Below are positions 1 through 64,000 of a DNA stretch of 64,000 nt, piece after piece. Both the position numbers and the translations under genes were made by a program. Each line of letters opens with the position of its first letter. Positions within the stretch are counted from its first letter, which is position 1. The stretch is from assembly GCF_900141935.1 (NCBI RefSeq), contig NZ_FQYX01000018.1, positions 1 through 64,000 of the forward strand. The letters are read 5' to 3'. The notes below the pieces were generated by a model. The model saw only the letters and a program-made list of their open reading frames with translations, ran no database searches and was not told the DNA's origin. Source of the stretch: Arenibacter nanhaiticus (lineage in GTDB: Bacteria > Bacteroidota > Bacteroidia > Flavobacteriales > Flavobacteriaceae).

Positions 1-705
1 TCGGAAGCCAGGTGGCGTACCCAACATTCCTTGTTGCGAAATGCCGATGTATACCCTACCCATGGGTTGGGACCAATAGCCGTAATGGCCGATGTAAACC
101 GAGGCAATAGATTTGTATCCCTTACCTCCCACGCTTCAAAACCATTGGGACTGCACAACTATATTGTGAACCACCCTAAAGGAGGGCCCGACCACCCTAA
201 TGCCAAAATTAAATGGAAACAGGGCGATGTGATTACCACTACTATTGAAACCGCAAAAGGTGAAACCATTATCGTAACCCACGATTGTAACCTGCCAAGA
301 CCTTATTCTTTAGGCTTTAGAGTACAAGGGGTAAGCGGAATTTCCGAATTTGACTACCATACCAAAAGGATTCATATCGAAGGAAAGACCGAAGGACATG
401 GCTGGGAAGACATGGACTCCTATATCAAGGAATACGACCACCCACTTTGGAAGAAGCACGGAAGCGGCGCTACCGAAGCAGGCCATGGCGGAATTGACTT
501 TTTCGTGATCAATGCCTTTGTGGAATCGGCCAAGGAAAATATAGCACCCCCGATGGATGCCTATGACGCGGCGGCATGGAGTGCAGTGACCCCATTGTCC
601 GAGCTGTCTATTGAAAACAACGGGGCCCCACAGGATTTCCCGGATTTTACCAGAGGAAACTGGATCAAAAGAGCCCCCTATAATTGGATGAAAGAGACCT
701 ATTAG
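1..705 (+). CDS. GH109-like glycosidase (Gfo/Idh/MocA fold), C-terminal part
   Basis: The reading frame is open to the left edge (it begins SEARWRTQHS), so only the C-terminal part of about 235 residues is here. The stretch WRTQHS followed by YPTHGLGP, then DVNRGNRF, is typical of the NAD-dependent alpha-N-acetylgalactosaminidase family GH109, which uses the Gfo/Idh/MocA fold and a redox-assisted mechanism. The N-terminal Rossmann domain and any signal peptide lie outside the window. The C-terminal half (HDCNLPRPYSLGFRVQGVSG and GHGGIDFFV) fits the oxidoreductase-like C-terminal domain. A sulfatase follows on the same strand, which fits breakdown of a sulfated amino-sugar glycan, but the exact substrate is inferred from family only. 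A terminator hairpin follows the stop codon. Confidence 0.8.
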   Translation, partial: SEARWRTQHSLLRNADVYPTHGLGPIAVMADVNRGNRFVSLTSHASKPLGLHNYIVNHPKGGPDHPNAKIKWKQGDVITTTIETAKGETIIVTHDCNLPRPYSLGFRVQGVSGISEFDYHTKRIHIEGKTEGHGWEDMDSYIKEYDHPLWKKHGSGATEAGHGGIDFFVINAFVESAKENIAPPMDAYDAAAWSAVTPLSELSIENNGAPQDFPDFTRGNWIKRAPYNWMKETY

Positions 706-777
706 GAACAGGGCCTATTTTAAAATAATAGTGCAGAAGTATGTTTTCATATTGTTTTGGTTATAGTTAGTTTGCAT

Positions 778-809
778 GGGGATGTCTTTAATTAGGCATC
801 CCTTTTTTC
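778..809 (+). terminator. Rho-independent terminator of the GH109-like gene
   Basis: GGGATG and CATCCC pair around a loop of about 12 bases and are followed by TTTTTT, about 75 bp after the stop codon. Confidence 0.7.
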
Positions 810-904
810 TAGAACGCGAAGGAATTAAAAGCTAACAATAAGTATTGTCTAGGAAATCTCGCCCGTTCCCTAAGCAGATAGGCCATGAATTGGCATGGGT
901 AGTT

Positions 905-984
905 GGGCGTTCCCTCCTTCGTCGGTCGGGCCCTTTGCTATATCCCTTGCGCTGCTGCGGGGATGCCGCATCGGTCCCTAACGC
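905..984 (+). repeat. 80-bp dispersed intergenic repeat, copy A
   Basis: Begins GGGCGTTCCCTCC and ends GTCCCTAACGC. It aligns without gaps over 80 bp to 48608-48687 and to the reverse complement of 54546-54625. The ends carry the inverted pentamer GCGTT/AACGC, and an internal GCGG-GGATG-CCGC can fold. This copy is the most diverged of the three. Confidence 0.85.
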
Positions 985-1244
985 ATAATAATGCACCGAA
1001 TCCTACAGTAGATTTCTTTTTTCCAAAGTTCATCTAAGAAACCTGGTTGGGCCAGAATTATGGAAGGAGTTCTTTTAGTAGGAAGGGCGGATGGTTATTA
1101 AAAATAAGTATTTCAGGCTTGCTTAAAGTTGAAATCTGATGAAATAGATGCCGGTTTTTCTAAAAATGTGGAGGTTTCCGTATTTGGTTCTCCGTTACCA
1201 TAGTTTTAGGGATAGCTATTTTATTTAACTTTATAAATTTTTTA

Positions 1245-1254
1245 AAAACGTTTT
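1245..1254. promoter_or_regulatory. Possible LacI-type operator upstream of the sulfatase
   Basis: AAAACGTTTT is a perfect palindrome with the AAnCGnTT core of LacI/GalR operators. It lies just after a TAACTTTA -7-like element. The outer positions of the usual 14-bp consensus do not match, so this is tentative. Confidence 0.3.
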
Positions 1255-1370
1255 GGGCCAACCAAGTTATTTTCCAGGGACTCTAATAATTGAATGTCCA
1301 TCAGGAACCATTATATAAAGTCGTTGGAAGGTCAGAAATAAAATATTTATTAAACATTAATTACATAAGA

Positions 1371-2951
1371 ATGAATCGATTGTTGTCAAATTTTTATCTA
1401 CTAGGGGCTTTTATAGTACTATTTTCTTCCTGTAAGGGGGAAAAAAAAGAGGTGTCTGTCCAAAACTTGGATCAAAAGCCTAATATCATTTATATTTTGG
1501 CCGATGATTTGGGGTATGCCGAATTGGGAGCGTACGGGCAGGAAAAAATAGAAACTCCCAATATAGATGCCCTAGCAAAGAACGGGATGCTTTTTACCCA
1601 GCATTATACCGGCGCGCCGGTATGTGCCCCGGCACGCTATAATTTACTGACCGGGAAACATTCTGGCCGCTCTTATGTTAGAGGAAACGATGAGTGGAGA
1701 GAACGTGGAGAAGTATGGAATTACGTGGCGGCCATAAAGGATTCTACCTTAGAAGGGCAACGCCCTATACCTATGAGTACCGTTACCGTTGCCCAAAAAC
1801 TTAAAGAGGCGGGCTATGCCACGGGAATGGTCGGAAAATGGGGCTTGGGTGCACCGCATACGGAGTCGGTGCCTACGAATTTTGGCTTCGATTATTTCTT
1901 TGGATTCAACTGCCAGCGCCAAGCCCATACCTATTACCCGGTACACTTGTATGAGAACAATACCAGGGTGTATTTAAACAATGATACCATTGCTCCCAAT
2001 ACCAAATTGGAGAAAGGAGCCGATCCTTACAAAGAAGCTAGCTATGCCAAATACGATCTAAATGATTACGCCTCGGAGTTGATCTTCGATAAGATTACCC
2101 AATTTGTAGACGACCATAAAAAGGAACCCTTTTTTATGTATTGGGCAGATCCTATTCCGCATGCACCGCTACAGGCACCCAAGCGCTGGGTAGATTATTA
2201 TATCGAAAAATTTGGGGACGAAGAACCTTATTTGGGCAACAAAAGTTATTTTCCACATAAGAATCCACGTGCTGCCTATGCGGCTATGGTTTCTTATTTA
2301 GACGAGAATGTCGGGAAACTAGTGGCGCAACTGAAAAAGGAAGGAATCTACGAAAATACCGTGATTATGTTTACTTCAGACAACGGACCTACCTATAATG
2401 GAGGAACAGACTCTCCTTGGTTTAAGAGTGCTGAACCTTTTAGAAGCGAGTATGGCTATGGAAAAGGATTTTTGTACGAAGGGGGAATCCGTATTCCTAT
2501 GATTGCTTCATGGCCCGGAAAAATAAAGGCAGGCAGCACTACAGATCATATCTCGGCACATTATGATGTTATGGCCACATTAACGGAACTGACAGGACAG
2601 TCTGCGCCAGATGATACTGATGGAATTAGCTTTTTGCCAACACTTTTAGGAGCTGAGGAGAAACAAAAACAACATGAGTTTTTATTTTGGGAGTATCCAG
2701 AATACGGCGGACAAGTGGCTATCCGTATGGGCGATTGGAAAGTGCTTAGACGAAATCTGAAAAATAAAAATGAAACACCTACCCTAGAACTCTATAATCT
2801 TAAGGACGATGTGAGGGAAGAAAACAACTTGGCAGAACAACATCCGGAAATTTTGGAACAAGCTGCCGCCATATTTGCTAGGGAACACCAAAATGCAGAA
2901 GTCGAGAATTTCAGGATTCCCATGATCGAAAACGGATTGTTAGAACAATAG
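1371..2951 (+). CDS. Type I sulfatase lipoprotein
   Basis: Predicted formylglycine-dependent sulfatase that releases sulfate from a sugar or aryl ester, probably at the cell surface or in the periplasm. The protein starts with a lipoprotein signal (MNRLLSNFYLLGAFIVLFSSC), followed by PNIIYILADDLGYAELGAYG, which carries the paired Asp metal ligands. The modification motif C-A-P-A-R is at residues 85-89, with TGKHSGRS next to it. FTSDNGP near residue 340 supplies further metal ligands. About 526 residues is normal for family S1. The frame extends upstream to a TTG at 1290, but the ATG at 1371 sits directly before the signal sequence and is preferred. It lies downstream of a GH109-like gene, which fits removal of sulfate from amino-sugar glycans. 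Substrate is not determinable. Confidence 0.92.
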   Translation: MNRLLSNFYLLGAFIVLFSSCKGEKKEVSVQNLDQKPNIIYILADDLGYAELGAYGQEKIETPNIDALAKNGMLFTQHYTGAPVCAPARYNLLTGKHSGRSYVRGNDEWRERGEVWNYVAAIKDSTLEGQRPIPMSTVTVAQKLKEAGYATGMVGKWGLGAPHTESVPTNFGFDYFFGFNCQRQAHTYYPVHLYENNTRVYLNNDTIAPNTKLEKGADPYKEASYAKYDLNDYASELIFDKITQFVDDHKKEPFFMYWADPIPHAPLQAPKRWVDYYIEKFGDEEPYLGNKSYFPHKNPRAAYAAMVSYLDENVGKLVAQLKKEGIYENTVIMFTSDNGPTYNGGTDSPWFKSAEPFRSEYGYGKGFLYEGGIRIPMIASWPGKIKAGSTTDHISAHYDVMATLTELTGQSAPDDTDGISFLPTLLGAEEKQKQHEFLFWEYPEYGGQVAIRMGDWKVLRRNLKNKNETPTLELYNLKDDVREENNLAEQHPEILEQAAAIFAREHQNAEVENFRIPMIENGLLEQ

Positions 2952-2990
2952 CAAGGAATAATTAAATATCGTACAAGCTTTGTTATATAG

Positions 2991-3045
2991 GGGCAACCTT
3001 AATCTTTTGGTTTAGTTACGGAAGAATAAGGTTGCCCTTAATATT
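2991..3045 (+). terminator. Probable terminator after the sulfatase
   Basis: GGGCAACCTT (2991-3000) and AAGGTTGCCC (3028-3037) form a 10-bp perfect stem with a 27-base loop, followed by TTAATATTT. The T tract is weak. Confidence 0.5.
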
Positions 3046-3247
3046 TATGCGGCATTTATCGGTGATTATCCCTTAAAATTTATGTATCGTTTACATTTAA
3101 CAGGGATTTTCATTTCCGTGAATGGTTTTAAAATTTTAACTTAGGGGCTGTCATTTTTCTTTCTACTTCATTAGATCGATTTGCCAATTTACTATTGAAA
3201 ACCATCTTTTCTCTAGAATTATCCAATTATAAAAACCAGTATTTTTA

Positions 3248-5488
3248 ATGAAATTACCTGCTTATTTTTTCTTTCTCCTATTAATATGTTCTTGTAAAAC
3301 ATCCTATGACGAACCCATTATTTCTTTGGAAGATTATAAGGTCGAAGAAGGATTTGAACTTCAAATGGTAGCCTCCGAACCCCTTTTGGTTGCTCCAGTG
3401 GCTATGGATTTTGATAGTAAGGGGCGAATTTGGGTGGCCGAAATGCCAGGGTTTATGAACAATATTGATGGTACAGGGGAAGAGCTTCCGACGGGATCTA
3501 TAAAAATCCTGGAAGATTTGGATAATGATGGGCGCATGGACCATGTGAAAATATTTTTGGATAGCTTGGTGATGCCTAGGGCACTAGCACATGTATATGG
3601 GGGATTGTTGTATGCAGAACCTCCTTATTTGCGTTTTGTGGAGATCGAAAATGATCAGCCCGTCAATTCCATCGTAGTAGATTCCCTCTACGCAGCCGAT
3701 GGAAACCCGGAGCACCAGCCAAATGGGCTGATGATGAATGTCGATAACTGGATTTACAACGCCAAATCGCATTTTAGGTACCAACGGAAAAATGGACAAT
3801 GGATAAAAGAACCTACTACCTTTAGAGGACAATGGGGTATTAGCCATGATGATTTTGGTCGACTTTATTACAATGACAATTCCAGGCAGTTGTTGGGCGA
3901 TTATATGTTGCCCAATAGGCTGATCCGAAACCAATATCATATTCCTACGGTAGGCCTAGGACATATGCTGACCAAGGACCAGCGGGTATATCCCCTACAT
4001 GCCGCCTCGGTCAACAGGGGCTATGAAAAGGGAATTTTAGACAAGGACAGCTTATTGGTAAATGTAACGGCTGCCTGCGGTCCCTTGGTGTATCGCGGAG
4101 GACAGTTTCCTTCGGACTACCACCAAAATGTCTTTGTTTGTGCTCCCGAAGCAAACCTGATAAAAAGAAATATACTGTCCTTTAATGGCGACCGTATTTC
4201 CGCAGAACAGGCCTGGCAGGGAAAGGAGTTTGTGGCCTCATATGACGAGGGGTTTCGCCCGGTGAATTTAACCAACGGTCCCGATGGAAGCATGTATATT
4301 GTCGATATGCATAGGGGCGTCATTGGGCATCATGCCTATTTAAGCCCTTATTTAAAAGAAAAATCGCTAGAGAAACAATTAGATACCATTATAGACTTCG
4401 GAAGAATTTTAAAGGTTAAAAAACAAGGGGCCGAAACAACAAGCCTCCGTGATTTCGATAAATTATCAGCTTCGGAACTGCTAGCATTGTTAAAAAATAA
4501 AAATGGATGGATCCGTGATAGGGCACAACATTATCTGGTCTTTAAAAACAAAACAGAGGTTATAGCCGACCTAGAGAAGTTGGTCCTGGACCCCATTTTA
4601 CCACTGGCGCAAATACATGCCCTCTATACCTTACAAGGCCTAGAGGCGTTGAAGTTGCCGACCCTTATAGAGGTTGCTAAGGACAGCGATCCCGATGTAA
4701 GCGCACATGCCTTGGTATTACTCGAAGATTTTGCGTCTGCGGAAAATGTGGCCGTGGCAAAAAATCTCTTTATAGACGTTTTGAAAAGAAAAGATGTAGC
4801 CTTAGATCTATACCTAAGCTCCTCCATAGGGGTATGGGCCGAGGTTTCCCAAGAAGAGTTCTTTCCCATTGTGTACCAATTGTCCAATACCTATAAAGAA
4901 CATAAAATTGTTCAAGATGCCTTAATAAGTGGTATGTCGACGACAGCATCTGACTTTCAGCTGGCCATTGAAAGTGGTGGCGATCTGCTGCAAGATGATA
5001 TCAAAACACTGCTTGCAAAAAGCTTAGAGCGAAAGAAGCAACAAAAACCGAATGCTATTTTCGTAAGAAAAAGTTTGTCCGAGGACACTAGAACCAAGGG
5101 CGCTAAGTTATTTCGTCAAATATGTGCGTCTTGCCACGGAGCAGGAGGAGAAGGAATGGATGGGTTGGCACCCCCCTTGTTAAATTCTGAATATGTCGCT
5201 AACCATATGGAAAGGTTAGGCCTTATTATTCTCCATGGATTAAAAGGACCAGTGACAGTCAATGGAGAAGTGTATGAATATAACCATACCATGCCCGGTT
5301 TGGCCAGTAATGAGGCTATTTCCGACAAGGATATTACAGATCTTGTTTCTTATATCACCAATGCGTTTTCTGATGTGCCAAGTCAATTGGCACCGGAAAA
5401 AGTGAAAGAACTTAGGGGTAAAAAGCCAAAAGAAGGGATGGAGTATACAGAGGGAGAATTGTTGGAGTATGTAAAACAATTGCAATAA
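3248..5488 (+). CDS. PVC-type haem-binding lipoprotein: beta-propeller, HEAT-like region, cytochrome c
   Basis: A lipoprotein (MKLPAYFFFLLLICSC) of 746 residues. Residues of about 30-400 resemble the sugar-dehydrogenase-like beta-propeller of membrane-bound dehydrogenase families (SEPLLVAPVAMDFDSKGRIW, EDLDNDGRMD, HQPNGLMM). Residues of about 400-600 are alpha-helical and HEAT-like (RDRAQHYLVF, DSDPDVSAHALVLLEDF). A single c-type haem site C-A-S-C-H lies at residues 626-630, with a Met downstream (TMPGLAS) that could be the sixth ligand. The architecture suggests a periplasmic or surface redox enzyme passing electrons to a cytochrome chain, but the substrate is unknown. It precedes uxaC by 123 bp on the same strand, which suggests sugar oxidation. 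A paralogue of the same layout is at 45834-48485. Confidence 0.85.
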   Translation: MKLPAYFFFLLLICSCKTSYDEPIISLEDYKVEEGFELQMVASEPLLVAPVAMDFDSKGRIWVAEMPGFMNNIDGTGEELPTGSIKILEDLDNDGRMDHVKIFLDSLVMPRALAHVYGGLLYAEPPYLRFVEIENDQPVNSIVVDSLYAADGNPEHQPNGLMMNVDNWIYNAKSHFRYQRKNGQWIKEPTTFRGQWGISHDDFGRLYYNDNSRQLLGDYMLPNRLIRNQYHIPTVGLGHMLTKDQRVYPLHAASVNRGYEKGILDKDSLLVNVTAACGPLVYRGGQFPSDYHQNVFVCAPEANLIKRNILSFNGDRISAEQAWQGKEFVASYDEGFRPVNLTNGPDGSMYIVDMHRGVIGHHAYLSPYLKEKSLEKQLDTIIDFGRILKVKKQGAETTSLRDFDKLSASELLALLKNKNGWIRDRAQHYLVFKNKTEVIADLEKLVLDPILPLAQIHALYTLQGLEALKLPTLIEVAKDSDPDVSAHALVLLEDFASAENVAVAKNLFIDVLKRKDVALDLYLSSSIGVWAEVSQEEFFPIVYQLSNTYKEHKIVQDALISGMSTTASDFQLAIESGGDLLQDDIKTLLAKSLERKKQQKPNAIFVRKSLSEDTRTKGAKLFRQICASCHGAGGEGMDGLAPPLLNSEYVANHMERLGLIILHGLKGPVTVNGEVYEYNHTMPGLASNEAISDKDITDLVSYITNAFSDVPSQLAPEKVKELRGKKPKEGMEYTEGELLEYVKQLQ

Positions 5489-5611
5489 GAAACTTTATTG
5501 GAGTTCTCTGAGCTGCTAAGGTCAGGGAGAAAATAGTCTTAAAGTACCAAATAAGACGACCAAAAATGAAGGACGATAAAGCCATAAATAATAAACTTAC
5601 CAAATAGTAAT

Positions 5612-7021
5612 ATGAAGACTTTTATCAGCGACGATTTTCTGTTGCAAAACGATTTTTCCAAACGCCTATTTCACGATTATGCCAAGGAATTACCGATAAT
5701 AGATTACCATAACCACCTGCCTGCCGAAGAAATTGCCAGAAATAGGGGTTTTGAGAACATCAGTCAGGCTTGGTTGGCAGGGGACCATTATAAGTGGCGG
5801 GCTATGCGTGCCTTAGGAATCAATGAGAAATACATCACTGGGAAGGCCTCCGATAAGGACAAGTTTTTAAAATGGGCGGAAACGGTGCCCTATACCTTAA
5901 GGAACCCTTTGTACCATTGGACACATTTGGAACTACAACGTTATTTTGGTATTCAGGAGTTGTTGGGACCAAATAATGCAGAGGACATTTATGAAAAAAC
6001 CTCGGCAATGCTTCAGCAGCCTTCACATACCTCCATTGGTTTGTTACAACAGCAAAAGGTGGAGTCCTTGTGTACAACCGATGATCCTACAGATTCATTA
6101 CAACATCATGCAAGTATAGGGCAGCAGGGCATTAGCCCAAAAACATTTCCCACTTTTAGACCGGACAAGGCCTTTGCCGTCGATGGGGGAGCTACCTATC
6201 TAAACTATTTAGAAAAGCTGTCAGAAGTGTCTAAGAAGGAGATCGGAACCTATGAAGACCTCCTGCAAGCATTAAAAGAACGAATAGCGTATTTTCACGA
6301 CCACGGCTGTCGTTTGGCAGACCATGGATTGGAACAGTTATACCACTTTAAAGAAGGAGCCTACTCCATAACAAATATTTTTGCCAAGGCCAAGGAAGGG
6401 AAGCCCGTTACTACGGAAGAAGTACATTACTTTAAGGCTCAGGTGCTTTTGTTTTTAGGGAAATGCTACCATGAAAAAGGTTGGGTGCAACAATGGCATT
6501 TAGGGGCAATTCGCGATAATAACAAAAGGCTGTTGACACAATTAGGACCCGACACCGGATTCGATTCTATCGGCGACTTTTCGCAGGCAAGAGCATTAAG
6601 CGGATTTTTGAACGAATTGGATAGCAGTGATCAATTGGCAAAAACAATAGTTTATAATCTAAACCCGGCAGACAACGAAGTAATGGCAGCTATGGTGGGG
6701 AATTTTAATGACGGAAGCGTTAAAGGGAAGGTGCAATTTGGTTCTGGTTGGTGGTTTTTAGATCAAAAGGACGGGATGGAAAAACAAATGAATGCGCTTT
6801 CCAATATTGGACTTCTAAGTTGTTTTGTAGGGATGCTGACCGATTCTAGGAGCTTCTTGTCTTTTACAAGGCACGAATATTTTAGAAGGATACTATGTAA
6901 CCTTATAGGGAAAGATGTGGCCAATGGGGAATTGCCGGCCGATGAAAAATGGTTGGGGAAAATTGTACAGGATATTTCCTATTACAATGCAAAAAATTAT
7001 TTCGATTTTAATAAAGGGTAA
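5612..7021 (+). CDS. uxaC: Glucuronate isomerase (uronate isomerase)
   Basis: Cytoplasmic enzyme that isomerises D-glucuronate to D-fructuronate (and D-galacturonate to D-tagaturonate), the first step of the hexuronate pathway. The 469-residue length is usual. Family hallmarks are visible: the N-terminal IIDYHNHLPAEEIARN with metal-binding His-x-His (amidohydrolase fold), WRAMRALGI, TDDPTDSLQHH, FHDHGCRLADHG, KGWVQQWHLGAIRDNN, GSGWWFLDQKDG and the C-terminal LTDSRSFLSFTRHEYFRR. The next pathway steps (SDR reductase and uxuA) are at 18.6-20.6 kb on the same strand. A strong bidirectional terminator follows. Confidence 0.97.
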   Translation: MKTFISDDFLLQNDFSKRLFHDYAKELPIIDYHNHLPAEEIARNRGFENISQAWLAGDHYKWRAMRALGINEKYITGKASDKDKFLKWAETVPYTLRNPLYHWTHLELQRYFGIQELLGPNNAEDIYEKTSAMLQQPSHTSIGLLQQQKVESLCTTDDPTDSLQHHASIGQQGISPKTFPTFRPDKAFAVDGGATYLNYLEKLSEVSKKEIGTYEDLLQALKERIAYFHDHGCRLADHGLEQLYHFKEGAYSITNIFAKAKEGKPVTTEEVHYFKAQVLLFLGKCYHEKGWVQQWHLGAIRDNNKRLLTQLGPDTGFDSIGDFSQARALSGFLNELDSSDQLAKTIVYNLNPADNEVMAAMVGNFNDGSVKGKVQFGSGWWFLDQKDGMEKQMNALSNIGLLSCFVGMLTDSRSFLSFTRHEYFRRILCNLIGKDVANGELPADEKWLGKIVQDISYYNAKNYFDFNKG

Positions 7022-7061
7022 TACTATTTATAACGGCTCCTGTTATGGCATGAATGGAATT

Positions 7062-7095
7062 AAAAAAGCGCATCTTAAATGAGATGCGCTTTTTT
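7062..7095. terminator. Bidirectional terminator between uxaC and the ThuA gene
   Basis: AGCGCATCT and AGATGCGCT form a 9-bp perfect stem with a 6-base loop, with an A run on the left and a T run on the right. It can stop both converging transcripts. Confidence 0.9.
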
Positions 7096-7123
7096 ATTCA
7101 TCAAGTTTTTAAAAAGTTAAAGC

Positions 7124-8044
7124 TTATTGTATACCAATAGGGCTGTCGTCACATTCTAAATCCCCGACAACATATTGCATGCCGTCTAATAGAAACTGAA
7201 GGAATTGTGGGTTTTCTAAACTTTGGGCGTTATGGGAAGCCGAACTGTAGAATACCCTTCCCTTTCCATGGCGTTTGATCCAAGAAACGTAAATTTTATT
7301 GTTGCTAACTGCTTTTCTAACATCCTCCAATTGGTCTGCTTCTATATATAATAGTGGTCTGAAATTGTAGTCAAAATAGGCGTTGTTAAAAAAGTAAGGT
7401 TCGTCTACATGGGTAAATCCTTTTCCGCCAAAGGCCTGTACCAAGGGATGGTTGGCATCAACTTCTTTTAAATGCATTTGTTGTTGTTTAGGATGGTAGT
7501 CAAAGCTTCCTCCTACCATCTTGCTAAATTCAGAAGAATTGTTCTGAACGGTAATGGCGCCATGCAAGATCAGTAACCCTCCGCCCTTAGATACATAAGA
7601 CATTAAGTTTTGTTGGTATTGGGCAGCTCGTTTAGCAATGGCTTCGTCGCTAAGACTGGTGTTCTTCTTTAAAAGATCCCAGAACAGATCCCGTTTTGGG
7701 CCGGCCGGATTAGAATTGTTTAAGATTACTGCATCGTATTGCTGCAAGTTTTTTTTATCAAAACTATCGATGTCGTAGGCTATAGTTACTTCAAAAGCGC
7801 CCGATTTTTTAGCCAGTATCTTAAGCATTTCAGCATTGTGGGGTATGGTCCAATGGTAAAAACCAGTGTGTTGGGAAAATACCAGAACCTTTTTGGTATC
7901 AGACTTCACCCTTGGAGCCGAGGGGGCCAAAGATTCTATTTTGGAAAGCCATTGGTGGGTAAGCTCAATAGGTTCTTTGTTTTGGCCTATAAGCGTTGAT
8001 GAAAGGGCTAGAAAAAGGCATATAAGCCAATGTTGATTTTTCAT
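7124..8044 (-). CDS. Exported ThuA-domain protein
   Basis: 306 residues with an N-terminal signal peptide (MKNQHWLICLFLALSSTLIGQ). The mature part is a ThuA-like, glutamine-amidotransferase-like fold: KVLVFSQHTGFYHW, YDAVILNNSNP, YVSKGGGLLILHGAI, MVGGSFDYHP, FTHVDEPYFF and GKGRVFYSSASHN. ThuA proteins are repeatedly found beside Gfo/Idh/MocA oxidoreductases in sugar loci, as here, but their biochemical role is poorly defined. The start lies 10 bp after the stop of the LacI gene, so the two are probably one operon, transcribed away from susC. Periplasmic location is inferred from the signal peptide. Confidence 0.85.
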   Translation of the reverse strand: MKNQHWLICLFLALSSTLIGQNKEPIELTHQWLSKIESLAPSAPRVKSDTKKVLVFSQHTGFYHWTIPHNAEMLKILAKKSGAFEVTIAYDIDSFDKKNLQQYDAVILNNSNPAGPKRDLFWDLLKKNTSLSDEAIAKRAAQYQQNLMSYVSKGGGLLILHGAITVQNNSSEFSKMVGGSFDYHPKQQQMHLKEVDANHPLVQAFGGKGFTHVDEPYFFNNAYFDYNFRPLLYIEADQLEDVRKAVSNNKIYVSWIKRHGKGRVFYSSASHNAQSLENPQFLQFLLDGMQYVVGDLECDDSPIGIQ

Positions 8045-8054
8045 GAGGTAATTT

Positions 8055-9074
8055 TTATTTAATGGTTGATGATTCTCTGATTATAAGCTCGTGTCGCAGG
8101 CTAATGGCATTTGTTGCTTGCATATCGATGTTCCCTTTTAGTTGGTTGATGACACTTTGGCCTGCCAATACTCCCATTTCGTAGCCAGGGTAATTGATGG
8201 TAGTCAGGGAAGGGCTGATAAGTTCTGATATAGGGTCGTTGTTAAAACCTACAACCTTTATGTCTTCAGGGATCTTAAAGGAGACTTTTTTTAATTCCTT
8301 TATACAGTGGGCAGCAAACGAATCACTGGCCACAAAAAGGCCATCTATGGGGGTAGGATGGTTTTTTATATAGGTGATGACTTCGTCAATGTTCCTTGGG
8401 TCTAGGTCAGTTTCCAAAAGTTCATCAAAACTATAGTCCAGACCGTGTTTTTTAAGAGCGGCCCTGTATCCTTTAAAACGTTCGAGGTATACATTTCGGT
8501 TTTGGTTTCCTCCTATATATAAAATGTTCTTGCACCCTTGTTCAATTAAATGCTCGGTAGCTTCAAAGCCCGCCAAATAGTTGTCAATGATAAGGGTTAA
8601 GCACTCGGGAAGATTAGGGACCCTGTCTAAAAAAATAAGTGGAATTTTATGTTTTATAAAGGGGGTGAAATGCTCGTAGTCAGTAGTGTCGTAGGCAAGA
8701 GAAACTAATATGGCATCAACGCCACTATTAAAAAGGGTCATGGAATTTATCTTTTCCTTTTCCATTGATTCTAAGGACTGGCTAATGATGAGGCTGTATC
8801 CCGCTTCATTGACTACCTTTTCTATGCCCGCTAAAATAGTGGACATGAAATTTGAATTTAGTTTGGGAACAATAACCCCTATGGTATTCGATTTCTGACT
8901 GCTTAGATTGGAGGCAAATTTATTGATCTTGTAGCCTAATTCATTCGCTTTTGCAATGACCCTTTGTTTTGTTTTATCGCTTATCGACGGATGATTGTTA
9001 AGGCTTCTGCTTACCGTTCCAGGGGAAACCTTGAGTGTTTTGGCTAAATCATATATAGTAATTCTTTTATTCAT
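8055..9074 (-). CDS. LacI-family transcriptional regulator of the uronate/Sus locus
   Basis: 339-residue LacI/GalR repressor. The N-terminal helix-turn-helix is ITIYDLAKTLKVSPGTVSRS, followed by a hinge (NKFASNLSSQ) that retains a Leu of the kind that intercalates at a central CG. A periplasmic-binding-protein-like effector domain follows (NTIGVIVPKLNSNF, GVDAILVSLAYD, IPLIFLDRVPN, IDGLFVASDS, IKVVGFNNDPI). An upstream TTG frame extends to 9104, but the ATG at 9074 directly precedes the HTH. The gene is divergent from susC. A 13/14 match to the LacI consensus operator lies in the intervening region at 9236-9249, overlapping the predicted susC promoter. The ligand is probably a uronate or derived intermediate, by context only. 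Confidence 0.93.
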   Translation of the reverse strand: MNKRITIYDLAKTLKVSPGTVSRSLNNHPSISDKTKQRVIAKANELGYKINKFASNLSSQKSNTIGVIVPKLNSNFMSTILAGIEKVVNEAGYSLIISQSLESMEKEKINSMTLFNSGVDAILVSLAYDTTDYEHFTPFIKHKIPLIFLDRVPNLPECLTLIIDNYLAGFEATEHLIEQGCKNILYIGGNQNRNVYLERFKGYRAALKKHGLDYSFDELLETDLDPRNIDEVITYIKNHPTPIDGLFVASDSFAAHCIKELKKVSFKIPEDIKVVGFNNDPISELISPSLTTINYPGYEMGVLAGQSVINQLKGNIDMQATNAISLRHELIIRESSTIK

Positions 9075-9235
9075 CCTGAGTTTTAATGCAAAAATATATC
9101 GCAATAATACGAAATATTAGTGCAACAATTAGTGTTGGTGTTTAAAAAGCTAGTAATATCTGTATATTAAGTAATATACGATGTGTTTGTCGTAAGTATT
9201 GTCAATAAAGTATATAAAATTTTGCACAATAAATA

Positions 9236-9249
9236 TGCAATCGGTTGCG
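9236..9249. promoter_or_regulatory. LacI-type operator at the susC promoter
   Basis: TGCAATCGGTTGCG matches the LacI/GalR consensus TGnAAnCGnTTnCA at all fixed positions but the last. It lies 25.5 bp (centre) upstream of a perfect -7 element TAGATTTG at 9268-9275, so it covers the -33 region. Repression of susC by the divergent LacI protein is the simplest reading. Confidence 0.7.
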
Positions 9250-9267
9250 TAATTAGTTGTGTTTATA

Positions 9268-9275
9268 TAGATTTG
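9268..9275 (+). promoter_or_regulatory. Predicted susC promoter -7 element
   Basis: TAGATTTG fits the Bacteroidetes -7 consensus TAnnTTTG and would place the start of transcription near 9283, giving a leader of about 70 bases. Confidence 0.55.
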
Positions 9276-9351
9276 TGAAGACCAAAAGCTTAGGAGTAGA
9301 GCTCCTTGAGTAAAAAACAACTAAAACCAACCAAACTTTAAATCATGATGT

Positions 9352-12300
9352 ATGAAAAATTCAATTAGCAAAAACAACAGCCCAATAGCTTTTCTTTTTG
9401 TGCTGTGGTGCTTGTTTCTTTCCACGGCCATCTATGGGCAAAATAATATTATGGTGTCGGGTACCGTAGTAGATGAAGAGGGGATTCCTTTGCCAGGAGC
9501 TTCGGTAATAGAAAAAGGTACCCTCAATGGTACGGTAGCCGATTTTGATGGGAAATTCAGTATATCCGTTGCCAATTCAAATATTGAATTGTTGGTCACC
9601 TTTATCGGGTTTCAGGAGCAACAAGTTTCACTCAATGGAAGGACTGCGGTCAATGTTATCATGCAAACTTCAACAGCAGCCCTAGATGAAGTGGTGGTCG
9701 TGGGCTATGGGACGACTAAAAAGTCCGATTTAACAGGTGCTGTGAGCCAGATCTCTACAAAGAATTTGGAAATTGAAAAACCTAATGACGTTTCCGATTT
9801 GCTCCGAGGGAATATCGCTGGATTATCAGTAGGGTTTAGCACCTCGGCCAAAGGAGTTAGCGGATTTCAGGTCAGAGGAAATACAACTTTAACCGCAGGG
9901 TCGAGTCCTTTGATAGTTTTGGACGGGACTATTTACAATGGGGATATATCCGATATCAACCCTATGGATATAGAATCTGTAAGTGTTCTCAAAGATGCCA
10001 GTTCTGCGGCAGTCTTTGGAGCCCGAGCTGCAAACGGAGTCATCACTATTACTACAAAAAAGGGAAGCGGGGGTAAGCCCACTATCAATATTAGTTCTAA
10101 TCTCGGATTTACCTCATTGAGTAAAGATCAGCCTGTTTATGGGCCAGATGGATATATAAACTGGAGAAAAGATGTGGCAAGAAGTACAAATGTTAATTTC
10201 TCACCCGAAGAATATTCGGATCCAAGGAATTTGTCAGGAGTATCCGTGGAAGATTGGTTGGCATATGACGGTTCAACAGGTGATCCCGTAGAAGTATGGT
10301 TGAGAAGGTTAAACCTGCAGCCGGTGGAAATTCAAAATTACCTCGAAGGGAAGTCAATAGACTGGTATGATAAAACCTTCCAAACGGGCATACGACAAGA
10401 TTATAACCTTAGTCTTTCGGGAAATTCTGAGGCTGTAAAGTATTATTGGTCCATCGGTTCAACCACCAATGAAGGAATAGTGGTCGGTGATAAGTTTACG
10501 ACCATTAGAAGTCGCTTAAACCTTGAAGCCAAGGTGAACGATTTTATCACGGTAGGTTTAAATACACAGTTTGCCGAGCGTGATGAAGGTTCGGTCCCAG
10601 TGAGTCAAAACTTTACCGCGAATTCGCCGTGGGGTTCTTTTTACGAGGACGATGGAGTTACTATAAGGCTTAGCCCGCAGGATGACGCTGGTGCAGGAGG
10701 GGTTAACCCGTACCTAGGAAGAGTGTTTACCGATCGTGAAACAAAATACAATACCTTGAATGCCAATTTGTTTGCAAAGGTCAAACTGCCTTTAGGGATT
10801 AATTACCAGGTGAATTATACCAATAGATATACTTTCTTGGATGTATTTAACCACAGATCCAGTAAACATCCGGAATGGCAGTTTTTTGGGGGAGATGCCA
10901 GTAGGAGAAATGCTAAATCTTATGAATGGCAGCTCGATAATATTTTTACCTACAACACTACTATAGAGGAACATCATGCCATAGATCTTACCTTTTTGGT
11001 CAATGCCGAAAAGTATCAATCGTGGGATAATACCATGTCTAATAAAGGTTTTGATCCTAATGATAATTTGGGGTACCATAATATGGGGGCAGGAATTTTG
11101 CCCGTGATTTCCAGCAACGATCAATACAGTACTGGAGATGCTCTAATGGGAAGACTTAATTATTCTTACAAGGATAAATATTTGTTAACCTCTTCGGTGC
11201 GCCGTGATGGCTACTCTGCTTTCGGAGTCAATAACCCTAGGGCTACCTTTCCCTCGTTGGCACTGGCCTGGACACTTTCCAAAGAAGATTTTTTACATGA
11301 TGTAAGTTGGTTGAGTTTTTTGAAACTTAGATATTCTTGGGGAGAAAATGGAAATAGGGATATAGGAAGGTACGCGGCTCTTTCCGATTTAAACACGGGG
11401 AAATACCAATTAGTAGATAACACAAACAGTGTTTATATCGTGTCCCAGTTATATGTGAACACCATGTCTAATCCTAATTTAAAATGGGAAAGAACAGAAG
11501 CCAATAATATAGGGTTGGACTTTGGGTTTATAAACAATAGAATCTCTGGCTCCCTGGAGTTCTATAAAGCTACCACCAAAGATCTGTTGGTAAGTAGATC
11601 CTTGCCCGATATTATCGGTTTTAACAGTATTCTCGATAACCTTGGAGAGGTAGAGAATAAAGGTTTTGAGTTTTCGCTGAACACAAAAAATATAACGAAC
11701 GAGAATTTTAAATGGAGCTCTTCCTTTAATTTTTCCGTTAACAGAAACAAAATCTTGCATTTATATGGTGATTTGCAAGATGTATTGGATGATGAGGGCA
11801 ACGTCATTGGCCAAAGAGAGGCCGATGATATCTCGAACGGCTGGTTCATAGGCCAATCTACGGACCGTTATTACGGTTTAAAAACAGACGGGGTCTATTC
11901 TACGGACGAGGCCGATGAAGCCAAAAAGTATGGCGTGCAGCCTGGCGATTTTAAGGTGGTCGATGTCAATGGGGACGAATTGTATACCAATGCAGATAAG
12001 CAGTTTTTAGGGTATTCTACGCCTAGGTTTAGATGGACCTTAAGAAACCAATTTGAGGTTTTCCAGAACTGGGACTTTTCATTCATGATGTACTCCTATT
12101 GGGGGCATGAAGGAAGTTATAACCAAGCAAAAAATCAAGGATTCGGAGATCGAACTAGTTCGTATGTTCTGCCATATTGGACTGTGGATAACCAAATTAA
12201 TAACGCAGCCCGATTATTCTCTAGCAACGGTTCAGCGAGTTATAATGTTTATGTCGATAAGTCCTTTATTAGACTTCAAAACGTTTCCTTGGGATATACC

Positions 12301-12462
12301 TTGCCAAAACGTCTTACCGAAAAGTTTCAGATTTCTTCTCTTAGGTTATCCGGAAATATTAAAAACGCCGCCGTGTGGACCAAGGAATGGAATTTTTGGG
12401 ACCCGGAAAATAGCGGCCCTACACCAAGAACCTTTACCCTAGGACTAAATATTACATTGTAA
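9352..12462 (+). CDS. SusC/RagA-type TonB-dependent outer-membrane transporter
   Basis: 1036 residues, usual for SusC. Order of parts: signal peptide (residues 1-30), carboxypeptidase-D regulatory-like domain ([18 protein letters not shown]...DGKFSI, about 33-110), TonB-box region ([12 protein letters not shown]), plug domain ([46 protein letters not shown]) and a beta-barrel ending in FTLGLNITL with the terminal aromatic/hydrophobic strand typical of outer-membrane proteins. It forms the ligand-import channel with the SusD protein encoded 26 bp downstream. Context (uxaC, uxuA, TRAP) points to uronate-containing oligosaccharides. Likely controlled by the divergent LacI regulator. Confidence 0.96.
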
Positions 12463-12488
12463 AAGCCTTACATAAAAACATTGGAATC

Positions 12489-14324
12489 ATGAAAATACAT
12501 AGCAATATAACCAAATCTATACTAGCGGGAGTGATAGCCGCAATGGGGGCAATTAGCTGTTCCGAAGATTTTTTAGAACCAAAACCCCTTTCCTTTTATG
12601 CCCCTGAAAATACATTTATCGATGAAGACGGTATGCGTGCGGCAAATATAACCAACCTTAGAAACTTAAGATATGAATGGTATGGGGATGGCGCCCCTAT
12701 AATTACCCAACATATTTTCTCGGAGGTAGCCGTAGAAGGTACAACGGATAAGTCTGGTCCTGCCCAAGATCTTAATTTGATGATCCTACCGGATAAGAAT
12801 TTGAACAGTGCGAATACCAATAGAATAGGATGGTACTGGTACGAAGGCTTTAAGGGAATAAAATATGCGAATACAGTGATCACAAGAATAGATGACGCTA
12901 CCTATCCCTCCGAAGCCGTAAGAAATGAAATTTTAGGGACAGCCTATTTTCATAGGGCCTATAGATATTACAACCTAACGCAATGTTTTGGAGATGTTCC
13001 CTTTATTCCTGGAGAGGCTACAAAGCCGAAATTAGATTTTTATAGCAATTCAAGGGAAAGTATTTTGCTCGAACTTAAAAAGAATTTGGAATTTGCCGCC
13101 CAATGGGTGCCGGCAGTGAAGGATAAGGGCGAGGTCAATGTGGCCGCCGTTAACCATTTGTTGACCAAGGTGAATTTGGCCCTTGGCGAATTTGACGATG
13201 CCATAGCCTCGGCAAGCGCGGTTATTAATGGCGGTGTGCATACATTAATGACAGAAAGGTTTGGGGTCGATGCCAACGACCCGACCAAGAATGTAGTGTG
13301 GGATTTGCACCAAGCCGAAAATAAAAGTCTGCCACAAAATACAGAAGCTATTTTATTGGTCATAGATCGTATCGATATAGAAGGAAACATCGATGGGGGA
13401 ACCAATGTACAAAGGAATGCCGTGCCGCTTTGGTGGGCAGGGTTTAATACCCCAGAAGGCAATAGAGGAACCTTTGATTCTCCTACGGACGACCCTTTTA
13501 AGTTGATTCAAAAATACGGAAGAGGAATAGGGCGCTGTAGGGGTACCTCCTATAGTACCAAACATATTTGGAAAGATGAGAACGATTTGCGACATGCTCC
13601 CGGGAACTGGGTGAACATGGAAGATATAGTGTATAACAATCCGGCATTGGTCGGGCAAGGTGATTCTTATTATGGTAAAAACTTACAGTTATATTCCAAT
13701 GATGGGGTAAATATATTGTGCAACGATACCATTAGAAACTACTATGGATGGCCCCATTACAAATTTGCCATCGATGATCCGGATCGCCTAAAACCGCAAG
13801 GAGGCCATTCTGATTGGTATGTGTTTCGATTGGCCGAAACTTATTTGTTAAGGGCAGAGGCTTATTTTTGGAAAGGCCAGACGGGGTTAGCTGCAGACGA
13901 TATCAATGCTGTAAGAAATAGGGCAGGAGCAGCCGATGTGGCCGAGGTTACTATAGCGACTATTTTGGATGAAAGGGCAAGAGAGCTTTATTATGAGGAG
14001 CCTAGAAAAGCAGAATTAAACCGTATTTCCTATCTTTTCGCTAAAACAGGGAAAGCTGCCTATAACGGTAAGGTATACAGTATGGATAATTTTAGCCAGG
14101 ATAACTTCTTTTACGATCGGATAATGGAAACTACCGATTTCTATAACAAGAATGTTTTTACCCGCCATGGGGATGAATATACGATGAGTCCATATCATGT
14201 TTTATGGCCTATCCCTCAAGGAGCAATAGATTCCAATACAGGCGGGGTCATCAATCAAAACGAAGGATATCCAGGGGCTGAGAACAATGTACCGCCTTTA
14301 ACGACCATTCCTGAAGAATTTTAG
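12489..14324 (+). CDS. SusD/RagB-type outer-membrane nutrient-binding lipoprotein
   Basis: 611 residues with a lipoprotein signal ([15 protein letters not shown]). The SusD-type alpha-helical TPR-like fold is indicated by [17 protein letters not shown], the [21 protein letters not shown] helix region, [57 protein letters not shown] and the C-terminal [15 protein letters not shown]...NEGY. It is the lid of the SusC channel and binds the glycan at the surface. It follows susC closely in the same operon. Confidence 0.96.
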
Positions 14325-14375
14325 CTGAAAAGAGGTTGTTGTTTTTTTGTAAATTCCATCATTCAAGCCGTTTAA

Positions 14376-15602
14376 ATGAAGTATATATTATTGAGTTTTA
14401 TAATAGGTGTGTTTTTGTCGTGCAACGAGAAGGTACCATATAAGTTTAAAATTGTAACGGGTGATGGTGTTGCTGTTTCTCGGCCAATTTCCTTGAATAT
14501 TGAAGCTTTAGGACTAGGAGAAATGGAAGACCTTGATAATTTGGTCCTAATAAATGACGGTAAACAGCTTCCCTTGCAAATTGATCATGACCAAAAAAAC
14601 ATTTGGTTTGTCCATGCCGCCATGAATAACAGTTCATATAAATTAGTAAAGAAAGAAGGTCGTGGCCATGCTTTGGAAAAAATTAGAATGATTAAGGACA
14701 ATGGAAACCTTCAATTGGTGAAAGGTTCCACCCCCCTACTAACGTATAGGTATGGAATGAGCTTTCCTCCGAAAGGGGTGGATAGCATATATAAAAAATC
14801 AGGTTATATCCATCCGCTACTTTCTCCTTATGGAGATACGATTAGCCGTATACAGCCACCAGATCATTACCATCACTATGGTATTTGGGGGCCATGGACA
14901 CATGTACAGATCGATGGTGAGCGAGTCGATTTTTGGAATCTTGTAAAAGGAGAAGGCACTGTTCTTTTTGACGATTTTAATTGGGCGAGTTCAGGAAAGG
15001 CGTATGGCGGGTTTAGTGTACGGCAAAAACATATTAACTTAAAGGCTGCTCAGGATAAGCAAATAGCCCTGAACGAAGATTTGGAAGTCAAAGTCTGGGA
15101 TTTGGAGCGTGCCGATAGATATATGGTAGATTACACCACTAGCTTTAGTTCTCCTTTGGAAAATGGCGTTCTCTTTGAGGCCTATCGTTATGGCGGTGGA
15201 CTTGGTATGCGTTTTACGGAACGCTGGAATAAAGATAATTGTTCGGTGCTTACCTCCGAGGGCAAGGATCGTCTCACTGCAGATGGTAGCAACGCTCGGT
15301 GGTGCATGGTAAGCGGAGAATCAGCCGATGGTAAGGGCACGAACGGTGTTTTGTTTCTAAGCAAGCCCGAAAATAAGTCCCATCCCGAGCCCATGCGCGT
15401 TTGGCCTATTGATGGTAACGAGGGAAGGGGAGATATGTTTTTTGAATTTTGCCCGATTCGCCACCAAGAGTGGCAAATAGAACCCTCTAAAGAGTATCGA
15501 TTACGGTATAGAATGGTAGTTTTTGAGGGAAAGCTTAGCGTGGAAGAAGCCGAAACTTATTGGAAACACTTTGCTGAGACACCAGAAATAATAATAGAAT
15601 AG
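14376..15602 (+). CDS. DUF6807 (PmoA-like) family lipoprotein
   Basis: 408 residues with a lipoprotein signal (MKYILLSFIIGVFLSC). The conserved block SGYIHPLLSPYGDTISR, then PPDHYHHYGIWGPW, and the C-terminal FEFCPIRHQEWQ are characteristic of the DUF6807 family. Its members are often labelled PmoA by an old domain name, although nothing here suggests methane oxidation. The His-rich PDHYHHYGIW segment could bind a metal or form an active site. The family commonly sits beside Gfo/Idh/MocA oxidoreductases in Bacteroidetes sugar loci, as here. The reaction is not known to me. It lies 51 bp after susD and 64 bp before the next gene, probably in the same operon. Confidence 0.8.
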   Translation: MKYILLSFIIGVFLSCNEKVPYKFKIVTGDGVAVSRPISLNIEALGLGEMEDLDNLVLINDGKQLPLQIDHDQKNIWFVHAAMNNSSYKLVKKEGRGHALEKIRMIKDNGNLQLVKGSTPLLTYRYGMSFPPKGVDSIYKKSGYIHPLLSPYGDTISRIQPPDHYHHYGIWGPWTHVQIDGERVDFWNLVKGEGTVLFDDFNWASSGKAYGGFSVRQKHINLKAAQDKQIALNEDLEVKVWDLERADRYMVDYTTSFSSPLENGVLFEAYRYGGGLGMRFTERWNKDNCSVLTSEGKDRLTADGSNARWCMVSGESADGKGTNGVLFLSKPENKSHPEPMRVWPIDGNEGRGDMFFEFCPIRHQEWQIEPSKEYRLRYRMVVFEGKLSVEEAETYWKHFAETPEIIIE

Positions 15603-15666
15603 ATAATAGAGCATGTTCATTGGATATGCAGCCTAACAAATTAACAACATATAAAAAAACAGAAAG

Positions 15667-17043
15667 ATGCAAAGAAGAAAGTTTATTAATAACTCCCTGT
15701 TGACCACGGCCGCTGTGGTAGGGTTCCCCAGCATTGTTCCCGCAAGTGTATTTGGGAAAAATGCCCCGAGCAATAAAATTAATATAGGACAAATTGGTTG
15801 TGGACGAATTGCCCGTGATCACGATATTCGGGATACCATTCGTTTTGATCAGGCTCGTGTTGTTGGAGTTTGCGATGTAGATTCTAACCGAGCTGCCGAT
15901 GCAAAGATATTGGTAGATAAATACTATAAAGAAAAGACAGGGAAAAATAAGTACATGAACACCAAGGTGTACGATGATTACCGCGAAATGTTACTGAACA
16001 AAGACATAGATGCCGTAATGATTAGTACTCCAGATCACTGGCATTCCCAACCAGCTATGGAGGCGGCTTTGGCAGGAAAGGACATCTATCTGCAGAAACC
16101 TACATCGCTCACCGTAAGAGAAGGACAACAGTTGCGTGCAGCAATACAAAAAACAGGTGCTATTTTACAGGTGGGGACACAACAAAGGGCCATGCCTCAA
16201 TTCAGAATCGCCGCGGAATTGGTAAGAAATGGTCGTATAGGGAAATTACACACAGTAAAAATCGGACTGCCGGGCGATCCTGCAGGTCCCGAAGCAACAC
16301 CTATGCCCGTGCCTAGTAATTTGAATTTTGATATGTGGTTGGGATCAACACCAGAGGTACCGTATACCGAGATTGGAGTACATCCGCAAAAAGGATATAG
16401 CAGGCCCGGATGGTTGCGCTCTAGAAGCTATGGCGCCGGGATGATTACTGGTTGGGGACAACACCATTACGATTCTGCTGCTTGGGGAATGGATACGGAA
16501 CATACAGGGCCGATCTCCGTAGAAGCATTGGCAGAGTTTCCCAAGGCTGGATTATGGAACGTGCATGGAGATTTCTTTGTGAAACACGAATATGAAAAGG
16601 GAATTACTGTTTATACAAGTGGTGGATACACTAATGGGATTAAATATATCGGGGAAGATGGATGGATATTCGTGTCCCGTGGTGCCTATACGGCTTCAGC
16701 TTCAGATCCGGTAGATAAAGAGAAAAGTAGTCAAGCTTTAAATGCCTCCGATCCTAAAATATTGGAATCGGTGATAGGAGCAAATGAGACACATTTATAC
16801 AAAATAGACGATCAGCACGGAAATTGGCTAGATTGTATCAAGACTCGAAAAGAACCTATTTCGTCCATAGAAAAAGGACACAAGGCCTGTGTAACTTGTT
16901 TGATTAGTGACATTGCCATGCAATTTGACAGGAAGTTGGAGTGGGATAACGAAAAGGAAATGTTTGTAAACGACGATGAAGCAAACGCCTTGCTAAGTAG
17001 AAAACAACGCGCTCCTTACGGAACCAATTATGTAAATGTCTAA
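15667..17043 (+). CDS. Exported Gfo/Idh/MocA-family oxidoreductase
   Basis: 458 residues. The N-terminus (MQRRKFINNSLLTTAAVVGF) has a twin-arginine-like RRKF motif and hydrophobic stretch, so export of a folded, cofactor-loaded protein is likely. The Rossmann motif INIGQIGCGRIARDHD is followed by VGVCDVDSNRA, the family hallmark DHWHSQPAMEAALAGKDIYLQKP (with the EKP-like lysine here as QKP) and a C-terminal alpha/beta domain with MITGWGQHHYDSAAW. It would oxidise or reduce a sugar using a tightly held nicotinamide cofactor in the periplasm. The substrate is unknown. Neighbours are a DUF6807 lipoprotein and a second family-like protein. Confidence 0.88.
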   Translation: MQRRKFINNSLLTTAAVVGFPSIVPASVFGKNAPSNKINIGQIGCGRIARDHDIRDTIRFDQARVVGVCDVDSNRAADAKILVDKYYKEKTGKNKYMNTKVYDDYREMLLNKDIDAVMISTPDHWHSQPAMEAALAGKDIYLQKPTSLTVREGQQLRAAIQKTGAILQVGTQQRAMPQFRIAAELVRNGRIGKLHTVKIGLPGDPAGPEATPMPVPSNLNFDMWLGSTPEVPYTEIGVHPQKGYSRPGWLRSRSYGAGMITGWGQHHYDSAAWGMDTEHTGPISVEALAEFPKAGLWNVHGDFFVKHEYEKGITVYTSGGYTNGIKYIGEDGWIFVSRGAYTASASDPVDKEKSSQALNASDPKILESVIGANETHLYKIDDQHGNWLDCIKTRKEPISSIEKGHKACVTCLISDIAMQFDRKLEWDNEKEMFVNDDEANALLSRKQRAPYGTNYVNV

Positions 17044-17067
17044 TAGAAAACAAACCGTTAATTGGTG

Positions 17068-18456
17068 ATGAGAAAAATAACAGCAGTACTATTGGTCTCT
17101 TTGGGTTTTGCCTGTGCCGAAGGGCCTGAAAAAAAGAAGATGACGCATAAGGATGACTCGGCCAAGGTCAAATTAATGACCTTGGACCCTGGGCATTTTC
17201 ATGCAGCCTTAGTTCAAAAGACCATGTACGATCGGGTAGATTCTACCATCTATGTATTTGCTCCAGATGGACCAGAAGTAGCCGATTTTTTAGATAAAAT
17301 AAAATCCTATAATAACAGAGAGGAAAAACCAACGGCTTGGAAGGTTGATAAATATTTGGGGGCAGATTATTTAGAGAAGATGATAGCCCAGAAACCAGGG
17401 AACGTCATGGTTGTGGCCGGAAAAAACTCCAAGAAAATAGATTATATTTTGGAAGCCGTAAAGGCCGGACTCAATGTTTATGCCGATAAGCCATTGGTGA
17501 TAAATCCGGAAGGATACCAGAAATTGGTGGAGGCTTTTAAAATAGCAGAGGAAAAGGGGGTTATTATCTATGATATTATGACCGAGCGTTTCGAAGCGAC
17601 TACGTCCATGCAGAAAAAGTTCTCTTCCTTGCCAAAAATATTTGGGGAGTTATTGGAAGGAACTCCAGAAGAGCCCGCAATCAGCAAAGAAAGTGTGCAT
17701 CACTTTTTTAAGCAGGTCTCTGGAAAACCTCTGGTAAGACCAGATTGGTTTTTCGATGTCAATGAGGAAGGGGAAGGAATTGTGGACGTAACCACCCACT
17801 TGGTAGATTTGGTGCAATGGGGACTTTTTCCCGAACAAGTCGTGCATCCTTCCGATATAGAAATGCTTAGTGCCAAACGTTGGCCTACTGTGCTGAGCTT
17901 GGATCAATTTACAGATGTTACCAAAAAATCGGAATTCCCGGATTTTCTTCAAAAAGATGTGAAGGACAATCGACTTAATGTTTATTGTAATGGGGAAATG
18001 TTGTATAAGATTAAAGGCAAGTATGCCAAGGTTTCCGTGATATGGAATTATCAGGCACCCGAAGGTACTGGCGATACTCACTATAGTATAATGAGGGGGT
18101 CTAAAAGCGACCTAATAATAAAGCAAGGGGAAGCAGAGAACTATAAACCTGTACTCTATGTAAGATCCAAGAACAATACAGCTTTGGAACAAGCCTTGTC
18201 AAAAGCCTTGAAAAAAGAGGTTGCTGAGGTTTTTCCAGGGACAACAGCCGAACAAATTGCCGAGAATACATGGAAAATCAATATTCCTGAAGATTTCAAA
18301 ATAGGACACGAGGCTCATTTTGCTCAAGTTACTAAAAACTATTTAAGGTATTTAGAAGCTGGGGAATTGCCAGCTTGGGAAGTGCCTAATATGCTCACCA
18401 AATATTATACAACTATGGAAGGGTATAAAATGGCTAAAGAAGAAGGAAGTAATTAA
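17068..18456 (+). CDS. Gfo/Idh/MocA-like lipoprotein with putative oxidoreductase C-terminal domain
   Basis: 462 residues from the ATG at 17068; GTG and TTG codons lie just upstream, but the ATG precedes the signal MRKITAVLLVSLGFAC, which ends in a lipobox-like Cys. The body is a diverged NAD-binding oxidoreductase: KLMTLDPGHFHAALVQ, KPGNVMVVAGKNSKK, VKAGLNVYADKPLVI (the DKP in place of EKP), IIYDIMTERFE and VDVTTHLVDLVQWG. The C-terminal part (about 250-440) fits the 'putative oxidoreductase C-terminal' family. It starts 25 bp after the preceding oxidoreductase and is probably co-transcribed. The cofactor glycine motif is weak at the N-terminus, so catalytic activity is not assured. Confidence 0.82.
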   Translation: MRKITAVLLVSLGFACAEGPEKKKMTHKDDSAKVKLMTLDPGHFHAALVQKTMYDRVDSTIYVFAPDGPEVADFLDKIKSYNNREEKPTAWKVDKYLGADYLEKMIAQKPGNVMVVAGKNSKKIDYILEAVKAGLNVYADKPLVINPEGYQKLVEAFKIAEEKGVIIYDIMTERFEATTSMQKKFSSLPKIFGELLEGTPEEPAISKESVHHFFKQVSGKPLVRPDWFFDVNEEGEGIVDVTTHLVDLVQWGLFPEQVVHPSDIEMLSAKRWPTVLSLDQFTDVTKKSEFPDFLQKDVKDNRLNVYCNGEMLYKIKGKYAKVSVIWNYQAPEGTGDTHYSIMRGSKSDLIIKQGEAENYKPVLYVRSKNNTALEQALSKALKKEVAEVFPGTTAEQIAENTWKINIPEDFKIGHEAHFAQVTKNYLRYLEAGELPAWEVPNMLTKYYTTMEGYKMAKEEGSN

Positions 18457-18577
18457 ACGGGCAGGCTTAGACGATACCATACAATGTCACAATTAGTAAA
18501 ATATTTGAAAACTCACGGTTTAGTGAATCATATGTTTTACCTTAATCTTTTAAAAATAATTAGCATAATTTATATAA

Positions 18578-19396
18578 ATGAATTCACTTTTTTCCATAGT
18601 TAATAAAATATACGTTTTGTCTGGCGGTACTGGATCTTTGGGAGGTTCTATCGCAACCTATTTGGTAGATAATGGCGCTACGGTACTATTATTGGGTAGG
18701 TCCGAAGATAAACTGAAGGCCAAATGCCAAGAGTTAAATGATCTTCGTCCCGACAGTGCCCACTTCTTTGTGGTCGATGTCCTGAATAAAACGGAATTAA
18801 AATTAGTCAAAGAAGCAATACTTGCCAAGTTTGGCAAATTAGATGGAATAGTGAATCTGGCCGGGGGCAATATCCCTGGGGCTACCCTAAGTCCGGAGCA
18901 GACTATCTATGATATTGAACTAGAAGACACCCATAAAGTATTGGATATAAATTTGATGGGAACCGTTATCCCTACCATTGTATTGAGTGAGATAATGGCA
19001 GAACAAGGATACGGAAGCATTGTAAATATATCCTCCATGGCTGCCAAGCAAACTATTTCTAGGGTACTAGGGTATTCCATGGCCAAAGCTGGGGTTGATA
19101 TTTTTACCAAATGGATGGCCAATGAACTAGCCTCAAAATTCAGCGATAAATTAAGGGTCAATGCAATAGCTCCAGGATTTTTTATTGGGAATCAAAACAG
19201 AAAATTGTTGACCAACGAGGATGGGTCTTATACCGATAGAGGTGAAAAAATTATAGCAAATACCCCAATGGATCGCTTTGGAGACACCTCGGAACTGAAT
19301 GGGATGGTTCATTATCTACTTAGCGATGCCGCTTCTTTTGTAACCGGTAGTGTGTATGAAGTAGATGGTGGTTTTAGTTCTTTTTCAGGTGTTTAG
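18578..19396 (+). CDS. SDR-family oxidoreductase, probable fructuronate reductase
   Basis: 272-residue short-chain dehydrogenase/reductase. The cofactor motif is GGTGSLGG near residue 16, NLAGG (NNAG equivalent) follows near 92, then Ser in NISSMA and the catalytic YSMAK near 168, with the C-terminal FVTGSVYEVDGG. It sits 3 bp before uxuA. The classical uxuB (a long-chain mannitol-dehydrogenase-type enzyme) is absent from the window, so this SDR is the best candidate for D-fructuronate to D-mannonate reduction. SDR-type D-mannonate oxidoreductases next to uxuA are known in other bacteria. The substrate is inferred from position. Confidence 0.85.
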   Translation: MNSLFSIVNKIYVLSGGTGSLGGSIATYLVDNGATVLLLGRSEDKLKAKCQELNDLRPDSAHFFVVDVLNKTELKLVKEAILAKFGKLDGIVNLAGGNIPGATLSPEQTIYDIELEDTHKVLDINLMGTVIPTIVLSEIMAEQGYGSIVNISSMAAKQTISRVLGYSMAKAGVDIFTKWMANELASKFSDKLRVNAIAPGFFIGNQNRKLLTNEDGSYTDRGEKIIANTPMDRFGDTSELNGMVHYLLSDAASFVTGSVYEVDGGFSSFSGV

Positions 19397-19399
19397 AGA

Positions 19400-20602
19400 A
19401 TGGAGTTATTAAAGAAAACATTCCGTTGGTTTGGTCCGTCTTTTGGCGTGCCCTTACAAAATATTAAAGAGTTAGGAATTAATGGGATTGTAACCGCTTG
19501 CCACCAAGTACCTACGGGAGAAGTGTGGCCTACGGAAACCATTGCCGCCCTAAAAGCTGAGATTGAATCTCATGATATGGAGTGGGTGGTTGTAGAAAGC
19601 GTAAACATTCACAAGGCTATAAAATATGGGCTTCCAGAAAGGGACGCCTATATTCAAAATTATATTGAAACCCTTAAAAATTTAGCTGAGAATAAAATCT
19701 ATACGGTCTGTTATAATTTTATGCAGCTCATAGATTGGACAAGAACAGATCTTAATTATCAACTGCCTACCGGAGCTATAAGCTTATTGTACGATCCTTT
19801 GGCCATTGCGGCCTTTGATCTGTTTATATTAAAAAGAAACAATGCGAAGGCGGTTTATGATGCCGGAATTATAAAAAGGGCCGAAGTGTATTTTAATGGT
19901 ATGGATGCTCAAGGACGTCTTGACTTGGAAAAGACTATTTTGGCCGGAATGCCCGGCTCTAAAGAACCTATATCCATGGAGGTTTTTAAAAGTACCTTGG
20001 AAGAGGTAAGCCAAATTGGAAGGGAACAACTCAAGGAAAATCTTGCTTATTTTTTAAGGGCAGTTATCCCAGAAGCCGAAAAATTAGGTGTTAAAATGGC
20101 GATACACCCAGATGACCCACCTTTTTCTGTTTTCGGTATCCCCCGTATTGCTTCAACCTACGAAGATCTCCAGTTTATTATAAATTCTTATCCATCACCT
20201 TGTAACGGATTAACCTTTTGCTCGGGTTCCTTAGGAGCCATAGCGAGCAATGATCTACCTAAAATTATACAAGATTTTGGAAAGCAAATCCATTTTATTC
20301 ACCTAAGAAATATTACCAGGGAAAATGAGGGCCGCTTTTATGAAGCCGCACATTTGGATGGCTCTATTCCTATGGGGAGGGTAATGCTCCAAATACTAAA
20401 GGAGCAGCTTCGAAGACATGAAAATGGATTAGAGGGGGTCGCAATTCCTATACGACCAGATCATGGACATCTTTTGCTAGATGATAAAAAGAGAAAGGAT
20501 CAATTTTACCCTGGCTATTCCCTCCTTGGAAGAGCAAAAGGGATGGCAGAACTCCATGGCTTAGAAATAGGACTAAGGGAAGTGTTGCTAAAGCAGCTAT
20601 AA
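19400..20602 (+). CDS. uxuA: Mannonate dehydratase
   Basis: 400-residue cytoplasmic enzyme that dehydrates D-mannonate to 2-keto-3-deoxy-D-gluconate. UxuA family features: TFRWFGPSFGVPLQNIKELG, CHQVPTGEVWP, VVVESVNIHKAIKYG, YNFMQLIDWTRTDL, KMAIHPDDPPFSVFGIPRI, TFCSGSLGA, HFIHLRNI and the C-terminal PIRPDHGHLLLDD. The Cys, His and Asp residues in those blocks include the metal ligands of the family. It is coupled to the upstream SDR gene with a 3-bp gap. No KDG kinase or KDPG aldolase gene is in the window, so the pathway is completed elsewhere. Confidence 0.96.
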   Translation: MELLKKTFRWFGPSFGVPLQNIKELGINGIVTACHQVPTGEVWPTETIAALKAEIESHDMEWVVVESVNIHKAIKYGLPERDAYIQNYIETLKNLAENKIYTVCYNFMQLIDWTRTDLNYQLPTGAISLLYDPLAIAAFDLFILKRNNAKAVYDAGIIKRAEVYFNGMDAQGRLDLEKTILAGMPGSKEPISMEVFKSTLEEVSQIGREQLKENLAYFLRAVIPEAEKLGVKMAIHPDDPPFSVFGIPRIASTYEDLQFIINSYPSPCNGLTFCSGSLGAIASNDLPKIIQDFGKQIHFIHLRNITRENEGRFYEAAHLDGSIPMGRVMLQILKEQLRRHENGLEGVAIPIRPDHGHLLLDDKKRKDQFYPGYSLLGRAKGMAELHGLEIGLREVLLKQL

Positions 20603-20774
20603 GTTATCCTATAGGAGTAGCTATTTACAAGGGGAGGGATCTTCCTAGGGAAGAATAAAAAAGAAAAGGGAGCAATTGGATGTTTAAAGAGGGGGTAACA
20701 GGTCTAATTGAGGGGGAGTGTGGTGAAGTGTAATGATTAATATGCTAGGGTTGTTATATTTAGCAAAGAAGAAA

Positions 20775-21779
20775 ATGAACTATATGCAAAATTGTAAGGC
20801 CATAAAGAGAAAAATAATAGGTGTCCTTTTTGGGGTTTTTATATTGGGACTATCCGCTTGTTCGAATATAAAAGAGCATAAAACGCTCTTTTTTGCCCAT
20901 TCCCTACCTGTTACCCATCCGGTACATAAGGGTATTTTGGAAATGCAAAAATTATTGAACGAAAAGTCGGGAGGGAAACTACAGATAAAAATATTTCCCG
21001 ACGGGCAGTTGGGATCCGAACGAGAGATGTTAGAACTTTTGCAAATTGGCAGTGTGGCCATGACAAAAGTGAGTGCTGCTTCCATGTCTAATTTTGCCCC
21101 GGAATATCGCGTTTTTGGCGTTCCCTATTTGTTTCGCGATAGCGAACATTTATTCAGTGTCCTTGAAGGGGAATTGGGAAAAAAAATATTGGAGGGAGGA
21201 AGCGAGTTCTTATTGAGAGGACTATGTTTTTACGACGCCGGTAGTAGAAGCTTTTATACCTTGGATGGATTTGTAAAAACACCAGAGGATTTAAAAGGAA
21301 AAAAAATACGGGTGATGAACGATCAGATGTCCGTGCAAATGGTAAATACATTAGGAGGGTCGGCAACCCCCATGGCTTATGGCGAATTGTATACGGCCCT
21401 ACAACAACGGGTGGTCGATGGGGCCGAAAATAATGTGCCCTCCTTTGTTACTTCCAACCATTACGAAATATGCAAGTATTATACCATAGACGAACACAGT
21501 ATGATTCCTGATGTAGTGGTGGTAGGGACCAAATTTTGGGATACCCTAAGCGAAACCGAAAAAGGATGGCTGCAAGCTGCGGCAGACGAAAGTGTGGCCA
21601 AAGAAAAGGCCTATTGGAAAGAAACAGTGAAGGAAAATATGGAGGTGCTTAAAAAAGCAAATGTTCAAATTCATTACCCCGATAAATCCCTCTTTTCCGA
21701 GAAGAGCAAACCTATTATGGAAGAGCTGATGAAGGATCCTAAAATGAATACATTAATCCAAAAAATAAATACCTACTAA
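20775..21779 (+). CDS. TRAP transporter substrate-binding protein (DctP family)
   Basis: Extracytoplasmic solute receptor of a TRAP transporter, about 334 residues from the ATG at 20775; an earlier in-frame ATG at 20733 would add residues before the signal and is less likely. The signal MNYMQNCKAIKRKI...LGLSAC ends in a lipobox, so it is probably a lipoprotein anchored at the inner membrane. Family motifs: FAHSLPVTHPVHKG, GKLQIKIFPDGQLGSEREM, YRVFGVPYLFRD, FYDAGSRSF, LKGKKIRVMNDQ and AENNVPSFV. The Arg in KIRVMND normally binds the carboxylate of an organic acid. Together with uxaC and uxuA this suggests hexuronate uptake. The stop overlaps the next start (TAATG). Confidence 0.93.
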   Translation: MNYMQNCKAIKRKIIGVLFGVFILGLSACSNIKEHKTLFFAHSLPVTHPVHKGILEMQKLLNEKSGGKLQIKIFPDGQLGSEREMLELLQIGSVAMTKVSAASMSNFAPEYRVFGVPYLFRDSEHLFSVLEGELGKKILEGGSEFLLRGLCFYDAGSRSFYTLDGFVKTPEDLKGKKIRVMNDQMSVQMVNTLGGSATPMAYGELYTALQQRVVDGAENNVPSFVTSNHYEICKYYTIDEHSMIPDVVVVGTKFWDTLSETEKGWLQAAADESVAKEKAYWKETVKENMEVLKKANVQIHYPDKSLFSEKSKPIMEELMKDPKMNTLIQKINTY

Positions 21780-22267
21780 TGCACATATTGTTTCGAATTA
21801 TAAATAAGGCCATAGAGGCCCTGTTGGTGTTGATATTTGGTCTGTTGGTAATAGATGTTGTTTGGCAAGTGGTTTCAAGATACCTTATCGGCCAGTCTAG
21901 TTCTTTTACTGAAGAGTTTGCCCGTTTTGCGCTTATATGGTTGACGGTTTTGGGAGCTGCTTATATCAACGGTAGTAAGGAAGGACACCTGTCCATGGAT
22001 TTTTTATTGGCGAAACTCAGTCCAGAAAAACAACGGAAAAGATTAAAAGTGATACAGGTGTTAATGGCCCTGTTTGCCTTGGTAGTGATGGTTATTGGTG
22101 GCGGTAATTTGATGTATACCGTTTTAAAGTTAGGGCAGATCTCACCAGCACTCTTGGTACCCCTTGGATATGTGTATGCGATTGTTCCCATAAGCGGATT
22201 ACTGATCATATTTTTTTCTATTTATCACCTGACAATAACCCTAAATCCCAACCGAAATGAGCATTGA
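21779..22267 (+). CDS. TRAP transporter small permease (DctQ family)
   Basis: 162 residues with four predicted membrane segments (around 12-32, 45-65, 88-110 and 130-152). The family motif region SSSFTEEFARFALIWLTVLGAA is present, with AYINGSKEGHLSMDFL after it. It pairs with the large permease. Translational coupling is indicated on both sides: the start overlaps the receptor stop by one base and the end overlaps the large-permease gene by 11 bp. Confidence 0.93.
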   Translation: MHILFRIINKAIEALLVLIFGLLVIDVVWQVVSRYLIGQSSSFTEEFARFALIWLTVLGAAYINGSKEGHLSMDFLLAKLSPEKQRKRLKVIQVLMALFALVVMVIGGGNLMYTVLKLGQISPALLVPLGYVYAIVPISGLLIIFFSIYHLTITLNPNRNEH

Positions 22268-23567
22268 AACCCTAAGTATAATAGTGTTGTTTGTTAGCTT
22301 TATGGGCCTATTGGCCTATGGGGTGCCAGTGGCCTATGCCATTGGTATTTCTACGACCATCACCTTACTGATGAATATTTCTTATATGCCTGCTACGACG
22401 ACCGTAAGTCAACGTATGACTACAGGGATCGATAATTTTGCCCTTTTGGCCATTCCCTTTTTTATTTTAGCAGGTGAAATCATGAATCGGGGAGGCATAG
22501 CAAACCGATTAATCGCCTTTGCCAAATCGCTTATTGGTAGTTTCCCAGGTGGACTGGCCTACGTTAATATTATTTCGGCCATGCTGTTCGGGGCTATTTC
22601 TGGTTCGGCCATTGCCGCGGCATCGGCCATAGGGAGTACACTGACCGATAAAATGGAAAAAGATGGGTATCCTAGAGAGTTCAGTGCGGCGGTAAATATT
22701 AGTTCCTCTACCACCGGACTGCTAATTCCTCCAAGTAATGTGCTAATTATTTTTGCCCTGGCAAGTGGCGGAACGGCTTCCGTGGCCGCATTGTTTATTG
22801 CCGGTTATATTCCAGGTCTGTTGGTAGGAATTACGCTGATGACAATGGTCTATTTTTATGCCAAAAAGAAAGGCTTGCCAAGAGAAGAAAAAGTGGGGCT
22901 TAAGCAGCTGCTGCTCGACTTTAAGAATGCTGTTTTAAGCCTTACCTTGTTAGTAATAGTGGTAGGAGGTATCGTAGCTGGTGTCTTTACGGCAACCGAA
23001 GCAGCAGCTATAGCAGTGGTATATGCCATATTGCTCGGTTTTATAAACAAAGAACTGTCGGTAAAAGATTTTCGACCTATAATATTAAGAAGTGCTAAAA
23101 CGACGGCCATCGTGATGTTTTTGATTGCTACCTCTATGGCCATGTCTTGGTTGTTTTCCTTTGAATCTATCCCTCAATCCTTAACCGGATTTCTTATAGA
23201 GGTTGTTCACAATCCTTTTTTAGTGCTGTTGTTTATCAATATTACCCTGCTGGTAGTAGGGACTTTTATGGATATGACGCCAGCAGTGCTGATTTTTACC
23301 CCTATTTTTTTACCGGTAGTGATGACAATGGGGGTACATCCGGTGCAGTTTGGAATGATAATGGTTCTCAATTTATGTATTGGGGTCTGTACTCCGCCCG
23401 TTGGTACCCTTCTTTTTGTGGGTAGTGGCGTGGCCAAGGTACCCGTGACCAAAGTAATTAAACCATTATTGCCACTATTGGGGGGAATGGCCCTGGTATT
23501 GTTGCTCCTTACCTATATCCCAGAACTTTCCTTATGGCTTCCCAGAGTATTTGGATTGATAGATTAA
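22257..23567 (+). CDS. TRAP transporter large permease (DctM family)
   Basis: 436 residues, multi-spanning (about 12 segments). DctM hallmarks include GVPVAYAIGIS, LLAIPFFILAGEIMNRGGIA, MLFGAISGSAIAAASAIGS, the TTGLLIPPSNVLIIFALAS region, FTATEAAAIAVVYA and GVCTPPVGTLLFVG. It forms the Na+-driven import channel with the small permease, and completes a DctPQM set placed right after the uronate catabolic genes. Confidence 0.95.
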   Translation: MSIETLSIIVLFVSFMGLLAYGVPVAYAIGISTTITLLMNISYMPATTTVSQRMTTGIDNFALLAIPFFILAGEIMNRGGIANRLIAFAKSLIGSFPGGLAYVNIISAMLFGAISGSAIAAASAIGSTLTDKMEKDGYPREFSAAVNISSSTTGLLIPPSNVLIIFALASGGTASVAALFIAGYIPGLLVGITLMTMVYFYAKKKGLPREEKVGLKQLLLDFKNAVLSLTLLVIVVGGIVAGVFTATEAAAIAVVYAILLGFINKELSVKDFRPIILRSAKTTAIVMFLIATSMAMSWLFSFESIPQSLTGFLIEVVHNPFLVLLFINITLLVVGTFMDMTPAVLIFTPIFLPVVMTMGVHPVQFGMIMVLNLCIGVCTPPVGTLLFVGSGVAKVPVTKVIKPLLPLLGGMALVLLLLTYIPELSLWLPRVFGLID

Positions 23568-24158
23568 GGGATAAAAATAAAAGGAAGGACTGCTTGGGGG
23601 CTTCTAGAAACCTACTTGTTCCAAGAAAGGCTAATGAGGTCTTGTTGTAGAATACTTTTCTGAAATAATACCTCATGAGCCTATTTTATTGCAGGTAAAT
23701 TTTCTCCTGAAATGAGCATGACCATATTCCGGTCGCAAATGCGAATGAGGTTATACGGTTTACATCCGTCCTTGAAAAAAACAATAAATATCTTCCTATG
23801 AATTGCGGTTGCTCTATAGCCTTATATCTGTTACTTATTTCTATGACCGCAATAGAAAGTTCAATACTAGCTGTAATTCTTCGTCAAAAGTTGGTTTGTA
23901 TTTATGGCAGTAATTCTGCCAATACTATGGTTGACTAGGAGAGATGGTTTCTGTATTGTTAAATTTTTAACATATTTAACAAATTAGTCTAAAAACACTA
24001 GAATCCCTCAGGGCAAGTATAATGGTCTCTAACACGGTTGTATTGGTTTTATCTATAGTAATAGCGTCTATACAGTTAAACTCTATGGGTATAATTTGGG
24101 ATTCGCATCATTTTTGTGCATTATGGAGTGTAAATTAAGTATAAACTAAAAATTTTAC
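23568..24158. other. Intergenic region between the TRAP operon and proC
   Basis: 591 bp with no convincing coding frame. I see only an AT-rich imperfect palindrome at 23957-23972 (TGTTAAA/TTTAACA) and a small GGCAG/CTGCC hairpin at 23906-23920. No clear terminator T tract follows the TRAP operon. Confidence 0.5.
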
Positions 24159-24965
24159 ATGAAAGTATTAGTAATAGGTGCAGGAAACATGGGCTTAACA
24201 TATGCACAAGCAATGTCCAAATCAAAACTTTTAAAAAAGAGAAATTTAATGATATTGGACAGTTCCCATGAAAAAACCTTATCCTTAAAAAAGATTTCAC
24301 ATTTTGATGTTTATGAAAACCTGGAAGATTGTCTTCCTTTAGCAGATTTAATTTTCATCGCAGTAAAGCCTTATCACAGTGATGAATTGTTCAAAAAGAT
24401 AAATGATTTGGGAAAACCAGGTCAGATTATCATCTCTATTATGGCCGGGGTAACTATTAAAACCATGCAGGAAGCTACCGGAATTCCAAAAGTAGTGCGG
24501 GCCATGCCTAATTTGCCGGCACAGATAGGAAAAGGGGTTACCTCCTATACCGCTGCCGATGAAGTAAGTCGGATTGAGTTATTGACCATAGAAAACTTAT
24601 TGGACACCACGGGAAAATCCCTATTGGTTAGCAACGAAAATTTTATCGATGCCTCCACGGGAATCTCCGGTAGTGGACCGGCATACGTCTTTTATTTTAT
24701 GCAAAGTATGATGGAAGCGGCTTTAAAAATGGGCTTCTCTCCAAACGATAGTAAGGTGTTGGTGAGCCATACCTTTGAAGGAGCTGTTGAATTGTTTAAC
24801 CAATCCGATCTCTCACCAAACTCGTGGATGGAGAAAGTAGCTTCTAAAGGAGGTACTACCCGGGCCGCATTGGATTCTATGGAAGACAATAATGTAAAGG
24901 AGTTAATTAAAGAAGCTGCTTATTCAGCATTTAACAGGGCAGTTGAACTAGGTAAAGACAAATAA
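24159..24965 (+). CDS. proC: Pyrroline-5-carboxylate reductase
   Basis: 268-residue NAD(P)H-dependent enzyme reducing 1-pyrroline-5-carboxylate to L-proline, the last step of proline synthesis. Features: N-terminal Rossmann motif VLVIGAGNMGLTYA, FIAVKPYH, IISIMAGVTIKTMQ, VVRAMPNLPAQIGKG, the ISGSGPAYVFYFMQSMMEAA signature and KVASKGGTTRAALDSME at the C-terminus. It is the first gene of a proC-proB-proA cluster, with proB 3 bp downstream. Confidence 0.97.
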   Translation: MKVLVIGAGNMGLTYAQAMSKSKLLKKRNLMILDSSHEKTLSLKKISHFDVYENLEDCLPLADLIFIAVKPYHSDELFKKINDLGKPGQIIISIMAGVTIKTMQEATGIPKVVRAMPNLPAQIGKGVTSYTAADEVSRIELLTIENLLDTTGKSLLVSNENFIDASTGISGSGPAYVFYFMQSMMEAALKMGFSPNDSKVLVSHTFEGAVELFNQSDLSPNSWMEKVASKGGTTRAALDSMEDNNVKELIKEAAYSAFNRAVELGKDK

Positions 24966-24968
24966 AAC

Positions 24969-25739
24969 ATGTACAAACAAAGAATAGTTATAAAGGTTGG
25001 TACCAATGTAATGACCAACAAGGACAACAGAATTGTAAAACCAGTTTTAGATCACCTCGTACAACAAATTGCCGAACTCTATGATAAGGATATTATGTCT
25101 ATCCTGGTGTCTTCGGGTTCTGTGATCGCAGGAATGGAGGTCATGGGAGAAAGTACCCTTACCGATCAGGCAACACGGAGACAGGTGTATTCCGCCATAG
25201 GACAACCACGAATGATGCGTCATTATTACAATATATTCCAGGACTATGGAATGAAATGTGCTCAGGTACTGGCGACCAAGAGGGACTTTAATCCCGGAAT
25301 TCACCGAGAAAATATGATCAATTGTTATGAAGGGCTACTGTCTCAAGGGGTAGTGCCTATTGTGAATGAGGACGATGCCGTTACGCTGACAAAATCTATG
25401 TTTTCTGATAACGATGAGCTGGCCAGTTTGGTAGCCGAGTTGACCAATGCCGATAAACTGATAATTTTAACGGATACTGACGGACTTTTTACCGGGCATC
25501 CAGATGATGCCGATACCGAAGTCATAAGCAACGTAACGGTGGATCAAAATGTAGAGAAGTATATTAAAACCATTGAAAAAGGAGAAGCCGAAGGAAGAGG
25601 CGGAATGGAATCTAAATTAAAGATCGCCAAGAAGACCGCTTCCAAAAATATTCCTACTTATATTGCGAATGGTAAATGGAAGAGAGTTATTCTCGATATT
25701 GTAGAAGGAAAAGACGTAGGAACTAAGGTTACGGTTTAA
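24969..25739 (+). CDS. proB: Glutamate 5-kinase
   Basis: 256-residue kinase that phosphorylates L-glutamate to gamma-glutamyl phosphate, the first step of proline synthesis. The amino-acid kinase fold is shown by RIVIKVGTNVMT, SILVSSGSVIAGMEVMG, VVPIVNEDDAVT, FSDNDELASLVAEL, LIILTDTDGLFTGHP and GRGGMESKLKIAKKTA. It lacks the C-terminal PUA domain found in many bacterial ProB proteins of about 370 residues. It lies 3 bp after proC. Confidence 0.96.
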   Translation: MYKQRIVIKVGTNVMTNKDNRIVKPVLDHLVQQIAELYDKDIMSILVSSGSVIAGMEVMGESTLTDQATRRQVYSAIGQPRMMRHYYNIFQDYGMKCAQVLATKRDFNPGIHRENMINCYEGLLSQGVVPIVNEDDAVTLTKSMFSDNDELASLVAELTNADKLIILTDTDGLFTGHPDDADTEVISNVTVDQNVEKYIKTIEKGEAEGRGGMESKLKIAKKTASKNIPTYIANGKWKRVILDIVEGKDVGTKVTV

Positions 25740-25850
25740 TTATTAAATTAAAGAATGAAATGAACACTTCTCAAAATTTGTCGCAATGACAAATGAAGAT
25801 GTATCCATTACATTTGACCGTTAAAAAACAATAATTATCCACATACACAT

Positions 25851-27050
25851 ATGAAATTAATAAGTACAGCAATAAAAAATAAAGTGTTGCAGTCTATGAT
25901 CGATATCCTAGATCGCAGACGTGACGATATTATAAAAGCGAACAAAAAAGATTTGGAGCTTTTTGATAAGAGCGATCGTGCTATGTACGATAGGCTTATC
26001 GTCGATGATAAAAAAGTAGACGGAATGATCAAATCTGTCCAGGAAGTCATGCAACAAGAAGATCCGGTAGGGAAGGTCAAGTCCGAGAAAAACTTGGACA
26101 ATGGCCTAAAAATCCAGAACAAGACAGCGCCTTTCGGAACTATCATGATCATTTATGAGTCCAGACCCGATGTGACCATAGAAGCTGCCGTGTTGGCCTT
26201 TAAAGCCAACAATAAAATTCTTTTAAAAGGAGGAAAAGAAGCCATTCACAGCAATATAATATTGGAAGAGTGCTGGCATCAGGCCTTGGAAGAAAATAAT
26301 CTAGATAGCGATTGGATAAAGTTGCTTCACTTAAACAGGGAAGAAACCCAAGCGTTCTTAAAAAAACCTACAGAGAAATTAGACCTGATCGTACCCCGAG
26401 GAGGAGAACGTCTTATCGCATTTGTAAAGGAACACGCCCAATGTGCAGTACTCATCAGCGGTAGGGGGAATAATTTTTTATATGTAGCCAAAGATGCCAA
26501 CTGGGAACAGAGCATCAAGGTAATCCTCAATGCTAAAACCGATAAAATATCGGCTTGTAATGCGCTCGATAAAATTTTGGTCGATACTAGGATTCCAGAA
26601 TATGAAAACAAAATAAAGGAACTAGCAAGTATATTGAAAGACCAAGGGGTTTCCCTAGTAGTGGACGAAACCATAGGCCAAGTGTTGACCACTGAAGCTA
26701 AAATAGTAGAAGAATCCCTGTGGTACCAAGAGTTCTTGGAAATGAAATGCCTTATTGGGGCGGTAGCGAGTATTGAAGAGGCTATAGCCAAGATTAATCA
26801 GTATTCTGGTGGTCACTCTGCAACCATTATGACCCAAGATCAGGAGTTGGCCATGGAATTTATGGACCAAGTAGATAGTGCCGCTGTATATCACAATGCC
26901 TCTACAAGGTTTACCGATGGTGGACAAATGGGCGTGGGCGCAGAATTGGCCATTAGTACCGACAAATTACACCATAGAGGTCCCCTTGGCTTAGAGCAAT
27001 TGGTGACCAATAAATACTATGTTTTTGGAGATGGACAAATAAGGGTGTAA
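25851..27050 (+). CDS. proA: Glutamate-5-semialdehyde dehydrogenase
   Basis: 399-residue NADPH-dependent enzyme reducing gamma-glutamyl phosphate to glutamate semialdehyde. Family motifs: TAPFGTIMIIYESRPDVTIEA, NKILLKGGKEAIHSN, LDLIVPRGGERLIAFV, the ALDH catalytic Cys in KISACNALDKIL, SGGHSATIMTQD, VYHNASTRFTDGGQMGVGAELAIST and HHRGPLGLEQL. It is separated from proB by 111 bp that contain a small inverted repeat at 25776-25794, but it belongs to the same cluster. A strong terminator follows. Confidence 0.96.
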   Translation: MKLISTAIKNKVLQSMIDILDRRRDDIIKANKKDLELFDKSDRAMYDRLIVDDKKVDGMIKSVQEVMQQEDPVGKVKSEKNLDNGLKIQNKTAPFGTIMIIYESRPDVTIEAAVLAFKANNKILLKGGKEAIHSNIILEECWHQALEENNLDSDWIKLLHLNREETQAFLKKPTEKLDLIVPRGGERLIAFVKEHAQCAVLISGRGNNFLYVAKDANWEQSIKVILNAKTDKISACNALDKILVDTRIPEYENKIKELASILKDQGVSLVVDETIGQVLTTEAKIVEESLWYQEFLEMKCLIGAVASIEEAIAKINQYSGGHSATIMTQDQELAMEFMDQVDSAAVYHNASTRFTDGGQMGVGAELAISTDKLHHRGPLGLEQLVTNKYYVFGDGQIRV

Positions 27051-27105
27051 CCCAAACTTAGTGTCTTTAAAATTAACATACAGCATGGTACTAGTACCAT
27101 ATAAG

Positions 27106-27133
27106 AGCGGGGCCGTTGCCCCGCTTTTATTTT
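27106..27133 (+). terminator. Terminator after proA
   Basis: AGCGGGGC-cgtt-GCCCCGCT gives an 8-bp GC-rich perfect stem followed by TTTTATTTTTT. A perfect 16-bp palindrome ATGGTACTAGTACCAT lies directly upstream at 27085-27100. Confidence 0.92.
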
Positions 27134-27308
27134 TTAGAAACTAAAGTTTTCAATGATTTTATCATTAATATGCTAGCAGTTGGTAAAATTTGCAGATAAC
27201 ATAACAATATCGAAGCTTATTTTTTACTTCGGTAACCTAGATTTTAGCGCTATTTTGTACCTTGCCATTGTATGGTTTGTATAGGATATACCATCAGAGA
27301 TTTAACCA

Positions 27309-27899
27309 ATGATTATGGAAAACGACAAATTAAAAAAGGCAATTCAACTTTTTGACCAGGCCAATGCATTAGACCCTAATAGCGAGACGTATCAGGGCAA
27401 GGAGTACCCCAAAGAACTCCTATATGCCATGCGTATGACCGATAGATTAAATGCCTTTGCTCCTAATGCCAGTGAGGCCCTGCAGCTAACTGCCCGTTGC
27501 CAGCATATTTGTCGTTGGGAAATTGCTAGAGAATCCTATGAAATGAACCGGGAAGGGTATTTGCGATGGAGACAGGATCTTAAAAAGTTTCACGCAAAAA
27601 AAGCCAGTGACATCTTAACAAAAGTAGGGTATGACCAGACAACCATAGATAAGGTTGTTTTCTTGCTAGAAAAGAAACAATTAAAGAAAAATGAAGACAC
27701 CCAGACCCTGGAAGATGTGATTTGTCTGGTGTTTTTAGAGTTTTATTTTGATGCTTTCACCAAAAAACATCCAGAAGAAAAGTTAGTGGATATCCTTCAA
27801 AAAACATGGCGCAAAATGTCGGATCAAGGCCATGAGGCGGCAATGAAACTACCGCTTCCCGATACAAGTGTGAGGTTGATAAAGAAAGCATTGGCATAA
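27309..27899 (+). CDS. DUF4202 family protein
   Basis: 196 residues, no signal peptide or membrane segment. The family is recognisable by GKEYPKELLYAMRMTDRL, LTARCQHICRWEIARESYEMN and LEDVICLVFLEFYF. Conserved His, Glu and Asp residues (RCQHICRWE, EDVICLVFLE) suggest an HD-like metal-binding helical fold, but the reaction is unknown. It is followed 12 bp later by the siroheme synthase gene. The pairing suggests a role in sulfate/sulfite or nitrite assimilation, by association only. An alternative start is the second Met (27315). Confidence 0.8.
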   Translation: MIMENDKLKKAIQLFDQANALDPNSETYQGKEYPKELLYAMRMTDRLNAFAPNASEALQLTARCQHICRWEIARESYEMNREGYLRWRQDLKKFHAKKASDILTKVGYDQTTIDKVVFLLEKKQLKKNEDTQTLEDVICLVFLEFYFDAFTKKHPEEKLVDILQKTWRKMSDQGHEAAMKLPLPDTSVRLIKKALA

Positions 27900-27911
27900 C
27901 CCCCAAAGACA

Positions 27912-28502
27912 ATGAAGATGGAGCGGAACGAACTATACCCTATTTTTTTAAAAGTATCCCAATTGAATGTTTTAATTGTGGGAGGGGGCAATGTTGGATT
28001 AGAGAAACTTACCTTTATGCTTAAATCTAGTCCCCATGCCAAGGTAGAGATGGTGGCTCCGGATTATTTGGAAGAAACCTTGGAATTGGCAAGGAAACAC
28101 GATGTCGTAATTACCAAGGACAGCTATTCTCCTGCCTATTTGGAAGGAAGGCATATGGTCATTGCTACTACCGATAAGGTAGAAATTAACGAACAGGTAT
28201 ACCACGATTGTAGGGCCAGGCATATATTGGTCAATGTCGCCGACAATCCTCCCTTATGCGATTTTTACATGGGGGGTATTGTAACCAAAGGTAACGTAAA
28301 AGTGGCCATTTCCACCAATGGAAAATCGCCTACTACCGCGAAACGTTTACGACAATTTTTTGAGGACGTTATTCCAGAGAATATTGACGACTTGGTTAAA
28401 AACCTGAATGAATTCCGAAAAACAATAAAAGGCGATTTTGAAGAAAAAGTAGAGACTTTGAATGAATTTACCAAAGGCTTGGTGAACAAGAAAAAAGAGT
28501 AA
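27912..28502 (+). CDS. Precorrin-2 dehydrogenase/sirohydrochlorin ferrochelatase (siroheme synthase, CysG N-terminal-like)
   Basis: 196-residue Met8p-like enzyme that oxidises precorrin-2 with NAD+ and inserts iron to make siroheme, the cofactor of sulfite and nitrite reductases. Features: LYPIFLKVSQLNVLIVGGGNVGLEK (NAD-binding glycines), FYMGGIVTKGNVKVAISTNGKSP and AKRLRQFFEDVIPE. It corresponds to the N-terminal half of CysG; the uroporphyrinogen methyltransferase half is missing and should be encoded separately. It lies in an apparent operon with the DUF4202 gene. Confidence 0.93.
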   Translation: MKMERNELYPIFLKVSQLNVLIVGGGNVGLEKLTFMLKSSPHAKVEMVAPDYLEETLELARKHDVVITKDSYSPAYLEGRHMVIATTDKVEINEQVYHDCRARHILVNVADNPPLCDFYMGGIVTKGNVKVAISTNGKSPTTAKRLRQFFEDVIPENIDDLVKNLNEFRKTIKGDFEEKVETLNEFTKGLVNKKKE

Positions 28503-28876
28503 AGATAGTGGCCTCTTTTAATGGCCATATTCTAGGTGATCAAAGCCATTCTTCCCAAGACATTCTATTGTGTCAAACTATAGGCTAAGGTAAACGATGC
28601 TTGTATAGTCAAATAATTAGTGCCCTTTTCTTTCCTATAAAAAATGCTTTTACGAAAGCGTTTTCGTTACCCTTTCTTTATGGACGAGGCAGTTGTAATT
28701 GTCTTAAATACAGTATGGTAGCCCTGTTCTGTAGGATGCTGTTAATAATATAGAATACCGTCCCGAGCTTTTCTATTTATCCTAAAAGCGGTATATGAGC
28801 CGGATTGTAATATATTTGAGAGAGGGGTAACATTCTTTTTATTCCCACCAAATAGAGAGTTGTATAAAATAAGGGT
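28503..28876. other. Intergenic region upstream of xylB
   Basis: 374 bp, no coding frame. It carries the LacI-type operator at 28652-28667 and a perfect -7 element TATATTTG at 28811-28818, about 60 bp before the xylB start. Confidence 0.6.
28652..28667. promoter_or_regulatory. LacI-type operator upstream of the xyl operon
   Basis: ACGAAAGCGTTTTCGT is a 16-bp palindrome with one mismatched pair, centred on CG with the AAnCGnTT core of LacI-family sites. It probably binds the LacI protein encoded at 31832-32854. It is about 150 bp upstream of the best -7 element, so either another promoter lies closer or the site works at a distance. Confidence 0.65.
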
Positions 28877-30358
28877 ATGTATTATTTAGGATTAGATATT
28901 GGGAGTTCTTCCATTAAAGTGGCTTTGGTAGCTATGGCTACTGGAAAACCCGTCGGGGTAATTCAACAACCTGAAGAAGAAATGGGCATGCTGGCCCTTA
29001 AAAGAGGCTGGGCAGAACAGGACCCTAAGGAATGGTGGCAACATTGTTGTAAGGGGATACAAAGAATAAAACAGCAATTTGGAATTTCCGAAACTCAAAT
29101 TAAAGGAATCGGTATTGCGTATCAAATGCACGGTTTGGTCATGCTCGATAGCGAAGGAGAACCTTTGAGAAAATCCATTATTTGGTGCGATAGCAGGGCC
29201 GTTGAAATTGGTCATCAGGCCTATGCGGCACTAGGGGAAGATCGTTGCAAGACCCATTTGCTAAATTCGCCCGCAAATTTTACGGCTTCAAAATTAAAAT
29301 GGGTTAAAGAAAATGAACCCGATATTTATAAGAAGACCCATAAAATAATGTTGCCGGGCGATTATATAGCCTATCGCTTTAGTCATATCATGAACACTAC
29401 CATTTCCGGACTCTCCGAAGGTGTTTTTTGGGATTTTAAGGAGAATGATATTGCAGCTATGTTGATGGAGTACTTTGGAATTTCTTCCGATCTTATCCCC
29501 GACATCGTTCCGACCTTTGGATTACAGGCAAAGGTAGATGCCCAAGGCGCGCGGGAAAGCGGCTTGGAAATAGGGACCCCTATTTTTTATAGGGCCGGGG
29601 ACCAACCCAATAATGCCCTGTCCTTAAATGTATTTAACCCTGGAGAAGTAGCGGCAAACGGAGGTACCTCGGGGGTTGTGTATGCCGTCAGTCAGGCGAT
29701 AAGCGGAAAGGAAAGTACACGGGTAAATAATTTTGCCCATGTAAACTACAGTAAGGAAACCCCTAGAATTGGAAAATTGTTAAATATAAATGGCGCCGGA
29801 ATTCAGTACCGTTGGTTGCTGAACAATTTGGATGTGGATTCTTATGAAGAGATGAATGCCCTGGCGGCCAAAGTTCCGGTAGGGGCCGAAGGTGTTTGTA
29901 TGATCCCCTTTGGGAACGGCGCAGAACGGATGTTGAACAATAGGGAAGTGGGTACCCGATTGCTGAATGTAAACCTAAACATCCATAACAAGGCACATAT
30001 CTGTAGGGCGGCATTAGAAGGGATAGCCTTTTCTTTTGCCTATGGGATGGAAATTTTAATGTCCGATGGTATATCGATCGATGTGATGCGTGCAGGAAAT
30101 GATAATCTTTTCCGCTCAGAAATATTCGCCAATACCTTGGCAACCTTGGTGTCTCAAGACATTGAAATTTACAACACCACCGGAGCAATAGGAGCCGCTA
30201 GGGCAGCCGGAATTTACGAAGGCGGGTTTGAGGAGTTTAGTGCCTATACCCTCAAAAATGACCACGTAAAGACTTATGGGCCGCTAAAGGATAAGGGAAC
30301 TTACCTAAAGGCCTATGACATTTGGAAGAGAGAATTGGAACTAATTATTAATAGTTAA
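28877..30358 (+). CDS. xylB: Xylulokinase
   Basis: 493-residue FGGY-family kinase phosphorylating D-xylulose to xylulose 5-phosphate. The N-terminal phosphate-binding motif [88 protein letters not shown] and [15 protein letters not shown] match the family. It is 11 bp before xylA and forms the xylose operon with it. Regulation is probably by the LacI protein at the end of the cluster through the operator at 28652-28667. Confidence 0.95.
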
Positions 30359-30369
30359 AAAAAAGAAAG

Positions 30370-31695
30370 ATGGCTTTACTAGGCGATAAGGAATACTTTA
30401 AAGGTATTGGCGAAATTAAGTACGAAGGGAAGGATTCGGACAACCCCTTGGCTTTTAAATACTACAATCCAGAGCAATTAGTGGCGGGGAAGACCATGCG
30501 GGAGCATTTTAAATTTGCCATTGCGTATTGGCATAGCTTCTGTGGACAAGGTTCGGATCCATTTGGACCTGGAACACAAAATTTTGAATGGGATCAATCT
30601 TCAGATCCAATTCAAGCGGCCAAGGATAAGGCAGATGCCGCCTTTGAATTTATTAGTAAAATGGGCTTCGATTATTTTTGTTTTCACGATTTCGACCTTA
30701 TTCAAGAAGCAGCAAGTTTTGCCGAATCGGAAAAACGTTTGCTGACGATTACCGATTATATCAAGGAAAAAAAAGCGGCCTCGGGCATTAAGTTGCTTTG
30801 GGGAACCGCCAATTGTTTTTCCAATCCACGATATATGAACGGAGCAGCCACGAATCCGGATTTTAATGTAGTGGCCAGGGCAGGCGGACAAATTAAATTG
30901 GCCTTGGATGCCACCATGGCCCTGGGAGGGGAGAATTATGTCTTCTGGGGTGGCCGTGAAGGTTATATGTCCCTATTGAATACCGATATGGGCCGCGAAC
31001 TAGACCATATGGGACAGTTTTTGGCAATGGCCAGGGATTATGCGAGGGCACAAGGGTTTAAAGGAACCTTCTTTATAGAACCTAAACCTATGGAGCCTTC
31101 CAAACACCAATACGATTTTGATACCGCAACGGCCATAGGATTCCTAAGGGAATATGGTTTGGAAAAGGATTTTAAGATCAATGTAGAAGTCAACCACGCT
31201 ACGCTGGCACAACATACTTTTCAACACGAACTGGCCGTAGCGGCAAAAGCCGGAATGTTGGGAAGTATCGACGCCAATAGGGGCGATTATCAGAACGGAT
31301 GGGATACCGACCAGTTTCCTAACAATATTCAGGAGACCACAGAAGCCATGCTAGTCTTTTTAAAGGCAGGTGGGTTACAGGGGGGAGGCGTTAATTTTGA
31401 TGCCAAAATAAGAAGGAACTCTACCGATATGGACGATCTTTTTCATGCCCATATCGGAGGGGCAGATACCTTTGCCCGTGCTTTGATAACAGCAGATAAA
31501 ATCATAAGCTCTTCGGCCTACGAGAGTATGCGTAAAAATAGATATAGCTCCTTTGATACGGGCAAAGGTAAAGATTTTGAGAATGGAGCCTTACAATTAC
31601 AAGACCTTTATAAGATCGCACAGGAGAATGGCGAGTTAAAGCTACAAAGCGGAAAACAAGAATTATTCGAGAATATCATCAATCAATATATTTAG
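30370..31695 (+). CDS. xylA: Xylose isomerase
   Basis: 441-residue class II enzyme converting D-xylose to D-xylulose. Diagnostic residues are visible: catalytic His and Asp in [11 protein letters not shown], metal ligands in [35 protein letters not shown] and [17 protein letters not shown], and the WGGREGY motif. The C-terminus ([12 protein letters not shown]) is normal. It follows xylB closely. A strong terminator separates it from the lacI gene. No xylose transporter is present in the window. Confidence 0.97.
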
Positions 31696-31778
31696 GTGGC
31701 GAAACTGTAATTTTCTTGTCAATGAGCCCTAATGCTTTTCAGGAAAATGGTAAATTAGTAGCGCTTTGATTCCATAGG

Positions 31779-31813
31779 AAGCTGTTTAAAAATCTTTTTT
31801 AAACAGCTTTTTG
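31779..31813 (+). terminator. Strong terminator between xylA and the xyl regulator
   Basis: AAGCTGTTTAAAAA and TTTTTAAACAGCTT form a 14-bp perfect stem with a 3-base loop, followed by a T run. It ends only about 20 bp before the start of the regulator gene. Confidence 0.88.
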
Positions 31814-31831
31814 TTGTAAAGCGATGTTGAT

Positions 31832-32854
31832 ATGAGAAAAATTGCCTTAAAAGATATTGCCGAACATTTTAATGTTTCTGTTTCTACAGTTTCTAAGGCC
31901 ATTAACGATAGCCACGAGGTGAGTAGGGACCTGAAAACAAAAATCCGTGCGTATGCTACGGAAAACAATTATAGGCCCAATAAGATAGCCCTAAGCTTAT
32001 TGAACAAAAAGACCAAAACAATTGGGGTAGTCGTACCCAATATTTTAAATTATTTCTTCACCCAAGTGTTTTCGGGCATAGAAAAAATAGCCACAGAGAA
32101 AGGGTATAATTTGCTGAGTTGTATTAGTGACGAATCTTATGACAAAGAAGTAAGAACCCTAGAGTTTTTGGGTGCAGGGACCGTAGATGGATTGATCATT
32201 TCGATGGCCGAAGAAACCCAGTTTAAAAACGACCTGAGCCATTTTAAAGACCTGTTGGGAATGCAAATTCCGTTGGTAATGTTCGATAGGGTTTCAGAAG
32301 ATATCTGCTGTGATAAGGTGGTGGTCGATGATTTTGAGGCGGGATATAAAACAACCAACTATTTTTTAAATACGGCCTGTAAAACCATAGCGGTGGTTTC
32401 TGCCATAGATCATTCTAGTGTTGGTCGCCTTAGGGTTGCAGGATATCGGAAAGCTTTGGAAGAGGCACATATTGATTATGACGATAAATTGGTGGTAAGG
32501 GTAGGGAAGAATGACGATCTGGACCTTCTAATGGCTTTTCTGCTTAATTATAAACCCGTTGACGGGATTATGGCCATGGATGAAATTACGGCCGTTGAGG
32601 TAATGAAATTATTGAAATCTAGGGGGTATAGGATTCCAGGGGATATTGCTATGATCGGGTTTACCAATGGCAAATTATCAAAGTATGTTAGCCCGGCATT
32701 AACTTCGGTCAGTCAGCATGGAGCCTATATTGGAGAAACAGCAGCGAAGATCCTGATCGATAGGATAGAAGCTTCTTCGCCCTCGGAAGCGTATACCACC
32801 AAAGTGATAAAAACAAGCCTAATTGTACGCGATTCTACTAAAAAGTTGGAATAA
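31832..32854 (+). CDS. LacI-family regulator of xylose genes
   Basis: 340-residue LacI/GalR protein. The HTH is IALKDIAEHFNVSVSTVSKA, the hinge NKIALSLLNKKTKTIGVVVP, and the effector domain has VDGLIISMAEET, IPLVMFDRVSE, TACKTIAVVS, GRLRVAGYRKAL, VDGIMAMDEIT and IGFTNGKLSKYVSPALTSV. Its position after xylB-xylA and the palindromic operator upstream of xylB suggest it responds to xylose or xylulose. It is preceded by a strong hairpin terminator, so it needs read-through or its own promoter between that hairpin and the start. Confidence 0.92.
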   Translation: MRKIALKDIAEHFNVSVSTVSKAINDSHEVSRDLKTKIRAYATENNYRPNKIALSLLNKKTKTIGVVVPNILNYFFTQVFSGIEKIATEKGYNLLSCISDESYDKEVRTLEFLGAGTVDGLIISMAEETQFKNDLSHFKDLLGMQIPLVMFDRVSEDICCDKVVVDDFEAGYKTTNYFLNTACKTIAVVSAIDHSSVGRLRVAGYRKALEEAHIDYDDKLVVRVGKNDDLDLLMAFLLNYKPVDGIMAMDEITAVEVMKLLKSRGYRIPGDIAMIGFTNGKLSKYVSPALTSVSQHGAYIGETAAKILIDRIEASSPSEAYTTKVIKTSLIVRDSTKKLE

Positions 32855-32861
32855 GAATATG

Positions 32862-32902
32862 AAAAAAGAGGCCGTTTTAAATAGTAAAACAGCCTCTTTT
32901 TC
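32862..32902. terminator. Bidirectional terminator between converging genes
   Basis: AAAAAAGAGGC-c-GTTTTA pairs with TAAAAC-a-GCCTCTTTTT, with one internal mismatch and A/T runs at both sides. It serves the lacI gene (+) and the kinase gene (-). Confidence 0.9.
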
Positions 32903-32918
32903 AATAAAATTTGTACAG

Positions 32919-33992
32919 TTACTGTATAGGAACTAGTTTGTTCTCAACAACTTCCTGCATATAATCAATTTGTAACAAGGCTTTTTTAGTGAAATCGAAC
33001 AGGCTTAAACACCTGTCCAAGTTCTGGTTCTCGTAAGAAACCTTGTAATAGATATTATTGTTAAGGTAATCTGTAAGTGCCCTTAGACCGTGGATAAACG
33101 GCATAAAAACGGCTCCCCAGGGTAAAAGAGATATTTCATCCTTAGTTAAAAAAGCACCATTTACGGACAAACCTTCCACAAAGGCCTCGAACAAGTTTTT
33201 CTCAAAAGTTATTTTTGAATGGTCTTGTTCATCCTCATTGGCAGTATTTGCGATAGTCCTAATGGCATCACCAAAATCATAGTAAAAATACCCCTTCATC
33301 ACCGTATCCAAATCAATAAGGCAAAGGGCCTTGTTTTCTTCTTTTGAAAAAAGAATATTATTTAATTTGGTATCGTTATGACAAACTCTTAAAGGCAATT
33401 CGGCACTGTTAAGGGCTTTTAGTTTTTCCAAGGTATTCTTGGCAAAAACAATAGCATCCTTTGAGATGTCGAGTTTTTTAGGATCGGCATTTCCCAAAGC
33501 CTCCTCAAACTGTTGCTGTCTAAGAGACAGGTCGTGAAAACGAGGAATGGTATCTACATAGTTTTCTATACTGGCATCGGCCAACAATTGATGAAACTTC
33601 CCAACAATACGTCCTGCCTCTTGGGCAATTTTCGTATCTGTGGTCGTGTTGTGGGCCGTTGAGTTGCCTATATAGGTCATTAACCTCCAATAGCCTCCTT
33701 CTTCCTCATTAAAATAGGTAGCGCCCGATTTGGTTTTTACCAATTCTATAGTGCTATAGCTAGGATCGACTAAATAAGAAAAGGCATCTTCTATATTATC
33801 CATAATGCCTTTCACATCCTGAAAAACATTTTGGTTTATTCGTTGAAAGATATACAAAGGGGTAGTGCCGTCCATCACCAAATAGGTGTCGTTGATATAC
33901 CCTTGGTTAATGGTTTGTAATTGATATTCTTTTGGTTCAATTCTAAAATTGCCCAAAACCCCATTTATAGTGTCGTTTTTTGTAGCCATCAT
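32919..33992 (-). CDS. Aminoglycoside-phosphotransferase-fold sugar kinase (N-acetylhexosamine 1-kinase-like)
   Basis: 357-residue cytoplasmic kinase of the APH/choline-kinase fold. Nucleotide-side residues lie in INQGYINDTYLV, the catalytic loop is VCHNDTKLNNILF (H-x-D...N), and the metal-binding Asp is in CLIDLDTV. Length and sequence layout resemble N-acetylhexosamine 1-kinases (NahK type) and anomeric kinases of the AmgK type. The nucleotidyltransferase gene 3 bp upstream suggests a two-step salvage: anomeric phosphorylation, then activation to an NDP-sugar. The actual sugar (GlcNAc, GalNAc, MurNAc or another) cannot be fixed from sequence alone. Confidence 0.82.
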   Translation of the reverse strand: MMATKNDTINGVLGNFRIEPKEYQLQTINQGYINDTYLVMDGTTPLYIFQRINQNVFQDVKGIMDNIEDAFSYLVDPSYSTIELVKTKSGATYFNEEEGGYWRLMTYIGNSTAHNTTTDTKIAQEAGRIVGKFHQLLADASIENYVDTIPRFHDLSLRQQQFEEALGNADPKKLDISKDAIVFAKNTLEKLKALNSAELPLRVCHNDTKLNNILFSKEENKALCLIDLDTVMKGYFYYDFGDAIRTIANTANEDEQDHSKITFEKNLFEAFVEGLSVNGAFLTKDEISLLPWGAVFMPFIHGLRALTDYLNNNIYYKVSYENQNLDRCLSLFDFTKKALLQIDYMQEVVENKLVPIQ

Positions 33993-33995
33993 TGC

Positions 33996-34895
33996 TTATA
34001 CCTTCTGAGCAGCTTCCCAAATCGGTGATGGGTAACCATTAGTGTCGGTCATTTTCTGTAATTCGCTTACCGCCATATCTTTATCGTTAGCATAAGTAAC
34101 TCCAAACCACTTACTGTCCGATGGAATAACAGCTGCATCGATCATATCGCGACTGATCATTTCCTTTATGGCAAAAGGAAGGTAAATCTCGCCCTTGGCA
34201 ATATTTTTTTCGTCGGCAATAAATTCTTTAAGGTATTCCGTAGTGAAATCGAAAATAGAAGGATGGCATACCCAGAAGTTCATACTTACCAATTCTTCGC
34301 CTGTAAACTCTACATTGGCATCAGTATCTATAATCGTTCCGTCATTGATTTCTATTTTTGTGTGCTCGTTGATAGAAGTCAGTTTTCCATTCTCTGCCGT
34401 ACAAACCCCTCTAGAAACCGATCCGTGTTCGGATAAAGTGTTCTTAAGGGTATAGGCTACCAATCCAAAAGTCTTATCAGTGGTATTCGATTTCATAAAA
34501 TCGGCAGCACTTTTAAAGGCTTCCTTACCGTAGTAATCATCGGCATTGATAATGGCAAATGGCCCTTTAACCACGTTTCTGGCGGTCCAAACGGCATGGG
34601 CAGTTCCCCATGGTTTAGCACGCTCCCCACTAAAGGTAACTCCTTCTGGAAGGTCGGAAACTTCTTGGGCAACTACATCCAACTGAATGTTTTCTGGTAA
34701 TCTAGCGGAAAGGTAATCTTGTAAAAAAGTTACATTTTCTTTTTTGGTAACGGCAACAATATGGTTAAACCCGTTATTTAGTGCATCATGAAGACTAAAT
34801 TCCATTAAGAATTCGCCCTTAGGACCAAGTTCATCAAATTGTTTTAGTTTTCCATATCGGCTTCCATTTCCGGCTGCCATTAAAAGTAATGTCAT
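33996..34895 (-). CDS. Sugar-phosphate nucleotidyltransferase
   Basis: 299-residue NTP-transferase (GT-A-like fold). The N-terminal nucleotide-binding loop is LLLMAAGNGSRYGKLKQFDE, followed by RAKPWGTAHAVWTAR, the metal-binding INADDYYG, and SRGVCTAENGKLTSINEHTKI. It would make an NDP-sugar from a sugar 1-phosphate, which the kinase encoded immediately downstream could supply. The two genes form an operon. The MurU/AmgK recycling pair has the same logic, but this protein is longer than typical MurU, so I leave the substrate open. Confidence 0.85.
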   Translation of the reverse strand: MTLLLMAAGNGSRYGKLKQFDELGPKGEFLMEFSLHDALNNGFNHIVAVTKKENVTFLQDYLSARLPENIQLDVVAQEVSDLPEGVTFSGERAKPWGTAHAVWTARNVVKGPFAIINADDYYGKEAFKSAADFMKSNTTDKTFGLVAYTLKNTLSEHGSVSRGVCTAENGKLTSINEHTKIEINDGTIIDTDANVEFTGEELVSMNFWVCHPSIFDFTTEYLKEFIADEKNIAKGEIYLPFAIKEMISRDMIDAAVIPSDSKWFGVTYANDKDMAVSELQKMTDTNGYPSPIWEAAQKV

Positions 34896-35212
34896 AATTG
34901 CTAGTTTTTATTTTGCAAAAATATGGTTTTTATGGTAAAGGTCTCCTGAAATCACATGATTTCCAAATTTTTATCATTATCTAAGATTTGTTTTAGGAAT
35001 TGTGAATATTTTAAAATAAGCCGATTTTATAGATTCAAATCCTTAGAAAGCACTCAAGATGCCATGGTAAATACATGAAATTTAATGGGCTGCAATAGGT
35101 AATTTGGCCTTTTACTTTTAATGCTGCAATTATAATCGAGACGGTAACCTGACAGTTGTCATGTTTTATCCCCAACTGCTGCGGTAAATTTGTTGGGAAC
35201 TAAAAATAAGAT
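34896..35212. other. Divergent promoter region upstream of hemN
   Basis: 317 bp with no coding frame. The right end carries the Fnr-like site and -7 element for hemN. I see nothing clear for the left-going kinase operon. Confidence 0.55.
35150..35192 (+). promoter_or_regulatory. Fnr-type site and promoter of hemN
   Basis: The dyad TGAC-AGTT-GTCA (35150-35161, extended CCTGAC...GTCATG) is followed by the -7 element TAAATTTG at 35185-35192. The dyad centre to first base of the -7 element is 29.5 bp, the same as at four other promoters in this window. This places the site near -41.5, the class II activator position. Confidence 0.8.
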
Positions 35213-36574
35213 ATGCGCAACCTAGTACAAAAGTATAATGTTCCCGGACCTCGTTACACCAGTTACCCTACCGTTCCCTATTGGAATTTGAATACTTTCT
35301 CCGGTCAAGATTGGAAAACGAGCGTACGAGAAAGTTTTAATGAAACCAACGAAAAAGAGGGGATTAGTCTTTACATCCATTTGCCTTTCTGTGAAAGCCT
35401 GTGTACTTTTTGTGGTTGCCATAAACGGATAACGAAGCGGCACGAAGTAGAAAACCCATATATATCCCATGTGTTAAAAGAATGGGAACTGTACTGTAAT
35501 CTATTCCCTAACAAACCAAAAATAAAGGAACTGCATTTAGGAGGCGGTACCCCGACCTTCTTTTCGCCAGAAAATTTAACGCGATTGATCAAAGGAATTT
35601 TTAAGGGTGCCGAAAGGGCAGAGGGCTATGAGTTTAGTTTTGAAGGACATCCTAATAATACGACTAAGGAGCATTTACAGACCTTATTCGATCTGGGCTT
35701 TAGGCGCGTGAGTTATGGGGTGCAAGATTATAATGGGAAAGTGCAAAAGGCCATTCACAGGATTCAGCCTTTTGAAAATGTGCAAAAAGTGACGCAATGG
35801 GCACGAGAAATTGGCTATACTTCGGTAAGCCATGATATTATTTTCGGTTTGCCATTCCAAAATGTAGCAGATGTAGCCCACACCATATTAAAAACAAAGG
35901 AATTAAAACCAGACCGATTGGCCTTCTATAGCTATGCCCATGTGCCTTGGTTAAAGGGGAATGGTCAAAGAGGATACCAGGATGCAGATTTGCCAACAGC
36001 AGAAGAGAAACGCATCCAATATGAAAAAGGGAAAGAATTACTGGTGGAAGTAGGATATCGGGAAATAGGAATGGATCACTTTGCAGTAACAGAAGACAGC
36101 CTTTATAAGGCCATGGAAAAAGGTAGCTTACACCGGAACTTTATGGGGTATACGGCTTCAAAAACTCAATTGATGTTGGGCTTAGGCGTATCTGCCATTA
36201 GCGATAGCTGGTCTGGGTTTGCCCAAAATGTAAAAAGCTTGGAAGAGTATGGCCACCTGATCGATAATAATATTATACCTATTTATAGAGGACACATGTT
36301 GTCGGAGGAGGATAAAATCATCAGAAAACATATTTTGGATATAATGTGTACCTTCAAAACAAACTGGGGCAGGGAACCCGAAATTTTAGCTGAATTGCCA
36401 CTGATAAAGGAAAAACTTAGGGAAATGTCTCTGGATGGTTTGGTGACTCTGTCAGATACAGGGGTGTCGGTAACGGATAAAGGAAGGCCGTTTGTACGGA
36501 ATATAGCCATGGCCTTCGATCTTTTATTGCATAGAAAGGAACCCAATACCAGATTGTTTTCCATGACTATTTAA
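35213..36574 (+). CDS. hemN: Oxygen-independent coproporphyrinogen III oxidase (radical SAM)
   Basis: 453-residue radical SAM enzyme that decarboxylates coproporphyrinogen III to protoporphyrinogen IX without oxygen. The [4Fe-4S] cluster motif is C60-x3-C64-x2-C67 in LPFCESLCTFCGC. Other HemN features are N-terminal VPGPRYTSYPTVPYW, ELHLGGGTPTFFSPENL, EGHPNNTTKEHL, GVQDYNGKVQKAIHRIQ and DHFAVTEDSLYKA. It is preceded by an Fnr-type promoter and followed by a universal stress gene, consistent with haem supply for the cbb3 oxidase under low oxygen. Confidence 0.97.
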   Translation: MRNLVQKYNVPGPRYTSYPTVPYWNLNTFSGQDWKTSVRESFNETNEKEGISLYIHLPFCESLCTFCGCHKRITKRHEVENPYISHVLKEWELYCNLFPNKPKIKELHLGGGTPTFFSPENLTRLIKGIFKGAERAEGYEFSFEGHPNNTTKEHLQTLFDLGFRRVSYGVQDYNGKVQKAIHRIQPFENVQKVTQWAREIGYTSVSHDIIFGLPFQNVADVAHTILKTKELKPDRLAFYSYAHVPWLKGNGQRGYQDADLPTAEEKRIQYEKGKELLVEVGYREIGMDHFAVTEDSLYKAMEKGSLHRNFMGYTASKTQLMLGLGVSAISDSWSGFAQNVKSLEEYGHLIDNNIIPIYRGHMLSEEDKIIRKHILDIMCTFKTNWGREPEILAELPLIKEKLREMSLDGLVTLSDTGVSVTDKGRPFVRNIAMAFDLLLHRKEPNTRLFSMTI

Positions 36575-36659
36575 TTCTCGGAGCTGAGAAAAACAACATA
36601 ATAGCAAGGGGCAGCGTTTTATAAGAGATGGATAGTAGTAAACGTAAAAATATAATAAG

Positions 36660-37481
36660 ATGAAAAAAATTATTGTACCGGTAGATTTTTCAAAACAATC
36701 AGAAATTGCGTTAAAAGCGGCAGCTTCCTTAGCTAGAAAAAAAGGTTCGGAAATCTTTGTGCTGCACATGTTAGAATTGTCGGCCGCCCTGATGACTTAT
36801 AATGAACATGCCCAATACGAGCATGCTACTTTTTTAATTAAATTGGCAGAAAAGAAGTTTGCTGCTTTTTTAAACAAACCATATTTGAAGGGACTAAAAA
36901 TCACCCCTATCGTCAAGCATCACAAAGTGTATAGTGAGGTCAATGAAGTAGTCGAAAAGCATAATGTCGATTTAATAGTAATGGGGTCTCATGGGACCGA
37001 CGGAATTAAGGAAATATTTGTAGGTTCTAACGCTGAAAAAATGGTTAGAAACTCCGAAATTCCCGTATTGGTCATTAAGGACGAAATTGAGGACTTTGAC
37101 GTAAAGCGTGTTGTTTTTGCCTGTGATTTCAAGGAAGAAAATATAGAGGCCTTCCAAAAGGCAATAGAATTCACCGATAAACTTTCTGCAAGCCTGTTTT
37201 TGGTGTTTATAAATACCCCGGGAGACAATTTTTTAAGCACATCCGATGCCTATACCAGAATATCTAAGTTTTTACAAAAGGCCTCGTCTGGACTAAAAGT
37301 AGAGATTTATAATGATTATAGTGTAGAAAGGGGAATTCATAACTTCAGTAATAGCATCAATGCAGATCTAATAGGAATGCCTACCCATGGGAGAAAAGGG
37401 TTAACCCACTTCTTTATGGGCAGTATTGGTGAAGATGTTGTGAACCATTCAAAAATACCGGTAATCACTTTTAAAATATAG
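36660..37481 (+). CDS. Universal stress protein, tandem UspA domains
   Basis: 273 residues with two UspA domains. The first has KKIIVPVDFSKQSEIALKAA and ends at LIVMGSHGTDGIKEIFVGSNAE; the second has RVVFACDFKEENIEAFQKA and ends at DLIGMPTHGRKGLTHFFMGS. The G-x2-G-x(8-9)-G-type nucleotide loop is recognisable in both. It is 85 bp after hemN with no terminator between them, so it is probably expressed from the Fnr-type hemN promoter. A second UspA gene follows fnr at 52.5 kb. The molecular role is not known. Confidence 0.9.
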   Translation: MKKIIVPVDFSKQSEIALKAAASLARKKGSEIFVLHMLELSAALMTYNEHAQYEHATFLIKLAEKKFAAFLNKPYLKGLKITPIVKHHKVYSEVNEVVEKHNVDLIVMGSHGTDGIKEIFVGSNAEKMVRNSEIPVLVIKDEIEDFDVKRVVFACDFKEENIEAFQKAIEFTDKLSASLFLVFINTPGDNFLSTSDAYTRISKFLQKASSGLKVEIYNDYSVERGIHNFSNSINADLIGMPTHGRKGLTHFFMGSIGEDVVNHSKIPVITFKI

Positions 37482-37524
37482 CAAAATAACCGCTAATGAA
37501 AGCAGGGTTTAATCCTGATAAGAT

Positions 37525-37568
37525 AAAAAGCCTCCTTAGGAAAACAACTTCCTGACGAGGCTTTTTTT
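37525..37568. terminator. Terminator between uspA and the haloperoxidase-like gene
   Basis: AAAAAGCCTC pairs with GAGGCTTTTT, with an inner AGGAA/TTCCT stem, then a T run. The A run on the left side makes it usable from both strands. Confidence 0.9.
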
Positions 37569-37615
37569 GTGATGTATAAAACCAAAAAATAATTGGCTTT
37601 TATTTTTTGAACAAA

Positions 37616-39091
37616 TTAAAGAGGGTTTTTGGGGTCGGTTTTTCCAATATGGTTTAGGTAAAACTTCCAGGCTTGATGGGCTACATCCCTTCCGAGTTGC
37701 AGGCCGGCCACATTGTCTGCCTGAATATGGTAACCTCCCATCACTCTCGATATACCCGCCAAATTAGCGGTTTCGGTAAAACTAGGGAATTTAATGGTTA
37801 CGGTATCTCCGACATTTTCGGGTTCGGTAAGTGCCCCAGGAACTAGCTGTACTTCTTCTCCGAAGAAATCGTCCCCCGTAAATAATCGTAAGGCTTCTGC
37901 ACACCCGCCGCTAATAGTACTATGACCGGAGACATAACTGGGAAAGGGAGGACAAAGAAATTCTTCGGGCGAATAGGGCTGCCATTCGCTTCCCTTAAGT
38001 TCTCCCCACCCTTGCTCGCGGCCTTTCCAGCCATTAATGACCATATCGGGGTAATACGCATGTACCAAGGCATATGGCCTGGCCGAATCATAATACATTT
38101 TAGCGTCCCAAGAAGCAATAAAGGCATCCATGGCCGTTATTTGTGTCAGGAAATACATTTTTACGTCCATGTCCAAAGTGTTGGCGTCCCTTCTAGAAAC
38201 GTCTTGGGCAAACTTAAGCCAATGTCCCGCTTGTTGAACAGATTGGGGACCGTCTCTCATAAACTCTACCAGGGCTTTTTCTTCTGGACTTAGGTTTGTC
38301 TGAAGGCTGATGACTTCTTTCACCTCTTTTTCCATTTGTTCAGAACCCACTAGTGGTGGTGGGCCAGGTCTAAACTGATCCGCTGATTGAAGGGCAATTG
38401 GTTGTACCTTGTTCCAAAAGGGAGTTAAACAACTAGGGGCAAATTTACCGCCCTTGCCATCGGAGAAATATTTTGGCTGCCAGCGATCTATATCCACATT
38501 AACATCTGGGCTGTTTATAGGTTGGTAGTTCGAATAATCGTAATAAGGGGTGCCATCAGACCCTGGCTCTTCTCCATGTTGGTTGGATCCATCAAATTTT
38601 CGAGCCTCTATTACTGCTTTCGCGGCAAGGTTGCCAATACCTTCGGGTGTTTTGGGGTCTAAGGAAGTATTATCGGGGTCCAGCCCTAATTCTACCATAA
38701 AGCTTCGGAATAAATCCTGGTCCGAATAGTAGTATTCGCTCAAAGTTCGGAAAGCGGCATAACTGATTGCTATTTCCTTTTGTTTTAAAGTCCGCTCAGA
38801 TTCAGCCTGCCTTTTTACGTCCTTTAAGTATACGGGAACCGCAGTATCGTCATAGACAGACCAAGCGTCGAAAATAGAAATAAAAATAAGTCCCAAATAA
38901 CGCGAAGTTACTGTAGGTCTTGGCTTAAATCTTTCCGTATCATTGGCGGTGGCCGTTAGAGCTATTTCTCCCCATTTATAGGCAAGGTTTTCGGCCCCTA
39001 CAGGTTCAAGGGAACTTTCCGTTTTTGGGTAGTTTTTGCAGCTCAACATAATAAATAGTGCACTGCAGAGTACTAATAATTTATTTGTCAT
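37616..39091 (-). CDS. Vanadium-dependent haloperoxidase/PAP2-like lipoprotein
   Basis: 491 residues with a lipoprotein signal (LVLCSALFIMLSC). The vanadate/phosphate-binding signature is spread over three parts: DAKMYYDSARP (Lys and Arg), PPFPSYVSGHSTISGG (Ser, Gly and His) and SRVMGGYHIQADN (Arg and His). The fold is shared by vanadium haloperoxidases and PAP2 acid phosphatases; length and motif spacing fit the haloperoxidase branch. Halide specificity, or phosphatase activity instead, cannot be told from sequence. It sits between hemN-uspA and the end of the cbb3 operon on the minus strand, without obvious functional link. Confidence 0.83.
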   Translation of the reverse strand: MTNKLLVLCSALFIMLSCKNYPKTESSLEPVGAENLAYKWGEIALTATANDTERFKPRPTVTSRYLGLIFISIFDAWSVYDDTAVPVYLKDVKRQAESERTLKQKEIAISYAAFRTLSEYYYSDQDLFRSFMVELGLDPDNTSLDPKTPEGIGNLAAKAVIEARKFDGSNQHGEEPGSDGTPYYDYSNYQPINSPDVNVDIDRWQPKYFSDGKGGKFAPSCLTPFWNKVQPIALQSADQFRPGPPPLVGSEQMEKEVKEVISLQTNLSPEEKALVEFMRDGPQSVQQAGHWLKFAQDVSRRDANTLDMDVKMYFLTQITAMDAFIASWDAKMYYDSARPYALVHAYYPDMVINGWKGREQGWGELKGSEWQPYSPEEFLCPPFPSYVSGHSTISGGCAEALRLFTGDDFFGEEVQLVPGALTEPENVGDTVTIKFPSFTETANLAGISRVMGGYHIQADNVAGLQLGRDVAHQAWKFYLNHIGKTDPKNPL

Positions 39092-39174
39092 TGGTTATAT
39101 AAAGAATAAATGTTAACAAAATGTAAATATATGGGATTGTGCAAAACTGGAAAAGAAGGTTTTTGTGAAATATT

Positions 39175-39879
39175 TTAAGTGTGGCATTCCAGAGTACTGG
39201 AAATTATTTGTCGCACTGGTTCGGGAGAAATATAGGGGATCCCCAACCCTAGGCCTCTTAGAATAAAAAGGATGCCGACAAGGACGACAAATACAGGAAT
39301 TAATCGCTGTATATTTCTTTTGGCACTCCCCTTTAGTAGGTTGCTAAAATAGATGGCTGCCGTCATTAAGGGAATGGTTCCCACGCCAAAAAGGAACATA
39401 AAAAGCGTCCCCAGCCATGGGTTTCCCATCCCAATAGCACCGAATATAGCCATGTATACCATGCCACAAGGAAGAAAGCCATTTAAGAAACCTATGGTAA
39501 AAAAGGTGTCTAGGGTTTTCTTTTTTAGCGCTTGGCCTAGGTTGGTTTTTAAGTTGGCCAAAAGCCCGTAGATCGGTTTGGAAAAATTATACTTATTGAA
39601 GGTCTTGTAGGGGAGTAGTACCACAATTATCATTAACACACCTATGATAATCGATAGCTTTTGTTGTTGCCCAAAAATATAGACACCTTTTCCCAATAGC
39701 CCAAAGACCAATCCTAAAAAGCTATAGGCAGTTAGTCTTCCAAAGTGGTATAAAAATACTTGAAGGAATTTTTTAAAGGGGTCTTGGCGATCTACCGGAA
39801 GCATAAAAGCAATGGGGCCACACATTCCGACACAGTGGAAACTCCCCATTAAGCCCAGTATGAAAGCAGGTAATAACAT
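39175..39879 (-). CDS. TauE/SafE-like membrane protein of the cbb3 cluster
   Basis: 234 residues with about six membrane segments. It carries two Cys-containing motifs, GSFHCVGMCGP near the N-terminus and LNGFLPCGMVY in the middle, typical of the DsbD_2/TauE-SafE-like proteins that end cbb3 operons in Bacteroidetes. The paired cysteines suggest copper or thiol-redox handling during oxidase assembly; this is inferred. It is the last gene of the cco operon, 52 bp after ccoH. Confidence 0.85.
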   Translation of the reverse strand: MLLPAFILGLMGSFHCVGMCGPIAFMLPVDRQDPFKKFLQVFLYHFGRLTAYSFLGLVFGLLGKGVYIFGQQQKLSIIIGVLMIIVVLLPYKTFNKYNFSKPIYGLLANLKTNLGQALKKKTLDTFFTIGFLNGFLPCGMVYMAIFGAIGMGNPWLGTLFMFLFGVGTIPLMTAAIYFSNLLKGSAKRNIQRLIPVFVVLVGILFILRGLGLGIPYISPEPVRQIISSTLECHT

Positions 39880-39931
39880 AGTTGTAATTAAAAGAGACGG
39901 GAAAAACCCAAAATAAATAGCGTTTTAAACA

Positions 39932-40378
39932 TCAGTAGGTTATTTTTTCCTTGTGCATAAATACTTCTCCTTTATGCTCCCAAGCAATTTTAATATCCCA
40001 CCGTCCCTCTACCATTCGCTTGTTGGGGATGAGTACTTTTGCCTCGGATAAACGTAAAGGGAAATTATAATCTAAATGCTTGTTAGAAGGCCGGTACAGA
40101 AAAACCTTTCCCGTGACCTCCGAAGGGTTTATAGTGTTGGGGAATTGTAACAAAAGACCTTCGGTCGTTTTTACAATTCTTATGGTTTGTTTATGCTTAT
40201 TGGCATTGTTTTCGGCATCGATCTCTTTTTGGAACCCAAGTTCGGTCTTGTAATATTCCTCGGTGACCAAATCGTGGTTGGTCCTATCGTCCATGCTCAT
40301 GCGTACTACAAAAAATAAGATGAAACTTATAAATGCTATAAATGCCAGTACTATGGATGTTCCCCAATTAATTTTCAT
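39932..40378 (-). CDS. ccoH: FixH/CcoH family cbb3 assembly protein
   Basis: 148 residues with one N-terminal membrane segment (SIVLAFIAFISFILFFVV) and a periplasmic beta-rich domain (GKVFLYRPSNKHLDYNFPL, GRWDIKIAWEHKGEVF). The motif DLVTEEYYKTELGFQKEIDA is typical of FixH. It assists cbb3 oxidase maturation and stability. It lies between ccoG and the TauE/SafE gene in the cco operon. Confidence 0.88.
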   Translation of the reverse strand: MKINWGTSIVLAFIAFISFILFFVVRMSMDDRTNHDLVTEEYYKTELGFQKEIDAENNANKHKQTIRIVKTTEGLLLQFPNTINPSEVTGKVFLYRPSNKHLDYNFPLRLSEAKVLIPNKRMVEGRWDIKIAWEHKGEVFMHKEKITY

Positions 40379-40494
40379 CGTCTTTGTTTTATTGGGAGGT
40401 TTTAAATACTCCCTGTGTTTGTTTTATGTTGCTATATTATTTGTCACCTCTTTATGCGATCCTTTAAATAGGGGGGCTAAGATGTGTCAAAACA

Positions 40495-41904
40495 TTACTT
40501 ATAACTTCTCGGTGCCAAAAACCGGGCCGTGGTAGTTTCAATTAAATCCTCACCACTGTACACGCCTATCCTAAGCTTGTCCTTGTCGCCATTTAAGGCC
40601 GAATTGTTTATTTCTATAAATAGGGTTCCTTCAGAAAGCCCTTGGGCCGGTACATTAAAATTTTCATGGGTAACCACTTCTATCTTTCCATTGTGGGAAA
40701 GTAGTTTAAAACTAACATCGTCAATAGTTCTGGTGGTTTTATTCAGTAATTTATAGGTGAACACATTACTGATAATGTTATTTTCTTTATGCTCGTACAA
40801 TTGGCCTGGTAGGCGAAGAATATTAGCTTCCAGATCGTTCCTTAAAAAAAGCATTCCCGCTAAAATTCCTGTCAGTATAAGCAGTACAGCACTGTATCCT
40901 TTTAATCTAGGGGTAAATGTAAAGGGCGTTTTCTTCTCTATGTTTTCCTCACTGGCGTACCTAATTAACCCTTTTGGTAAATGAACGTTCTCCATGATGG
41001 TATCACATTCATCTATACAAGCGGTGCAGTTAACACACTCTAATTGAGTTCCGTTTCTAATATCAATCCCGGTAGGACATACGTTGACACATTGGAAACA
41101 ATCGATACAATCGCCATGGCCAAGGGCCTGTCTGTCTTCTCCTTTTTTAAATTTCTTGCGACCATTCTTACCTTCTCCACGTTTGTGGTCATAGGCAACG
41201 ACGATAGATTTGTTGTCGAGCAATACTCCTTGCATTCTTCCATAGGGACAGGCAATGATACAGACCTGTTCGCGAAACCAGGCAAAAACAAAAAAGAATA
41301 CTGCGGTAAATATCAATAGGGACACCAAGGTGCTTATATGCTGAAACGGTCCCTGGCTTATATATAGTAACAACCTATCGCTTCCAATAAGGTACGCTAG
41401 GAAAACATTGGCTATTAGGAACGAAATGAAAAAGAAAACGGTCCATTTTAGGGCTCTTTTTTTGATTTTTTCGGCATTCCACCCCTGTCTATCCAATCGT
41501 TTTTGTGCTCCTCGGTCGCCATCTATCCAATATTCAACACGTCTAAAGACCATCTCCATAAAGATGGTTTGAGGACATAGCCATCCGCAAAAAATTCTTC
41601 CAAAAGCTACGGTGAACAGCGCTATAAAAACAACCCCTATGATCATAGAAAGCACAAAGAGGTAGAAGTCCTGTGGCCAAAACGGCAGGCCAAAGATGTT
41701 AAAACGTCTTTCTAAAACGTTGAACATTAAAAATTGATTGCCATTTATTTTTATAAACGGAGAGGCCAGTAGAAAAAGCAATAACGCATAACTAACATAT
41801 TTTCGATACTCGTACAGTGGGCCGCTTGGCTTTTTGGGAAAAACCCAAGCTCTTTTTCCCTCCTTATTGATCGTTCCTATTGAGTCCCTAAAATTTTCTT
41901 CCAT
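40495..41904 (-). CDS. ccoG: Cytochrome c oxidase accessory protein CcoG (FixG/RdxA)
   Basis: 469-residue polyferredoxin-like membrane protein. It has about five membrane segments, the GWLCPQTIFMEMVFRR motif, a conserved ACPYGRMQGVLLD segment, and two ferredoxin clusters: CIDCFQCVNVCPTGIDIRNG and CVNCTACIDECD. The C-terminal domain is IgG-like (periplasmic). CcoG acts in copper reduction and delivery for cbb3 assembly. It lies 47 bp after ccoP. Confidence 0.95.
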   Translation of the reverse strand: MEENFRDSIGTINKEGKRAWVFPKKPSGPLYEYRKYVSYALLLFLLASPFIKINGNQFLMFNVLERRFNIFGLPFWPQDFYLFVLSMIIGVVFIALFTVAFGRIFCGWLCPQTIFMEMVFRRVEYWIDGDRGAQKRLDRQGWNAEKIKKRALKWTVFFFISFLIANVFLAYLIGSDRLLLYISQGPFQHISTLVSLLIFTAVFFFVFAWFREQVCIIACPYGRMQGVLLDNKSIVVAYDHKRGEGKNGRKKFKKGEDRQALGHGDCIDCFQCVNVCPTGIDIRNGTQLECVNCTACIDECDTIMENVHLPKGLIRYASEENIEKKTPFTFTPRLKGYSAVLLILTGILAGMLFLRNDLEANILRLPGQLYEHKENNIISNVFTYKLLNKTTRTIDDVSFKLLSHNGKIEVVTHENFNVPAQGLSEGTLFIEINNSALNGDKDKLRIGVYSGEDLIETTTARFLAPRSYK

Positions 41905-41951
41905 GGCTAGTTGTTATCGCGCTGCTAAACGTGCTTTTAAATACTCTTTAT

Positions 41952-42830
41952 TTATGGTTCTTCGGTCCAAATTTCTCCTTCTGGATCTTTGGGGTTTGCC
42001 GGCGTTTGACCATGAAGGGCGTATACATAACTCGCTACTTGTGCTATTTCCAATGGTTTTAAGCTCTGTTTCCAGGCGATCATTCCTTTTCCGGCCCTAC
42101 CGCCTTCGGAAATAGTGCTAAAAATATTTTTGATTCCGCCCCCTATAATCCAATGGTCATCGGTAAGGTTAGGACCTATTCCACCACCGCCATCGGCCAT
42201 ATGGCAGGCCACGCAATTCGATTGGTAGATAGCCTCTCCAGCCTTAAGATCCGAAGCTTCGGTTAATACTTCTACGGTAGAAGCGTCGACCAACCCCTTG
42301 GCATTTTTCTTGTACTCGGCGATATCGATTTGGGCAGCAGCGACTTCTTTTTCGTATTCTACGTCCTGATTGTCACCGTTGAAGATGTGATACCTGGCCA
42401 TATAAACAATACCAAAAATGATGGAGGCATAGAACATATATACCCACCATGGCGGAAGGTTGTTGTCCAATTCTTTAATACCGTCGTAATTATGGTCTAA
42501 AATTATCTCTGCTTCTTCTTCCACTGGTTTGTTACCGGTCATTTTAGCCAATAAACGTTTTGCCCAGCCCCATTGGTAGGGTTTGGAACTATTGGCCAAA
42601 TACCGTTGCTGAGCCTCTTTAGAGAGGGTGTGGTACATGACATTCTCTATGGATCGTAGGATTAATTCTATCGCGATGAGAAGAAATAATACGAACAATA
42701 AAAAAAACAAGGTTATTGGATAGGCGATAAAGGCAGGTTGGTCTCCAGATTCAATCGCGAATTCCATCAGTCCAAAGATGAGGAAGAAGATTACGGGAAT
42801 TCTAATCCACCATGGCATATTATTTTTCAT
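41952..42830 (-). CDS. ccoP: cbb3-type cytochrome c oxidase subunit III (CcoP), mono-haem
   Basis: 292 residues. Two or three membrane segments occupy the N-terminal half (including LFFLLFVLFLLIAIELIL and WVYMFYASIIFGIVYMA), followed by one periplasmic cytochrome c domain with C206-V-A-C-H210 and the axial Met in GKGMIAWKQ. Proteobacterial CcoP has two haem sites; only one is seen here, as is usual in Bacteroidetes. It carries electrons to the catalytic subunit. The N-terminal extra membrane part is typical of the phylum. Confidence 0.94.
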   Translation of the reverse strand: MKNNMPWWIRIPVIFFLIFGLMEFAIESGDQPAFIAYPITLFFLLFVLFLLIAIELILRSIENVMYHTLSKEAQQRYLANSSKPYQWGWAKRLLAKMTGNKPVEEEAEIILDHNYDGIKELDNNLPPWWVYMFYASIIFGIVYMARYHIFNGDNQDVEYEKEVAAAQIDIAEYKKNAKGLVDASTVEVLTEASDLKAGEAIYQSNCVACHMADGGGGIGPNLTDDHWIIGGGIKNIFSTISEGGRAGKGMIAWKQSLKPLEIAQVASYVYALHGQTPANPKDPEGEIWTEEP

Positions 42831-42835
42831 CTGTA

Positions 42836-43021
42836 TTAGTTTAATGGGTTATTATCATCTTCTAGTGGAATGGCACTTACTTCAGAAATATGCTGTTTAG
42901 AAGCAGTAAACACCCACCAAAAAAGGACTGTAAAAAAAACAAAGAAGATTAATAATGAGATCATCGGATAGGTTGCTATCCCTTCAATGCTCTCCATATG
43001 ATTTTTAATGAACTTTAGCAT
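42836..43021 (-). CDS. ccoQ: CcoQ-like small subunit of cbb3 oxidase
   Basis: 61 residues, one membrane segment (YPMISLLIFFVFFTVLFWWV). It lies between ccoNO and ccoP with 5-6 bp spacing on both sides, where CcoQ is expected. It stabilises the complex in known oxidases. Confidence 0.82.
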   Translation of the reverse strand: MLKFIKNHMESIEGIATYPMISLLIFFVFFTVLFWWVFTASKQHISEVSAIPLEDDNNPLN

Positions 43022-43027
43022 AGTCTG

Positions 43028-45226
43028 TTAGTTTTGTGAGATTATTTCGTCGGTTTCTTTTATTTTGATATCCGTTCCCAAACGCTGTAGGTAGGCGATC
43101 AGGGATACGATCTCCCTATTTCTCATTTCTACAAATTCCTCCCCGTTCTCAAGGGCATATTTTTTGTCGGCCTCGTATGTTTTGGCAAAATCTGGATCGG
43201 CATACAGGTTCTTTTCGATCTGGGTAGCCTGTTCGTCCATCCAATTTTCGGCATTGGCAATTTCTTCTTCGGTATAAGGAACCCCAAGGTTAACCATGGC
43301 TTCCATTTTTCCTTGAATATTACTGCGGTCGTGTTCGTTGTGCACCAACCATTGGTAGGCCGGCATTATAGATCCAGAGGAGGTACTCTGTGGGTCGTAC
43401 ATATGGTTTAGGTGCCAGTTGTCCGAATACTTTCCGCCGACCCTTAATAAATCGGGACCTGTACGTTTGCTACCCCATAAAAAAGGATGGTCGTATACAA
43501 ATTCTCCGGCCTTGGAGTACTCTCCGTAACGTTCTACCTCGCTTCTAAAAGGTCTAACCATTTGTGAGTGACAACCAACACAACCCTCACGGATATATAA
43601 ATCCCTGCCCTCTAATTCTAATGGAGTATATGGCTTTACACTGGTAATGGTCGGAATGTTCGATTTTACCAAGATGGTCGGAACAATTTGTATGACCCCG
43701 CCTATTAATATAGCAATGGTTGCAAAAATGGTCAATTGAATAGGCTTACGTTCTATCCAAGTATGCCAAGTTTCTCCGGCCGTTCTTTTCTTGGATACCC
43801 TGGTCAAGGCAGGAGCTTCTGCCAATTCGTCCGCTACTTTAGTCCCCTTTTTTATGGTCAGGGCCACGTTATAGATCATCACGATAGCCCCAAGAATATA
43901 CATGCTTCCTCCAATGGCACGCATCCAGTACATAGGTATTATTTCGGTAACGGTTTCTAAAAAGTTTCCATAAACCAAGGTGCCGTCCGGATTAAATTCC
44001 TTCCACATAAGAGCCTGCATAAACCCGGCAACGTACATAGGCAAGGCGTATAAAATAATCCCTAGGGTGCCTATCCAAAAGTGAAAATTGGAAAGTGCGG
44101 TAGAATACATTTTTGTCTTAAACATTTTCGGAACCAACCAATAGATCATTCCAAAGGTCATAAAGCCGTTCCATGCCAAAGCCCCAACGTGTACGTGGGC
44201 AATAATCCAATCACTGAAATGCGCAATCGCGTTCACGTTTTTAAGAGAAAGCATAGGGCCTTCAAAAGTGGCCATTCCATAACCGGTAATCGCAACTACC
44301 ATAAATTTTAAAACAGGATCGGTCCGCACTTTGTCCCATGCGCCCCGCAGGGTCAATAAACCGTTGATCATCCCTCCCCAAGACGGAGCAAGCAGCATAA
44401 TAGAAAACGCTACGCCTAAGTTTTGCGCCCAATCCGGTAAAGAAGAATACAATAAATGATGCGGTCCGGCCCAGATATAAATAAAAATCAAGGACCAAAA
44501 GTGTACAATAGATAAACGATAAGAATATATAGGTCTGTTGGCCGCTTTAGGAACAAAATAGTACATCAGGCCCAAGAACGGCGTGGTAAGGAAAAATGCG
44601 ACCGCATTATGGCCGTACCACCATTGTACCAAAGCATCTTGTACCCCGGCATACACAGAGTAACTTTTAAAAGCACTTACCGGTAAGGACAAGCTATTAA
44701 AGATGTGAAGTACCGCTACCGTGACAAAAGTAGCCAGGTAAAACCAAATGGCGACATATAAATGTCGCTGTCTCCTCCTTAACATGGTACCAATAAGGTT
44801 CCAGCCAAAGGCTACCCAAACCACAGTAATAGCAATGTCTATAGGCCATTCTAGTTCTGCGTACTCCTTGGAAGAGGTATAACCAAGAGGTAGGGTAATG
44901 GCCGCGGCAACAATAATGGCCTGCCAGCCCCAAAAATTAAAGTTGCTCAGGGCATCACTGAACATTCTTGCCTTTAACAAGCGCTGAGTAGAATAATATA
45001 CCCCGGCAAAAATGGCATTTCCGATGAAAGCAAAAATTACGGCATTGGTATGCAAGGGCCTAAGACGACCAAAACTTAACCATGAAATACCATCGGTGAT
45101 ATTTGGAAATAGAAACATAAAGGCAAGCAGCAAGCCTACCGACATTCCTATAATTCCCCAGAACATTGTTGCATAGAGGAACTTTTTTACGATCTTATTA
45201 TCGTAATAAAACTGCTGTACTTCCAT
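43028..45226 (-). CDS. ccoN: Fused cbb3-type cytochrome c oxidase subunits I and II (CcoN-CcoO)
   Basis: 732 residues. The N-terminal 470 residues are the CcoN haem-copper subunit with 12 or more membrane segments and haem/copper His in PLHTNAVIFAFIGN, WWYGHNAVAFFLTTPFLG, YIWAGPHHLLYS and IIAHVHVGALAWNG. After a linker (TRVSKKRTAGETWHTWIE) a membrane anchor leads into the CcoO mono-haem cytochrome with C549-V-G-C-H553, SQMVRPFRSEVERYGEYS and the Met of SIMPAYQWL. The fusion is common in Bacteroidetes. It reduces O2 at high affinity and pumps protons. It begins just after ccoS. Confidence 0.97.
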   Translation of the reverse strand: MEVQQFYYDNKIVKKFLYATMFWGIIGMSVGLLLAFMFLFPNITDGISWLSFGRLRPLHTNAVIFAFIGNAIFAGVYYSTQRLLKARMFSDALSNFNFWGWQAIIVAAAITLPLGYTSSKEYAELEWPIDIAITVVWVAFGWNLIGTMLRRRQRHLYVAIWFYLATFVTVAVLHIFNSLSLPVSAFKSYSVYAGVQDALVQWWYGHNAVAFFLTTPFLGLMYYFVPKAANRPIYSYRLSIVHFWSLIFIYIWAGPHHLLYSSLPDWAQNLGVAFSIMLLAPSWGGMINGLLTLRGAWDKVRTDPVLKFMVVAITGYGMATFEGPMLSLKNVNAIAHFSDWIIAHVHVGALAWNGFMTFGMIYWLVPKMFKTKMYSTALSNFHFWIGTLGIILYALPMYVAGFMQALMWKEFNPDGTLVYGNFLETVTEIIPMYWMRAIGGSMYILGAIVMIYNVALTIKKGTKVADELAEAPALTRVSKKRTAGETWHTWIERKPIQLTIFATIAILIGGVIQIVPTILVKSNIPTITSVKPYTPLELEGRDLYIREGCVGCHSQMVRPFRSEVERYGEYSKAGEFVYDHPFLWGSKRTGPDLLRVGGKYSDNWHLNHMYDPQSTSSGSIMPAYQWLVHNEHDRSNIQGKMEAMVNLGVPYTEEEIANAENWMDEQATQIEKNLYADPDFAKTYEADKKYALENGEEFVEMRNREIVSLIAYLQRLGTDIKIKETDEIISQN

Positions 45227-45229
45227 AAA

Positions 45230-45445
45230 TTACAATTTTTGACTTTCTTTTATTTGGATTGATTTGTTTTTGGGTGTTGGTAGCTTTTTGTCGGGATTAA
45301 CAACTAATTCATCTTCAAAAAGCATGCGGACCGATGGAGTGTAGGCGTCATCGTATTGTCCGTTTTTTACGGAGAGCAAAAAAGCGGCAAAAAAAACTAT
45401 GGCCACAATAATACTTAAGGTCAATAATAAATAAATAGCACTCAT
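45230..45445 (-). CDS. ccoS: cbb3-type oxidase assembly protein CcoS
   Basis: 71 residues with an N-terminal membrane segment (MSAIYLLLTLSIIVAIVFFAAF) followed by the CcoS hallmark SVKNGQYDDAYTPSVRMLFED. CcoS is needed for cofactor insertion into the oxidase. It is the first gene of the cco operon here, right after an Fnr-type promoter, and is separated from ccoI, its usual neighbour, by about 3.7 kb. Confidence 0.92.
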   Translation of the reverse strand: MSAIYLLLTLSIIVAIVFFAAFLLSVKNGQYDDAYTPSVRMLFEDELVVNPDKKLPTPKNKSIQIKESQKL

Positions 45446-45464
45446 CCTTTTTTTTATTTCGGGG

Positions 45465-45507
45465 TAAAACTACCATGGCCATTTCTAGGAAAATATGACA
45501 TTTGTCA
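45465..45507 (-). promoter_or_regulatory. Fnr-type site and promoter of the cco operon
   Basis: On the minus strand, CCTGAC-AAAT-GTCATA has its TGAC/GTCA dyad at 45496-45507, followed by the -7 element TAGTTTTA at 45472-45465. The centre-to-element distance is 29.5 bp, identical to the hemN, ccoI, fnr and uspA promoters. Predicted transcription starts about 10-15 bp before the ccoS start codon. Confidence 0.8.
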
Positions 45508-45766
45508 GGTTTCGATTTTTGGATCAAAAAAAAGGAGGCACCCCTTGGAGATAATGCAATGCTAAAACCACCAATATTCTCCTGATAACAGCATTTTTTG
45601 GATCGCAGAAAAAAAATAAATCCGTTTATAAACGTATTTTTTACGTGTTTTATCGCGATTTCAAGGGGGGTATGTCTAAAACACTGTTAATTTGGGGGGT
45701 AGAATGTTAATTTTATCAATAATTTATTAGAATTATTATTAGATTTGTCTCTTTTGACAAAAAAAT

Positions 45767-45790
45767 CAACCTAGTAGGTTGGCTTTTTTT
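45767..45790 (+). terminator. Terminator-like hairpin in the leader of the haem lipoprotein gene
   Basis: CAACC-tagta-GGTTG followed by GC and seven T, with seven A on the left. It lies between the predicted -7 element (45740-45747) and the start codon at 45834, so it cannot be the end of an upstream gene on this strand. Confidence 0.6.
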
Positions 45791-45833
45791 ATCGTTTTGC
45801 CAATTAAATTAAATTCACAAATTGCAATAAAAA

Positions 45834-48485
45834 ATGTTTAGAAAAACCGGTTATTTATTTTTGACAAGTTTGTTGTTGGCCAGTTGCCAGCAGAAAAAAG
45901 AAGTGGTGTGTACTCCAAGTGATACTGCTATCAATTATCCTTCGGGCGATTCCCTTGCCAATGTCCTTAAGTGGCCCGATGATTTAAAAATAACCGGTTT
46001 TTCTGGTCCCGATGTGAACCCTAGTCCAGCATGTATGGCAGTATCGCCTACAGGAGAAGTGTTTGTTGGGGTAGATATGATGGGGTCCCTAGGAAAAGAT
46101 ATGGGAAAAGGATTCATTAAGCGTTTGGTAGATTGTAACCATGACGGAATTATGGATTCATATACTGAGTTTGCCCGCGTAGATAACCCTCGTGGTATTT
46201 TGGCTATTGGGAACCAGGTGTTTGTGCTTCATACTACGTTTACCGAAGAAACTAAAAAAGCCAACAATATGGATTTGATTGTTTTTGAGGATGTCGATAA
46301 CGATGGGGTGGCCGATGGACCAGCGAAAGTACTGATCAAAAACATCAGTAACTCCAAATACCTACAGGAAAGAGGTACAGACCATGCTACCAATGGTATC
46401 CAAATGGGTATTGATGGGTGGATTTATATCGCTGTGGGCGATTTTGGTTTCCACAATGCAACCGATGCAGAAGGAACACAGTTGACCATGTTAGGTGGTG
46501 GAATCGTACGAGTACGCCCCGATGGAACAGGAATGGAAGTGTATACCCACGGTCTTCGTAATATTTACGATGTGGCTATCGACCCGTTCATGAACATGTT
46601 CGTTAGAGGGAACACCAATGATGGTGGAGGATGGAATATCCGTTTCTCCCACCAAATTCAATCGGCAGAATATGGGTATCCTATGTTGTTCAAGCACTTT
46701 ACGGAAGAAATTATTCCCGCTTTGGCCGATTTGGGTGGAGGGTCTGGAACAGGGGCTCTTTACATGAACGATGACCGTTGGCCAGAGAATTACAACAATG
46801 TGCCAATGATGGCCGATTGGGGAAGAAGCTATTTATATTTCCACAGAGTGACCAAAGACAAGGCTAGCTTTACCCAGGAAGTAGAAGATTTTATACAATT
46901 GCCACAAATTACCGATGTCGATGTCGATGGTGGTGGTGCCATGTACCTTTCTGCTTGGGATGGTGCCGGATATTCTGGTAGTCCTGACAAGGGGTATGTA
47001 GTGAGGGTAACCCCTAAAGATTTCAATTATGAGCCACTAGAAAATGTAGCCGATATTTACTGGACCAATGATGTGGTTGCCTTGTTAAAATCCGGGAATG
47101 CCAAGACTAGACAAAGCGCCCAATACGAATTGTTAAGAAGAGGGAAAGGTGCCGATGCCGTTTATAAATTGGCTAAGAATGCCGACCTGTCCCTAGAAGT
47201 ACGTACAGCAAGTATCTTTACTTTTGCACAACTTACCGGAGTAGAAGGGATAGAGCGTTTGGTAGCGCTGACCGAAGATGCGGCCGTTCAGGAATTTGCC
47301 CTTAGAGCTTTGGCAGACCGAAAAGAAAATATAGCGAATGTTCCAGTAGAACCATTCTTAAAAGCACTTAAATCTGGTTCGGACCGTGTAAAAGCTGCCG
47401 CTATCGTAGGATTGGGCAGATTGGGAAGACAAGAAGCTGTCAATGACTTATTAGAAGTTGCCGTTCCCGATTCTTTTGTGGCACCTGAATTAAATACAGA
47501 AGGTCCGCATGCCACCCCGAATTCTGATATCGTGCTACCTCATTTGGCAGTAAAAGCCTTGGTAAGCTTAAACGCTGTAGATGCTGCTGTGAAGGCCTTG
47601 GATACGGATAGGAAAGATTTGGCCCTATGGACACTTAGATACATGCATAGCCCTGTAGCTGTCGATGGCTTGATAAACGCCTACGAAAACACTACAAATC
47701 CAACGTATAAAAGAGCGTTGTTGAATACGCTTGCGCGACTTTATTTCCAAGAAGCTGATTATGATACTTCATGGTGGTGGAGTACCCGTCCAGATACCCA
47801 TGGTCCATACTACAAAACTGTAGAATGGGATGAGACGGCTAAAATCCGCGATTTTATGATGGCCGAGTGGGAGAAGGCTAGTGATAACGAAAAATTATTC
47901 TATTCTGAGCTAAACGTTAAATATCGTTTGGGAATCGATGATTTTGGAACGATTGAACAGTCAGCGCCAAAAGTAGATTTACCGGTGATGGATCTTGAGA
48001 AAATCAAGAACAAAAAAGGCCAGGTAGGAGAATCTTCTATCGAAGATATTATGTTAGCCCTTCAAGAGGTGAAAGGCGATGCCTCTAAAGGAGAAGCCAT
48101 ATTTAAATCTCAAGCTTGTTTTACTTGCCACAGCTTAAAGAGTAGCGAGACAATGAAAGGGCCGTTTATGGGACAGATTGGTTCTATTATGAACAGAGAG
48201 CAGATAGCCGAATCGATAATTAAACCTAATGCGTCTATTTCTCAAGGCTTCTCTACCGTACAGATAGAGACCAAGGCAGACGACTTCTATGTAGGGTTTA
48301 TTACCCAGGAATCTGCCAGCGATCTAACGATCACGAATATCGCTGGAGTGCCAACCAAATTAAAGAAATCGGACATCGCTTCTAGGAAGGAATTGGAAAC
48401 TTCCATGATGCCTGCCGGATTGGTGAATGCCTTGAGCTTCGAAGAATTAGCCTCTTTAATTGCCTTCTTGGAAAATCAGAAATAG
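45834..48485 (+). CDS. PVC-type haem-binding lipoprotein with beta-propeller, HEAT repeats and cytochrome c
   Basis: 883 residues with a lipoprotein signal (LFLTSLLLASC). Residues of about 45-395 resemble a glucose/sorbosone-dehydrogenase-like propeller (SPTGEVFVGVD, EDVDNDGVAD, GTDHATNGIQMGIDGWIYIA, GLRNIYDVAIDP). Residues of about 400-560 have HEAT-like repeats (RQSAQYELLRRG, VKAAAIVGLGRLGRQEAV). A C-terminal cytochrome has C762-F-T-C-H766 within EAIFKSQACFTCHSLK and a PAGL Met downstream. It shares its architecture with the 3248-5488 protein but is longer. It is inserted between ccoI and ccoS in the opposite direction. It may be a periplasmic or surface dehydrogenase feeding electrons to cytochromes; the substrate is unknown. 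Confidence 0.85.
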   Translation: MFRKTGYLFLTSLLLASCQQKKEVVCTPSDTAINYPSGDSLANVLKWPDDLKITGFSGPDVNPSPACMAVSPTGEVFVGVDMMGSLGKDMGKGFIKRLVDCNHDGIMDSYTEFARVDNPRGILAIGNQVFVLHTTFTEETKKANNMDLIVFEDVDNDGVADGPAKVLIKNISNSKYLQERGTDHATNGIQMGIDGWIYIAVGDFGFHNATDAEGTQLTMLGGGIVRVRPDGTGMEVYTHGLRNIYDVAIDPFMNMFVRGNTNDGGGWNIRFSHQIQSAEYGYPMLFKHFTEEIIPALADLGGGSGTGALYMNDDRWPENYNNVPMMADWGRSYLYFHRVTKDKASFTQEVEDFIQLPQITDVDVDGGGAMYLSAWDGAGYSGSPDKGYVVRVTPKDFNYEPLENVADIYWTNDVVALLKSGNAKTRQSAQYELLRRGKGADAVYKLAKNADLSLEVRTASIFTFAQLTGVEGIERLVALTEDAAVQEFALRALADRKENIANVPVEPFLKALKSGSDRVKAAAIVGLGRLGRQEAVNDLLEVAVPDSFVAPELNTEGPHATPNSDIVLPHLAVKALVSLNAVDAAVKALDTDRKDLALWTLRYMHSPVAVDGLINAYENTTNPTYKRALLNTLARLYFQEADYDTSWWWSTRPDTHGPYYKTVEWDETAKIRDFMMAEWEKASDNEKLFYSELNVKYRLGIDDFGTIEQSAPKVDLPVMDLEKIKNKKGQVGESSIEDIMLALQEVKGDASKGEAIFKSQACFTCHSLKSSETMKGPFMGQIGSIMNREQIAESIIKPNASISQGFSTVQIETKADDFYVGFITQESASDLTITNIAGVPTKLKKSDIASRKELETSMMPAGLVNALSFEELASLIAFLENQK

Positions 48486-48511
48486 GACTTTCCTAAGCCA
48501 ATACATTTTAT

Positions 48512-48557
48512 AAAATCACCCGCTTTTCTTAGGTTAGAAAGGCGGGTGATTTTTTTT
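48512..48557. terminator. Terminator after the haem lipoprotein gene
   Basis: AAAATCACCCGC and GCGGGTGATTTT form a 12-bp perfect stem with an 18-base loop, then a T run. Confidence 0.9.
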
Positions 48558-49135
48558 GTCCTATCTGTTCTAATTTATAAATCTGCGAAGCCTTATCATT
48601 ATAATAAGGGCGTTCCCTCCTTCGTCGGGCGGGCTATTGGCTATATCCCTTGCTCCGCTGCGGGGATGCCGCCGCTATCCCTAACGCTGTTTCAGTGAAC
48701 CATTAGCAACTAACCATAAAAAAGTTGAATTTTCCTGACGAGCCTTGTCCGGTTTGAGCCATTAATTTCAGTATTGACGAACAGTTTTTATGAATTATTG
48801 TTTAAAGACACCCCTCCTAAAGGGGTGTTCTTAACCACAACCACAATACAGTCCTGCCTGCCTTCTAAGAAGTTTTTTATTGGTTTTTAGTAGCTGTTAA
48901 ATATTGTTTTCGGTCTCCATCGCTAGCGGGAGTGTCGCGCTCGTGCCCGTTTTAAAAAGAATAGGAAGACAGCAATAATTTTGAAAGCTCCTATCTTTTA
49001 AATACCGGCAAGTGGCTTTGTGCAGTGCGTTTACTTTCCGAATAGGACGGCAATAGAGGTTTAGTCATAGGATCGCGAAGTACTTTGTCTATCCATTCGC
49101 AACCACCACGATTTTTTCTAGCCCTAGGGAGCCTT
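48558..49135. other. Intergenic region between converging genes
   Basis: 578 bp with no coding frame. It holds the 80-bp repeat copy B and a hairpin ACACCCCT-cctaa-AGGGGTGT at 48808-48828 that could end the ccoI transcript about 300 bp after its stop, although the T tract is weak. Confidence 0.5.
48608..48687 (+). repeat. 80-bp dispersed intergenic repeat, copy B
   Basis: Begins GGGCGTTCCCTCC and ends TATCCCTAACGC. It is collinear without gaps with copy A (905-984) and with the reverse complement of copy C (54546-54625); it is closest to copy C. Confidence 0.88.
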
Positions 49136-51514
49136 TTACGAGGGTAGTTTTTTGGCCAACAAATTGGTGGCTACCGTGGTAAACAAGACAATGCTGATAG
49201 AGCTTAGGGGCATTAATATCGCCGCTATAACAGCTTCTAACTGTCCGGTTACCGCAAAGTATAGGCCAACGGCATTGTACATGAGCGAAAGCATAAAACT
49301 AAGTCGTATAATACGAATGGCTTTTTTAGAAGCGGTAATATATTGGTACAAGTGCCTTAAGTTTTTGGCGTCTAAAATTCCGTCACAGGCAGGCGAAAAA
49401 ACGTTAACATTTTCGGAAATGGCAATGCCTACATCACTTTGTGCCAAGGCCCCGGCATCGTTTAATCCGTCGCCTAGCATCAGCACCTTTTTACGGTTGT
49501 CCTGTAGCCCGCGGATAAATTCCATCTTATCATCGGGTTTTTGGTTAAAATAAAGTGGGGTGCCTTTTGGGGTTAGTTGTTCTAACCGAGCTCTTTCCCC
49601 GGCATTATCGCCCGATAAAATGGAAATATCCAAGGTTCGGGACATCTCCTTAAAGAGCTCTGAAATTCCTTTTCTATACTCATTGTGGAAAAGAAAACTT
49701 CCCTTATACCTGTCGTTGGCACTGATATGTACCGAGGTGGTCTCTAAGGAGTTGGTTGCCGTATGCCCCACATAATGGGCAGAACCTATTTTAATACGGT
49801 CCTGAGCCTTGGTGCCCATAAGGCCCTGGCCAATGTTTTCTTCATAATCGTCCAAGGTTATAATATCATGGGCATCGAGCAAATCATACAGAGAGCGGCT
49901 CAAGGGATGGTTTGACGACCGGAGGGTGTTTTTTAAAAGGGATTCTTCCGCTGCTGTTAGGGCTATGCCTTCGTAACAAATATTACTTTTTTTAGGAGCG
50001 GTGATCGTTCCGGTTTTGTCAAAAATAACAGTATCTATTTTTGCCAATTCCTCAATGGCTCGAGTGTCCTTTAAATAAAATTTCTTGCGTCCAAATATAC
50101 GGAGCATGTTCCCCAGGGTAAAAGGTGCTGCCAAGGCAATGGCACAGGGACAGGCAATAATAAGGACCGCCGTAAAAACATTGATGGCCTTACTGGGGTC
50201 TTTAACCAACCAAAAGGAGGTAGCTATAACAGCAATACTTAAAACAGTAATCGTAAAGCGCTTGCCTATGCTATCGGTAATGTTCTCAAAGCCGGTCGAT
50301 TTGTCCTTATCAAAAATGGCATTGCTCCACAATTGCGTCAGGTAACTTTGGGAAACAGATTTTAACGCTTCCATCTCAATGGCGCTTTGTAACTGTTTGC
50401 CTCCGGCATATACCTTATCGCCCGAAAACTTATGTACCGGGTCCGATTCTCCCGTGACAAAACTGTAATCGATTCTAGCATTTCCAGAAAGTACAACCCC
50501 ATCGACCGGAATTAATTCCTCATTTCGGATAAGAAGTCGGTCGCCTTTCTTAATATCGTATACCTGTACACTTACTTCTTTGTTGTTTTTGGTTATTTTG
50601 GTGACGGCTATTGGGAAGTAGGATTTGTAATCGCGTTCAAAAGAAAGGTAGGAATAGGTTTTCTGTTGAAAAAACTTCCCCAATAATAGAAAGAACACCA
50701 GACCGGTAAGGCTATCAAAAAAACCCGCGCCCAAATCAAAGATAATTTCCATGGTACTGCGCAAAAACAAGACTATAATCCCCAAAGCTATTGGGACGTC
50801 CATATTTAAGATTCTAGAGCGCAGGCCCTTGTAGGCAGCCTTAAAATAACCCTGGGCGGCATAGAAGACCACAGGCAAAGAAAAGGCAAACATCAACCAG
50901 CGAAAAAAGCCCTTATATTGTTCAAGCCAAAATTCGCCTACTTCAAAATACTCGGGAAAAGAAAGGAACATAACATTGCCAAAGGCAAAGCCAGAAATTC
51001 CCAATTTGTATAGTAAACTACGGTCGACGCCCTTCTTTTGAGGCTCCATGTCATCTAAGGAAATATAGGGTTCATACCCTATTCTCGAGAGCAAAACCAC
51101 CAGTTCTTTCAGACTTGCCTTGGTTTTATTAAAGCTAATGCGAACCGTTTTCTTGGGGAAATCGACCTGAGAACTGTTAATGGCAGGGTGTAGTTTGTTT
51201 AAATTTTCCAAGATCCAAATACAGGAACTACAATGAATGTGGGGGATGTAAAGGTTTATAATCTGTAGGGTGCCATCATTGAACTCCAATAGCTTTTCCA
51301 GGATGGGCTGGGACTCCAAAAAATCGTATTTCCCTGCTATTTCCTTTGGGGTAGCCCCCGCAGCGGATTGCAATTCGTAGTAGTAGGATAGGTCATTGGT
51401 AGCGAAAATATCATAGACCGTTTTACAACCATTACAACAAAAATGTTTGTCCTCCTGCGCAATTGGACTGTTGCCGCAATCGTCCCCGCAATGAAAACAC
51501 AAAGTCTTAGCCAT
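49136..51514 (-). CDS. ccoI: Cu+-transporting P-type ATPase for cbb3 assembly (CcoI/FixI)
   Basis: 792 residues from the ATG at 51514; a TTG further upstream extends the frame to 51571, but it would run into the Fnr site. N-terminal Cys clusters (CFHCGDDCG and FCCNGCKTVYDIF) precede a heavy-metal-associated domain with IHCSSCIWILENL. Eight membrane segments carry the ion motif CPC in ACPCAIALAAPF. Cytoplasmic motifs are TGESDPV, DKTGTIT, HPLSRSL and MLGDGLNDAGAL. CcoI exports copper for insertion into the oxidase. It shares the region with the divergent fnr gene and has an Fnr-type promoter. It is split from the rest of the cco operon by an inserted gene. Confidence 0.95.
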   Translation of the reverse strand: MAKTLCFHCGDDCGNSPIAQEDKHFCCNGCKTVYDIFATNDLSYYYELQSAAGATPKEIAGKYDFLESQPILEKLLEFNDGTLQIINLYIPHIHCSSCIWILENLNKLHPAINSSQVDFPKKTVRISFNKTKASLKELVVLLSRIGYEPYISLDDMEPQKKGVDRSLLYKLGISGFAFGNVMFLSFPEYFEVGEFWLEQYKGFFRWLMFAFSLPVVFYAAQGYFKAAYKGLRSRILNMDVPIALGIIVLFLRSTMEIIFDLGAGFFDSLTGLVFFLLLGKFFQQKTYSYLSFERDYKSYFPIAVTKITKNNKEVSVQVYDIKKGDRLLIRNEELIPVDGVVLSGNARIDYSFVTGESDPVHKFSGDKVYAGGKQLQSAIEMEALKSVSQSYLTQLWSNAIFDKDKSTGFENITDSIGKRFTITVLSIAVIATSFWLVKDPSKAINVFTAVLIIACPCAIALAAPFTLGNMLRIFGRKKFYLKDTRAIEELAKIDTVIFDKTGTITAPKKSNICYEGIALTAAEESLLKNTLRSSNHPLSRSLYDLLDAHDIITLDDYEENIGQGLMGTKAQDRIKIGSAHYVGHTATNSLETTSVHISANDRYKGSFLFHNEYRKGISELFKEMSRTLDISILSGDNAGERARLEQLTPKGTPLYFNQKPDDKMEFIRGLQDNRKKVLMLGDGLNDAGALAQSDVGIAISENVNVFSPACDGILDAKNLRHLYQYITASKKAIRIIRLSFMLSLMYNAVGLYFAVTGQLEAVIAAILMPLSSISIVLFTTVATNLLAKKLPS

Positions 51515-51534
51515 ACCATATAAATTTAAAGTAG

Positions 51535-51608
51535 CAAAGATGTCATCAAAGGTTTTTAGAAAACATGACAACCGTCAGGTTTTAAAGAAAGCGCTTCCTT
51601 TAATTTTG
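51535..51608. promoter_or_regulatory. Shared Fnr-type site with divergent ccoI and fnr promoters
   Basis: One dyad TGAC-AACC-GTCA at 51566-51577 serves both directions. On the plus strand a perfect -7 element TAATTTTG lies at 51601-51608; on the minus strand CATCTTTG (7 of 8) lies at 51542-51535. Each is 29.5 bp from the dyad centre, predicting activation (or autoregulation) of both genes from one site. Confidence 0.82.
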
Positions 51609-51631
51609 TCCCATCAGCGAAATTTATAGCT

Positions 51632-52318
51632 ATGAGTAGATGTGAAAATTGTATCATTCGCCAGTTTAATTCCCTACGTGCAATGAGCAAGGAAGAATTA
51701 AAAAAGGTGTCCGATACAAAAACAACCAAATTGTTTAAAAAGGGAGAAACCATTTTTGAGGAGAACGAGAAACTCAACGGAGTGTTTTGTGTGCGCAATG
51801 GGGTATCCAAACTTTCCAAATTAAGTCCTAACGGCAAAGACCAAATTGTAAAGTTGGCCTCTAAAGGGGCGGTCTTGGGGCAGCGCTCGGTGATCGTTGA
51901 AGAAATATCCAACCTTAGTGCCGTGGCCTTAAACGATATGGAAGCTTGCTTTATTCCCAAAAATGCTATTGTTAATACCCTTAATGCCAATCCTAATTTT
52001 GCAGTGGAAGTCCTTAGGCATATGGCACACGATTTAAAGGAAGCAGACGATGTAATCGTCAATATGTCCCAAAAAACCGTAAAACAACGGGTCGCAGAGG
52101 CCTTTATTTATCTTAAAAACAATTTCGGCGAGGATAAGAACGGCTATCTGGCCCTCACCTTATCGCGTGAGGATATCGCCAATGTCGTTGGCACCGCTTC
52201 CGAATCGGTCATCAGGATTATTTCGGAATTCAAAAAAAAGGGACTGATAAAAACCTTTGGAAAAAAAGTAGCGATTGTAGACCCCCAATCCTTAAACAAT
52301 TTGGCCGAAGCCATATAG
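51632..52318 (+). CDS. Crp/Fnr-family transcriptional regulator
   Basis: 228 residues. The N-terminus MSRCENCIIRQFNSL has C4 and C7, resembling the start of the Fnr [4Fe-4S] cluster motif; further Cys occur in VFCVRN and MEACFIP. Whether four form an oxygen-sensing cluster is not certain, as the third N-terminal Cys of E. coli FNR is not in its usual place. A cyclic-nucleotide-binding-like beta-roll is followed by a long dimer helix (MAHDLKEADDVIVNMSQKTVKQRVAEAFIYL) and a winged HTH whose recognition helix GTASESVIRIISEF keeps the Glu and Arg that read the GA/TC part of Fnr/Crp sites. This fits the TGAC-N4-GTCA dyads seen nearby, including one in its own promoter. Confidence 0.9.
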   Translation: MSRCENCIIRQFNSLRAMSKEELKKVSDTKTTKLFKKGETIFEENEKLNGVFCVRNGVSKLSKLSPNGKDQIVKLASKGAVLGQRSVIVEEISNLSAVALNDMEACFIPKNAIVNTLNANPNFAVEVLRHMAHDLKEADDVIVNMSQKTVKQRVAEAFIYLKNNFGEDKNGYLALTLSREDIANVVGTASESVIRIISEFKKKGLIKTFGKKVAIVDPQSLNNLAEAI

Positions 52319-52386
52319 TACTTTTTTACCGTTGTATGGCAAGCTCTTAATTCATGTGAAATATGCCCTGGCCGGGGAGTAAAACC

Positions 52387-52429
52387 TGACTAAAGTCATA
52401 GTTTCAGGACCCAACTTCTTCTAGTTTTA
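52387..52429 (+). promoter_or_regulatory. Fnr-type site and promoter of the second uspA gene
   Basis: CCTGAC-TAAA-GTCATA has its dyad at 52387-52398, and the -7 element TAGTTTTA, identical to the cco element, lies at 52422-52429. The distance is again 29.5 bp. Confidence 0.78.
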
Positions 52430-52457
52430 CAGCATTATTAGAGTCAAGTCTAAACAT

Positions 52458-53393
52458 TTGCTAAAACAATATATTTTGAAAAACATATTACTGCCCACAG
52501 ATTTTTCTGATAATTCTTGGAATGCCATAAAATATGCAATCTCGCTCTATAAGGAAGAAAAGTGTGTCTTCTATATCCTTAATACCTATACGCCCACCAT
52601 TGCCCATAGTAGGTTTATGGCCATATCAGACCATGAAAAAATGAGTAAGGACATTGTGCGTGCCAATTCTGAAAAAGGATTGATGAATTTGGTGTGGAAA
52701 ATAAAAAGTAAGTACAACAATGAGCACCATAGTTTCGTGACCATTTCTTCTTTTAATTTATTGGTCGATGAGGTAAAAAATATCATTGAAACCAAGAAGA
52801 TCGATTTGGTTATAGCAGGAACCAAGGGAGCTAGCCAACTCGAAGAGGTTTTTATGGGAAGTAATATTGTACGGATGATAAAATCTATCAAAAACTGTCC
52901 GGTCTTGGCCATTCCCAGCAATTTTAAATTTATAAGACCTTCGGAAATAGCCTTTGCTACAGATTTTAATAGGTTTTATACCGAGTCGGAGCTACGGCCA
53001 TTGATAGAAATGGCAAGGTCTTTCCAGGCAACGATTAGGATCGTTCATGTACAGTACGAAATAAAAGCCCTTACCGAAGTACAGCAGTTTAATTTGGGCA
53101 TGTTACGGAAGTATTTGGGAGAGCTGCCTCATTATGTACACACCGTTTCCGAACTGAACTCGGTTTCCAAAACCTTGGAGGTCTTTGCCAATGAACTCGA
53201 TATTCATTTATTGGCCATGCTTCATTATCCGCATAGCTATATGGAAAAAATGACCCGCGAACCTATTGTAAACAGATTGGCCTTTCATACCCAAATTCCC
53301 CTTTTGGTGATTCCAGAATTGGGAATGAATGCCAGTTGCTTTTCTGTTAATAAAGAAGCCTCCGAAAATCCTTCCCGAACCCTTAAAAATTAG
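52458..53393 (+). CDS. Universal stress protein, tandem UspA domains
   Basis: Up to 311 residues with two UspA-like domains: LKNILLPTDFSDNSWNAIKYA through DLVIAGTKGASQLEEVFMGSN, and a more diverged second half beginning SEIAFATDFNRFYTESEL and ending LLVIPELG. There is no ATG; the start is TTG at 52458 or, more like other UspA proteins, TTG at 52476 (giving MKNILLPTDFS). It lies downstream of fnr with its own Fnr-type promoter, so expression at low oxygen is predicted. The function in the cell is unclear. Confidence 0.86.
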   Translation: MLKQYILKNILLPTDFSDNSWNAIKYAISLYKEEKCVFYILNTYTPTIAHSRFMAISDHEKMSKDIVRANSEKGLMNLVWKIKSKYNNEHHSFVTISSFNLLVDEVKNIIETKKIDLVIAGTKGASQLEEVFMGSNIVRMIKSIKNCPVLAIPSNFKFIRPSEIAFATDFNRFYTESELRPLIEMARSFQATIRIVHVQYEIKALTEVQQFNLGMLRKYLGELPHYVHTVSELNSVSKTLEVFANELDIHLLAMLHYPHSYMEKMTREPIVNRLAFHTQIPLLVIPELGMNASCFSVNKEASENPSRTLKN

Positions 53394-53508
53394 GAGCGTT
53401 TAAAATTTAAAACAGAATTCTACGAGCGTCCTATAAATTCGTTTACAGGGTACGTTTAAAAAAATCATGCCTATTTATGGGGTTCTGTAAAGCTTGTGAT
53501 ATTATTTT

Positions 53509-53529
53509 TTGATACATTAGTAGTATCAA
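53509..53529. promoter_or_regulatory. Palindrome upstream of the Nudix-type regulator
   Basis: TTGATAC-attagta-GTATCAA has two perfect 7-bp arms with a 7-base spacer, ending 17 bp before the predicted TTG start. This is a probable operator for the adjacent regulator. Confidence 0.65.
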
Positions 53530-53546
53530 CCCTTTAAAGAATAGCA

Positions 53547-54242
53547 TTGGAAGTAAATAGGACATATACGGAACAGCATAAAATATTAGTGGCCACTGAT
53601 TGTATTGTTTTTGGTTTTGATGAAGGGGTATTAAAACTTTTGGTTTTTAAGCGAAGAATAAATCCTTTTATGGGCGAGTGGTCATTGATAGGGAGTTTTG
53701 TAGATGAAGAAGAAAGTGTTACCGAAGCGGCAAGACGCGTTTTATTACAGTTTACGGGATTGGAGAATATCTTTTTAAAGGAATTAAAGGCTTATAGCGA
53801 TGTAGACCGCGATCCAGGGGCACGTTGTATATCTATAGGGCAATATGCCCTGATCCGTATTAACGAATATGATAAGGAACAAGTAGAGCGGCATGGTGCC
53901 AAATGGTTTGCCGTAGACGAGCTTCCCGAGATGGTTTTAGACCATAATAAAATGATTTCCGATGCCTTGGACAGGCTAAAGGAAAAAGCAAGACGGAAAC
54001 CCTTGGGCTTTGAACTGTTGCCCGAAAAATTTACCATTCCCCAATTACAAAACCTTTACGAGGCCATTTACCAAAGAAAATTGGACGATCGGAATTTTAG
54101 AAAAAAACTACTGTCCTTTGGATTGCTCATTAAATTGGATGAAAAAGATAAAACATCTTCCAAAAAGGGAGCTTTCTTATACCGTTTTGATCATGATAAA
54201 TACAAAAACTTAGAGGAGTCCGGATTTAATTTTGTCCTTTAA
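53547..54242 (+). CDS. Nudix-domain transcriptional regulator (NrtR/AraR-like)
   Basis: 231 residues from a TTG start. Residues of about 12-140 are a Nudix domain (ILVATDCIVFGFDEGVLKLLVFKR is the first part, then EWSLIGSFVDEEESVTEA). The catalytic box is degenerate: RRVLLQFTGL replaces the usual REUxEExGU, so hydrolase activity is unlikely. Residues of about 155-230 form a winged-helix DNA-binding region (FTIPQLQNLYEAIYQRKLDD, FRKKLLSFGLL). This layout matches NrtR-like Nudix regulators, which in Bacteroidetes include sugar regulators of the AraR type. A perfect palindrome just upstream suggests autoregulation. Target genes are not evident in the window. Confidence 0.87.
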   Translation: MEVNRTYTEQHKILVATDCIVFGFDEGVLKLLVFKRRINPFMGEWSLIGSFVDEEESVTEAARRVLLQFTGLENIFLKELKAYSDVDRDPGARCISIGQYALIRINEYDKEQVERHGAKWFAVDELPEMVLDHNKMISDALDRLKEKARRKPLGFELLPEKFTIPQLQNLYEAIYQRKLDDRNFRKKLLSFGLLIKLDEKDKTSSKKGAFLYRFDHDKYKNLEESGFNFVL

Positions 54243-54330
54243 GCCATTGGTGATAAACTTGTGGGTAAATAATTTAAATAAGCAACTTTAAAGGGGGGAT
54301 ATCCCAAAAGCTTTTTTATCTTTGTCGTGT

Positions 54331-54440
54331 TGTGTTGTGTCTTAATGCAAATTAAGGCAAGGTTGTATTGTCGTAAGAAGCCAATTGTAGTTGGTGCGAC
54401 ATAAACCAGTGAAAGGCTTTCCATAATGGAAGGCTTTTTT
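54331..54440 (+). ncRNA. Candidate small structured RNA
   Basis: A perfect -7 element TATCTTTG (54317-54324) is followed by three hairpins: CTTAAT-gcaa-ATTAAG (54341-54356, GNRA loop), TGTCG...CGACA enclosing CCAA/TTGG (54369-54401), and AAAGGCTTTCCA-taa-TGGAAGGCTTTT with a T run (54412-54440), which is a rho-independent terminator. The segment is non-coding and sits alone between the Nudix gene and hmgA. I do not recognise the family. The terminator could instead belong to the Nudix gene, 170 bp upstream. Confidence 0.45.
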
Positions 54441-54545
54441 TGTTTTTAGACGATTCACATACATCCGCAACTCTAACCAACACCCACCTGTCCCCTAATT
54501 TCGAACTTAAATTGCTGCATTTCCCGCTATGTTAATTGAAACCCC

Positions 54546-54625
54546 GCGTTAGGGACCGCGGCGGCATCCCCGCAGCGAAGCAAGGGATATAGCCAAGGGC
54601 CCGCCCGACGCAGGAGGGAACGCCC
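54546..54625 (-). repeat. 80-bp dispersed intergenic repeat, copy C
   Basis: The reverse complement begins GGGCGTTCCCTCC and ends GGTCCCTAACGC. It is collinear over 80 bp with copies A and B. It lies between the candidate small RNA and hmgA. Confidence 0.88.
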
Positions 54626-54757
54626 AAATAACCTTCCTTCAACATAAACAAGCTCTAACCTTTTTTATCATTATTATATTCTCAATTTTATAGTAATGTT
54701 TTATCAAAACCTTATTTTATCGTACATTTATTGAAGAAGCAATAAAGGAAGCCAGCT

Positions 54758-55915
54758 ATGCCTGTATATCATAAATTAGGACAGATTCCGTCTAAAAGAC
54801 ATACTATTTTTAAAAAGAAGGATGGGAGCCTTCATTACGAACAGCTGTTTGGTACCATTGGTTTTGATGGTATGTCTTCGCTCATGTACCATTTGCACCG
54901 TCCTACCATGGTAAAGGCGGTGGGGGAGAGCGAAGATGTTAGGTCCAGGGCGGCGGTAACCCATAATATAAAATCTAGATTGCTCAAAGGGTTCCATATA
55001 CAGCCAGAAGCGGATTTTTTGGAGAGCCGCAAAACGGTTTTGTTCAACAACGACGTGCATATTGTGTTGGCCGCCCCACAGGAGTCTATGACCGATTATT
55101 TTTATAAAAATGCCGATGCCGATGAGCTTCTTTTTGTGCATAAGGGGAGCGGTGTCCTAAAGACAATGCTTGGGGAAATACGGTTTGAATACGGCGATTA
55201 CCTTTTAATTCCAAGAGGTATGATTTATCAGATAAGCTTTGATACCGATGAAAATCGGCTTTTTATAACAGAATCCTATCACCCTATTTACACCCCAAAA
55301 CGCTATAGGAATTGGTTTGGGCAGCATTTGGAGCATTCCCCTTTTTGTGAGCGCGATTTTAAGCTCCCGCAAAATTTGCAGACCCATGATGAGCAGGGCG
55401 ATTTTGTCATAAAAGTGAAAAAACAAGGGCAATTGCACCATCTGGTCTATGCGTCCCATCCCTTTGATGTGGTAGGCTGGGACGGGTATAACTATCCCTA
55501 CGGATTTTCGATACACAATTTTGAACCTATAACGGGAAGGGTGCATCAACCGCCACCGGTACATCAAACTTTTGAGACCTCGGCTTTTGTGGTATGTTCC
55601 TTTGTTCCTCGTATGTATGACTATCACCCGCAATCAATTCCCGCGCCCTATAACCATTCTAATATAGATTCTGATGAGGTGCTCTATTATGTGGATGGCG
55701 ATTTTATGAGCCGGAAAAATATAGATCAAGGCTATATTTCCCTGCACCCGGCGGGAATTCCCCACGGGCCGCATCCGGGGACCTATGAGGCCAGTATAGG
55801 AAAGACCAAAACCGAAGAATTGGCGGTGATGGTAGATACTTTTAAACCCCTACAGCTTACCCAAACGGCCATGGATATAGACGATGGTAAATATTACCAG
55901 TCTTGGCTAGAGTAG
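54758..55915 (+). CDS. hmgA: Homogentisate 1,2-dioxygenase
   Basis: 385-residue cupin-fold iron enzyme that opens homogentisate to maleylacetoacetate in tyrosine/phenylalanine breakdown. Features: GQIPSKRHTIFKKKDG at the N-terminus, LYHLHRPT-like MYHLHRPTMV, DELLFVHKGSGVLKTMLGEI, YGDYLLIPRGMIYQI, PYGFSIHNFEPITGRVHQPPP, and the metal/active-site region PAPYNHSNIDSDEVLYYVDG with SLHPAGIPHGPHPGTYEAS near the C-terminus. It converges with hutG. Other genes of the tyrosine pathway are not in the window. Confidence 0.95.
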   Translation: MPVYHKLGQIPSKRHTIFKKKDGSLHYEQLFGTIGFDGMSSLMYHLHRPTMVKAVGESEDVRSRAAVTHNIKSRLLKGFHIQPEADFLESRKTVLFNNDVHIVLAAPQESMTDYFYKNADADELLFVHKGSGVLKTMLGEIRFEYGDYLLIPRGMIYQISFDTDENRLFITESYHPIYTPKRYRNWFGQHLEHSPFCERDFKLPQNLQTHDEQGDFVIKVKKQGQLHHLVYASHPFDVVGWDGYNYPYGFSIHNFEPITGRVHQPPPVHQTFETSAFVVCSFVPRMYDYHPQSIPAPYNHSNIDSDEVLYYVDGDFMSRKNIDQGYISLHPAGIPHGPHPGTYEASIGKTKTEELAVMVDTFKPLQLTQTAMDIDDGKYYQSWLE

Positions 55916-55931
55916 GCAAAGTTGCCTTTAT

Positions 55932-55980
55932 GCCCTTGTTCATAGCCCTGTCCTAGATTAGGCGGAGGTATGAACAGGGC
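55932..55980. terminator. Inverted repeat between hmgA and hutG
   Basis: GCCCTTGTTCATA (55932-55944) and TATGAACAGGGC (55969-55980) can pair over 12 bp with one bulge and a 24-base loop. No strong T run is seen, so termination is a guess. Confidence 0.4.
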
Positions 55981-56044
55981 TGCTTATAGGTTTTTCTAAA
56001 AGATTTTTATGATTAGAGTGACGGCCTAGGATTATGCCTGGCTG

Positions 56045-57010
56045 TTATTGATGCATTACAAAATGGATTAATGAAGCGGCTAATTTTGCTGTTTGATGGT
56101 CTGGGTCGTATTTCGGATTCATTTCTGCAATATCCAAACTGATCATTTTTTTGGAATCGATAATATTTTCCAAGCACTCCAGGACCATATCGGGAGAAAA
56201 TCCCATGGGCGATGCCGCACTCACTCCGGGCGCGTAGGCCGATGCGAATCCGTCTAGATCAATGGTTGTGTAAATATAATCGACCCCTCTGATAAATCGT
56301 TCTAGTTTGTTTTTGGTATTGCTGAGGTGGTGTAGGTTAAAATGCTGCTGCTCTATATAGGACACATTAAGCTCCTTGGCCGTATCGAATAGGGCTTTTA
56401 TATTGGCATCTTTTCGAATGCCTAGGCAGATATATTTGAATTTGGTATTGTCTCGTTTACAATCTCTTGAAATTTGATAAAATGGGGTACCCGAATTATT
56501 GCCATTTTCGTTGGAGCGAAGATCAAAATGGGCGTCAAAATTGATAATGCCCAAGGTGGTTTTCTTGCCTTTTGCGGCCAAGAATTTTTTGATACCGTTA
56601 TAATGACCATAGGCAATATCATGACCACCGCCCAAAAGAATGGGGAAGGTGTTTTTGGCTAGTAATTGGGACACCATTTTAGCAAGGGACGATTGGGCCT
56701 CTTCCATATTACCATCTGGGCAACCAATGGTCCCTACATCTAACAGGGCAATTTCTTCCCCTAAATGGTTAGACATCTTTGCTAATTGTTGGCGGATGGC
56801 ATCTGGGCCTTTGACAGCTCCTGTTCTTCCCTGGTTTCTGCCAACGCCTTCATCACAGGCGTATCCTAAAATGGCAAAGGTTTGGTCGGCATCAGGGAAG
56901 TTGGCCTCTTTTTCCAGATTGCAGAGCGCTACCTTTTCATGAAGATATTGTGCTTGGTCCGATGCTCTTCCGGTCCATCTTTCAGGATTTGTGGGGGTAT
57001 AGTGTTTCAT
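56045..57010 (-). CDS. hutG: Formimidoylglutamase (arginase family)
   Basis: 321 residues from the ATG at 57010; upstream in-frame residues to 57118 come from a different, repeat-like sequence and are not part of the enzyme. It cleaves N-formimidoyl-L-glutamate to glutamate and formamide, the last step of histidine breakdown. Arginase-family Mn ligands are visible in LLGGGHDIAYGHYNG, INFDAHFDLRSNENG and TTIDLDGFASAYAPGVSA. RTGAVKGPDAIRQQL is also typical. HutU, another histidine-pathway enzyme, is encoded at the right edge on the same strand, with five genes of unrelated type in between. Confidence 0.9.
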   Translation of the reverse strand: MKHYTPTNPERWTGRASDQAQYLHEKVALCNLEKEANFPDADQTFAILGYACDEGVGRNQGRTGAVKGPDAIRQQLAKMSNHLGEEIALLDVGTIGCPDGNMEEAQSSLAKMVSQLLAKNTFPILLGGGHDIAYGHYNGIKKFLAAKGKKTTLGIINFDAHFDLRSNENGNNSGTPFYQISRDCKRDNTKFKYICLGIRKDANIKALFDTAKELNVSYIEQQHFNLHHLSNTKNKLERFIRGVDYIYTTIDLDGFASAYAPGVSAASPMGFSPDMVLECLENIIDSKKMISLDIAEMNPKYDPDHQTAKLAASLIHFVMHQ

Positions 57011-57256
57011 TTTTAAATATTTATTGTTATTAGCGGCCATACTTCGGCTGTGTTCAGTACAAGCATGTAATTCGCATAGCTGGAATGGTATTTGGGACCA
57101 GTTCTTGGTGATGCTCATTTTATAAAAAAGTGGCTGCTATTAGGGCGTTGAATTTTTAATTGAATATAAGCAATAATCGCCTACGCTTAGGGCAAATAAT
57201 ATTGAAATCCCCCTAGATTTAATATTTTAATGGAATTCTGGAATTGAATGTTAATT

Positions 57257-57300
57257 GGCTACAGATTCATCCGATTAGCCGCTAGATTTATCTGGAGGAC
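57257..57300. repeat. REP-like imperfect palindromes at the 3' end of the Y1 transposase gene
   Basis: Two tandem, degenerate copies: GGCTACAGATTCATCCGATT (57257-57276) and TTAGCCGCTAGATTTATCTG plus GAGGAC (57275-57300). The second overlaps the last codons and stop of the transposase gene and shares AGATTTATCTGGAGG with the palindrome at 62384-62411. Confidence 0.7.
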
Positions 57301-57709
57301 TTTGTATTAATTCCGAATATTCTTTCTGAAAGGATTTTGTTCTATGGTGTTCTTCCTGATTTTTGATGTAATTCCGGACCCTGTTGGGCATAGAATGCGA
57401 AACTGAGGCCGCATAATATTCCTCTTGCCACTCAAATTTTGTTTTGCACAAATTATTTTTATTTATCCAAAAGGAGGATTCTCCTTTTATCAGTTGCATC
57501 ACTTTTCTAATTGTTTGATCGGTCCCAAGGGATATTAGGATATGACAATGATCGGGATAGCCATTGATAAAGTCGATACATATATTTTTTTCTATGGCAT
57601 TTTTCCTAATATGATTCCATACCTGCTTTCTCAGATCATGGGAGTGGAGAAAAGACTCCCTGTTTTTAGTGGAAAATACAAAATGTATGTAGGTTTTGAT
57701 AAATGGCAT
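57275..57709 (-). CDS. Y1 (IS200-like/RAYT-like) transposase
   Basis: 144-residue single-strand HUH transposase. The N-terminus MPFIKTYIHFVFSTKNRES is typical of IS200-like proteins of Bacteroidetes. The metal-binding HUH pair is H54-C-H56 in GYPDHCHILISL. The catalytic Tyr is most likely Y98 in FEWQEEYYAASVS. The frame is intact. It lacks an accompanying tnpB or an obvious IS end, but has REP-like palindromes at both sides, as in REP-associated tyrosine transposases (RAYTs), which are thought to spread REP sequences. Its last codons lie inside one of these palindromes. It sits between hutG and a glycosylation block. Confidence 0.88.
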   Translation of the reverse strand: MPFIKTYIHFVFSTKNRESFLHSHDLRKQVWNHIRKNAIEKNICIDFINGYPDHCHILISLGTDQTIRKVMQLIKGESSFWINKNNLCKTKFEWQEEYYAASVSHSMPNRVRNYIKNQEEHHRTKSFQKEYSELIQSPPDKSSG

Positions 57710-57756
57710 GGTGGGTTTTTAATTTAAAAAAAATATTGTTTATCTGCTAAATTGAA

Positions 57757-57780
57757 TAGCCTCCAGATTCATCTAGAGGA
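57757..57780. repeat. REP-like imperfect palindrome between the GT2 and Y1 transposase genes
   Basis: TAGCCTCCAGAT-tc-ATCTAGAGGA, mirroring the palindromes at 57275-57300 and 62384-62411. It contains the stop codon of the GT2 gene and lies 48 bp upstream of the transposase start. Confidence 0.75.
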
Positions 57781-58791
57781 CTTAGGAGCATTTATAATAT
57801 CATATTGAATGGCCTGTAGGATGAGTTGAAACCCTAAAATAATAGATAAGGTAACAATCATAATAGTCCCCGTTGGGGCAAAGGTATTGATAGAGGCGTA
57901 GTAAATCCACTCCCATATTCCGAAAATGAGACCAAACATAAAAAGAGGGACGCCAAATAATAGGTATACCGATCCGATATTAAAATCATATAAAAAGTAT
58001 TCTTTGACAATTCTCTTTATAAAGGTTTTTGATAGTTGCAGACTGAATACAAAGGGCATTTGCCAAATTTTCATGCTCGATTTTTCATCTCCGTAGATTG
58101 CGGGCATCGGAACATCCTTTATTTTGGCCTTTTCAAAATACAATTGTGCCAATAAGGAGGTTTCGAAGTAGTAACGGTTGGCAAGTTTTGGGAATTCTAT
58201 TTTTTTCAATACTTCGGTTTTTATGGCGAAGAAACCATTGGTAGGGTCAAAATTATGCCAATACCCCGTGGCCGATTTGATAAGAAAGGACAAACCTAAG
58301 TTTCCTATTCTACGGATGACGGGCATTTTTTGCAAGGCCTTCATATCTTTAAACCGGTTTCCTTTTGCGACTGTTGCGTTCTGTGAAATTAGTGGAGACA
58401 ACAATTCTGGGATATAATTTAAGTCCATCTGATCATCGGCATCTACCTTAATGACGATGTCTGCACCGATAGCGATAGCCTTTTCGAACCCTTTTTTTGT
58501 AGCGCCGCCAACGCCTAAATTTATGTCATTCTCCAAAAAGCAGGGGGTTGTTTGGGGATTGATAATTTGCTCAATAGCCGCCTTTGGTATGGGAATTGGA
58601 CTTTTATCATCTACAATGATGACCGTATGGATATAGTCTGGCAATTTGGAAACAACCCGTGCAATCTCCTTAAAAGCGTTGAAATACGGGATTACTACCA
58701 CTATCTTATAAGAAAAATAATGTTGGTTATCCCTAGATGATTTTACCATCTGTATCCCTATATTATTGATTCTCTCGTTGCTGTAGTGCAT
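57769..58791 (-). CDS. Glycosyltransferase family 2 membrane protein
   Basis: 340 residues. The GT-A nucleotide-sugar domain has KIVVVIPYFNAFKEI, VIIVDDKSP, LGVGGATKKGFEKAI and the DxD-type motif VKVDADDQMD. Two C-terminal membrane segments (VYLLFGVPLFMFGLIFGIWEW and TIMIVTLSIILGFQLIL) anchor it, as in polyprenyl-phosphate hexose or dolichyl-phosphate-mannose synthase-like enzymes. It overlaps the end of the upstream TPR gene if the first ATG is used; an ATG at 58749 (MVKSSRDN) would avoid the overlap. With the TMTC-like neighbour it could supply a lipid-linked sugar donor. Confidence 0.87.
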   Translation of the reverse strand: MHYSNERINNIGIQMVKSSRDNQHYFSYKIVVVIPYFNAFKEIARVVSKLPDYIHTVIIVDDKSPIPIPKAAIEQIINPQTTPCFLENDINLGVGGATKKGFEKAIAIGADIVIKVDADDQMDLNYIPELLSPLISQNATVAKGNRFKDMKALQKMPVIRRIGNLGLSFLIKSATGYWHNFDPTNGFFAIKTEVLKKIEFPKLANRYYFETSLLAQLYFEKAKIKDVPMPAIYGDEKSSMKIWQMPFVFSLQLSKTFIKRIVKEYFLYDFNIGSVYLLFGVPLFMFGLIFGIWEWIYYASINTFAPTGTIMIVTLSIILGFQLILQAIQYDIINAPKSSR

Positions 58792-61168
58792 AATTTAAAT
58801 TTCCGTTTGCAAGCTTATGGTCGGTTACAAGCTTTAAGGCTTCCTTACAGGCCTTTATTGCTTTATGATATTGTTTTAGTTGGTTATAGGCAGAACATAT
58901 ATTATTATAGGCAGCGGCATTGGGGACTATGGCAATCGATTTTTTTGCTGCTGCGATGCACTTCAAATAATTCTCCTCCTTGTAATACCTATAACTGAGG
59001 TTTATATAATGTTCTGATAATTCCACTTTGTCCATTCCTTCGGTTGTCATCGCCAACCTATTTTTCCTTTCCAAAGCGTTTTTTAAATTATTCTTAGCCA
59101 GCTGATAGTCGGGCTTTAATTTCAATGCTTTTTCATAAGCTTCAATAGCCTCGTCATAATTGAATAAATAAAAATTGGCAATCCCAATATTATTATAAGC
59201 TCCTGGGGAATCAGCTTTTAGTTCCAGAGCCATTTTGGCAGCACGGAGGCAGTCCTCATAAAGGCCGTCATTGTAAAATTTTAAACTCAGGTTTAGATAT
59301 TTTTCCGGGCTAGGAGAGTTGGCTATTTCTGCTTCTAGCACCTGGAGTATAGATTTTTGACTGGCTGCAATAGCGATGTATTTATTCGCCAGGTGGTCCT
59401 TGGGGCTTGTTTCTAAAATGTTGTTGGCAAAACTTTTCATACCCTCCCAATCTTCAAGATGATGGTACGATTTTAAAATTAATTCATGAGTGTTAATGTA
59501 GTTGGATGAAATATCGTTGGTCTTCTTAAGATTTTCTATGGCCTTTTCAAATTCATTTTGTTGAAATAAGAAGCGGCCGTAGTAATAGTGCGATTTATGG
59601 CTAGATTGGTTCAGGGACAGGGCTTTTTCAAAATATTCAGTAGCCCTATCCTTATCTCCGGTAGCATTTTTCAAAATCCCTAAATTGATGTAAATACTGG
59701 AGTAGGTGGGAGCTAATTCCAAGGCTTTCATAAAGGAAGATTCAGCATTGGTATAATCGCCTTGGGCCATTAGAGCCAACCCATAATTCATATGTCCCCT
59801 CCCGTTTTTTGGACTTTTTTGGGTAACATCGTACCAGAGGCTAGCTTCATCTTTCCACACTTTATTGCGCTGGTGAACGCCATAGGCATTGGCAAACAGA
59901 AAAAATAGTCCCATAAACACCAAGGCGTTCTGTCCATTTTTAGTTGCAATTATTCTAGGAAGGTAGGTTTCCAAGACGAATTTGGTACCGAAAATAAAGG
60001 CTATGGTCAATCCCATATAAGGAATAAAACTCCGATGATCATTTAAAACTTCGGCAAACGGAAGTATCGAGGAAGAAGGTAAAAGGGCAATAAAGAACCA
60101 AAGCAGCCCAAAAGAGAATAATTTGGTTTCTCTTTTTTTAGAAGCTTTCAATGCCAAATAGAGTAATAGGGAGATAATTATGATTCCCACTATGGCCCGA
60201 TAATCCAAAATAGATTCAAAGACCACCCAATCGGTGTCTGCAGAAAGATTATAGGGAATAAAATAGGTTAGGATATAGTGGCACAGGACCAATGGTTGGG
60301 TAATCAGATAATTATATCGGTTTGCTCCCCCTGGGGCAAAAGTGTCCGGTAGCATGCTAAAATAAAATACTAAGAAAGCCAGTGTTAGTATAAAAGAGGG
60401 GAAGACCTTAACAAAGGATCGCAGGCTTTTTTTAAATTCTTGGGGCCTGTAAAAGTGCAATAGGTCTGCTTCTTCCTCAAAAATCAAAAAGTATAAAAAT
60501 AATAATGGAGAAAAGACCAGGGCCATTTCCTTGGCGAAAAAACCGATGAACGGGAAAATTAAGTAAAGGTGCCATTTTCGCCATTTGCCACCACTTAAAA
60601 AGGCTGTAAATCCCAACAATATATAGAATCCGGCTATGATTTCCGAGCGTTGGATGATATAATTGACCGTTTCTGCATTGGCACATAATAGTCCAAATAC
60701 GGCAGCCACCAACAGTCCCCAAAACTGATTGCATTTGGAGAATTCTATTCGGTCTAATAATTTTTTTACAAAAAGTAGGAGGGCTGCACAGGTGAATAGG
60801 AAAAAACTAAAGATATGTATGTGAAAGGCCAAGGGGTGCAAGCCCCCGGCAATCTTATAATCGAGGGCATTTTCCAAGGTGGTATAGGGCCGGTAAGATC
60901 GGTTGGAGGGGAGGGAACTAAAGGTAGTCACATCCCTGAAAAATGCCGAAACGTTTAGCTCTTTAATGGCGTGGTTATCCTCTATGGTATGGCTATCGTC
61001 AAAATGAAATCCGTTGTAGAAATGATTGGAGTATGCTAGGAGCATTACGGCAACCAAAAAGAAAGAAAGTAAAATAAAAATTGGATGCTTAAACGTATTT
61101 TGCTGGTTTCGGTCAAAACCGCTAAGCTGGTAAATAGAATGTGTAAACTTTGAAAATAGATTTATCAT
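58763..61168 (-). CDS. TMTC-like membrane protein with C-terminal TPR repeats
   Basis: 801 residues. The N-terminal half (about 25-430) has around ten membrane segments with a first periplasmic loop of the GT-C type: GFHFDDSHTIEDN, then SNRSYRPYTTLENALDYKIA and LAFHIHIFSFFLF. The DD pair and the RSYRPYTTL block resemble eukaryotic TMTC and bacterial PMT-like O-mannosyltransferases. The C-terminal half is TPR repeats (GRGHMNYGLALMAQGDYTNA, YINLGILKNATGDKDRATEY, YNNIGIANFYLFNYDEAIEA). The likely role is transfer of a lipid-linked sugar to exported protein or glycan. This is inference from architecture; the transferred sugar is unknown. Confidence 0.83.
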   Translation of the reverse strand: MINLFSKFTHSIYQLSGFDRNQQNTFKHPIFILLSFFLVAVMLLAYSNHFYNGFHFDDSHTIEDNHAIKELNVSAFFRDVTTFSSLPSNRSYRPYTTLENALDYKIAGGLHPLAFHIHIFSFFLFTCAALLLFVKKLLDRIEFSKCNQFWGLLVAAVFGLLCANAETVNYIIQRSEIIAGFYILLGFTAFLSGGKWRKWHLYLIFPFIGFFAKEMALVFSPLLFLYFLIFEEEADLLHFYRPQEFKKSLRSFVKVFPSFILTLAFLVFYFSMLPDTFAPGGANRYNYLITQPLVLCHYILTYFIPYNLSADTDWVVFESILDYRAIVGIIIISLLLYLALKASKKRETKLFSFGLLWFFIALLPSSSILPFAEVLNDHRSFIPYMGLTIAFIFGTKFVLETYLPRIIATKNGQNALVFMGLFFLFANAYGVHQRNKVWKDEASLWYDVTQKSPKNGRGHMNYGLALMAQGDYTNAESSFMKALELAPTYSSIYINLGILKNATGDKDRATEYFEKALSLNQSSHKSHYYYGRFLFQQNEFEKAIENLKKTNDISSNYINTHELILKSYHHLEDWEGMKSFANNILETSPKDHLANKYIAIAASQKSILQVLEAEIANSPSPEKYLNLSLKFYNDGLYEDCLRAAKMALELKADSPGAYNNIGIANFYLFNYDEAIEAYEKALKLKPDYQLAKNNLKNALERKNRLAMTTEGMDKVELSEHYINLSYRYYKEENYLKCIAAAKKSIAIVPNAAAYNNICSAYNQLKQYHKAIKACKEALKLVTDHKLANGNLNYALQQRENQ

Positions 61169-61290
61169 AGTGTTTTATGATTTACAGATTTTCATTTTTT
61201 AACAGGAACCAAATAATCCTATAAAATTTAAATTAGTAGCATAACGGAATTATAGACGAGTATAGTATACGATTCCCCCTTTTATTGTTA

Positions 61291-62145
61291 CTACACTTTT
61301 CGAAATACAAAGCAGTAGGTGTCTGGGAATAGCTGTAAAAAAGGGAATAACACCACTGCTCCAACTTTTGTGATTATGCGCATGAGAACCCCTTGATTGT
61401 TATCTTGTTTTATTCTATCTGATATCTCTGATAGATTTATAGTTTTTAAAGGAAAGGAATCCTCTAACTTAAAATTGTTCTCCTTTGAAAACTTCAATAG
61501 TGTCTGCTTATTAAAGTAGCTTAAATGGGGACTGTGAAAATTAAATTGCCACATCCTATTTAATAAAGATTTTATCCCAAAACGATAGGCAAGCCTGGAA
61601 ATAAAATAAATTAAACCTTCTTGTATCGGAACATTAATGATCAAAAGTCCATTTTCATGGAGCATAGCATAATTTGCTTTCATGATTTCTTTCAGCTCGG
61701 GTAAATGTTCGATGACATCATTATAGGCTATAAAATCGTATTTTTTGGAGGACGAGATATCCTGTGGAAAAAAACCGTTATCTACGGAGAGTCCTTCTTT
61801 TTGGTAGCGCTCGTTAAAACGTGTTTCTGGCTCTATACCTTCGCAACGAATATTGTTGTCCTTACAAACTTCAAGGAACCATCCGTATCCAGGGCCTACT
61901 TCCAGACCGTGCTGATGGAGTTGGGAATGCTGTTTGATAGAGGTAAGAATACGGTGAAAATTTTCCTTCCGTAAATTGATCAATGCTTTCTCCCTTGTTG
62001 TCTCGTTTAAATCAGAAACAAAACTTTTATTAAAAGTTGCATCGGGACAATATTGAAAATCACATTCGGGGCACTGAAATACATTAAACTTTAGGCGATA
62101 TTTCAATGTAGGTTTGACGTTTGTACAAATAGGACAAGGCTTCAT
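61291..62145 (-). CDS. SAM-dependent methyltransferase with N-terminal zinc-ribbon-like motif
   Basis: 284 residues. The N-terminal CPIC and CPECDFQYC form a likely zinc-binding knuckle. A class I methyltransferase domain follows with GLEVGPGYGWFLEVC (SAM-binding glycines), IEPETRFNERY, YDFIAYNDVIEHLPE and LLIINVPIQEG. The C-terminal hydrophobic end may attach to the membrane (VGAVVLFPFLQLFP). Such proteins are often in polysaccharide and glycan-modification loci, in line with the neighbouring GT2 and TMTC-like genes. The substrate is unknown. Confidence 0.88.
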   Translation of the reverse strand: MKPCPICTNVKPTLKYRLKFNVFQCPECDFQYCPDATFNKSFVSDLNETTREKALINLRKENFHRILTSIKQHSQLHQHGLEVGPGYGWFLEVCKDNNIRCEGIEPETRFNERYQKEGLSVDNGFFPQDISSSKKYDFIAYNDVIEHLPELKEIMKANYAMLHENGLLIINVPIQEGLIYFISRLAYRFGIKSLLNRMWQFNFHSPHLSYFNKQTLLKFSKENNFKLEDSFPLKTINLSEISDRIKQDNNQGVLMRIITKVGAVVLFPFLQLFPDTYCFVFRKV

Positions 62146-62383
62146 TAATTAATGCAGGTTGGTTAAATAAGTGGTCTGGTTTATAAAGAACGTATTCACA
62201 ACGAAAAACGTATAAGAATATATACATTATGGGGATCTTATCTTTAAAAATAACAGCTTATCCTTATAATTCACAATGAAGAAGGTGTTTTAATTGTAGC
62301 GCATAGCGATATCCTTTAGCTATTAAAGAGAGGAGATTCCAATAGTTAAATTTGGAATTATCTTCGGATGCATCAAAAATAGA

Positions 62384-62411
62384 TTAGCCTCCAGATTTAT
62401 CTGGAGGCTAA
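62384..62411. repeat. Perfect REP-like palindrome downstream of hutU
   Basis: TTAGCCTCCAGAT-tt-ATCTGGAGGCTAA has two perfect 13-bp arms. It lies 6 bp after the hutU stop. On the minus strand it is followed by TCTATTTTTG, so it may also end the hutU transcript. Confidence 0.85.
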
Positions 62412-62416
62412 AGAAT

Positions 62417-64000
62417 TTAAAACAATCCTTCCAGCAAGTCGTCTGCCACCAAATTGGGCAGGGTAACTTTTAAGGTAGGGGTACGCTCCATTTCTCTTTT
62501 TATAGCAAAAAGCGCTTCTTCATTACGTGCCCAGCTCCTTCTCGATATTCCGTTGTTAACATCGTAGAACAACATATTCTTTAATTTTCTGGAAGCCTCT
62601 TGGGAACCGTCGAGTACCATTCCAAATCCGCCATTCATTACTTCGCCCCAGCCTACGCCGCCACCATTGTGTATGGATACCCAAGTGGCGCCTCTAAAGC
62701 TATCTCCAATTACATTGTGTATGGCCATATCTGCGGTAAACTTGCTACCGTCGTAAATATTGCTGGTTTCCCTAAACGGGGAATCGGTACCGCTGACATC
62801 GTGGTGGTCCCTACCTAATACAATTGGGGCTTCTATTTCTTTGTTGGCAATGGCTTGGTTAAAGGCCTCGGCGATTTTTGCCCGCCCTTCGGCATCGGCA
62901 TATAATATCCTTGCCTGTGATCCTACTACCAATTGATTGGCCTCGGCTTCCTTGATCCATTTTATATTGTCTTGCATCTGTTGCTGTATCTCTGGGGGGG
63001 CCACGGCCATTATTTCTTCCATGACTCTTTGGGCAATGGCATCTGTTTTTTGTAGGTCTGTCCTTTTCCCAGAAGTACACACCCATCTAAAGGGGCCAAA
63101 ACCATAATCGAAGCACATAGGTCCTAGGATATCCTGCACATAGGAGGGGTATTTAAAATCGATGTTGTTACTGGCCATGATATCGGCTCCGGCACGAGAA
63201 GCCTCTAATAAAAAGGCATTTCCATAATCGAAGAAATAAGTGCCTTTGGCAGTATGCTTGTTGATGGCTGTCACCTGTCTTCTTAAAGAGGCCTGCACGG
63301 TTTGTTTAAAGGCGTTTGGATCTTTACTCATCAGGGTGTTTGCCGCTTCAAAACTCATGGAAACGGGATAATACCCTCCCGACCAAGGGTTGTGAAGCGA
63401 TGTTTGGTCCGATCCCAGATGTATATAGAGTTTTTCTTCATAAAACCGCTCCCAAACCGATACGATGTTCCCGATAAAGGCGATGGATACCACTTCTTTT
63501 TTGGCAACGGCCTTTTTGGCCCGTATCACCAAAGCGTCTATATCGTCTATGAGTTCATCTACCCATCCTTGGTCATGTCTTTTTTTTGCGGCCGCCGAAT
63601 TTACCTCGGCGCAAATGGTGATACAGCCTGCTATATTTCCGGCCTTTGGTTGTGCCCCGCTCATACCTCCCAGTCCAGCGGTCAGGAATATCTTTCCTGC
63701 TGGGGTTTCCCCAGCTTTGAGCACTTTTCTAAAGGCGTTCATTACGGTGATGGCCGTACCGTGAACAATCCCCTGTGGCCCAATATACATAAATGAACCG
63801 GCCGTCATTTGCCCGTATTGGGTGACACCCAGGGCATTGTATTTTTCCCAATCGTCTGGTTGTGAATAATTGGGGATCATCGTACCATTGGTAACGACTA
63901 CCCTAGGGGCTTGCTTAGAAGACGGAAACAAGCCCATAGGGTGGCCAGAATAAAGGTGCAAGGTCTGTTCCTCGGTCATATTAGACAGATACTGCATGGT
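62417..64000 (-). CDS. hutU: Urocanate hydratase, partial (N-terminus beyond the right edge)
   Basis: The C-terminal 527 residues of urocanate hydratase, which converts urocanate to imidazolone propionate with NAD+ as electrophile. Family features: EEQTLHLYSGHPMGLFPS, FLTAGLGGMSGAQPKAG, CDQGW-like KRHDQGWVDELIDD, SDQTSLHNPWSGGYYP, GPMCFDYGFGPFRWVCTSG, LGRDHHDVSGTDSPFRET, and SIHNGGGVGWGEVMNGGFGMVLDG. The frame continues to the edge, and the missing N-terminal part is consistent with the usual length of 550 residues or more. It ends next to a REP-like palindrome. Confidence 0.95.
   Translation of the reverse strand, partial: TMQYLSNMTEEQTLHLYSGHPMGLFPSSKQAPRVVVTNGTMIPNYSQPDDWEKYNALGVTQYGQMTAGSFMYIGPQGIVHGTAITVMNAFRKVLKAGETPAGKIFLTAGLGGMSGAQPKAGNIAGCITICAEVNSAAAKKRHDQGWVDELIDDIDALVIRAKKAVAKKEVVSIAFIGNIVSVWERFYEEKLYIHLGSDQTSLHNPWSGGYYPVSMSFEAANTLMSKDPNAFKQTVQASLRRQVTAINKHTAKGTYFFDYGNAFLLEASRAGADIMASNNIDFKYPSYVQDILGPMCFDYGFGPFRWVCTSGKRTDLQKTDAIAQRVMEEIMAVAPPEIQQQMQDNIKWIKEAEANQLVVGSQARILYADAEGRAKIAEAFNQAIANKEIEAPIVLGRDHHDVSGTDSPFRETSNIYDGSKFTADMAIHNVIGDSFRGATWVSIHNGGGVGWGEVMNGGFGMVLDGSQEASRKLKNMLFYDVNNGISRRSWARNEEALFAIKREMERTPTLKVTLPNLVADDLLEGLF

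Follow-up and report, generated by a model that had tools for sequence, protein, structure and literature searches.

Which regulator reads the similar dyads that stand in front of a group of respiratory genes in Arenibacter nanhaiticus, and to which signal would it respond? An earlier note, made from the sequence of the 64,000-nt stretch analysed here (the window), had proposed an Fnr-type regulon in which four dyads serve five promoters at one fixed spacing. The genes concerned are:

35213..36574, plus strand: hemN, oxygen-independent coproporphyrinogen III oxidase (TIGR00538, above cut-off)
40495..41904, minus strand: ccoG/fixG-like ferredoxin (similarity)
41952..42830, minus strand: ccoP, FixP N-terminal domain and cytochrome c (domain assignment)
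43028..45226, minus strand: fused ccoN-ccoO, cbb3 oxidase subunits I/II (NF011053, above cut-off)
45230..45445, minus strand: ccoS (TIGR00847, above cut-off)
49136..51514, minus strand: heavy-metal P-type ATPase, named ccoI by its setting (start re-assigned)
51632..52318, plus strand: fnr, Fnr-like activator gene, 228 aa (profile, alignment and fold)
52458..53393, plus strand: usp, universal stress protein (likely start TTG at 52476, not 52458)

The listed start of the ccoI reading frame, 51571, overlaps a dyad; its likely start is 51514 (MAKTLCFHCG). A pattern count found exactly four copies of TGACNNNNGTCA in the 64,000-nt window, at the four places named beforehand, while shuffled sequences held a mean of 0.33 and a maximum of 3 (0 of 100 shuffles with four). 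All four TGAC-N4-GTCA dyads of the earlier note are therefore present, and the fixed spacing holds for all five promoters, each -7 element starting 29.5 bp from the dyad centre, equivalent to a 23-bp gap. Corrected for 61 offsets, the probability of meeting TANNTTT at a common offset on at least four of the eight dyad sides is 5e-7 to 5e-6. The sites and predicted promoter elements are:

35146..35165, plus strand: putative activator site of hemN, AACC-TGAC-N4-GTCA-TGTT (pattern match; conserved)
35185..35192, plus strand: -7 element TAAATTTG of hemN (predicted start 35197, leader 16 nt)
45492..45511, minus strand: putative activator site of ccoS-ccoNO and following genes (pattern match; conserved)
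45465..45472, minus strand: -7 element TAGTTTTA of ccoS (predicted start 45460, leader 15 nt)
51562..51581, no strand assigned: putative activator site common to the divergent ccoI and fnr (pattern match; conserved)
51535..51542, minus strand: -7 element CATCTTTG of ccoI, which lacks the initial T (predicted start 51530, leader 16 nt)
51601..51608, plus strand: -7 element TAATTTTG of fnr (predicted start 51613, leader 19 nt)
52383..52402, plus strand: putative activator site of usp (pattern match; conserved)
52422..52429, plus strand: -7 element TAGTTTTA of usp (predicted start 52434, leader 42 nt)

As had been claimed for four of the five promoters, those of hemN, ccoS, ccoI and usp read CCTGAC-N4-GTCAT(A/G). 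The fifth, fnr, uses the ccoI site seen from the opposite side (CATGAC-N4-GTCAGG), and the C/A polarity of this common site is directed to ccoI. FNR itself recognizes TGA half-sites with an N4 spacer, centred at -41.5. Because the flavobacterial -7 box of F. psychrophilum spans -12 to -5 according to an excerpt of PMC9723704, and the dyad centres lie 29.5 bp from this box, the sites here are also centred at -41.5 relative to the predicted starts, in agreement with the class II activation suggested previously.

Palindromes may arise by chance in AT-rich intergenic DNA, and the bare dyad is indeed not enriched genome-wide (26 places versus 25 for the reversed control). Genome-wide enrichment is limited to the dyad combined with a -7 element at the 23-bp gap: among dyad/-7 pairs with gaps of 10 to 36 in this genome, 10 of 18 had a gap of 23 (binomial p about 2e-10). 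Across 120 family genomes, 1850 sites had this gap versus a mean of 226 over the 26 other gaps (8.2 times), and the reversed pattern gave 139 versus a mean of 169 elsewhere. At 80 named loci, which are related so that the counts are not independent, 215 pairs fell at gap 23, followed by 32 at gap 0, 14 at gap 9 and 11 at gap 17, and 0 to 8 at the remaining gaps. Comparison with related genomes, suggested in the earlier note as a check, bore out each of the five promoters. The site was kept upstream of ccoS in 74/74 loci, of usp in 78/79 and in the ccoI direction in 76/79, while in the fnr direction it was kept in 59/80 and missing in 21/80. For hemN, 26 of 30 family loci had a site with the -7 element at 29.5 bp. 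Such conservation at the genes for cbb3 oxidase, copper pump and HemN (74/74, 76/79 and 26/30) is what would be expected of a microaerobic Fnr regulon. Among more distant orthologues, a site lay upstream of fnr, in either direction, in 10 of 15 loci, and in only 3 of 40 loci of a further distant set. Chance origin was ruled out by the reversed-pattern controls, the offset probabilities and the conservation of orthologous promoters, and its likelihood is negligible.

Crp/Fnr proteins are also able to repress, and genuine sites might serve repression or another promoter geometry. It is highly improbable that they do so here, given one fixed -7 distance across hundreds of sites and, in the relative F. 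psychrophilum, strong induction of cbb3 genes under oxygen limitation (excerpt of PMC9723704). Promoter conservation and class II spacing thus support the Fnr-type regulon originally proposed.

Recognition residues E..SR and the half-site TTGAT define canonical FNR. The earlier note had set the TGAC of this locus apart from TTGAT, and part of this distinction stands, namely the loss of the 5' T: the base before TGA is C or A, and was T in only 2 of 574 half-sites (some counted twice, as ccoI and fnr share one dyad). TGAC as such is not distinctive, since the fourth base is C or T (C on both sides in 74 of 287 promoter sites of relatives) and since TTGAC-N4-GTCAA was reported for HcpR in Geobacter and related genomes (excerpt of PMC1274295). 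A specificity change through TGAC in itself was therefore rejected, as relatives use C and T alike. The real half-site is [C/A]TGA[C/T], which stands here instead of the TTGAT of FNR, alongside the Bacteroidota -7 box. HcpR, as described in the same excerpt, resembles the window system in its TGAC half-sites, N4 spacer and Crp/Fnr membership, but its sites retain the 5' T and its targets are hcp and frdX, whereas sites of the window class lack the 5' T.

The product of fnr aligns over residues 3-225 with residues 28-252 of Aliivibrio fischeri FNR, i.e., along the full length, and its predicted structure has the Crp/Fnr fold (TM 0.76 to holo-FNR 5e44; mean pLDDT 84, with residues 1-6, including C4, below 50). 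Its best NCBIfam model, NF008365, scored 98.3 bits, below the cut-off of 228. The residues of most interest are encoded at:

51641..51652, plus strand: codons 4-7, C4 and C7 (CX2C), aligned with the first two N-terminal FNR cluster cysteines
51788..51790, plus strand: C53, invariant beta-roll cysteine, the proposed displaced third ligand
51947..51949, plus strand: C106, aligned with the beta-roll cluster cysteine of FNR
52202..52216, plus strand: recognition-helix residues E191, I194 and R195, all three invariant in 29/29

The FNR cysteine aligned with C106 is C122 in E. coli. Proteins were obtained from all but one of the 80 named loci, and C4, C7, C53 and C106 are the sole invariant cysteines in all 29 aligned Fnr proteins (29 of 30 loci; one was left out for its uncertain start). 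FNR of E. coli and A. fischeri (5e44, 5cvr) shares the full-length fold, the CX2C, the beta-roll cysteine and microaerobic targets. It differs in that the window protein lacks the third N-terminal cysteine (there is no CX2CX5C, and N13 occupies that column) and has the additional invariant C53. In the recognition helix, E191 and R195 are kept, with I194 instead of the serine of E..SR. Canonical FNR membership was accordingly rejected, as both cysteine spacing and operator depart from it. In the Bacteroidota phylum tree, all four cysteines are present in 49 of 68 rows and were lost jointly on two branches, so that the set is kept or lost as a unit across the Bacteroidota sampled. The presence of C53 does not strictly rule out a third N-terminal cysteine, as a further cysteine near CX2C occurs in 11 of the 152 proteins that combine CX2C, C53 and C106. 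Two proteins did not fit cleanly into the cysteine classes (L246, with an extra cysteine at +8 and without C53, and L247, with C106 only).

We favour, with a probability of about 0.75, an autoregulated microaerobic regulon run by the Fnr-like protein encoded at 51632-52318. The computed support comprises the sites, their single spacing, conservation across genera, the lack of site excess in genomes without a detectable Crp/Fnr homologue, the FNR-like fold and the invariant set of four cysteines. Binding, activation, the low-oxygen signal and a [4Fe-4S] cluster are what we infer from it. At low oxygen, the protein would dimerise and bind AAnCTGAY-N4-RTCATnTT centred at -41.5, from where it would contact sigma-A RNA polymerase at the Bacteroidota -7 box TAnnTTT(G/A). 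This would switch on ccoS-NO-P (cbb3 oxidase), ccoI (copper pump), hemN (anaerobic haem synthesis), usp and fnr itself. Cbb3 oxidase, its copper pump and anaerobic haem synthesis are likewise targets of the FnrL/FixK regulons of Alphaproteobacteria. These have this theme in common with the window regulon but differ in motif and cysteine arrangement, and here the activator gene adjoins ccoI and shares its site.

The cluster would be held by C4, C7, C53 and C106. In this variant of the [4Fe-4S] site one ligand would be displaced, with C53 on its beta-roll strand taking over from the third cysteine that canonical FNR has at its N-terminus; jelly-roll topology would place C53 next to C106 in the sheet. 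Four conserved cysteines may also bind zinc. Sensing by way of zinc, haem, a small ligand or a thiol-disulfide switch, with Fnr-like binding and targets retained, would accord with the missing canonical cysteine spacing and with haem binding reported for other Bacteroidota Crp/Fnr proteins (HcpR and PgRsp; PMC12750200 describes HcpR of P. gingivalis as dependent on haem). We regard such sensing as rather unlikely, considering that all but one of the four cysteines have an FNR cluster ligand as their aligned partner, that the four are retained or lost together and that the targets are low-oxygen genes.

What appears to be new, on sequence comparison, is a protein that is FNR-like along its full length and in which the third N-terminal cysteine is replaced by the invariant beta-roll C53. 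Among the matches listed from open-licence PubMed Central titles and abstracts, none described this flavobacterial Fnr, its operator, the C53 arrangement or the receiver-CRP islands, and little was described on oxygen-responsive transcription in the Bacteroidota, which form a large phylum and have a -7 box of their own. The top PDB match by both sequence and fold comes from the same phylum, CrpPg of Porphyromonas gingivalis (2gau; excerpt of PMC12040651), which has tyrosine and leucine at the positions aligned with C53 and C106. For CRP/FNR homologues of a Flavobacteriales MAG from an anammox reactor, i.e., the same order, an excerpt of PMC8510549 predicts carbon-source sensing by MalR similarity and describes no oxygen role or comparable operator. 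The odds are about even that the window protein represents a Bacteroidota-wide FNR class with its third ligand moved to the beta-roll strand (C53) beside C106, and that a receiver-CRP under kinase control shares its spacing-locked operator, so that cluster and phosphorelay would converge on -41.5 promoters. With the site and spacing, low-oxygen regulons can readily be predicted in Flavobacteriaceae, and the idea that Fnr and receiver-CRP converge on a single class of operator lends itself to direct testing. Should C53 prove to be a cluster ligand, another ligand set would be open to FNR-type sensors, which would bear on how the oxygen sensitivity of FNR clusters is tuned.

Receiver-CRP fusions are encoded on two contigs of this genome (C27 and C49), each next to a PAS kinase gene and each adjoining genes that carry sites of this class at this spacing, so this second regulator type apparently uses the same class of site. 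A strong Fnr orthologue is missing in 49 of the 120 family genomes; those that have other Crp/Fnr matches retain the site class, and hence the regulator cannot be told from the site by itself. At hemN, 5 of 8 loci from genomes without a strong Fnr orthologue keep the site. Some window sites could therefore serve the other Crp/Fnr type. It is nonetheless improbable that receiver-CRP fusions, phosphorylated by the neighbouring PAS kinases, are the chief occupants of the window sites and Fnr a secondary one. The sites adjoining both fusions speak for such primacy, as does a 9.45-fold excess at gap 23 in 32 family genomes with other Crp/Fnr matches only, rising to 13.9-fold in nine of them with fusion-length frames (picked by frame length of the listed matches, not by domain content). 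In contrast, nine genomes whose only Crp/Fnr (P0001) match is this Fnr show a 7.5-fold excess (122 versus 16.2), or 6.6-fold when two one-match genomes with weaker matches (G020 and G043) are added, and 17 genomes without a detectable regulator homologue have a ratio of only 1.11-fold. Also against it, fnr in the window is flanked by ccoI and usp and has its own site, a site lies next to fnr in four of the nine Fnr-only genomes (G008, G057, G068 and G106), and six of the nine have a site 2.48-2.92 kb from fnr on the opposite strand. G012 and G024 have no site in the stretch scanned next to fnr.

Judged by distance alone, 2.48-2.92 kb from fnr is where the ccoS start would be expected beyond ccoI. 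Three of the nine genomes with fusion-length frames were represented in the hemN comparison, and hemN has the site in G056 and G007 and none in G053. On inspection of the sites listed, the fourth half-site base showed no evident split between Fnr and receiver-CRP sites. The gene set of the receiver-CRP islands resembles the Dos regulon. DevR/DosR has a LuxR-type output domain, whereas that of the fusions is CRP. The likeness to the DevR/DosR and OsdR dormancy regulons (excerpt of PMC5069765) concerns the receiver-CRP system, not the window.

The motif TGAC-N4-GTCA matches the window at four places and no others (shuffle mean 0.33; 0 of 100 shuffles reach four), and these are the four dyads that an earlier note, made from the sequence alone, had reported as an Fnr-type regulon with five promoters (hemN, ccoS, the divergent ccoI/fnr pair and usp) at one fixed spacing. 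That spacing also held, as the distance from dyad centre to the start of the -7 element is 29.5 bp, or a gap of 23 bp between dyad and element, at all five. An exact TANNTTT occupies this offset on four of eight dyad sides (chance 5e-7 to 5e-6, with 61 offsets allowed for), while the fifth -7 element, that of ccoI (CATCTTTG), is an imperfect match. The bare dyad showed no genome-wide excess in A. nanhaiticus (26 places vs 25 for the reversed control). A genome-wide search for dyad and -7 element placed 10 of 18 dyad-TANNTTT pairs (gaps 10-36) at gap 23 (binomial p ~2e-10), and the reversed control gave four pairs in total. The note was right in the main.

Passages of a study of F. psychrophilum (PMC9723704) place its -7 box at -12 to -5, and describe strong induction of the cbb3 oxidase, together with induction of haem synthesis enzymes, under oxygen limitation. 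Taking this -7 position, the dyad centre falls at -41.5 at all five promoters, with predicted leaders of 16 (hemN), 15 (ccoS), 16 (ccoI), 19 (fnr) and 42 nt (usp). Crp/Fnr activators of class II bind at -41.5, and the predicted centres bear out the class II spacing that had been suggested. The predicted regulon, with its putative binding, signal and cluster, would be a known kind in a new form.

Promoter comparison across relatives, including Arenibacter, Maribacter, Muricauda, Flagellimonas and Cellulophaga, found the sites to be kept. Among the best 80 of 579 Fnr loci, gaps of 0-60 bp between TGAY-N4-RTCA and TANNTTT fell at 23 in 215 cases, and at 0, 9 and 17 in 32, 14 and 11 cases (remaining gaps, 0-8 each). 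Of these minor peaks, that at gap 0 probably stems from the conserved dyad tail. Counting sites with at least four of five -7 matches, in those of the 80 loci where the gene start was found, the upstream site was present for ccoS in 74/74, usp in 78/79, ccoI in 76/79 and fnr in 59/80, and for two control genes in 0/7 and 0/9 of the same relatives' loci. For hemN, which matched in 58 family genomes, the site occurred in 26 of the best 30 loci, each from a different genus: 21/22 with a strong Fnr match and 5/8 without. In all-loci alignments, spacer columns mostly held 0.0-0.8 bit (the first two, 0.6-1.5). The dyad's AA/TT flanks and the final base of the -7 element, none of which the search required, held 1.2-2.0 bits, except for one flank column at ccoI (0.6) and one at fnr (0.5). 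The operator becomes rarer with greater distance, being found upstream of the gene, in either direction, in 10/15 more distant orthologue loci, 0/5 paralogue loci and 3/40 loci drawn from the phylum.

Across 120 family genomes (A. nanhaiticus included), TGAYNNNNRTCA-N23-TANNTTT occurred 1850 times, vs a mean of 226 at 26 other gaps (reversed control, 139 at gap 23 vs 169 at others), a spacing rule that is new for Bacteroidota promoters. For the 71 genomes in which Fnr matched strongly, the gap-23 ratio was 8.8; it was 9.45 for 32 with other Crp/Fnr matches only and 1.11 for the 17 family genomes without a Crp/Fnr match. Nine genomes with Fnr as sole match carried 122 sites vs 16.2 expected (127 vs 19.2 upon adding two weaker one-match genomes, G020 and G043), and nine of the 32, whose listed matches have fusion-length frames, carried 168 vs 12.1. 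By these counts, the site excess follows the occurrence of Crp/Fnr homologues, either kind of which seems to suffice.

A one-mismatch search of the A. nanhaiticus genome returned 30 sites vs 9 for the reversed control. An exact site on contig C80 falls within a reading frame and may be due to chance.

Gap-23 sites (exact or one-mismatch) outside the window
5' of nadA
5' of a small cytochrome c gene
5' of a YceI-like protein gene
5' of a thioredoxin-like protein gene
5' of a gene for a short protein lacking Pfam matches
5' of several Usp-like genes (Usp by reading of sequence)

Within the window, a second universal stress protein gene (36660-37481) lies 3' of hemN and itself lacks an exact dyad, and a haloperoxidase-like gene (37616-39091; PAP2 and VCPO second-domain matches) lies between the hemN-usp pair and the cco cluster. 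A large haem-binding CxxCH protein (45834-48485; TIGR02603) adjoins ccoS, with an upstream site in 0/7 relatives scanned, and a NUDIX and NrtR winged-helix regulator (53547-54242) adjoins usp.

The genome also encodes a second system.

Two operons of a PAS histidine kinase gene followed by a receiver-CRP fusion
C27:57889-60458 (fusion and kinase scanned with Pfam)
C49:18114-20445 (kinase scanned with Pfam)

The surrounding islands (G000:C27:36505-71071, with L092 and L093, and G000:C49:14859-24694, with L103) are Usp-rich. Genes around the fusions encode a phosphotransacetylase, cation ATPase, Hsp20, phosphoribosyltransferase, M50-CBS protease and DUF302 protein, alongside Usp-, AckA- and PfkB-like genes identified by reading of sequence and an ATP-cone match below its cut-off. 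This set recalls, in our view, the mycobacterial Dos regulon, here with a CRP output domain. Many island genes have TGAY-N4-RTCA sites with the 23-bp gap, partly under a looser -7 rule, which suggests that the Fnr-like protein and the kinase-linked CRP fusions share an operator class, a sharing that is apparently new; hence, site presence alone does not identify the regulator.

Across 287 promoter sites of relatives (one dyad often being common to ccoI and fnr), the half-site is [C/A]TGA[C/T]. The earlier contrast of TGAC with the TTGAT of FNR stood as regards the 5' T, which precedes TGA in 2/574 half-sites, but not the fourth base, which is C in both halves in 74 sites and T in both in 70. 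At ccoS, usp and ccoI, C precedes TGA in 201/228 promoter-distal halves, and A in 228/228 promoter-proximal halves; the ccoI site (51562-51581) is read in reverse orientation by the fnr promoter. E191 and R195 of the Fnr-like protein are invariant in 29 relatives, and we infer that I194, which replaces a serine of FNR, would account for the missing 5' T.

The Fnr-like protein (51632-52318, +; 228 aa) aligns with A. fischeri FNR over its whole length, and its predicted structure (mean pLDDT 84) best matches 2gau (TM 0.85; holo-FNR 5e44, 0.76). C4, C7, C53 and C106 are the only invariant cysteines in 29 relatives. Three FNR cluster cysteines align with C4, C7 and C106, whereas the third N-terminal one is replaced by N13, and C53 aligns with an alanine, pointing to a displaced cysteine that would be new. 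C53 and C106 lie on predicted strands 50-56 and 103-109, which we presume to be neighbours by jelly-roll topology.

In a redundant 170-row alignment (79/80 named loci; the window sequence twice), 152 rows have CX2C, C53 and C106, of which 11 carry an extra N-terminal cysteine. Another 12 have CX2C and C106 without C53, all 12 with another cysteine within 10 residues of CX2C; five lack all four, and one has C106 alone. In the phylum sample, the extra cysteine occurred in 10/27 vs 7/7 (Fisher p 0.007, kinship ignored). A maximum-likelihood tree of 68 rows, A. fischeri included, groups 49 four-cysteine proteins, five from which all four are lost and A. fischeri FNR at one moderately supported fork (81/85). 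Loss occurred on two distinct branches: L227-L230 (family f2, same order) and, in one other genome, L241 (family f10). As the four cysteines are kept or lost together, they most likely serve to bind a single cofactor, for which the FNR alignment and the targets make [4Fe-4S] the likeliest candidate. Of the 13 proteins that carry a third N-terminal cysteine, 11 cluster in a separate, well-supported group, and the remaining two (A. fischeri and L246) have long branches and unsure placement, as does L247. A paralogous subfamily from the same bacterial family (L200-L204, L239, L243-L245) has CX2CX4C and the beta-roll cysteine without C53, a spacing like that of the FNR ligands but one residue shorter.
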